Shown: one piece after another, positions 1 to 22,825 of the stretch
Layout of the letters: every line of letters starts with the position of its first letter
How positions within the stretch are numbered: the stretch's first letter is position 1
IMG/VR virus record: IMGVR_UViG_3300006810_000424
Coordinates: 1-22,825 of that record
From: a virus
Direction: 5' to 3' (one strand)
DNA: 22,825 bases
The notes under the pieces: model-generated
Told to the model about the DNA's origin: nothing
Database searches by the model: none
What the model saw: the letters and a program-made list of their open reading frames with translations, nothing else
Made by a program: the position numbers and the translations under genes

Positions 1-64
1 CTCGGGTTCCGTCTCTTGCAGAACCAGTGATTCTGACCGGCGACGCCGGTACACATCAGAGAAG
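1..64. other. Window edge, no gene supported
   Basis: No complete gene is visible here. One reading frame from base 1 stops at TGA 28-30 and could be the tail of an upstream (possibly capsid-region) gene, but nine codons are too few to identify it. Bases 32-60 can fold into a stem (TCTGA with TCAGA, and inner CCGGC with GCCGG) directly before the terminator. Confidence 0.3.
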
Positions 65-93
65 GGTCGGGTGCTTCGGCACCCGACCTTTTT
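65..93 (+). terminator. Intrinsic (Rho-independent) terminator
   Basis: A perfect 10-bp GC-rich stem (65-74 with 79-88) is closed by a TTCG tetraloop and followed by five T residues. This is a textbook intrinsic terminator. It would end the transcript coming from the left and insulate the promoter that starts a few bases later. Confidence 0.9.
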
Positions 94-100
94 CGTTCCC

Positions 101-167
101 AAAAAAAATCTGAGAAAATCTGAAAATGCTGTTGCAAGCCCTACGGGATTGTGCCTACAATGTCGTC
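101..167 (+). promoter_or_regulatory. Promoter cassette copy A (leaderless type)
   Basis: An A8 tract (101-108) is followed by TCTGAGAAAATCTGAAAA, then a -35 box TTGCAA (132-137), an 18-bp spacer containing CTACGGGATTGTG, and a -10 box TACAAT (156-161). The ATG at 168 lies six bases beyond the -10 box, where a sigma-70-type polymerase would normally start RNA, so the mRNA should begin at or next to the start codon. The A tract could act as an UP element. The same layout recurs three more times in the window. Confidence 0.8.
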
Positions 168-365
168 ATGAACAACAACACCAACACCACACCCAACAAG
201 ACCCGTGAGTTCATCATCAAGATCCGTTGCGACCGGCGCATCTACAACGAGTCGGTCTACACGATCAGCACCGAGCACGCTTGGGGTCACCAAGCCCAGT
301 TGGAAGCCCAGTATGAGCGTGACTACGGGTACCGTGCCCGTGTGATCAGCGTCAGGGAGGCGTGA
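168..365 (+). CDS. Small hypothetical protein, leaderless
   Basis: A 65-residue protein of unknown function. The reading frame is open further upstream, but the start at 168 is preferred because it sits exactly where promoter copy A would begin transcription and because no Shine-Dalgarno site precedes it. The N-terminus is an Asn/Thr tract (MNNNTNTTPNKT), as in the other genes driven by this promoter type. The rest is polar and basic (FIIKIRCDRR) with no membrane segment. It is separated from the next gene by a hairpin-rich gap, so it is probably an independently controlled accessory gene inserted in the structural operon. I do not recognise a family. Confidence 0.7.
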   Translation: MNNNTNTTPNKTREFIIKIRCDRRIYNESVYTISTEHAWGHQAQLEAQYERDYGYRARVISVREA

Positions 366-379
366 TAGCCTGACTGGAA

Positions 380-448
380 ATGTGTTCGCCCAACCCGGCA
401 TGTGGGCAGTCATGTCGGGTTGGGCACCTGCCCACCAACTGCCACTAG
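380..448 (+). CDS. Possible 22-residue Cys-rich leader peptide
   Basis: A short reading frame with four Cys in 22 residues fills the gap between two genes, and its TAG stop overlaps the AGGAGA ribosome site of the next gene. It has no convincing ribosome site of its own. The overlapping hairpins would make it suitable as a leader peptide, but chance is an equally good explanation. Treat it as a candidate only. Confidence 0.15.
   Translation: MCSPNPACGQSCRVGHLPTNCH
389..434 (+). promoter_or_regulatory. Two overlapping, mutually exclusive hairpins
   Basis: Bases 389-397 (CCCAACCCG) pair perfectly with 416-424. Bases 421-425 (TGGGC) can instead pair with 430-434. The two stems share 421-424 and cannot form together. 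No T tract follows, so this is not a classical terminator. It may moderate transcription or protect RNA between the first small gene and the structural genes. Confidence 0.4.
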
Positions 449-460
449 GAGACAATCAAC

Positions 461-715
461 ATGGCACACGTCGTTGCAGCAGCGAACTGCACTACTGCCG
501 ACCAAAACGGCATCCGAGTCAGACTCACCGAAGGTGTTGTCTGGGATGCCAAAGATCCGTTCGTGATCTTTCGACCCGACCTGTTCCGTCCGCTGGAACC
601 CGGCGACAAGCAGCAGCGCACTGTGGAGCAGGCAACGTCGGCACCCGGCGAGAAGCGCAAGGCTGGTCGCCCACGCAAGACCGCTGAACCGACTCCTCCC
701 ATCAGCGAGTCGTGA
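461..715 (+). CDS. Small head-region protein with basic GRPRK tail
   Basis: An 84-residue protein with a good ribosome site (AGGAGA, 447-452). The core (RVRLTEGVVWDAKDPFVIFRPDLF) has the pattern seen in small proteins encoded just after the major capsid gene in many actinobacteriophages: a Val-rich strand, then an acidic D-P-x-V segment and an R-P-x-x-F motif. The C-terminal third is Pro/Lys-rich and includes KRKAGRPRKT, an AT-hook-like basic patch. Its stop overlaps the GTG of the following glycosyltransferase by four bases. A structural accessory or capsid-linked role is inferred from position; no enzyme motif is visible. Confidence 0.7.
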   Translation: MAHVVAAANCTTADQNGIRVRLTEGVVWDAKDPFVIFRPDLFRPLEPGDKQQRTVEQATSAPGEKRKAGRPRKTAEPTPPISES

Positions 716-1467
716 AAGGCAAGCCCGGAGAGTTCCCTCAACGACCACCCGACAAAGTGTGCGTGGCTTACGTTCACGGCACCGAAGTAGCCCACTCATG
801 GCATCAGTCGCTTATGGCTTTGATCTCCTATGACGTGGCACATAACCAGAGGGTGATCGGTGGAGGTTGGCTCGCAACCAAATATGGGACCGGTGGCATC
901 GTCCAAGCACGCAACAACACTGCACGCCAGTTCACCCACGACATGCCACACGTCGATTGGTTGTTGTGGATCGATACCGACATGGGGTTTGAAGCCAACG
1001 CCATCGACAGGTTGATGGAAGTCGCTCACCCAGAACGGGCACCGATTGTCGGTGGGCTGTGCTTCATGAACCGTGAAGTCGATGTCGATGGTGTCGGAGG
1101 TTTCCTCATCGAACCCGGACCCACCATCTTCGACTGGTTCGACAACGGTGAACAACACGGCTTCAAAGTCCGCAAGCAATATGAGCGTGACCAACTGTTG
1201 CAGTGCGCTGGCACCGGCTCAGCATTCGTGCTGATCCACAAATCGGTGTTCCAAAAGATTGAAGCCGAGTACGGACCATCATGGTATTCACCGATCTTCA
1301 ACCAGACGACCGGCACATGGATCAGTGAAGATCTGTCGCTCTGCACCCGTGCCAACGCCCTAGAAATGCCGGTGCATGTTCACACCGGAATCAAGACGAC
1401 ACATTTCAAACACATGTGGCTAGATGAACGCATCTACGACCGGTTGGATCCGATCTCAGATGAGTGA
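712..1467 (+). CDS. Glycosyltransferase, GT-A fold (family 2-like)
   Basis: A 251-residue protein predicted to transfer a sugar from a nucleotide-sugar donor. Residues 84-92 read LLWIDTDMG, giving the metal-binding DxD motif (D88, D90) at the end of a hydrophobic strand, as in GT-A enzymes. A later segment (GTGSAFVLIHKSVF, about 168-181) and an SEDLSLC segment resemble the acceptor-binding and catalytic acidic regions of family 2 enzymes, followed by a histidine-rich end (HVHTG, THFKH). The GTG start overlaps the previous stop, and the stop overlaps the next glycosyltransferase, so the two are co-translated. No membrane anchor is seen, so it should act in the cytoplasm. The acceptor is unknown; virion proteins are plausible given the location. 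Confidence 0.8.
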   Translation: MKGKPGEFPQRPPDKVCVAYVHGTEVAHSWHQSLMALISYDVAHNQRVIGGGWLATKYGTGGIVQARNNTARQFTHDMPHVDWLLWIDTDMGFEANAIDRLMEVAHPERAPIVGGLCFMNREVDVDGVGGFLIEPGPTIFDWFDNGEQHGFKVRKQYERDQLLQCAGTGSAFVLIHKSVFQKIEAEYGPSWYSPIFNQTTGTWISEDLSLCTRANALEMPVHVHTGIKTTHFKHMWLDERIYDRLDPISDE

Positions 1468-2122
1468 CATCGCTGTCATCGTTCCGGTGATGCGACGACC
1501 ACACAATGTGGATCGTCTGGTCGGCTCACTCAGAGCATCCACCGATCTTGCTGACATCTACTTCATCGTGGATCATGATGATGAGGCAGAGATGGAAGCC
1601 GTCATGGGGAATCCTGACTGTCAGATGATCGTGAACTATTCGCAGTCACGGACGTTCGCTACGAAATGCAATCTTGGCTATCGGGAGACGGACGAGCCGT
1701 GGTGTCTGTTCATCGGTGACGATGTGCAGTTTCATTCGGGTTGGGCTGATGAAGCGTTGGAGGTTGGAAGGTCAGGTGCGTTTGTGTCCACGAACGATTT
1801 GGGGAACAGGTCGGTGATGCAGGGCAGTCATGCCACTCATCCGATGATTGCTCGCTGGTGGCTAGATTCGCATGGTGCATCATGGGATGGGGCAGGCACT
1901 GTCTGTCATGAAGGGTACGGTCATTGGTATGTGGACAACGAGTGGACTGCTGTTGCCCGTAATGCTGGCCAGTTTCGGTTTGCTGCGAAAGCCGTGATTG
2001 AGCATCTGCATCCGATCTTCAACAAGGGTGTTGATGATGAGGTGTATCGGGTAGGTCAGGCAACAACTGGGATTGATCGCCGGTTGTGGTTCACTAGATC
2101 GGAAAGGTTCTCTAATGCATGA
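1460..2122 (+). CDS. Second glycosyltransferase-like protein
   Basis: A 220-residue protein starting with the typical family 2 strand-loop (IAVIVPVMRRPHNVDRLVGSL, residues 4-24) for nucleotide binding. FIGDDV at 84-89 is the DxD-like metal site after a hydrophobic strand, and HWYVDNEW and HLHP segments occupy the places of the acceptor and catalytic residues. It is shorter than most family 2 enzymes, so it may be a minimal catalytic domain. The ATG at 1460 is chosen because it gives an 8-base overlap with the preceding gene; a start at 1424 would overlap more. Its base composition shifts to G/T-rich compared with the first glycosyltransferase, so the two may have different origins. Confidence 0.75.
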   Translation: MSDIAVIVPVMRRPHNVDRLVGSLRASTDLADIYFIVDHDDEAEMEAVMGNPDCQMIVNYSQSRTFATKCNLGYRETDEPWCLFIGDDVQFHSGWADEALEVGRSGAFVSTNDLGNRSVMQGSHATHPMIARWWLDSHGASWDGAGTVCHEGYGHWYVDNEWTAVARNAGQFRFAAKAVIEHLHPIFNKGVDDEVYRVGQATTGIDRRLWFTRSERFSNA

Positions 2123-2618
2123 GCAAGCATTGAAGTGGGTTGCTGATTCTATTGATGGGATGGAGTTCGATTCAGTCGTGGAGTTGGGTGCCCGTGATGT
2201 GAACGGGTCAGTCAGATGGTTGTTTGACTGTGACCGGTACATCGCTGTTGATGTGGGTGATGGTCCCGGTGTTGATGTGGTGTGTGACGCTGCCGACTAT
2301 CTGCCAGATGAGCCGGTGGATTGTGTGGTGTCCACAGAAATGTTGGAGCACACCCCCCGTGCCCGTGACATCGTGTTCCAAGTGTTTGACATGTTGAAAC
2401 CCGGTGGGGTTTTTGTGATGACTGCTGCCGGTCCCGGTCGCCCTAGCCATTCCGCTATCGATGGGAAAGGTCTGCAACCCGGTGAGCATTACGCCAACAT
2501 CCATCCGGACGATCTCACCGACTGGCTCTCTGGCGCAGGGTTCGTGCGCTATCGTGTGGACGTACAACGCCGACCGGCAGACATCCGGTGCGTGGCGTAC
2601 AAACCTGAGGTGGATTGA
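2115..2618 (+). CDS. SAM-dependent methyltransferase (class I, type 11-like)
   Basis: A 167-residue protein with the class I Rossmann methyltransferase signature. Motif I is VVELGARDVNGS (about 18-29), the acidic SAM-ribose motif is YIAVDVGDG (about 38-46), motif IV is DCVVSTEMLEH (about 63-73) and the post-motif is LKPGGVFVMT. The length is that of a bare catalytic domain. It overlaps the preceding glycosyltransferase by eight bases and its stop overlaps the next start, so it belongs to the same transcription unit. The target is not evident; a small molecule, a glycan or a protein is more likely than DNA, because no DNA methylase motif such as NPPY is visible. Confidence 0.8.
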   Translation: MHEQALKWVADSIDGMEFDSVVELGARDVNGSVRWLFDCDRYIAVDVGDGPGVDVVCDAADYLPDEPVDCVVSTEMLEHTPRARDIVFQVFDMLKPGGVFVMTAAGPGRPSHSAIDGKGLQPGEHYANIHPDDLTDWLSGAGFVRYRVDVQRRPADIRCVAYKPEVD

Positions 2619-3262
2619 TGGCGCATCTAACTGATCGGCTTGTGACCGAAGATGATCTCAAAGAGATTTTGGGGATCGCTAACGCTGACACGACTGACGA
2701 CAACCGGTTGACGATGGCTGCTGACGCAGCGACCCAGATGATTCAAGCGTATTGCAACCGTCATTTCGTGCAACAGGCGACAGTGAGCGCACGAACCTAT
2801 GTGGCGTCCACCCCGTGGCTGTTGGAAGTTGACGACATTTCCACTGCCACCGGTTTGATCGTGAAAACCGATGAGGATGCTGATGGGGTGTTTGAAACGA
2901 CGTGGGCTTCAACCGACTATCAGTTGGAGCCGTTGAACGGAAAGTTGGGTGGACAGGATTGGCCATACACCCGGATTCGTGCGATCAAGGCTCGTGAGTT
3001 CCCGTTCGATTACGGTCAGGCGTTGGTGCAGGTGACAGCCCGTTGGGGTTGGGCAAACCCTGATGCGATCAATGATTACGTTCCGCATCCGGTAAAGCAG
3101 GCTGCACAGATTCAAGGTGTGTCCGTGTTCAAGTCCGCTGAGGCTCCGTTGGGTATCGCCGGGTTCGGTGATATTGGGATCATGCGGTTGCGTCAGGCGA
3201 TGCATCCGGTGGCGATGGCGTTGCTTGCCCCATATCGCAAAGAGCAGGTGCAGGTCGCCTGA
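2618..3262 (+). CDS. Head-tail connector (gp6-like adaptor)
   Basis: A 214-residue protein with the layout of phage gp6-like head-tail adaptors. An N-terminal helical region (TEDDLKEILGIA, then AADAATQMIQAYCNRHF) is followed by a beta-rich middle (TGLIVKTD, YQLEPLNGK) and a C-terminal helix. The segment LVQVTARWGW followed by VKQAAQIQ is a hallmark of this family. It would join the portal ring to the tail. The ATG overlaps the previous stop (TGATG) with a GAGG ribosome site upstream, and it is followed with four-base coupling by a tail-terminator-like gene, the expected neck gene order. Confidence 0.8.
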   Translation: MAHLTDRLVTEDDLKEILGIANADTTDDNRLTMAADAATQMIQAYCNRHFVQQATVSARTYVASTPWLLEVDDISTATGLIVKTDEDADGVFETTWASTDYQLEPLNGKLGGQDWPYTRIRAIKAREFPFDYGQALVQVTARWGWANPDAINDYVPHPVKQAAQIQGVSVFKSAEAPLGIAGFGDIGIMRLRQAMHPVAMALLAPYRKEQVQVA

Positions 3263-3669
3263 TGGCAGCAACGCTCGCCCAGATCGCTGACGGGCTGGAA
3301 ACACGGTTGGCGACCATCACCGGTCTCCGAGTGTTCGACCATGTGCCAGACGTGTTCGCACCACCGTGCGCTTTCGTGTTCCCAGACTCAATCGAATACT
3401 GGAACGGGTTTGCTGGTGGGAACGCTGAACACACCTACATCATCACGGTGGTGGTTGGCAGGAACTCGGATCGTGCGAACCAGAGAACCCTCTACCAGTA
3501 TTTGGGATATTCTGGTGATCTGTCGATTCGTCAGGCGATTGAGGCTGATCGGACGTTGGGTGGCGTAGTTCAAACCTTGTTGATTGAACGTGCCGACAAC
3601 GTGCGGATGATTTCGCAGGCTGACGCTAACTATTTGGCAGCAGATTTTCGGTGTAGGATTCACGCATAG
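3262..3669 (+). CDS. Tail terminator / neck protein (putative)
   Basis: A 135-residue protein with an N-terminal helix (LAQIADGLETRLATI), a short strand and P-P-x-A-F-V-F-P segment, then HTYIITVVVGRNSDRANQR, and a C-terminal DFRCRIHA strand. This helix then beta-strand order is typical of tail terminator or tail completion proteins, which cap the tail tube and attach it to the head. The position between connector and major tail protein supports this. Sequence similarity in this group is weak, so the exact role is inferred mainly from order and topology. Confidence 0.6.
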   Translation: MAATLAQIADGLETRLATITGLRVFDHVPDVFAPPCAFVFPDSIEYWNGFAGGNAEHTYIITVVVGRNSDRANQRTLYQYLGYSGDLSIRQAIEADRTLGGVVQTLLIERADNVRMISQADANYLAADFRCRIHA

Positions 3670-3678
3670 GAGTCAGAC

Positions 3679-3882
3679 ATGGCAAAGTTCACAGTCACAG
3701 GTAGTCACAAGGTTGCTGGGGTGATGCCCGGTGGCGTTGTTGATGGTGCCAATCTTGATGGCGTTGATGTGGCACACTTGGTGTCATCGGGACATCTTGC
3801 CCCGGTGAAGGCCGTGAAGTCGGCCCCGACAAAGGCTGTTGAGGCCGAAGATAACCCTGAAACTTCTGATGAGGAGAAGTGA
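3679..3882 (+). CDS. Small hypothetical structural-region protein
   Basis: A 67-residue protein with a strong ribosome site (AGGAG, 3668-3672) overlapping the previous stop. A glycine/valine-rich first half (KVAGVMPGGVVDGANLDGVDVAHLVSSG, here described rather than matched) resembles small phage proteins with a short beta fold near the major tail gene. The second half is a Lys/Ala then Glu-rich disordered tail. The first codons (MAKF) are the same as in the next gene, but the rest is unrelated. I do not recognise a family; a head or tail accessory role is inferred from position. Confidence 0.65.
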   Translation: MAKFTVTGSHKVAGVMPGGVVDGANLDGVDVAHLVSSGHLAPVKAVKSAPTKAVEAEDNPETSDEEK

Positions 3883-3888
3883 CCTGAC

Positions 3889-4296
3889 ATGGCAAAGTTT
3901 GTCCTGACCAATCCGGAGATCACGGTCAATAGCGTGGATCTGTCCGATCATGTCGGTTCGGTGACCGTCACCGAATCGTATGCTGAGGTTGCCACCACCG
4001 CTTTCGGTGACACCGCTGTCACCCGGATCGCTGGTCTCGGTGATCACTCGGTGTCGTTGGATTTCCACGAGGACTTTGCGTCCAGTGAAGTTCACGCCAC
4101 CATCGCCAGTCTCGTCGGTGGAACGACCACGGTGACGGTGAAGCCGGTCAACGAAACCACGTCTGCCACCAACCCGTCGTTCTCCATGACGGTTCTCGTC
4201 ACCGAGTGGCCACTGTTGAACGGTGCCGTCGGTGAACTCGCTTCGGCTTCGGTCACTTGGCCGGTGTCCGGTAGCATCACCACCGCCACGTCGTAA
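3889..4296 (+). CDS. Major tail protein (tail tube)
   Basis: A 135-residue, almost entirely beta-type protein. It begins with ITVNSVDLSDHVGSVTVTE, followed by TTAFGDTAVTR, the pattern of short major tail proteins in actinobacteriophages, where the N-terminal strands and the F-G-D loop stack tube rings. Thr/Val/Ser-rich strands continue to the end. It has no cysteine. A purine-rich ribosome site (GAGGAG, 3871-3876) lies 12 bases upstream. The position directly before the frameshifted chaperone and tape measure is the canonical place for the tube gene. It is small compared with the roughly 200 residues of many siphovirus tube proteins. Confidence 0.75.
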   Translation: MAKFVLTNPEITVNSVDLSDHVGSVTVTESYAEVATTAFGDTAVTRIAGLGDHSVSLDFHEDFASSEVHATIASLVGGTTTVTVKPVNETTSATNPSFSMTVLVTEWPLLNGAVGELASASVTWPVSGSITTATS

Positions 4297-4321
4297 TCAA
4301 CTCAACTGAGAGGTACTGCCC

Positions 4322-4597
4322 ATGATCGCAATGAGGTTGGAGGTCGTCACCGAGGACGGCTCTGAGGGAGAGTTCCCGGTGACACCGAAGGTTCAGGTGG
4401 AGTTTGAGCGCAACTTCAAAACCGGTATCGGTAAGGCGTTTGAACAGGAAGCCAAGATGGAGCACATGTATTGGCTCGCATGGAAGTCAATGCATTACGC
4501 TGGCAAGGTTGTGAAGCCGTTCGATGAATGGTTGAACAAGGTTGTGTCAGTGAACGTCGTCAACGAAGGTGACCGCCCTTTCGACGAGACAGCCTGA
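4322..4597 (+). CDS. Tail assembly chaperone, short form (G-like)
   Basis: A 91-residue protein made by normal termination at TGA 4595-4597. It corresponds to lambda gpG: a soluble protein that binds the tape measure while the tube polymerises around it. The sequence is mixed helix and strand with a W-L-A-W-x-S segment (about 51-56) and an acidic end (NEGDRPFDETA). AGAGG lies 11 bases before the ATG; an in-frame ATG three codons later is an alternative start. The slippery heptamer close to its 3' end allows some ribosomes to continue into the longer form. Confidence 0.85.
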   Translation: MIAMRLEVVTEDGSEGEFPVTPKVQVEFERNFKTGIGKAFEQEAKMEHMYWLAWKSMHYAGKVVKPFDEWLNKVVSVNVVNEGDRPFDETA

Positions 4598-4728
4598 CAT
4601 ATCTGATTGCTTCCATCTCTGTTGAGACCGGTCTGCCACCTGAATCGTTGATGGCAGACAGTCACATGTTGCGTGCGATAATGGCGTACATGCAAGATCG
4701 TGCGAAAGAGGCGAAACGGAGAAAGTAG
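4322..4728 (+). CDS. Tail assembly chaperone, -1 frameshift fusion (GT-like)
   Basis: Read as 4322-4582 joined to 4582-4728, giving 135 residues. The -1 frame is open from 4573 to the TAG at 4726-4728 and has no plausible start of its own. The fused part (RRDSLTYLIASISVETGL, then PPESLMADSHML and a Lys/Arg-rich end) resembles the second domain of gpGT-type chaperones, with a YLIA helix and a T-G-x-x-P motif. The stop of the fusion overlaps the GTG of the next gene. Gene order, a correct -1 shift and a perfect slippery site all agree. The frameshift efficiency cannot be judged from sequence. Confidence 0.88.
4576..4582 (+). other. -1 ribosomal slippery heptamer CCCTTTC
   Basis: The heptamer fits X XXY YYZ exactly in the zero frame (C CCT TTC). 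After slipping, both tRNAs re-pair at CCC and TTT, so Pro and Phe are kept at the junction. It sits five codons before the zero-frame stop and three bases after the point where the -1 frame becomes open, the only short window where a shift would work. Confidence 0.9.
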
Positions 4729-5294
4729 TGGCAATCAGTTTGTCGTCTCGCCAGTTGTCCACTGGTGGGTTGGAGATTCAAGGCAAGTTGGTCAATGACC
4801 GTCAGTTGTTGAGGAAACTTGCCAACTACGACAAAGAGGTTGCGACTCAGGTTCGTGCAGACATCAAACAGTTGGCTGCACCGTTGGAGGGGCGTGCCCG
4901 GTCGATTGCTTCAACTCGTGAACCTCCGTTGTCGAACTGGGGTGAGACATGGGGACGGTTGAAGTGGACTAGCCAATCGGCATCCAGTTACAAAGTGTTG
5001 TTGGGACGTAGCGGTATCCGTCGTCAGAGCGGTGAGAAGATCATCCCGTTGCTGGTGTTCAAGTCGAAGAATCCTGCCGGATCGGTCTATGACTGGGCTG
5101 GCAGAAAGAATCCTGACAACCGTCTTGCGTTCTCGTTGGAACGAGTCGGACTCGGATTCGATTACATGAAGGGTGCCAAATACTCCCGTGTCCTGTTCCC
5201 TGCCTACGTCGCAGAGAAGCGTTCGGTGATCCGGAACATCAACCGTTCGTTGGATAAGGTTGCGAGGAGACTGAACCGGGAACTGGGCAACTGA
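4728..5294 (+). CDS. Tail-region protein of unknown function
   Basis: A 188-residue basic protein between the chaperone and the tape measure genes. An N-terminal strand (LEIQGKLVNDRQLLRKLANYDKEV) leads into a helix and then K-Q-L-A-A-P-L-E-G-R-A-R, which resembles the N-terminal helix of HK97 gp10-like tail-completion proteins. A middle segment rich in Trp, Gly and Arg and a C-terminal basic helix follow. The GTG start overlaps the chaperone stop (TAGTG) and has GGAGAAAG upstream. gp10-like genes usually come before the tube gene, so the position is unusual and the assignment is tentative. A minor tail or neck protein is the safest description. Confidence 0.55.
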   Translation: MAISLSSRQLSTGGLEIQGKLVNDRQLLRKLANYDKEVATQVRADIKQLAAPLEGRARSIASTREPPLSNWGETWGRLKWTSQSASSYKVLLGRSGIRRQSGEKIIPLLVFKSKNPAGSVYDWAGRKNPDNRLAFSLERVGLGFDYMKGAKYSRVLFPAYVAEKRSVIRNINRSLDKVARRLNRELGN

Positions 5295-5295
5295 G

Positions 5296-7761
5296 ATGGC
5301 GAATCAACCGAACATCCCAATCACATCGTCGTTCAACGACAAGGGTATTCGTGACGCTGAGCGAGAGTTCAAGAGTCTTAGTGACACGATCAAAAAGGCT
5401 GGGTCGGGGATCTCGTCAGCAGGACAGACCCTCACCCGAAACCTGACGGTTCCGATTGTTGGCATGGGGGCAGCGATCATCGCTACCTCAGGCAACTTTG
5501 AAGCCGGAATGAACCGTGTGCGTGCGGTCAGTGGCGCAACCGGTGACGACTTTGAGGCGTTGCGTGAACAGGCGAAGATGTTGGGTCGCACCACCCAGTA
5601 TTCGGCGACGCAGGCTGCTGATGCGATGGGGTTCCTCGCAATGGCAGGTTTCGACGTTGATGAGATTTTGGGGGCGTTGCCGAACACGTTGAATCTGGCA
5701 GCAGCAGCCCAAATCGATTTGGGTACCGCAGCCGACATCACGTCGAACATCATGTCGGGTTACGGGATCCAAGTTGAGGATTTGGCTGCTGCGAATGATG
5801 CGCTCGTCAAGACGTTCACGTCAACGAACACGACGTTGGAAATGCTCGGTGAATCGTTTGTGTATGCCGGTCCTGTTGCGTCGGCGGCAGGCATCCAGTT
5901 TGAGGAGGCTGCTGCTGCCATCGGTTTGATGGGCAACGCCGGTATTCAAGGATCGATGGCTGGCACGTCGTTGCGTGGTGCCATCACCCGGCTGCTGACG
6001 CCTTCCAACGAGGCGAAAGACATCATGAAGGAACTGGGACTGAATGTCCTAGATGCCGAGGGCAATCTGGTGTCGATGGAGGAGATCGTTCGCCAGTTGG
6101 AAAGTTCTGGTGCGAGCACTGCTGACATGATGGAGATCTTCGGTCAGCGTGCCGGTCCTGCGATGATGGCTCTCGTTTCGCAAGGCTCTGAGGCTCTTGC
6201 CGATCTGACCACCGATCTGGAAAACGCTGGCGGTACCGCCGAACAGGTTGCGTCCATCCAGATGGAAGGCTTCAACGGTGCAATGACCGAGTTGAAGTCC
6301 GCTGCCGAAGGTTTGATGATCGCCATCGGTGACGCAGGACTGTTGGCGTCCATGACGAATCTTGCCGAGCAAACAACGGTGCTCACTCAGAATCTTGCGT
6401 CAGTGGACCCAGAGTTGTTGAAGATGGCGACGATCACCGCTGGTGTTGTTGCAGCCGTCGGACCTGCCCTGTTGGTGATCGGCAAGTTGGTCACGCTCGT
6501 TGGTGCGTTGGCGAACCCGGTTGGTATCGCTGTCGTGGTGATCGCAGCGTTGACCGGAGCGTTCATCTACGCATACCGAAACTTTGAGGACTTCCGCAAC
6601 ATCGTTGACAACGTGGTTGACAGCGTTGTCAACTTCGCTCAGAACGCTTTGGTGTGGTTGCGTAACGCTTTCGATCAGATCCAGCCGACGTTGCAACGTG
6701 TCGGGGAGATCGCTAGCGAAGTGTTTGCCACGGTTGTTGCTGCGATTCAGGCAGCGATCCCACCTGTCACCGAGTTCATCACGAACGTCATTGAAACGCT
6801 CGTCAATGTGTGGGGTGATGTCAGTCAAGCGGTTCAAGATTTCTACGCCCGGTTCATTGAAATCTTCGGTCCGATTGCCGGATGGTTCAACGACAACGTG
6901 GTGTCCACCATCGTGTCCGCAGTCGAATATCTGATCGAAGTGTTCAAACTCATGTACCGGCTTGTGAAACCCGGTATCGATCTGTTGATGGAACTGTTCC
7001 AGTTTTTGGCGTACACCATCGCCAACGTCGTCATCTTCATCGTCGGACGGATCAGCGATTTCGTCGGGATGCTGACACGAATCTTCATCGGCTTTTTCGA
7101 CTATCTGAAACCGGTGTTCTCGCTGTTCTGGGATGGGCTTGTTGTCATCGTCAAAACCGTGTTTGAAATCTTTGAGAACACGATTGAGATCGGTCTGGCA
7201 GTCATCCGTGGACTCTTTGAGATCGGCACCGCACTACTGAAAGGTGACTTCGGTGCGGTCTGGGATGCGATGAAACAGATCGTCATCGACGCTTTCGATG
7301 CGATCAAGGATCTTGTCGTCACCAGTTTCGACAACATCGTTGGATTCCTGAAAACAGTTCCCGGCAAGATCGCTAGTGCGACCGTCGGCATGTTCGATGG
7401 AATCAAAAACGCTTTCAAAGAGGCAATCAACTTTGTGATCCGTGGCTGGAACCGGTTGGAGTTCCGTGTACCCGGATTCTCAATCGGACCCATCGGTTAC
7501 GACGGATTCACCCTCGGTGTGCCAGACATCCCGTTGTTGGCGGATGGTGGCATTGTGAATCGTGCGACGCTCGCTGTGATCGGTGAGGCCGGTCCTGAGG
7601 CTGTTGTTCCGTTGGATCAGATGCGTGGCGGTTTGGGTGGTTCGACGTACAACATTACGGTGCAGGCCGGTGTTGGCGATCCCGGCCAGATCGGTCAGAG
7701 TGTGGTTGATGCGATCACGGCGTATGAGCGTCGGAACGGGGCTGGTTGGAGGGCAGCGTGA
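5296..7761 (+). CDS. Tape measure protein (TP901 family)
   Basis: An 821-residue protein that sets tail length and is ejected with the DNA. The N-terminal third has the TP901 core: GQTLTRNLTVPIVGMGAA, then an ATGDDFEALREQAK helix, a TTQYSATQAADAM segment and a QIDLGTAADITSNI segment. Hydrophobic stretches around residues 377-430 and 560-640 suggest membrane-interacting parts. The C-terminus has the common GGIVNRATLAVIGEAGPEAV motif. No peptidase or muralytic domain is obvious. At about 0.15 nm per residue, the tail would be roughly 120 nm. The ribosome site is weak, so coupling to the previous gene (two bases upstream) probably matters. Confidence 0.95.
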   Translation: MANQPNIPITSSFNDKGIRDAEREFKSLSDTIKKAGSGISSAGQTLTRNLTVPIVGMGAAIIATSGNFEAGMNRVRAVSGATGDDFEALREQAKMLGRTTQYSATQAADAMGFLAMAGFDVDEILGALPNTLNLAAAAQIDLGTAADITSNIMSGYGIQVEDLAAANDALVKTFTSTNTTLEMLGESFVYAGPVASAAGIQFEEAAAAIGLMGNAGIQGSMAGTSLRGAITRLLTPSNEAKDIMKELGLNVLDAEGNLVSMEEIVRQLESSGASTADMMEIFGQRAGPAMMALVSQGSEALADLTTDLENAGGTAEQVASIQMEGFNGAMTELKSAAEGLMIAIGDAGLLASMTNLAEQTTVLTQNLASVDPELLKMATITAGVVAAVGPALLVIGKLVTLVGALANPVGIAVVVIAALTGAFIYAYRNFEDFRNIVDNVVDSVVNFAQNALVWLRNAFDQIQPTLQRVGEIASEVFATVVAAIQAAIPPVTEFITNVIETLVNVWGDVSQAVQDFYARFIEIFGPIAGWFNDNVVSTIVSAVEYLIEVFKLMYRLVKPGIDLLMELFQFLAYTIANVVIFIVGRISDFVGMLTRIFIGFFDYLKPVFSLFWDGLVVIVKTVFEIFENTIEIGLAVIRGLFEIGTALLKGDFGAVWDAMKQIVIDAFDAIKDLVVTSFDNIVGFLKTVPGKIASATVGMFDGIKNAFKEAINFVIRGWNRLEFRVPGFSIGPIGYDGFTLGVPDIPLLADGGIVNRATLAVIGEAGPEAVVPLDQMRGGLGGSTYNITVQAGVGDPGQIGQSVVDAITAYERRNGAGWRAA

Positions 7762-8966
7762 GCATCCTGCCAGCAGCGACCGAGGTTGCGGTCTATTTCG
7801 GTGACTCGCTCGCCTACGACAACAACGATGCCTATGAGGATTTGTTGCCGTTGTATTCCGGTGAAACCGGCACGTTGGTGACATCTGATGTTCGGCAGGT
7901 GTCGGTGCGTCGTGGACGTTCACGTTGGTTGGATCAAGCGCAGTCAGGCACCATGTCGGTGACGTTAGATAACCGTGCGAGAGCGTACGATCCGACATCC
8001 GGAGCCACTTACAGTTCTGCGATCACTCCTGCGAAACGAACGATTGCGTACACAGGTTCCACCATCATCTTCGACGGGAACATTGATGACTGGGATTTGA
8101 GTTACACGTTGGATGGTGACGCTGTGGCGTCGTTCGTTGCGTCTGACGTGTTATCTCGGTTGGGTCGCACCAAACTTGCTGCGCATACCGCCACTTCGCA
8201 GTTGTCGGGTGCTCGTGTGGACGCAGTGTTGGATCGTGCTGAGGTGGATTTCCCTGTGTCGCAACGAGCGATCGATGCTGGTGTGGAGACGTTGCAGGCT
8301 GACACAGTGAGTGAGGGGACTGGCGTGTTGCAGTATTTGCAGACGGTGACGCAAACCGAGTCGGGTCGTTTGTTTGTGTCTGCTGATGGTTTGTTGACGT
8401 TTCAGAATCGTCGCAGCACTATCGACACGGGTAGTGCGGTGTCGTTGACTGATGATGGTTCTGGTGTGCCGTTCGATCAGATCGAAATCATTGTTGGTTC
8501 TGATCTGTTGTATAACCGGGTGACGGTGACTCGTGAAGGTGGGACGGCGCAAACAGGGTCGAACACGGAGTCGCAGGATTTGTATGAGATTCGTGCGTTG
8601 GACATTTCTGGTTTGTTGTTCACGTCGGATGATGATGCGTTAGAGTTGGCTGGCTATTTGGCGAACCGGTTTGGTGATCCTGCGTTGCGGTTCGGTCGGG
8701 TGCAGGTGAATCTGGCTGCGTGTTCGACGGTGCAGGCGGATGCGGTGTTGGGTTTGGATTTGGGTTCGGCAGTGGAGGTGAAGTTCACTCCGACTGGTGG
8801 CGGTCCGCAGATTGACCGGTATGGGGTGGTGGAGAAGGTGGAGCACTCTATTGCGGTGGATGGCCATCGGGTAGCATTGTCGCTGTCGGAGATGACAACT
8901 AATCTTTTTGTGTTGGATGATGCCGCTTCGGGCCGGTTGGATACCGGTGGCGTGTTGGCGTACTGA
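7758..8966 (+). CDS. Minor tail protein (distal tail / hub type)
   Basis: A 402-residue protein directly after the tape measure gene, the usual place of distal tail and hub proteins. It opens with EVAVYFGDSLAYDNND, then a VTSDVRQVSVRRGRS segment and MSVTLDNRARAYDPT. The R-G-R-S and L-D-N-x-x-x-x-Y-D-P pattern is typical of actinobacteriophage minor tail proteins that build the base of the tail tip. The rest alternates beta strands with acidic loops. The GTG at 7758, with GGAGGG upstream and a GTGA overlap with the tape measure stop, is preferred over a TTG four codons earlier. Confidence 0.8.
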   Translation: MSILPAATEVAVYFGDSLAYDNNDAYEDLLPLYSGETGTLVTSDVRQVSVRRGRSRWLDQAQSGTMSVTLDNRARAYDPTSGATYSSAITPAKRTIAYTGSTIIFDGNIDDWDLSYTLDGDAVASFVASDVLSRLGRTKLAAHTATSQLSGARVDAVLDRAEVDFPVSQRAIDAGVETLQADTVSEGTGVLQYLQTVTQTESGRLFVSADGLLTFQNRRSTIDTGSAVSLTDDGSGVPFDQIEIIVGSDLLYNRVTVTREGGTAQTGSNTESQDLYEIRALDISGLLFTSDDDALELAGYLANRFGDPALRFGRVQVNLAACSTVQADAVLGLDLGSAVEVKFTPTGGGPQIDRYGVVEKVEHSIAVDGHRVALSLSEMTTNLFVLDDAASGRLDTGGVLAY

Positions 8967-8977
8967 GGAGTAGATGG

Positions 8978-9859
8978 ATGGCCACTAACTTTCCGGGTTC
9001 GTTGGATTCGTTCACGAATCCGTCTGCGACCGACAAGATGGATTCGGTGACGGTTCCTCATGCGTCGCAACATGCGAATCTGAACGACGCTGTTGAGGCT
9101 TTGGAAGCGAAGGTCGGTGCCGATTCATCTGCGGTCACCAGTTCGTTGGATTACAAGGTTTCCACGTTGGAAACAGATGTGGCTGCGTTGGAAACAGATG
9201 TGAGTGCGTTGGAAACAGATGTGACTGCGTTGGAAACTGGTTACCGGTATGTGCAGACGGTCTATTTCACTTCCTCCGGTACGTTCACGAAAGCGACTTA
9301 TTCGTGGTTGAGTGCTGTTCGTGTGAAGTGTCAGGGTGCTGGCGGCGGTGGTGGTGGTACCGATACCGATGACGAAGGTGCTGCCGGTGGCGGTGCAGGA
9401 GGTTACGCAGAACGGTTTATTGAGGCTTCAAGTTTGTCGGCGTCAGTAACTGTGACAGTTGGTAGTGGCGGTGCAGGTGGGGCTGTGAACACGGACATCG
9501 GGGGTTCTAACGGTGGTAACACGGGGTTCGGATCATATGCAACAGGCAATGGTGGCCTTGCAGGTGCAGGTACGGGGAGTGTCGGCGGTAACGGAGGTAA
9601 TGGTACGGCCACAGGTGGTCTTGTGATTCCCGGCAAACCCGGTGGCGGTGTAAATGTGATACCCGGTTTCGGTGGTGACGCTTTTCTCGGTCACGGAGGT
9701 TCACCAGTCGGAGCGCAAAACTCCACCACCGTACACAATAATCGCAAGGACGGTCGAAACTATGGTGGTGGCGGTGCTGGTGCATGGCAAAAAAGTGGCA
9801 CAGGTACGACCGGTGGTAATGGTGCCAACGGGATTGTCATCGTGGAGTTGTACGCATGA
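8978..9859 (+). CDS. Tail fibre / adhesin 1 with glycine-rich tip
   Basis: A 293-residue protein with three parts. Residues 1-60 are an attachment region (ATNFPGSLDSFTNP then HASQHANLNDAVEALE). Residues 61-90 are a short coiled coil of repeated LETDVxA heptads. Residues from about 95 to the end are a glycine-rich domain with GGGGGG, GGAGGYAERF and GTGTTGGNGANGIVIVE. Glycine-rich tips of this kind form polyglycine-helix receptor-binding domains in some phage adhesins. The protein probably sits at the tail tip and contacts the host surface. It ends with VELYA exactly as adhesin 2 does and overlaps a small partner gene by ATGA. Confidence 0.82.
   Translation: MATNFPGSLDSFTNPSATDKMDSVTVPHASQHANLNDAVEALEAKVGADSSAVTSSLDYKVSTLETDVAALETDVSALETDVTALETGYRYVQTVYFTSSGTFTKATYSWLSAVRVKCQGAGGGGGGTDTDDEGAAGGGAGGYAERFIEASSLSASVTVTVGSGGAGGAVNTDIGGSNGGNTGFGSYATGNGGLAGAGTGSVGGNGGNGTATGGLVIPGKPGGGVNVIPGFGGDAFLGHGGSPVGAQNSTTVHNNRKDGRNYGGGGAGAWQKSGTGTTGGNGANGIVIVELYA
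9165..9241 (+). repeat. 21-bp tandem repeat encoding coiled-coil heptads
   Basis: Three full copies and one partial copy of a 21-bp unit (CGTTGGAAACAGATGTG plus four bases) lie head to tail. Each encodes one heptad (A-L-E-T-D-V-x). Copies differ only at the variable bases, so the array looks recently expanded and could change the length of the fibre stalk by slippage. Confidence 0.85.
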
Positions 9860-10047
9860 GATACGCACTCGTTGATGCGGACGGTTTGGTTGTGAACGCC
9901 ATCGTATGGGACGGCGAAACCGACTACACACCTGCCGACGGACTGACCGTTGTTGCCATTCCTGATGAGATTAGTGCCGGTCTCGGTTGGACCTACGATG
10001 GCACGAACTGGATCGCACCACCCGTCGAAGATGAGGAGGTCATCTGA
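9260..10047 (+). repeat. Adhesin-tip plus partner cassette, copy 1
   Basis: The 600 bp encoding the glycine-rich domain, and the small gene after it, are homologous to 10440-11221 with a constant offset of 1180 bp. The first shared bases are TCTATTTCAC plus TCCTCCGGTACG and the junction TACGCATGAGATACGCACT is shared too. The N-terminal parts of the two adhesins are unrelated. Confidence 0.85.
9856..10047 (+). CDS. Small adhesin-partner protein 1
   Basis: A 63-residue protein (RYALVDADGLVVNAIVWDG then GWTYDGTNWIAPP). The V-V-N-x-I-V-W-D-G and G-W-x-Y-D-G-x-x-x-x-P-P motifs are common in small proteins encoded after tail-fibre genes and in the ends of fibre proteins themselves. It is translationally coupled to adhesin 1 (ATGA) and to the next gene (TGATG). 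A role as fibre-folding helper, or as a small tip subunit, is inferred from position. It is about 70% identical by eye to the product of 11036-11221. Confidence 0.75.
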   Translation: MRYALVDADGLVVNAIVWDGETDYTPADGLTVVAIPDEISAGLGWTYDGTNWIAPPVEDEEVI

Positions 10048-11039
10048 TGTCGAAACAGACGTTCACCGCAGGCAATGTCTTGACCGCAGCCGAAATGAAC
10101 TCGTTGCAAACCAATGACTACAACTGGACCGTCACCACCAAGACCGCCAGTTACACGCTCGCAGCAGGCGACGAAGGCACCCGGATCGTGATGAACAATG
10201 CCGGTGCCACCACCATCACCGTGGACGATGCAGTGTTCGCTGCTGGTGACACGGTATGGATTCACAATGTTGGTGCCGGTGCGTGCACGATTACGGCAGG
10301 GACTGCGACGGTGGACAGCAGCAGCGGTCTTGTCATCTCCCAGTACGGAGGAGGGCTGCTTTATTTCACGTCAGCGTCATCAGCGATCCTGTTCCCATCT
10401 GACAACGCAACCGGCACATCGTACTCCCTTGTTGAAACTGTCTATTTCACGTCCTCCGGTACGTTCACGAAAGCGTCCTACCCGTATCTACGTGCAGTGA
10501 AAGTGAAAGTTCAGGGTGGCGGTGGTGGCGGTGGTGGCACAGACACCGACCAGAGAGGTGGTGCCGGAGGTGGTGCCGGAGGTTATGCAGAACGGTTCAT
10601 CGTTGCCACGAGTTTATCGGCGTCGGAAACAGTGACAGTTGGCAGTGGTGGTTCAGGTGCGGCTGTGAATACGAACACTGCCGGTTCGAACGGTGGTAAC
10701 TCGTCGTTCGGATCGTTTGCAACCGGAAACGCCGGTGGTGCCGGTTCAGGTATCCAAGACATCGGTGGTAGCGGTGGGTCGGGTTCTGCGTCAGGTGGTC
10801 TTGTGGTCAGCGGCAAACCCGGTGGTGGTTCATATGTTTTGAGCGGTTTCGGTGGTGACGCTGTGCTCGGTCACGGAGGTTCACCGTCAGGAGAGTTCAA
10901 CTCTGCTGCTGCACACAACAACCGGAAAGACGGCAGGGATTTCGGTAGTGGTGGTGCTGGTGCGTGGAAACGTGCCGGGACAGGCACCACCGGCGGTGAT
11001 GGTGCTAACGGGATTGTGATTGTGGAGTTGTACGCATGA
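10047..11039 (+). CDS. Tail fibre / adhesin 2 with glycine-rich tip
   Basis: A 330-residue protein. Residues 1-125 form a domain unrelated to adhesin 1: FTAGNVLTAAEMNSLQTND (an attachment motif seen in tail-tip proteins) followed by strands such as YTLAAGDEGTRIVMNN and ACTITAGTATVDSSSG, a beta-type fold resembling phage receptor-binding or decoration modules. Residues 132-330 are the glycine-rich tip shared with adhesin 1, with substitutions concentrated in the loops between glycine runs. A strong GAGGAGG ribosome site precedes the ATG. The pair may give the virion two receptor specificities, or two subunits of one tip. Confidence 0.82.
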   Translation: MSKQTFTAGNVLTAAEMNSLQTNDYNWTVTTKTASYTLAAGDEGTRIVMNNAGATTITVDDAVFAAGDTVWIHNVGAGACTITAGTATVDSSSGLVISQYGGGLLYFTSASSAILFPSDNATGTSYSLVETVYFTSSGTFTKASYPYLRAVKVKVQGGGGGGGGTDTDQRGGAGGGAGGYAERFIVATSLSASETVTVGSGGSGAAVNTNTAGSNGGNSSFGSFATGNAGGAGSGIQDIGGSGGSGSASGGLVVSGKPGGGSYVLSGFGGDAVLGHGGSPSGEFNSAAAHNNRKDGRDFGSGGAGAWKRAGTGTTGGDGANGIVIVELYA

Positions 11040-11221
11040 GATACGCACTTGTTGATGTTGACGGTTTGGTTGTGAACGTGATCGTTTGGGATGGCGAGAC
11101 CGATTACATCCCCGACGATGGGTTGACTGCTGTCCCTGTTCCTGACGATGTTGTTGCTGGTCCCGGCTGGACGTTTGATGGCACCGACTGGATCGCACCG
11201 CCCTATTCGCCACATCAGTGA
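10440..11221 (+). repeat. Adhesin-tip plus partner cassette, copy 2
   Basis: Second copy of the duplicated cassette. Offsets at the start of the tip domain and at the start of the partner gene are both 1180 bp, so the 600-bp tip domain has no net insertion or deletion despite many substitutions. Confidence 0.85.
11036..11221 (+). CDS. Small adhesin-partner protein 2
   Basis: A 61-residue paralogue of the product of 9856-10047 (RYALVDVDGLVVNVIVWDG, GWTFDGTDWIAPP). Differences cluster in the middle (IPDDGLTAVPVPDDVVAGPG) and the last residues, which read YSPHQ here and an acidic EDEEVI in copy 1. It overlaps adhesin 2 by ATGA. Keeping both the tip and its own partner in each copy suggests that each partner is matched to its adhesin. 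Confidence 0.75.
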   Translation: MRYALVDVDGLVVNVIVWDGETDYIPDDGLTAVPVPDDVVAGPGWTFDGTDWIAPPYSPHQ

Positions 11222-11310
11222 TGTTTGATCGTCCACGCACGTCGTGGGAACAGACAGGAATGACGGTCGGGGAGCACACCGACGCACGACCCATCAACTG
11301 GGGACACTAG
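11221..11310 (+). CDS. Possible 29-residue small protein
   Basis: A short frame (MFDRPRTSWEQTGMTVGEH and on) starts on the stop codon of the preceding gene (TGATG) and ends in a TAG just before the endolysin start. It fills the gap exactly, which favours translation by coupling, but it has no ribosome site and no recognisable family. It could also be non-coding; a small hairpin (CCACG with CGTGG) lies at its beginning. Confidence 0.4.
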   Translation: MFDRPRTSWEQTGMTVGEHTDARPINWGH

Positions 11311-11319
11311 GATGTTGTC

Positions 11320-12054
11320 ATGAGTCGTCGGTACACCGGTTGGGATAGTAACGCCACGAGCAGGCGTGCCGGTTTGGAGAAACTAGTTGACCTGTGCGAG
11401 CAGTATTTTGGTGTGTGGAACAACGGCACTTGGGGTGTCCGTAAGAAGCGTGGGAAGAGCAGCAGCAGCGTTCACGGTACGGGTAGGGCTGCTGACCTTT
11501 CGTGGCGTGGCGCACCTCACCGGGGCACCGGCAACTATCACGACGCTCTCCGCATGATGGAGTTCCTGACCCGACCCGATGTCGCCGATGCTCTCGGCAT
11601 TGAAGCAGTGTTTGACTACTACCCGAAGCCTTATGGTCGTGGTTGGAAGTGTGATCGTGCTGCGTGGCAGGTGTATTCGAAGCCTGCGTTTTCTGGTGCG
11701 CCCGGTGGCGACTGGGTGCACGTTGAGATCTCTAACGAGCACGCCGACGATCCGAACTACATCAACCATTGGTTCATGTATCTGATCGGAGACATGCCAG
11801 CAACCGCTGCCCCTGCCCCTGCAACGGCTCCGGAGGTGACACCGATGCGTGCCTATCCCGGCACATCGCTACGTCGTGGCAGCAAGGGTGACCATGTGAA
11901 GATGGTGCAACAGGTTGTCGGTGCCTACGCCGACGGTGACTTCGGACCGAAAACGGAGCAGGCAGTCAAAACGTGGCAGGCTGCTCATGCCGATCAGGTC
12001 GGTCCTGCCGACGGGATCGTTGGCCCACGCACATGGGCTGCGATGTTCCCGTGA
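11320..12054 (+). CDS. Endolysin: M15-like peptidase with PG-binding domain
   Basis: A 244-residue peptidoglycan hydrolase. The N-terminal domain (1-150) has the zinc site of M15 / VanY-type peptidases: SVHGTGRAAD, giving H52 and D59, and DWVHVEI with H134. These enzymes cut the peptide stems or cross-bridges of the cell wall. A Pro/Ala linker (about 160-170) leads to a C-terminal peptidoglycan-binding type 1 domain (LRRGSKGDHVKMVQQVVG, DGDFGPKTEQAVKTWQ, DGIVGPRTWAAM). There is no signal peptide, so a holin is needed, and holin-like genes follow. AGGA at 11309-11312 may serve as ribosome site, but the same bases form a -10-like TAGGAT. Confidence 0.9.
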   Translation: MSRRYTGWDSNATSRRAGLEKLVDLCEQYFGVWNNGTWGVRKKRGKSSSSVHGTGRAADLSWRGAPHRGTGNYHDALRMMEFLTRPDVADALGIEAVFDYYPKPYGRGWKCDRAAWQVYSKPAFSGAPGGDWVHVEISNEHADDPNYINHWFMYLIGDMPATAAPAPATAPEVTPMRAYPGTSLRRGSKGDHVKMVQQVVGAYADGDFGPKTEQAVKTWQAAHADQVGPADGIVGPRTWAAMFP

Positions 12055-12057
12055 CCA

Positions 12058-13395
12058 GTGCGTAACCGGCTCCTCACCGTCTGCCAACTGGCGTTGGCGA
12101 TCCTGTTCACGTTCGCCATCTTCGCCCCCATCACAGTCAACGCATCCACCTACACGGTCGCCGAAGAATCTGATTGGTACTTCACCCTCACCGAAGATTC
12201 ACAAGTCATCATCTACGGCAACAGTGACGCCGGGTGCAACGAGTTCTCTACCGACCCGTACCTGTGGCTCTACGACTCTGACGGGACGTTGATAGCGCAG
12301 GACGACGACAGCAATCACAACACGCAAGATCAGTGTGTGTCATCGAAGATTTACACGACGCTGGTGGTCGGTGACTACCGAATCCGTGCCGGGTACTGCT
12401 GTTCGATTCGTGGGTTGGGATCGAACCCGTACAACGATCTGACCTACACGCTGGTTCTAGACTTTGAAGCATGGCAAGGAACCACGACGACGACGAGCAC
12501 GACGACGACGGTGGCTCCTACTACGTCAACATCGACAACATCAACATCCACGACGACGGCACCGTCCACATCGACAACGACGAGCACGAGCACCACTTCC
12601 ACATCGTCAACATCAACGACGACGACGAGCACGACGACGACGGCACCGTCCACATCGACAACGACGACGAGCACGACGACGACGGTGCCGATGACGACGA
12701 CCACTTCGACTGGTCCACCGTCTACGACTACGACAGTTGAACCACCACCCCCACCCCCACCGCCTCCACCGCCCCCTCCTCCACCGGCAACCACGACGAC
12801 AACAACGGTTGTCACCACAACGACCACAACCAGCACGACGACGACGACGTTGCCACCGACCACAACAACGGTGACCACCACAACAACGCTGCCCCCAACC
12901 ACCACGCTTCCTCCGACCACCACCACGATTCCTCCGACGACCACTGTCGTCACCACCACAACCATCGCCCCCACCACCACAACCGTCGCCCCCACCACCA
13001 CGATCACCACAACCAGTGTCAAACCGACACCCTCCACCGACGCACCACCACTCGCCCCCCAACAGATCGCCCAGATCGCCGACCCCGAAGTTCAACAAGC
13101 AGTCATCGACATCATCGACAACCCTGAGGACATCACCGTCGATGAAGCCCGATCAATCTTCACCGCCATTGACACGTTGGAACCAGACACCATCACCGTC
13201 ATCGTGGATGCCCTCTCCCAAGCCTCCGACGACGTGAAACAAGAGTTCCAACAAGCCGTCAACATCTTCGACGGAGCATTCGACAACTATGTGCCAACCG
13301 GCTCCACCATCGATGTCGGCGCCCGACGCACCATCACCGCCACGTCTGTCATAATCAGTGGAGTACCGACCGTGACTGCCAGACGGAAAACATGA
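12058..13395 (+). CDS. Secreted protein with Thr-rich and polyproline stalk
   Basis: A 445-residue protein predicted to be exported. A signal peptide (basic MRNR, hydrophobic LALAILFTFAIFAP, likely cut after VNA at 29) precedes an acidic beta-type domain (30-137) with YTVAEESDWYFTLTEDSQV, paired cysteines and GDYRIRAG, resembling bacterial pre-peptidase (PPC-like) domains. Residues 139-325 are almost only Thr, Ser and Pro, with 15 consecutive prolines. The last 115 residues are a helical acidic domain ending in FDNYVPTGSTIDVGARR. The GTG is four bases after the endolysin stop. It is likely a surface or lysis-associated protein taken from a host; no enzyme motif is visible. Confidence 0.75.
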   Translation: MRNRLLTVCQLALAILFTFAIFAPITVNASTYTVAEESDWYFTLTEDSQVIIYGNSDAGCNEFSTDPYLWLYDSDGTLIAQDDDSNHNTQDQCVSSKIYTTLVVGDYRIRAGYCCSIRGLGSNPYNDLTYTLVLDFEAWQGTTTTTSTTTTVAPTTSTSTTSTSTTTAPSTSTTTSTSTTSTSSTSTTTTSTTTTAPSTSTTTTSTTTTVPMTTTTSTGPPSTTTTVEPPPPPPPPPPPPPPPATTTTTTVVTTTTTTSTTTTTLPPTTTTVTTTTTLPPTTTLPPTTTTIPPTTTVVTTTTIAPTTTTVAPTTTITTTSVKPTPSTDAPPLAPQQIAQIADPEVQQAVIDIIDNPEDITVDEARSIFTAIDTLEPDTITVIVDALSQASDDVKQEFQQAVNIFDGAFDNYVPTGSTIDVGARRTITATSVIISGVPTVTARRKT

Positions 13396-13556
13396 TGAAA
13401 CTGTTGAAACTGTTGGCAGAAACCGGAATCATGGCAGGCGGCTTGTTGCTTGTCATCATCACCCTGTCCGGTGAGACGCAACGTGTTGCAACGATCATCA
13501 GTGTCGTGTCGGTTATCATGTTCGCAGCGTCGCAACTGATTTCAGACGACGATTGA
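13392..13556 (+). CDS. Small two-helix membrane protein, holin candidate
   Basis: A 54-residue protein starting MMKLLKLLAETGIMAGG. Two hydrophobic segments (about 12-25 and 33-49) are separated by a polar turn (TLSGETQR), and the C-terminus is acidic (ISDDD). This size and topology suit a class II holin. It overlaps the end of the secreted protein (ATGATGA) and lies in the lysis region. There is no signal for another function. A role as regulator of the neighbouring holin-like proteins is equally possible. Confidence 0.65.
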   Translation: MMKLLKLLAETGIMAGGLLLVIITLSGETQRVATIISVVSVIMFAASQLISDDD

Positions 13557-13576
13557 TCTCACAGATTGGAGTCATC

Positions 13577-13792
13577 ATGACCGCAATCATTGGTAAGCGT
13601 CTCGCAGCCACATTCGTGTCCGCTGCGGTGCCCAGCATCCTCGCCGGTTCCCTCCTCGTTGATGTCGCAGTTTGGAAGGCTGCGGTCATGGCTGGTGCCG
13701 TCGCCACTTTGAACGTCGTCCAGTCGTTGGCTGTTGCCTACAAAGACGGCAAGTTGACTGCCGACGAGATTGAATCCGCATTCAACCGCTGA
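13577..13792 (+). CDS. Holin-like membrane protein, paralogue 1
   Basis: A 71-residue protein with a GGAG ribosome site. The N-terminal basic segment (GKRLAATF) is followed by a hydrophobic stretch (VSAAVPSILAGSLLVDVAV) and then AVWKAAVMAGAVATLNVVQS, typical of small actinobacteriophage and r1t-type holins. The C-terminus is a soluble DGKLTADEIESAF segment shaped like half an EF-hand loop. It is clearly related to the next gene product. It is likely to form or control membrane pores that release the endolysin. Confidence 0.65.
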   Translation: MTAIIGKRLAATFVSAAVPSILAGSLLVDVAVWKAAVMAGAVATLNVVQSLAVAYKDGKLTADEIESAFNR

Positions 13793-13808
13793 TCCACACA
13801 CTCAACCC

Positions 13809-14036
13809 ATGAGAACTGTCCTGCTTCGCATCCTGTCCGTGTTCACCTATTCGTCAATGGCGACGATTGGTGGTGGAGCAATCATCGGTGTTGAGGTGTG
13901 GAAGGCTGCGGTGTTGGCCGGTGTGACTTCCACGATTCATGTCGTTGAGAAGTTGGCTCGTGCCTACGCTGACGATGGTGTGATCACGATGTCCGAGTTG
14001 AACGCTGCGTTCCAAATCGACTCTGGTGACAACTGA
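13809..14036 (+). CDS. Holin-like membrane protein, paralogue 2
   Basis: A 75-residue paralogue of the preceding protein. Shared features are a hydrophobic N-terminal half (SVFTYSSMATIGGGAIIG), VWKAAVLAG, a helix ending VVEKLARAYADD, and a C-terminal GVITMSELNAAF. No good ribosome site is seen before the ATG at 13809, while an in-frame ATG at 13770 overlaps the previous gene, so the start is uncertain. A tandem pair of this kind may be a holin and its antagonist. The stop overlaps the next ATG (TGATG). Confidence 0.65.
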   Translation: MRTVLLRILSVFTYSSMATIGGGAIIGVEVWKAAVLAGVTSTIHVVEKLARAYADDGVITMSELNAAFQIDSGDN

Positions 14037-14242
14037 TGCCTACATGGTTGGCGGTCGTGTTGGCGGTGGTCGCCCCCGGTGGAGTGATTGTCACCATGTT
14101 GGAAAAGGTACGTCGGGAAAACACCCGTGACCATGCTGCCAACAGTGACCTCTTGCGTCGTATCGACCACAAAGTGGATCGCATTGATGAACGAATGTCC
14201 GACCATCTAGAATGGCATTTGGAGCAAGATCCACAAAAGTAG
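14036..14242 (+). CDS. Single-pass membrane protein with coiled coil
   Basis: A 68-residue protein. Residues 2-22 (PTWLAVVLAVVAPGGVIVTM) are a membrane segment at the extreme N-terminus, and the rest is a charged helix (LLRRIDHKVDRIDERMSDHLEW). It is the fourth membrane protein in the lysis cluster and is coupled to the holin-like pair by TGATG. Its shape resembles the product of 18569-18820. It could be a lysis accessory or a membrane-anchored scaffold; no family is recognised. Confidence 0.65.
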   Translation: MPTWLAVVLAVVAPGGVIVTMLEKVRRENTRDHAANSDLLRRIDHKVDRIDERMSDHLEWHLEQDPQK

Positions 14243-14266
14243 ATGTCAACGAACTGGGGAGGTCAC

Positions 14267-14497
14267 ATGCCAGTTGACATGTCAGAGTTCGATGCCGAGA
14301 ACCGTCCGGTGTTCAACAGACGCAAACTAGACATCATCATGGAACAACTCGCCGATCAACCAGACCGGCTGTCAGCGTTGCAAACTGCGATGGCTGACAA
14401 GGGGTACACGTCTGCTGCTATCGGCAGGGTGTTGCGGTCGTGGGGGTTCGACATCACTGAGGATTCGGTGCAGAGTTATCGGAGGGATCATGGATGA
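14267..14497 (+). CDS. Small HTH-like DNA-binding protein (putative)
   Basis: A 76-residue protein. The second half (DKGYTSAAIGRVLRSWGFDI, then EDSVQSYRRDH) has the spacing of a helix-turn-helix: a helix starting with a small residue, a turn at W-G-F, and a recognition helix ending in Y-R-R. Such small HTH proteins commonly precede metallophosphoesterase genes in actinobacteriophages. The ATG at 14267 is favoured by GGGGAGG at 14256-14262; an in-frame ATG at 14243 is an alternative. The gene overlaps the next one by eight bases. Confidence 0.6.
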   Translation: MPVDMSEFDAENRPVFNRRKLDIIMEQLADQPDRLSALQTAMADKGYTSAAIGRVLRSWGFDITEDSVQSYRRDHG

Positions 14498-15503
14498 CCT
14501 GACCGAGTTCGATCTGGGAACAGAGGTTGAGGAGTTACGGAAGGCGTTGCATCGTCAGCAGCGTGCCACCCGGCAAGCGAAGTTGAAAACGGGTGCGTTG
14601 GTGGAGGCGGTGTATCGGGCTGCGTCGGACGCACAGTTGGCGTTAGGACCGGCGAAACTTCCTCCGAAACCGAGACAGGATCGGCGACGACGTGACCCCG
14701 AGGTCGCTCTGATTCATGCGACCGACTGGCAGTTGGGGAAGCACACAGCCGACTATGACATCGAAACCTGCTATCGGCGCATCCATCAGTTCGCTGACAA
14801 GATCGAATCGTTGTCGGACATTCAACGTGCCGATCATCCGGTGAAACATGCTCACGTCATGTTCGGTGGTGACATGGTGGAAGGCATCTCCATCTTTCCC
14901 GGTCAGGCGTATGAGGTGGAAGCGCATCTGTTTGAACAGTTGTTTGCCACGTCACGGTTGATGGAGGAGTTCGTGTTGCGTCTGTTGACTGTGTTCGACA
15001 CGGTTGATGTGACATGCGAGTACGGGAACCACGGCAGGTTGGGTCGCAAGGGTGACATGCCGGGTGGCGACAACATCGACCGGATGGCCTATCGGATTGC
15101 TGGCGACAGGTTCGCTGGTGAGGACAGGGTGTCGTGGCATACGGACGGCAACTGGTATCAGATCGTGACTGTCGGGAACTATTCGGCGTTGCTCTGCCAC
15201 GGGGACGAGGTGAAATCCTTTGGGGGCAACACACCGAGTTTTGGAATCCTTCGCAAATGTAATCAGTGGTCAACGGGTGTGATCCCCGAACCGTTCACCG
15301 ATGTCTACATGGGGCACTTCCACACACCGATGACACTGACGATGGCGAACGGTGGACAGATCTACATCACGGGTTCACCAGAGTCAGAGAATGTGTACGC
15401 CAAAGAGTTCATGGCTGCGACTGGTAAGCCGTCGCAACGGTTGCATTTCGTGGATCCTGAGGCTGGTCGGATCACTGCGTCGTATCTGATCTGGTTGGAC
15501 TAA
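14490..15503 (+). CDS. Metallophosphoesterase, Mre11/SbcD-like nuclease
   Basis: A 337-residue protein. The first 70 residues are a charged helical extension. The calcineurin-like catalytic core then shows HATDWQLGK (motif I), GGDMVEG (motif II), EYGNHGR (motif III), LLCHGDE (motif IV) and MGHFHTP (motif V). These residues bind two metal ions and cut phosphodiester bonds, here probably DNA. Motif I has Gln where the family usually has His (D-x-H). No SbcC/Rad50-like ATPase is in the window. The ribosome site GGAGGG is only three bases from the ATG. A hairpin follows the gene and closes this transcription block. Confidence 0.85.
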   Translation: MDDLTEFDLGTEVEELRKALHRQQRATRQAKLKTGALVEAVYRAASDAQLALGPAKLPPKPRQDRRRRDPEVALIHATDWQLGKHTADYDIETCYRRIHQFADKIESLSDIQRADHPVKHAHVMFGGDMVEGISIFPGQAYEVEAHLFEQLFATSRLMEEFVLRLLTVFDTVDVTCEYGNHGRLGRKGDMPGGDNIDRMAYRIAGDRFAGEDRVSWHTDGNWYQIVTVGNYSALLCHGDEVKSFGGNTPSFGILRKCNQWSTGVIPEPFTDVYMGHFHTPMTLTMANGGQIYITGSPESENVYAKEFMAATGKPSQRLHFVDPEAGRITASYLIWLD

Positions 15504-15544
15504 TCTGAGGGTCGCCGGGTTTGTTGGTTGGCTCGGTCGGGGTG

Positions 15545-15580
15545 TGCCCACCTGCTCTTACCTCCGGAGCAGGTCGGGCA
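15545..15580 (+). promoter_or_regulatory. Bulged stem-loop after the nuclease gene
   Basis: Bases 15545-15557 pair with 15567-15580 over 13 bp with one bulged C. The 9-base loop is TTACCTCCG. No T tract follows; an A8 tract begins 15 bases later and belongs to the next promoter. It probably terminates or stabilises the upstream transcript. The rest of 15504-15594 holds nothing I can identify. Confidence 0.5.
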
Positions 15581-15593
15581 ACCCTGAACCCCC

Positions 15594-15661
15594 CCAAAAA
15601 AAATCTGAGAAAGTTTGCCCAGAGTGTTGACATCTACGGGAATGTGTATATACTTGGGTAC
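15594..15661 (+). promoter_or_regulatory. Promoter cassette copy B (leaderless type)
   Basis: A8 (15596-15603) plus TCTGAGAAAG is followed, 23 bp after the A tract, by a consensus -35 TTGACA (15627-15632), a 16-bp spacer with CTACGGGAATGTG, and -10 TATACT (15649-15654). The ATG is seven bases beyond. It is almost identical to copy C (three differences in 95 bp). Confidence 0.85.
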
Positions 15662-15688
15662 ATGAACAACACCACCAACACCACCAAC
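15594..15688 (+). repeat. 95-bp direct repeat, copy 1
   Basis: This segment and 17299-17393 match at 92 of 95 positions, covering the whole promoter and the first nine codons of the driven gene. The sequence diverges immediately afterwards, so a promoter-plus-start unit has been duplicated. Confidence 0.9.
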
Positions 15689-15826
15689 GCCCTCACCGAT
15701 CTCATCAATGGCATGATCGCCGAGCGTCGCCAGTTCGCTGCCGACAACGGTTTCGTTGCCACCGATCAGGAGATCGCCGACCACATCAAGGCCAGCCTGA
15801 TCCGGATGATGAAGGGAGGCAAGTGA
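15662..15826 (+). CDS. Small hypothetical protein, leaderless
   Basis: A 54-residue protein. The start at 15662 coincides with the expected RNA start of promoter B; longer versions would run back through the promoter. After MNNTTNTTN, the sequence is helical and amphipathic (LTDLINGMIAERRQFAADNG, DQEIADHIKASLIRMMKGG). The Q-E-I-A-D-H-I helix has a faint HTH look, but this is not secure. The stop overlaps the ATG of the next gene (TGATG), so the two are translated together. Unknown function. Confidence 0.75.
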   Translation: MNNTTNTTNALTDLINGMIAERRQFAADNGFVATDQEIADHIKASLIRMMKGGK

Positions 15827-16131
15827 TGAGCAACACCACCTTCACTCCCGACCCCGACGGCTACGCCGAAACCTTCATCACCAAGTACGACCTGAACGAC
15901 CACAGCGCAAAGGTCATCCGCAACTATCAGCGAGCGATCTTCAACTATGTGATGGCAAAGCGTGACGGTGACTACACGCTCGCCGACCGCTACGCCAAGA
16001 CCGCCCAGTCCCTCACTCCGGTGGCCTACTACCGCAGCCGTGGCTGGAACCGGGTCGGTGGCGAGCCCATCCACGAGGCCACGGTCACCCGGTTCCGTGA
16101 CGAGGTGCTTCGCATGGTTGTCCAGTTCTGA
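15826..16131 (+). CDS. Small hypothetical protein, coupled second gene
   Basis: A 101-residue protein. The ATG at 15826 is favoured over a GTG one codon earlier by GGGAGG at 15814-15819. Polar and aromatic-rich, with helices (HSAKVIRNYQRAIFNYVMAK) and AYYRSRGWNRVGGEPIHEAT near the end. No membrane segment, cysteine pair or catalytic motif is visible. It is the second gene of the two-gene unit driven by promoter B. Function unknown. Confidence 0.7.
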   Translation: MSNTTFTPDPDGYAETFITKYDLNDHSAKVIRNYQRAIFNYVMAKRDGDYTLADRYAKTAQSLTPVAYYRSRGWNRVGGEPIHEATVTRFRDEVLRMVVQF

Positions 16132-16134
16132 TGG

Positions 16135-16171
16135 TTGACACCCCCCACCATTGATGGTTAGATGTGACCCT
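16135..16171 (+). promoter_or_regulatory. Promoter E, sigma-70 type
   Basis: A consensus -35 TTGACA (16135-16140), 17-bp spacer and -10 TTAGAT (16158-16163) stand eight bases before the ATG at 16172. It lacks the A tract and the CTACG motif of copies A-D but has the same leaderless geometry. The -10 is identical to that of copy D. Confidence 0.75.
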
Positions 16172-16378
16172 ATGTCTACTGCCGAATATCAACGCCAATG
16201 GCGAGCCAAACACGGAGCCAACACCGGCAAAATCGGGAGACCGATCAGCGCACCCTGTGGCACCGTGTCCGCATACAAACGTCACACACGCAACCAGCAG
16301 CCACCCTGCCAACAATGCCGTGAGGCGTGGGCTGCATACCAACGACAGCGATACCACTCACGGAAGGCCGACCAGTGA
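16172..16378 (+). CDS. Small Cys-motif protein (CGT...C-x2-C family)
   Basis: A 68-residue basic protein. The segment PCGTVSAYKRHTRNQQPPCQ followed by QCREAWAAYQRQR matches a pattern common in actinobacteria and their phages: C-G-T or H-G-T, x-x-x-Y-x-x-H, then a C-x2-C-R-x-A pair and an Arg-rich helix. It may bind a metal ion and nucleic acid. A diverged relative is encoded at 22556-22759. The ATG is eight bases after the -10 of promoter E with no ribosome site. Its stop overlaps the GTG of the next gene. Confidence 0.7.
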   Translation: MSTAEYQRQWRAKHGANTGKIGRPISAPCGTVSAYKRHTRNQQPPCQQCREAWAAYQRQRYHSRKADQ

Positions 16379-16611
16379 AATCCGGTGACCTTCACCACAT
16401 GCTGCTGCTCGCCGACCGCAAAGACGATCCGACGTTGCCAGCCGACCGACGCAACCAGATCGTCGCCGAACTCGCCAACCACTACAACCGGCTCGTCAAC
16501 GAACACCCCGACATCGAAGCCGAGATCGATGTGTGGTGCTCCGACATGAACGACACCCGATCCATGTGGGAAGTGCTACGAGACACCTGCGTTGCCAGAG
16601 GACTGCTGTGA
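16375..16611 (+). CDS. Small hypothetical helical protein
   Basis: A 78-residue acidic, helical protein (HHMLLLADRKDDPTLPADRR, IVAELANHYNRLVNEH). The GTG at 16375 overlaps the previous stop (GTGA) and has GGAAGG eight bases upstream, so it is preferred over an upstream ATG at 16327 inside the previous gene. No known domain is recognised. It is coupled to the following gene by GTGA as well. Confidence 0.65.
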   Translation: MKSGDLHHMLLLADRKDDPTLPADRRNQIVAELANHYNRLVNEHPDIEAEIDVWCSDMNDTRSMWEVLRDTCVARGLL

Positions 16612-16799
16612 GCATCGTCCGTTGTTTGAACTGTGACCACACCTTCCTGTCACCCGGTGCCTACATGCACCCATCCCACCGTTGCCCACACATCAAGATT
16701 TCACCGGCACTGCCCCCGGTGAGGTCAACACCATCGACGACGCACAGCAACCTCATTGATGGTGTTGACCGCTTCCGCAGAGAAAGAGAAACACAATGA
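16608..16799 (+). CDS. Small putative zinc-binding protein
   Basis: A 63-residue protein starting SIVRCLNCDHTFLSPGAYMH. The C-x2-C pair (about 6 and 9) and the later H-P-S-H-R-C-P-H cluster could bind one zinc ion in a C2H2- or treble-clef-like fold. The second half is Ser/Thr/Pro-rich and then basic (RFRRERETQ). GTGA overlap before and ATGA overlap after place it in one operon with its neighbours. Role unknown, possibly nucleic-acid binding. Confidence 0.6.
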   Translation: MSIVRCLNCDHTFLSPGAYMHPSHRCPHIKISPALPPVRSTPSTTHSNLIDGVDRFRRERETQ

Positions 16800-16963
16800 T
16801 CATGTATGCCAAAGACTCATCCCCAACCATCACGAAACAGGTGGTGAACAACATCATCGATGCGATGAACGATGCGAACGTCACCGTCATCAACATCGCC
16901 ACGTTGCAACAGATCGTTGCCGAATGTGATCGGACGATTGCCGAGCAGGTGAAGATGCGATGA
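16796..16963 (+). CDS. Small hypothetical protein (55 residues)
   Basis: A 55-residue protein too short for most gene finders. It reads MIMYAKDSSPTITKQVVNNI, then an amphipathic helix region (NVTVINIATLQQIVAECDRT). The ATG overlaps the previous stop and its own stop overlaps the next ATG (ATGA), and the upstream AGAAAGAGAAA may help ribosome binding. Dense coupling on both sides is the main evidence that it is real. No family is recognised. Confidence 0.65.
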   Translation: MIMYAKDSSPTITKQVVNNIIDAMNDANVTVINIATLQQIVAECDRTIAEQVKMR

Positions 16964-17313
16964 CCCCGGCATCGATCAAGGCGAAAGGTCGGAACGCTGA
17001 GAACATGTTCGTCAAGTTCCTGTCGGCGTGGTGGCCGTCGGTGGAGCGTCGCCGGTTGGCTGGTGTGCATGATCGTGGCGACATCGCTGGTGTGCCGGAC
17101 ACGGTGGTGGAGGTGAAGTCTGGTGCGAAGTTGGATCTGCCCGGATGGTTGCGTGAGTTGGAGGTGGAGATGGCGAACGATGGTGCCCGGTTCGGGTGTG
17201 TCGCTGTGAAACCTCGTGGCGGGACGGACGGGTCATGGTTCTACTGTGTGATGACTGGTGCCCAGTTCGTGGAGTTACTTCGGGCTGCTCAGGGGTCTCC
17301 AAAAAAAATCTGA
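16960..17313 (+). CDS. Holliday junction resolvase-like PD-(D/E)xK nuclease
   Basis: A 117-residue protein with the compact PD-(D/E)xK pattern of archaeal-type resolvases: KAKGRNAENMF with E14, then RGDIAGVPDTVVEVKSG with D41, E51 and K53. Such enzymes cut branched DNA during recombination or packaging. A W-L-R-E-L-E helix and a substrate strand (FGCVAVKPRG) follow. The gene is strikingly G/T-rich at third positions while its neighbours are A/C-rich, which suggests a separate origin. Its last codons and stop (PKKI then TGA) lie inside the A tract of promoter C. Confidence 0.85.
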   Translation: MTPASIKAKGRNAENMFVKFLSAWWPSVERRRLAGVHDRGDIAGVPDTVVEVKSGAKLDLPGWLRELEVEMANDGARFGCVAVKPRGGTDGSWFYCVMTGAQFVELLRAAQGSPKKI

Positions 17314-17366
17314 AAAAGTTTGCTCAGGGTGTTGACATCTACGGGAATGTGTATATACTTGGGTAC
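17299..17366 (+). promoter_or_regulatory. Promoter cassette copy C (leaderless type)
   Basis: A8 (17301-17308), 23 bp, -35 TTGACA (17332-17337), 16-bp spacer with CTACGGGAATGTG, -10 TATACT (17354-17359), then seven bases to the ATG at 17367. The A tract and TCTGA also form the end of the upstream resolvase gene. Confidence 0.85.
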
Positions 17367-17393
17367 ATGAACAACACCACCAACACCACCAAC
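17299..17393 (+). repeat. 95-bp direct repeat, copy 2
   Basis: Second copy of the promoter-plus-start unit at 15594-15688. The three differences all lie between the A tract and the -35 box; the core promoter and first nine codons are identical. Confidence 0.9.
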
Positions 17394-17618
17394 CACATCA
17401 ACCTCAACGACCTTGACATGGCCGCGCTCCGCGCAGGTCGCACCAAAGGCATGGACAGCGTGTTCATGGTCGTCGGTCGGCTCTCCGACTGGGCCAACGG
17501 CCACCGCACCGCCGAGGACATGAACGACCTGCGTGACTCGCTCAACGAGTTCAAGGCCAACGCTGCCAAGATCATCGCCCTCGCTGAGCAGGCTCTTGCC
17601 GAAGGCGAGGTGAAGTGA
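17367..17618 (+). CDS. Small hypothetical helical protein, leaderless
   Basis: An 83-residue protein with the same first nine residues as the product of 15662-15826 (MNNTTNTTN) and nothing else in common. The rest is a run of helices (DMAALRAGRTKGMDSVFMVV, TAEDMNDLRDSLNEFKANAA) ending in AEQALAEGEVK. It is acidic and without cysteine. The start is fixed by promoter C. The stop overlaps the ATG of the next gene (TGATG), as in the copy B unit. Function unknown. Confidence 0.75.
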   Translation: MNNTTNTTNHINLNDLDMAALRAGRTKGMDSVFMVVGRLSDWANGHRTAEDMNDLRDSLNEFKANAAKIIALAEQALAEGEVK

Positions 17619-17857
17619 TGAGCACCAACCCGAACAGCAGCATCCCAGAGGGAGTGCAGACACTCGCTCTTGACATGGCTCGGTCCTACCGGACTGCCAA
17701 CAGCGATGAGGACCGCATCAAGACAGACGCACACATGAGCGCACTGATCGCAACGGTCCGACGTTACGGAGCCAACCACGACGACCTCATGGAACTCGGA
17801 CGCAAGATGGACGAACTGTCCGGTCCGATCGAAGTGCTACCACCAGTCACCAACTGA
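17618..17857 (+). CDS. Small hypothetical protein, coupled second gene
   Basis: A 79-residue helical protein (VQTLALDMARSYRTANSDED, THMS-type helix then LIATVRRYGANHDDLMELGR). The ATG at 17618 is taken as start because it overlaps the previous stop; GAGGTG lies shortly upstream. No motif is recognised. It ends just before a GC-rich hairpin, so it is probably the last gene of the promoter C unit. Confidence 0.68.
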   Translation: MSTNPNSSIPEGVQTLALDMARSYRTANSDEDRIKTDAHMSALIATVRRYGANHDDLMELGRKMDELSGPIEVLPPVTN

Positions 17858-17863
17858 TCTACC

Positions 17864-17885
17864 GTGGGGGGCGCAAGCCCCCCAC
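17864..17885 (+). terminator. GC-rich stem-loop, possible terminator without T tract
   Basis: A perfect 9-bp stem (GTGGGGGGC with GCCCCCCAC) closed by a GCAA tetraloop. It is very stable, but the bases after it are ACCACTCAACG, so it lacks a T tract. It may act as a weak terminator or RNA end protector between the promoter C unit and the lysozyme-like gene. Confidence 0.55.
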
Positions 17886-17907
17886 CACTCAACGAGAGGG
17901 GAACTCA

Positions 17908-18474
17908 ATGATCCGCTACCTGATACTCACCATCGCCCTGCTCATCGGCTTCTGGGTCGAAGGATCCGACGACGCAGAACTCGCACAAGACCGACCACCA
18001 GTCCCAGTCACCGTCTACCAACACCCCACGTTGGACACCACCACCACCGTCGTGCCGACACCTGTCCGCTCTGTGGAGATCACCGCCGAAGTCGTGTGGG
18101 CGGACGAGCAACGAGAACCGGCACCACCAGCCACCATCCCACAGATGATGACCCGATGCCCTGAGTGGCAGAGCGAAGCACTCGCACAAGGCTGGCCAGC
18201 AGACCCGACGTTGCTCGCCAAACTGGATCGGGTCATCTACCGGGAATCACGATGCGACCCCACCCAACACAACCCTGACGACCCGATGGGAGGATCCCAC
18301 GGACTCACCCAAATCAACGGGTTCTGGTGTCGCCCTACCCAATACTGGCCAGATGGCTGGCTGCAACACCACGACAACCTGCTGACCTGCGATGACCTGT
18401 ATCACCCCCCAACTAATCTGCGAGCCACCCTTCTCATCTGGCACAACTCCGGATGGGCACCGTGGGGACTCTGA
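17908..18474 (+). CDS. Secreted or anchored lysozyme/transglycosylase-like protein
   Basis: A 188-residue protein. An N-terminal hydrophobic segment (MIRYLILTIALLIGFWV) acts as signal peptide or anchor, followed by a Pro/Thr/Val-rich linker (about 25-80). The C-terminal domain has the transglycosylase/lysozyme signature: VIYRESRCDP with the likely catalytic E113, then GGSHGLTQING at 128-138 and a W-x-P-x-x-W-rich end. It would act on peptidoglycan outside the membrane. The ribosome site GAGAGGG is good. It lies outside the lysis region, so local wall opening, superinfection control or a second lysis activity are options. Confidence 0.72.
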   Translation: MIRYLILTIALLIGFWVEGSDDAELAQDRPPVPVTVYQHPTLDTTTTVVPTPVRSVEITAEVVWADEQREPAPPATIPQMMTRCPEWQSEALAQGWPADPTLLAKLDRVIYRESRCDPTQHNPDDPMGGSHGLTQINGFWCRPTQYWPDGWLQHHDNLLTCDDLYHPPTNLRATLLIWHNSGWAPWGL

Positions 18475-18499
18475 CCAACGGAGGCAACATGATCATCAC
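18453..18499 (+). repeat. 47-bp direct repeat, copy 1
   Basis: Covers the last codons and stop of the lysozyme-like gene, the GGAGG ribosome site and the ATG of the following micro-frame. It matches 18533-18579 at 45 of 47 positions. Confidence 0.9.
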
Positions 18500-18554
18500 G
18501 ACCATCTACGACAACGACTGGGATCACGGCGCATGGGCACCGTGGAGACTCTGA
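18489..18554 (+). CDS. Possible 21-residue micro-protein
   Basis: A 21-residue frame (MIITTIYDNDWDHGAWAPWR, last residue L) with a GGAGG ribosome site five bases upstream. Its end WAPWRL copies the end WAPWGL of the lysozyme-like protein because of the direct repeat. It may be a real micro-protein or only a by-product of the duplication. Confidence 0.35.
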   Translation: MIITTIYDNDWDHGAWAPWRL

Positions 18555-18579
18555 CCAACGGAGGCAACATGACCATCAC
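18533..18579 (+). repeat. 47-bp direct repeat, copy 2
   Basis: Second copy, 80 bp downstream of the first. It provides the ribosome site and first codons of the gene at 18569. The 33 bp between the copies are not repeated. Confidence 0.9.
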
Positions 18580-18820
18580 CGACATCCTCATCATCATCGG
18601 CACATCAACCGTCGCTCTCGTCATCCTGACGTGGATCAAAAACCGGTTGCCAGCCCACCCACAAATCCACGACGAACGACATCAGATTCAACGGCTCGCC
18701 ACACTGCTCGCCGACATGGAGGTACGGAACCGAAGGTTGGAGAACACGATCACCGAGTTGCACGCCGAAACGAACCGGATGGAAGCACTGATCCGTGAAC
18801 AGTACGGAGATCAGCCGTGA
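18569..18820 (+). CDS. Single-pass membrane protein with coiled coil
   Basis: An 83-residue protein. Residues 4-22 (TDILIIIGTSTVALVILTW) are a membrane helix, and the remainder is a charged coiled coil (LATLLADMEVRNRRLENTIT, ELHAETNRMEALIREQYG). The GGAGG at 18560-18564 fixes the start. The topology resembles 14036-14242 and, formally, inner-membrane spanin subunits, but an actinobacterial host would lack the outer membrane a spanin acts on. Its position after a wall-degrading enzyme suggests a shared envelope function. Confidence 0.68.
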   Translation: MTITDILIIIGTSTVALVILTWIKNRLPAHPQIHDERHQIQRLATLLADMEVRNRRLENTITELHAETNRMEALIREQYGDQP

Positions 18821-18981
18821 CCCAGTTCGGAATCATCTACAACGACGACGACGAGAACACCTGCACCATCATCGAAACCGACGACGGTATCCGGTGGGAA
18901 CCGGTGTGTGTCACAACACATCAGTGGGCGACCGTGATCCGGCAGGCACTCGCAGAAATCTCAGCCAGAAAGTACGAGTAG
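18817..18981 (+). CDS. Small acidic hypothetical protein
   Basis: A 54-residue protein (MTQFGIIYNDDDENTCTIIE, DDGIRWEPVCVTTHQW). A GTGA overlap with the previous gene supports translation. Beta strands followed by a C-terminal helix (VIRQALAEISARKYE) suggest a compact fold. No family is recognised. Confidence 0.65.
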   Translation: MTQFGIIYNDDDENTCTIIETDDGIRWEPVCVTTHQWATVIRQALAEISARKYE

Positions 18982-18994
18982 AGAGGGAAACCAA

Positions 18995-19234
18995 ATGACT
19001 GAGCCGGACAATCTGTTGGACGAGTTGCGTGACTTGGTGATAATCAGACGAGCATCAGCATCCAGAACCGAGCCAATGACCCTGTTCCTTGAACGGTTGG
19101 AGAAGGAACTGTCTGAGTGTTACGAACTGCTCGCCTTCGCCCGGAACCATGCGAACTACTCGCAGTCACAGCAGTGGCGTGACTGGGCGCACCGGCTGGA
19201 TCAACTGATCCCTGATGTGGGTCCGTATCTGTGA
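18995..19234 (+). CDS. Small hypothetical helical protein
   Basis: A 79-residue, mostly helical protein (LLDELRDLVIIRRASASR, LFLERLEKELSECYELLAFA, WRDWAHRLDQLIPDVG). The ribosome site AGAGGG precedes the ATG by eight bases. It overlaps the next GTG by four bases. No membrane helix or catalytic motif is seen; function unknown. Confidence 0.65.
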   Translation: MTEPDNLLDELRDLVIIRRASASRTEPMTLFLERLEKELSECYELLAFARNHANYSQSQQWRDWAHRLDQLIPDVGPYL

Positions 19235-19359
19235 GCCGGATCACATCGATCTGGCGGTGTCCTGCGTGCGGACAAACCATCACGCTGCTCATTACACCAG
19301 CCACCCCACCCACCTGTTCACGTCACACAGGTGGTGGGAGACGCATGGAAAAAATCTGA
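19231..19359 (+). CDS. Very small putative zinc-ribbon protein
   Basis: A 42-residue protein (MSRITSIWRCPACGQTITLL, then TPPTCSRHTGG). C-P-A-C-G is half of a zinc ribbon, and the later C-x2-H could complete it. The GTG overlaps the previous stop (GTGA). The last codons MEKI and the stop lie inside the A tract of promoter D. A hairpin (19310-19317 with 19327-19334) is within the coding region. Confidence 0.5.
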   Translation: MSRITSIWRCPACGQTITLLITPATPPTCSRHTGGGRRMEKI

Positions 19360-19402
19360 GAAAAGAGTTGCAAGCCCTACGCCAATCTGGTTAGATGTGT
19401 GT
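19349..19402 (+). promoter_or_regulatory. Promoter cassette copy D (leaderless type)
   Basis: A6 (19349-19354) and TCTGAGAAAA, 13 bp from the A tract to the -35 TTGCAA (19368-19373), 17-bp spacer starting GCCCTACG as in copy A, -10 TTAGAT (19391-19396), and six bases to the ATG at 19403. The A tract is 10 bp closer to the -35 than in copies A-C, one helical turn. Confidence 0.8.
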
Positions 19403-19633
19403 ATGACCAACAACAGCAACACCACAAAGGCCCGTCAGACCGGCACCCACGTCACCCTCACCGAGGGCGACGACCTGCCGTGGATGCTCGTCTGCGACGA
19501 GCACGGAGGCTGCTGCGAGTTCGAGACCAAGCGTGAAGCGATCCACCACCGTTCGTCACCCATCGACTGGTGCGAGTGGTGTGCAGACAACTGGCGTGGC
19601 ACCGACTACGCCGGACCGATCCTGACCAACTGA
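19403..19633 (+). CDS. Small Cys/His-rich protein, leaderless
   Basis: A 76-residue protein starting MTNNSNTTKARQTGTHVTLT. Two Cys/His clusters follow: CDEHGGCC (about 31-38) and HHRSSPIDWCEWC (about 49-61). Together they could bind one or two zinc ions. The middle alternates Cys with acidic and aromatic residues. The start is set by promoter D; the frame is open further back but would include the promoter. It may be an early host-takeover or nucleic-acid-binding protein, which is inference from size and promoter only. Confidence 0.72.
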   Translation: MTNNSNTTKARQTGTHVTLTEGDDLPWMLVCDEHGGCCEFETKREAIHHRSSPIDWCEWCADNWRGTDYAGPILTN

Positions 19634-19662
19634 CCGACCAACAACCAACAGGAGAAACCAAC

Positions 19663-19989
19663 ATGAACACCACCACCACACGCAAGATGAAAGCCCTCGT
19701 GGACTTCCGACCGGGCCGTGAGGACGACTACGGCATCCACCAATACTTCGGTCGGCTCGTCAGTCAGAACGGGACAGCGATCATGGACCGCCAGTTGGAC
19801 GGGCAGACCGTTCAGCACTACCTGTGCCGCCTTGACCGCTACTTCGACGGTGCCGAGTGCAGATGGCAACTGACGACTCAGGGTTGGCACAAGGGATCAC
19901 GTCGCTACCGGCGTGGCACCTTCACCGAGATGATCGAAGCAGCAGAGAAGTGGGCTGCTCGCCGGTTCTACTCCGAGGCCGACGCCTGA
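19663..19989 (+). CDS. Small basic hypothetical protein
   Basis: A 108-residue protein. AGGAG at 19649-19653 fixes the ATG at 19663. The first residues (MNTTTTRKMK) again have an Asn/Thr tract although this gene has a normal leader. The rest is rich in Arg, Tyr and aromatic residues (GIHQYFGRLVSQNG, HYLCRLDRYFDGAECRWQLT, WHKGSRRYRRGTFTEM), suggesting a compact beta fold with a basic surface. Its stop overlaps the next ATG. Function unknown. Confidence 0.68.
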   Translation: MNTTTTRKMKALVDFRPGREDDYGIHQYFGRLVSQNGTAIMDRQLDGQTVQHYLCRLDRYFDGAECRWQLTTQGWHKGSRRYRRGTFTEMIEAAEKWAARRFYSEADA

Positions 19990-20171
19990 TGGGATTGCAC
20001 CGCTACTTCCAAATCACCTGCGACGACTGTGGCGAGGAAGGCCCACAGGCAGGACACTCATCGTACGTTCAACTGGACGCACGACAAAGCAACTGGTCGA
20101 ACTCACCGAAGTACGGGTGGCGATGCCCAGACTGCAACGGACGGAACAGGAGACTGTACGGAGATGAATGA
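19989..20171 (+). CDS. Small zinc-ribbon protein
   Basis: A 60-residue protein with two cysteine pairs: ITCDDCGEEG (about 9-18) and WRCPDCNGRN (about 47-56). Two C-x2-C pairs about 36 residues apart form a standard zinc ribbon. It starts on the previous stop (TGATG) and overlaps the exonuclease gene by eight bases, which suggests that it is made together with that enzyme. A DNA- or protein-binding adaptor role is possible. Confidence 0.65.
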   Translation: MGLHRYFQITCDDCGEEGPQAGHSSYVQLDARQSNWSNSPKYGWRCPDCNGRNRRLYGDE

Positions 20172-21678
20172 CAACTTCATTCAACAGCCAACACGCCGAG
20201 ACCGATGGGGTCGCTACCTTGTCGTGCCACCCGACGGAGGGAAACCAGTCGGGTACACCCGTGCGACCACCATCGCCAAAACACTGGACGACACGTCGTC
20301 GTTGATGTCGTGGGCAGAACGCATGACTGCCATCGGGCTGTCACGCCGACCCGACATCCTCGCCCAAATCGGCGACGCAGAAACCGACAAGACACAACTC
20401 AACCGGCTGTGCGAACAGGCGAAAGAGGCCGGAGGAGCAACCATCCGACGTGACCTCGGCACCGCCTTGCACTCCATGTTGGAACACTCCATCACCGACC
20501 CCGGCTACACGGTGCCACCGGCACACGCCGACGACATCAAAGCCGTCCACCGGCTACTCGCCGAACACGGGTTGACAGCCGACCCTGACATGTGTGAACG
20601 CATCGTCGTCAACGACCAACACAAGATCGCAGGCACTTTCGACCTGCTGCTACGACACACCGACGGACGGCAGGTGCTCGCCGATTTCAAAACCGGGACA
20701 AGCATCGACTACTCCGGTGTCGCCTTCTCCACCCAGTTGACCATCTACGCCAACGCAGACAGCCTCTACCGGCAAGGCGTCAACGCAGACGGCAGCGACG
20801 ATGTGCGAGAACCGATGCCGAACGTCGCCACCGATCACGCCTACATCATCCACTGCCAACCCGGCAGCGGTGTCGCCACCCTCCACCGGCTCACACTGGA
20901 CATCGATCTGTTGGACACGGCGTTGAAGGTGCGAGACATCCGGAAACGACGTGACCTGCTCACCGAACTAGAAGCCGACACCGATGATGATGTTGCGTCG
21001 GAGGCTCGTGATCTGTGGATCAGGGCACGCATCGACCGGATCCGTGACGCCGACCGGGAACGGCTCGCACTCCGCTGGCCAGCCGACACCGTGCCCACCC
21101 CCAAAAAGATCGACAGGTACACCAACCAACACATCGATCTCCTCATCCCCATCATCGATGATCTGGAAGCCATCAACGAGATCCCGTTCCCAGATCGTGA
21201 CCCTGACGCACCGGCACCGGCACCACGCAAACGGACAACCCAGACAACCAAACCACGACAGGATGCCGACGATGAGATGCCTGACGAGGGCGACCTCACA
21301 CCCGACATCGCCAACCAGTTGAAGGAACGCTTCACCCAACTGAACAAACAGCAGATTCAACGGTTGCAGCAATGCACGATGGAAGCGAAACGGGCGAACC
21401 TGCCGATCCGTGTCGCCGAGAACCCGACCGCACGACGCTGCAACATTTCACGCATCCTGTTCCACGCAGTTGAACGTGACTGGCGGTTCGATGATCTGCG
21501 AGGAATCCTCGCCGGGATTCTTGACATCCCCCACGCCGACGTGGAAGTGTTGCCGTTCGGCGCAGCCATAGGTCTCCTCAACCACGAACAAGCAGACAGC
21601 ATGGCGAAGTTCGTTGAGATGGGAGAAACACTCACAACCCGTGAGCAACCACAAAACCAAGAGAAAGCGAGTAACTGA
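20164..21678 (+). CDS. Cas4/RecB-family exonuclease
   Basis: A 504-residue protein. The N-terminal 200 residues contain the RecB-type nuclease motifs: G99-x3-H103 (RDLGTALH), G157-T-F-D160 (KIAGTFD), D174-F-K176 (LADFKTG) and Q191-x3-Y195 (STQLTIYA). These bind a metal ion and degrade DNA ends, usually to make 3' single strands for recombination. The later 300 residues are helical with a Pro/Arg linker (PDAPAPAPRKRTTQTTKP) and a C-terminal domain of unknown role. The Cys residues of the Fe-S cluster in true Cas4 are not evident. An SSB-like gene follows at once, consistent with a recombination pair. Confidence 0.85.
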   Translation: MNDNFIQQPTRRDRWGRYLVVPPDGGKPVGYTRATTIAKTLDDTSSLMSWAERMTAIGLSRRPDILAQIGDAETDKTQLNRLCEQAKEAGGATIRRDLGTALHSMLEHSITDPGYTVPPAHADDIKAVHRLLAEHGLTADPDMCERIVVNDQHKIAGTFDLLLRHTDGRQVLADFKTGTSIDYSGVAFSTQLTIYANADSLYRQGVNADGSDDVREPMPNVATDHAYIIHCQPGSGVATLHRLTLDIDLLDTALKVRDIRKRRDLLTELEADTDDDVASEARDLWIRARIDRIRDADRERLALRWPADTVPTPKKIDRYTNQHIDLLIPIIDDLEAINEIPFPDRDPDAPAPAPRKRTTQTTKPRQDADDEMPDEGDLTPDIANQLKERFTQLNKQQIQRLQQCTMEAKRANLPIRVAENPTARRCNISRILFHAVERDWRFDDLRGILAGILDIPHADVEVLPFGAAIGLLNHEQADSMAKFVEMGETLTTREQPQNQEKASN

Positions 21679-21681
21679 GCA

Positions 21682-22104
21682 ATGAGTTTCACAGACGACT
21701 TCATGTCCGGAGGTGGCGAGAAACTGCCAGCCTTCAAGTTCAACGAGATCGGTGACACCGTAAAAGGTCAGATCATCGACATCGACAAGTTGGAGGACCG
21801 CAGACCGGACGGCACCCCGAACACTTGGGATGACGGATCACCGAAGCATGTGTGGGTGTTCAAGTTGGACACCAGCATGGACGGCACCGCCGACACCGCC
21901 CTGTGGGTGCGAGGCAACATGGTGACCGCCATCCGTGGTGCCCTCGCCGACGCCGGACTGAACCCGTCCACGCAGCCCACCATCATCACCGTGAAGCACC
22001 ACGAACTCGGTGAGCCGAAGCGCAAGGGATACCACCCAGCAAAGTTGTTCAAAGCGAAGGCAGAACCCGGACAGAAACCTGCCGTCGATATGGACGACTT
22101 CTAA
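21682..22104 (+). CDS. Single-stranded DNA-binding protein (putative)
   Basis: A 140-residue protein. Strand-rich N-terminus (FKFNEIGDTVKGQIIDIDKL) and VWVFKLDTSMDG suit an OB fold, and the acidic C-terminal tip (VDMDDF) resembles the D-D-x-x-F tail by which SSB recruits partners. The immediate neighbourhood of an exonuclease supports ssDNA protection during recombination or replication. It ends by TAATG overlap with the next gene. A diverged family member rather than a typical bacterial SSB. Confidence 0.7.
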   Translation: MSFTDDFMSGGGEKLPAFKFNEIGDTVKGQIIDIDKLEDRRPDGTPNTWDDGSPKHVWVFKLDTSMDGTADTALWVRGNMVTAIRGALADAGLNPSTQPTIITVKHHELGEPKRKGYHPAKLFKAKAEPGQKPAVDMDDF

Positions 22105-22304
22105 TGGGAGGCAAAAAGGCGAGCAGCAACCGGACCGGGCAACGCACACGCATCAACCCGATCACCGGACAGGCAGAAACCGTCACCGGCACCAAAGCCG
22201 GAAAGAAACGAACCCACCTCCCCTACGGACACCAACTGCGAACCCACGACCTGTCACGCACAGAACGTGAACGCAGACGGCAAGCACGACAGGCCACCGA
22301 CTAG
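22104..22304 (+). CDS. Small highly basic protein
   Basis: A 66-residue protein with Lys/Arg throughout (MGGKKASSNRTGQRTRINP, then TERERRRQARQATD) and few hydrophobic residues, so it is probably disordered alone. It could bind nucleic acid. It starts on the stop of the SSB-like gene (TAATG) and is followed by a structured non-coding gap. Confidence 0.6.
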   Translation: MGGKKASSNRTGQRTRINPITGQAETVTGTKAGKKRTHLPYGHQLRTHDLSRTERERRRQARQATD

Positions 22305-22318
22305 GTAGCCTGCATCCA

Positions 22319-22367
22319 GTGTGGGGTGCCACCCCACCTTCCCCCTCTCACCGGTGGCACCCCACAC
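22319..22367 (+). promoter_or_regulatory. Perfect 15-bp inverted repeat with alternative hairpin
   Basis: GTGTGGGGTGCCACC (22319-22333) pairs perfectly with 22353-22367 across a 19-base loop. A competing local hairpin pairs 22321-22327 with 22331-22337 (GTGGGGT with ACCCCAC). The structure ends ten bases before the ATG at 22378. No T tract follows. It may be an RNA switch, an attenuator, or a protein-binding site. Confidence 0.6.
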
Positions 22368-22377
22368 ACCCCCCACG

Positions 22378-22566
22378 ATGACCTCACCGACCGACCAGAA
22401 CGTGGCATGGATGGACTACGCCAACCTCATCGCCCACATCGTTGACATCGGCATCGGACGACGCACCCAACTCATCGAAGCCGGATTTCAACCAGAGATC
22501 GCCGACGTGATCTCCGGCAACATCATCATCCAAATCACAGACCATCTCATCAACGATGCCTCTTGA
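22378..22566 (+). CDS. Small hypothetical protein
   Basis: A 62-residue protein (MTSPTDQNVAWMDYANLIAH, then a hydrophobic-acidic helix region and IIIQITDHLINDAS). The ATG at 22378 follows the inverted repeat; the open frame further back runs through the repeat and is unlikely to be translated. No ribosome site is evident. It overlaps the next gene by 11 bases. Function unknown. Confidence 0.55.
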   Translation: MTSPTDQNVAWMDYANLIAHIVDIGIGRRTQLIEAGFQPEIADVISGNIIIQITDHLINDAS

Positions 22567-22759
22567 ACCACTCACTGACGATCACCCACTCTGCCAATGG
22601 GACGGACCTCTACTCCCCTTAGAACCCATCGACTATGCCCACATGATCGAACACGGCACGGACAAGGGATACCAACAACACCGACGATTCGGGATCGCCT
22701 ACTGCGATCCGTGTCGGGAAGCGCACCGGGAACTACGCCGACAGGATCGGGCAGCGTGA
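22556..22759 (+). CDS. Small Cys-motif protein (HGT...C-x2-C family)
   Basis: A 67-residue protein. Its second half (HGTDKGYQQHRRFGIAYCDP, then CREAHRELRRQDRA) has the same pattern as the product of 16172-16378: H/C-G-T, G/A-Y, H-R, C-x2-C-R-x-A, Arg-rich end. The N-terminus is different (acidic, Pro/Leu-rich, one Cys). It is coupled by GTGA to a WhiB-like gene. A metal- and nucleic-acid-binding regulatory role is plausible. Confidence 0.65.
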   Translation: MPLEPLTDDHPLCQWDGPLLPLEPIDYAHMIEHGTDKGYQQHRRFGIAYCDPCREAHRELRRQDRAA

Positions 22760-22825
22760 CCGACTACAACTACACGTTCGACTTCGACCCTGCCCCGTGG
22801 ATTCGACACGCAGCCTGCCGACACC
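22756..22825 (+). CDS. WhiB-like regulator, N-terminal fragment (runs off window)
   Basis: Only 23 codons are present before the window ends. The fragment contains FDPAPWIRHAACRH, which matches the start of WhiB-family iron-sulfur proteins, where an aromatic residue and W-x-x-x-A-x-C precede the first cluster-binding Cys. The remaining cysteines and the G-V/I-W-G-G turn would lie beyond the edge. GTG start overlaps the previous stop (GTGA). WhiB proteins regulate transcription by binding the primary sigma factor, and phage copies can redirect host genes. Confidence 0.6.
   Translation, partial: MTDYNYTFDFDPAPWIRHAACRH

Follow-up and report, generated by a model that had tools for sequence, protein, structure and literature searches.

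Promoter cassettes and the genes that follow them

The window, the whole 22,825-nt stretch of viral DNA analysed here, contains four copies of a promoter cassette on the plus strand, each ending in the ATG of a small gene. Cassette 1 (101..170) lies directly downstream of the major capsid gene, outside any obvious early block, and comprises A8TCTGAGAAAATCTGA, TTGCAA (132-137), CTACG and TACAAT (156-161), with 18 nt between the hexamers and 6 nt before ATG 168. Cassette 2 (15594..15664) carries A8TCTGAGAAAG, TTGACA (15627-15632), CTACG and TATACT (15649-15654), with a 16-nt spacer and 7 nt to ATG 15662. Cassette 3 (17299..17369; ATG 17367) is a near-copy with the same hexamers and distances. 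In cassette 4 (19349..19405), A6TCTGAGAAAAG, TTGCAA (19368-19373), CTACG and TTAGATG precede ATG 19403; the hexamers can be read as TTGCAA-18-TAGATG, 5 nt from the ATG, or alternatively with a 17-nt spacer to TTAGAT, 6 nt from it. A fifth promoter and start on the same strand (16135..16174) combines TTGACA (16135-16140), an 18-nt spacer, TAGATG (16159-16164) and, after 7 nt, ATG 16172, the geometry of the cassettes without the A-tract and without CTACG. A preliminary description of this DNA had reported a four-copy cassette; it placed all four copies correctly but overlooked this fifth start.

A loose promoter-to-ATG pattern matches the window at 168, 15662, 16172, 17367 and 19403, precisely these five starts, and nowhere on its opposite strand, whereas 1000 shuffled windows averaged 0.41 matches and never exceeded 4. 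The sequence AAAAAATCTGA occurs exactly at 103, 15598, 17303 and 19349, with a second, one-mismatch copy at 113 inside cassette 1; at one mismatch the five matches compare with 0.18 expected and were found in 0/100 shuffles. The −35 and −10 hexamers with their 16-18 bp spacers are those of SigA/sigma-70 promoters, and two of them match the sigma-70 consensus at 11/12 positions, a result equalled in 0/100 shuffles. CTACG precedes the −10 box by exactly 10 nt in all four cassettes. An Rfam search returned no match.

The genes headed by these starts, all on the plus strand, are short. The 65-aa gene on cassette 1 (168..365) is without a Pfam match, and its PHROG match is not significant. Cassette 2 precedes a 54-aa gene (15662..15826; MNNTTNTTN...) lacking a significant family match, followed by a second gene (15826..16131) led by a Shine-Dalgarno (SD) site, GGGAGG. 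The 68-aa gene on the fifth promoter (16172..16378) aligns to phage WhiB-like PHROG profiles over their C-terminal part (phrog_12112, E 1.1e-8), with a weak DUF3039 match; family searches of the small genes gave nothing significant besides this partial similarity. The 83-aa gene on cassette 3 (17367..17618) shares its first 9 codons with the cassette 2 gene: the two loci share 94% of their bases across the 102 nt that run from the A-tract to around codon 9, and diverge beyond. The TGA within the TCTGA of cassette 3 is also the stop codon of a RusA-like gene (16960-17313). Cassette 4 precedes a 76-aa gene (19403..19633) and an SD-led second gene (19663..19989; AGGAG).

Cassettes 1 and 2 each follow a terminator-like hairpin. 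A plus-strand hairpin with a T5 run (64..96; GGGTCGGGTGCTTCGGCACCCGACCTTTTT; −30.2 kcal/mol) follows the major capsid gene directly upstream of cassette 1 and is kept in the related contigs L028, L010, L017 and L103. A long plus-strand hairpin without a T run (15505..15593; −48.8 kcal/mol) separates the exonuclease gene from cassette 2; hairpin-forming sequences were seen by eye at the equivalent position in L112, L115, L155 and L163.

The virus probably infects actinobacteria, as its protein similarities suggest. The best isolate match of the exonuclease is Actinomycetia phage DSL-LC01 (61%), a second nuclease matches mostly Mycobacterium and Streptomyces phages, and the gene at 16172 has the WhiB-like match. 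The actinobacterial setting first proposed for this DNA thus finds indirect backing in its proteins but not in a host genome: the exonuclease, used as a single sequence and as an alignment, retrieved nothing from 84,980 genomes.

Start signals at the five genes

The cassette starts had been described as devoid of SD sites, and computed SD energies bear this out: they range from −1.4 to −2.7 kcal/mol at the four cassettes and from −1.4 to −3.5 at all five starts, against a median of −7.35 kcal/mol at the 28 other starts in the window, the majority of which have an SD site (Mann-Whitney p = 0.002 for all five starts). At each of the five starts a TANNNT-like hexamer begins 11-13 nt upstream of the ATG, in cassette 4 and the fifth promoter as TAGATG. 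A TANNNT hexamer some 12 bp ahead of the start codon has been published as the mark of leaderless genes and is carried by ~19% of actinobacterial genes (PMC3160421), and in mycobacteria a 5′-terminal ATG or GTG is both necessary and sufficient (PMC4633059).

We compared 16 promoters anchored on their ATG, taken from the window and from 11 relatives; being mutually related, these promoters are not independent. Their ATG lies 5-7 nt from the −10 box (9 in L161), while the bases between vary. A pyrimidine, C or T, stands at −1 in 16/16 of them, versus 13/28 other starts, and an A at +1 in 16/16, which would follow if transcription began on that A. Counting −10-to-ATG distances over all related loci has no power, because the opposite strand gives a similar count at 6 nt; the argument thus rests on the window test and on pairs of homologous genes with exchanged start signals.

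Exchange of start signals among relatives

Presence in close relatives had been proposed as a test of the cassette, and it is indeed present in L028, L010, L017 and L103 and recognisable in L163/L040. A motif scan of the whole collection gave 19 matches, only those in L010 and L017 being genuine and the others chance-like; L103 was found through a scan for the terminator plus A-tract.

Four genes found bare on a −10 box in one phage each have an SD-led homologue at a cassette-less start in a relative, and three of these homologues are second in line behind the cassette. The gene at 168, bare in the window, corresponds in L028 to a second gene with an AAGGAG SD site (−9.3; 58/63 residues identical). 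Conversely, the gene at 15826 is SD-led in the window (−14.1) and bare in L159 (TAGAAC-6-ATG). The bare first gene of L155 and the SD-led second gene of L159 are 74/79 identical. Finally, the gene at 16172 sits bare in the window, as do its counterparts in L112, L113 and L161, whereas those in L146/L147 are SD-led.

Alternative explanations

Could the promoters be real and the mRNAs nevertheless carry short leaders, with transcription starting upstream or at another promoter and translation using a weak or distant SD site or a downstream in-frame ATG? Several relatives offer such signals. L028, L010, L017 and L103 have a further in-frame ATG, with a GAGGAGG SD site, 42 nt after that of the cassette, so that either start could serve; the L115 homologue of the gene at 19403 (67% identical) has the same −35 and CTACG but a leader of ~45 nt; and the GAGG just 5′ of the −10 box in L163, L155 and L159 might act as a distant SD site if transcription began upstream. 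The five window starts, however, have neither an SD site nor a second SD-led ATG of this kind, the four gene pairs show an SD site in one context and none directly on the promoter, and the spacing is conserved although the flanks diverge. We therefore regard short leaders as decidedly unlikely. An operator-type element, bound by a phage repressor or activator, would explain the conservation by a regulon rather than by leaderless translation. TCTGAGA and CTACG are indeed conserved among the copies while adjacent bases vary, and the distance of CTACG from the −35 box is variable while that from the −10 box is fixed. Yet there is no palindrome and no known regulator, and CTACG is missing in L163, L155, L157, L112 and the fifth promoter, all of which keep the start geometry. 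This explanation is unlikely as a replacement for leaderless starts, with which it can coexist. The regulon of the preliminary description is putative: the shared motif may come from duplication or from ordinary promoter constraint. The suggestion made there that these genes act at the very start of infection gains no support from cassette 1, placed as it is behind the major capsid gene.

Two further proposals concern the A-tracts. That A-tracts containing TCTGA are a widespread phage-specific promoter element is highly improbable: AAAAATCTGAGA followed by TTGACA occurs in 55 viral stretches, the distances between the two clustering at 6-9 and 16-18 nt, but the permuted control AAAAACTTGAGA, for which the count is a minimum, turned up no less often, with its own peaks at 6-7 and 15-16 nt. 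The phasing, seen in viral promoters generally, therefore belongs to A-tracts as such (UP-like) and not to TCTGA. The A-tracts might also be the T-runs of opposite-strand terminators, as a minus-strand hairpin with T8 at 15604-15623 would allow; the opposite strand has no evident gene at that place, and we reject this idea because cassettes 1 and 4 form no such hairpin (−1.0 and 0.0 kcal/mol).

A predicted leaderless start within a repeated unit

Sequence statistics, conservation and the gene swaps in relatives support the original proposal of a promoter joined to a leaderless start for small phage genes. We consider it probable (about 0.82) that the cassettes are SigA/sigma-70-type phage promoters with an UP-like A-tract, that their first genes are leaderless, and that promoter, start and N-terminus were duplicated as a unit. 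Transcription, presumably driven by the principal sigma factor of the host, would be set by the −10 box to begin at the A of the ATG or 1-2 bases upstream, and the position of the A-tract fits an UP element, a role it may play. With the −10 box so near the ATG, each small transcription unit would have its first gene translated from a leaderless mRNA, while SD sites would serve the genes downstream. What was duplicated and spread would be the promoter together with the start codon and the first CA-rich codons, and new small genes would be joined by in-frame fusion behind the start codon, as a leaderless start requires. More tentatively, the repeat might be a portable gene-capture unit in which promoter, leaderless start and CA-rich N-terminus travel together and accessory genes are exchanged by in-frame fusion, losing the SD site when first and keeping it when second.

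Leaderless genes themselves are already well known in actinobacterial hosts. The comparative evidence indicates that one phage gene can switch between a predicted leaderless and an SD-led start according to its place in the operon, which suggests a route by which small accessory genes gain expression in uncultured actinophages. Gene callers that rely on SD sites may misplace the starts of such genes or miss them.

Comparison with known systems

A literature search for AAAAAATCTGA gave nothing relevant, judged by title. With the leaderless genes of actinobacteria (PMC3160421, PMC4633059) the cassettes share a −10 box adjoining the start, the lack of an SD site, and, by prediction, leaderless promoter-proximal but SD-led distal genes; here, in contrast, they are phage-borne and form a multi-copy repeat of promoter, start and N-terminus. 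The ESAS/SAS elements of cluster K mycobacteriophages (PMC11373665; PMC3203893) are likewise multi-copy intergenic sequences of ~50 bp with SigA-like −35/−10 hexamers before small accessory genes. ESAS has a 15-17 bp imperfect inverted repeat within a 46-50 bp motif, and SAS is 13 bp long, lies 3-9 bp before the start and is conserved beyond the ribosome-binding site (RBS). The cassettes differ in lacking conserved inverted arms (only cassettes 2/3 form a hairpin), and the −10 box occupies the place of SAS and the RBS, with no SD site and a predicted leaderless start. Adephagia gene 90, encoding a HicB-like antitoxin, is also a predicted leaderless actinophage gene but has a single promoter and no repeated cassette (PMC11373665). 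Lambda cI and P2 likewise have phage genes on leaderless mRNA, without a repeated cassette family (PMC4633059). A 5′-terminal AUG on SD-leadered mRNAs, described in E. coli (PMC4965119), matches L010, L017, L028 and L103, with their SD-led in-frame ATG behind that of the cassette, but not the window, which has no second SD-led ATG. What the window most likely holds is an ordinary SigA-type leaderless start architecture of actinobacteria, organised as an unusual repeated, portable cassette.

Genomic setting of the cassettes

The window record is linear (22,825 bases in IMG/VR) and is probably a genome fragment. It encodes a siphophage structural block of head-tail connectors, a tape measure (PhageMin_Tail match, E 2e-49), tail proteins and an endolysin-like protein, followed by an exonuclease (phrog_284), small genes, a RusA-like nuclease, a second exonuclease and a short gene to which no function was assigned. 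The gene ending just before cassette 1 encodes the major capsid protein, identified from the complete copy in the related viral contig L028 (Phage_capsid, E 2.3e-36); cassette 1 is located after this gene, within the structural block. Translation at the very onset of infection, raised as a possibility in the preliminary description, is a guess. We infer an actinobacterial setting from exonuclease similarities and a profile match: the first exonuclease shares 61% identity with its counterpart in Actinomycetia phage DSL-LC01, the second is nearest to those of phages of Corynebacterium, Streptomyces, Mycobacterium and Gordonia, and one of the small genes has a match among WhiB-like phage profiles. 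A search for a host genome found none. The match of this 68-aa gene (16172-16378) is to the C-terminal portion of those profiles and does not include the WhiB domain proper; its C..C/H-rich motif, GRP-CGT-AY-RH-C..C, may bind zinc.

Downstream of the capsid gene and ahead of the head-tail connectors, 712-2618 holds glycosyltransferase-like (assigned by eye; no Pfam match) and methyltransferase-domain genes, an unusual position for them. Two tandem glycine-rich tail-fibre-like genes (9250-9881 and 10430-11061, ~76% identical to each other), each with a small MRYALVD gene behind it, make up a duplicated adhesin-type module. A long Thr/Pro-rich protein is encoded at 12058-13395, where the opposite strand and other frames are open too and a dense ACC/GAC repeat occurs. 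At 18438-18586, a 69-nt direct repeat (84%, copies 80 bases apart) straddles a gene boundary, taking in the tail of one gene and the beginning of the following one, Shine-Dalgarno (SD) site and ATG included.

Five genes share a start geometry

All four cassettes reported in the preliminary description are present, at 101-170, 15594-15664, 17299-17369 and 19349-19405. The A-tract/TCTGA word is far more frequent in the window than expected by chance, and the two copies of TTGACA-16-TATACT are the only 11/12 promoter matches (0/100 shuffles). A loose, cassette-independent pattern (TTG, 4/6; spacer 16-18; TA, 3/6; 5-7 nt; ATG) matches exactly five sites on the coding strand, with ATGs at 168, 15662, 16172, 17367 and 19403, and none on the opposite strand. 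In 1000 shuffles it gave a mean of 0.41 and a maximum of 4, figures that express rarity and are not a blind test, the thresholds having been chosen after all five sites were known (16172 was spotted by eye). Start 16172, absent from the preliminary description, lacks both A-tract and CTACG; the common feature is therefore the start geometry, not the decorated cassette. A -10-to-ATG gap of 6 nt places the expected +1 on the A of the ATG.

SD energies at the five starts range from -1.4 to -3.5 kcal/mol, versus a median of -7.35 at the 28 other starts (p = 0.002). Their first 50 coding nt are weakly structured (p = 0.002) and A/C-rich (p = 0.001; 0.016 inside the small-gene region). This richness is supportive of leaderless translation but not specific to it, because CA repeats after the start boost leaderless and leadered translation alike in E. 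coli (PMC9031893); CA-rich beginnings are also frequent in the window's SD-led genes.

SD sites follow gene position in three gene pairs

Genes that change place give the strongest support for taking the ATG beside the -10 as the true start, with no leader in use. The window gene starting at 168 sits directly on its -10 without an SD ("bare"), and its L028 homologue (58/63) is second and SD-led. Conversely, g15826 is SD-led and second in the window, and its homologue in contig L159 (67/101) is bare and first. A bare first gene in L155 and an SD-led second gene in L159 are 74/79 identical; the two promoters are near-identical. In these three pairs an internal gene has an SD and a first gene lacks it. 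In a fourth, g16172 is SD-led in L146/L147 and bare in the window, L112, L113 and L161. Cassettes 2 and 3 have nine codons in common, and L155 and L159 six, each ahead of unrelated bodies, which shows that the first codons belong to the repeat unit.

Exceptions to the predicted leaderless arrangement occur among the related contigs. The L115 homologue of g19403 keeps TTGACA...CTACGGG, but its start lies ~45 nt downstream; in L028, L010, L017 and L103 a further ATG in the same frame, preceded by a strong SD, lies 42 nt past the cassette ATG. mRNAs that combine the two start types have been described (PMC4965119). In L155, L159 and L163 there is, 5' of the -10, a GAGG that the mRNA would exclude only if transcription begins at the predicted +1.

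Promoters in related contigs

L028 (91% identity), L010, L017 and L103 carry cassette 1, preceded by the same terminator as in the window. L163/L040 (~70% identity) retain a diverged version downstream of the exonuclease: AAATAATCTGAGAAAG, TTGACT-17-TAGAAC, 6 nt, ATG. L155, L159, L157, L112, L113 and L161 have different promoters at the matching place, with 6-7 nt from -10 to ATG (9 nt in L161). The usual bacterial initiator has a purine at +1 and a pyrimidine at -1. Across 16 promoters, interrelated and hand-picked so that counts are not independent, the sequence separating the -10 from the ATG is variable, every promoter has a pyrimidine at -1, and the A of the ATG falls at +1; 13/28 other window starts have a pyrimidine at -1.

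The A-tract lies at two distances from the -35, 8 and 18 nt from TCTGA, one helical turn apart. Viral contigs at large show similar distance peaks, which fits a general UP-like effect of the A-tract; a special role of TCTGA is unsupported because a permuted control word peaks equally. CTACG, which may be a regulator site, lies exactly 10 nt upstream of the -10 in all cassette-lineage promoters but that of L115, and a variable 1 or 3 nt from the -35 in the window cassettes. Another multi-copy promoter family occurs in an unrelated phage (L070, minus strand, ~8864-12600), whose three AAAAAAATCTGA-TTGACA-type promoters all have a GTCAAGAG motif and a longer leader behind them.

Comparison with known systems

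No description of a repeated leaderless cassette with common N-terminal codons was found in the literature searched, most subscription literature lying outside it; we regard the arrangement as a variant of a known architecture. Actinobacterial leaderless genes (PMC3160421, PMC4633059) have the same architecture as the window cassettes. Among phages, the closest parallel is the ESAS/SAS of cluster K mycobacteriophages, likewise multi-copy SigA-like promoters before small genes (PMC11373665); however, two of its defining features, inverted repeats and a leader-borne SAS, fail in the window cassettes.
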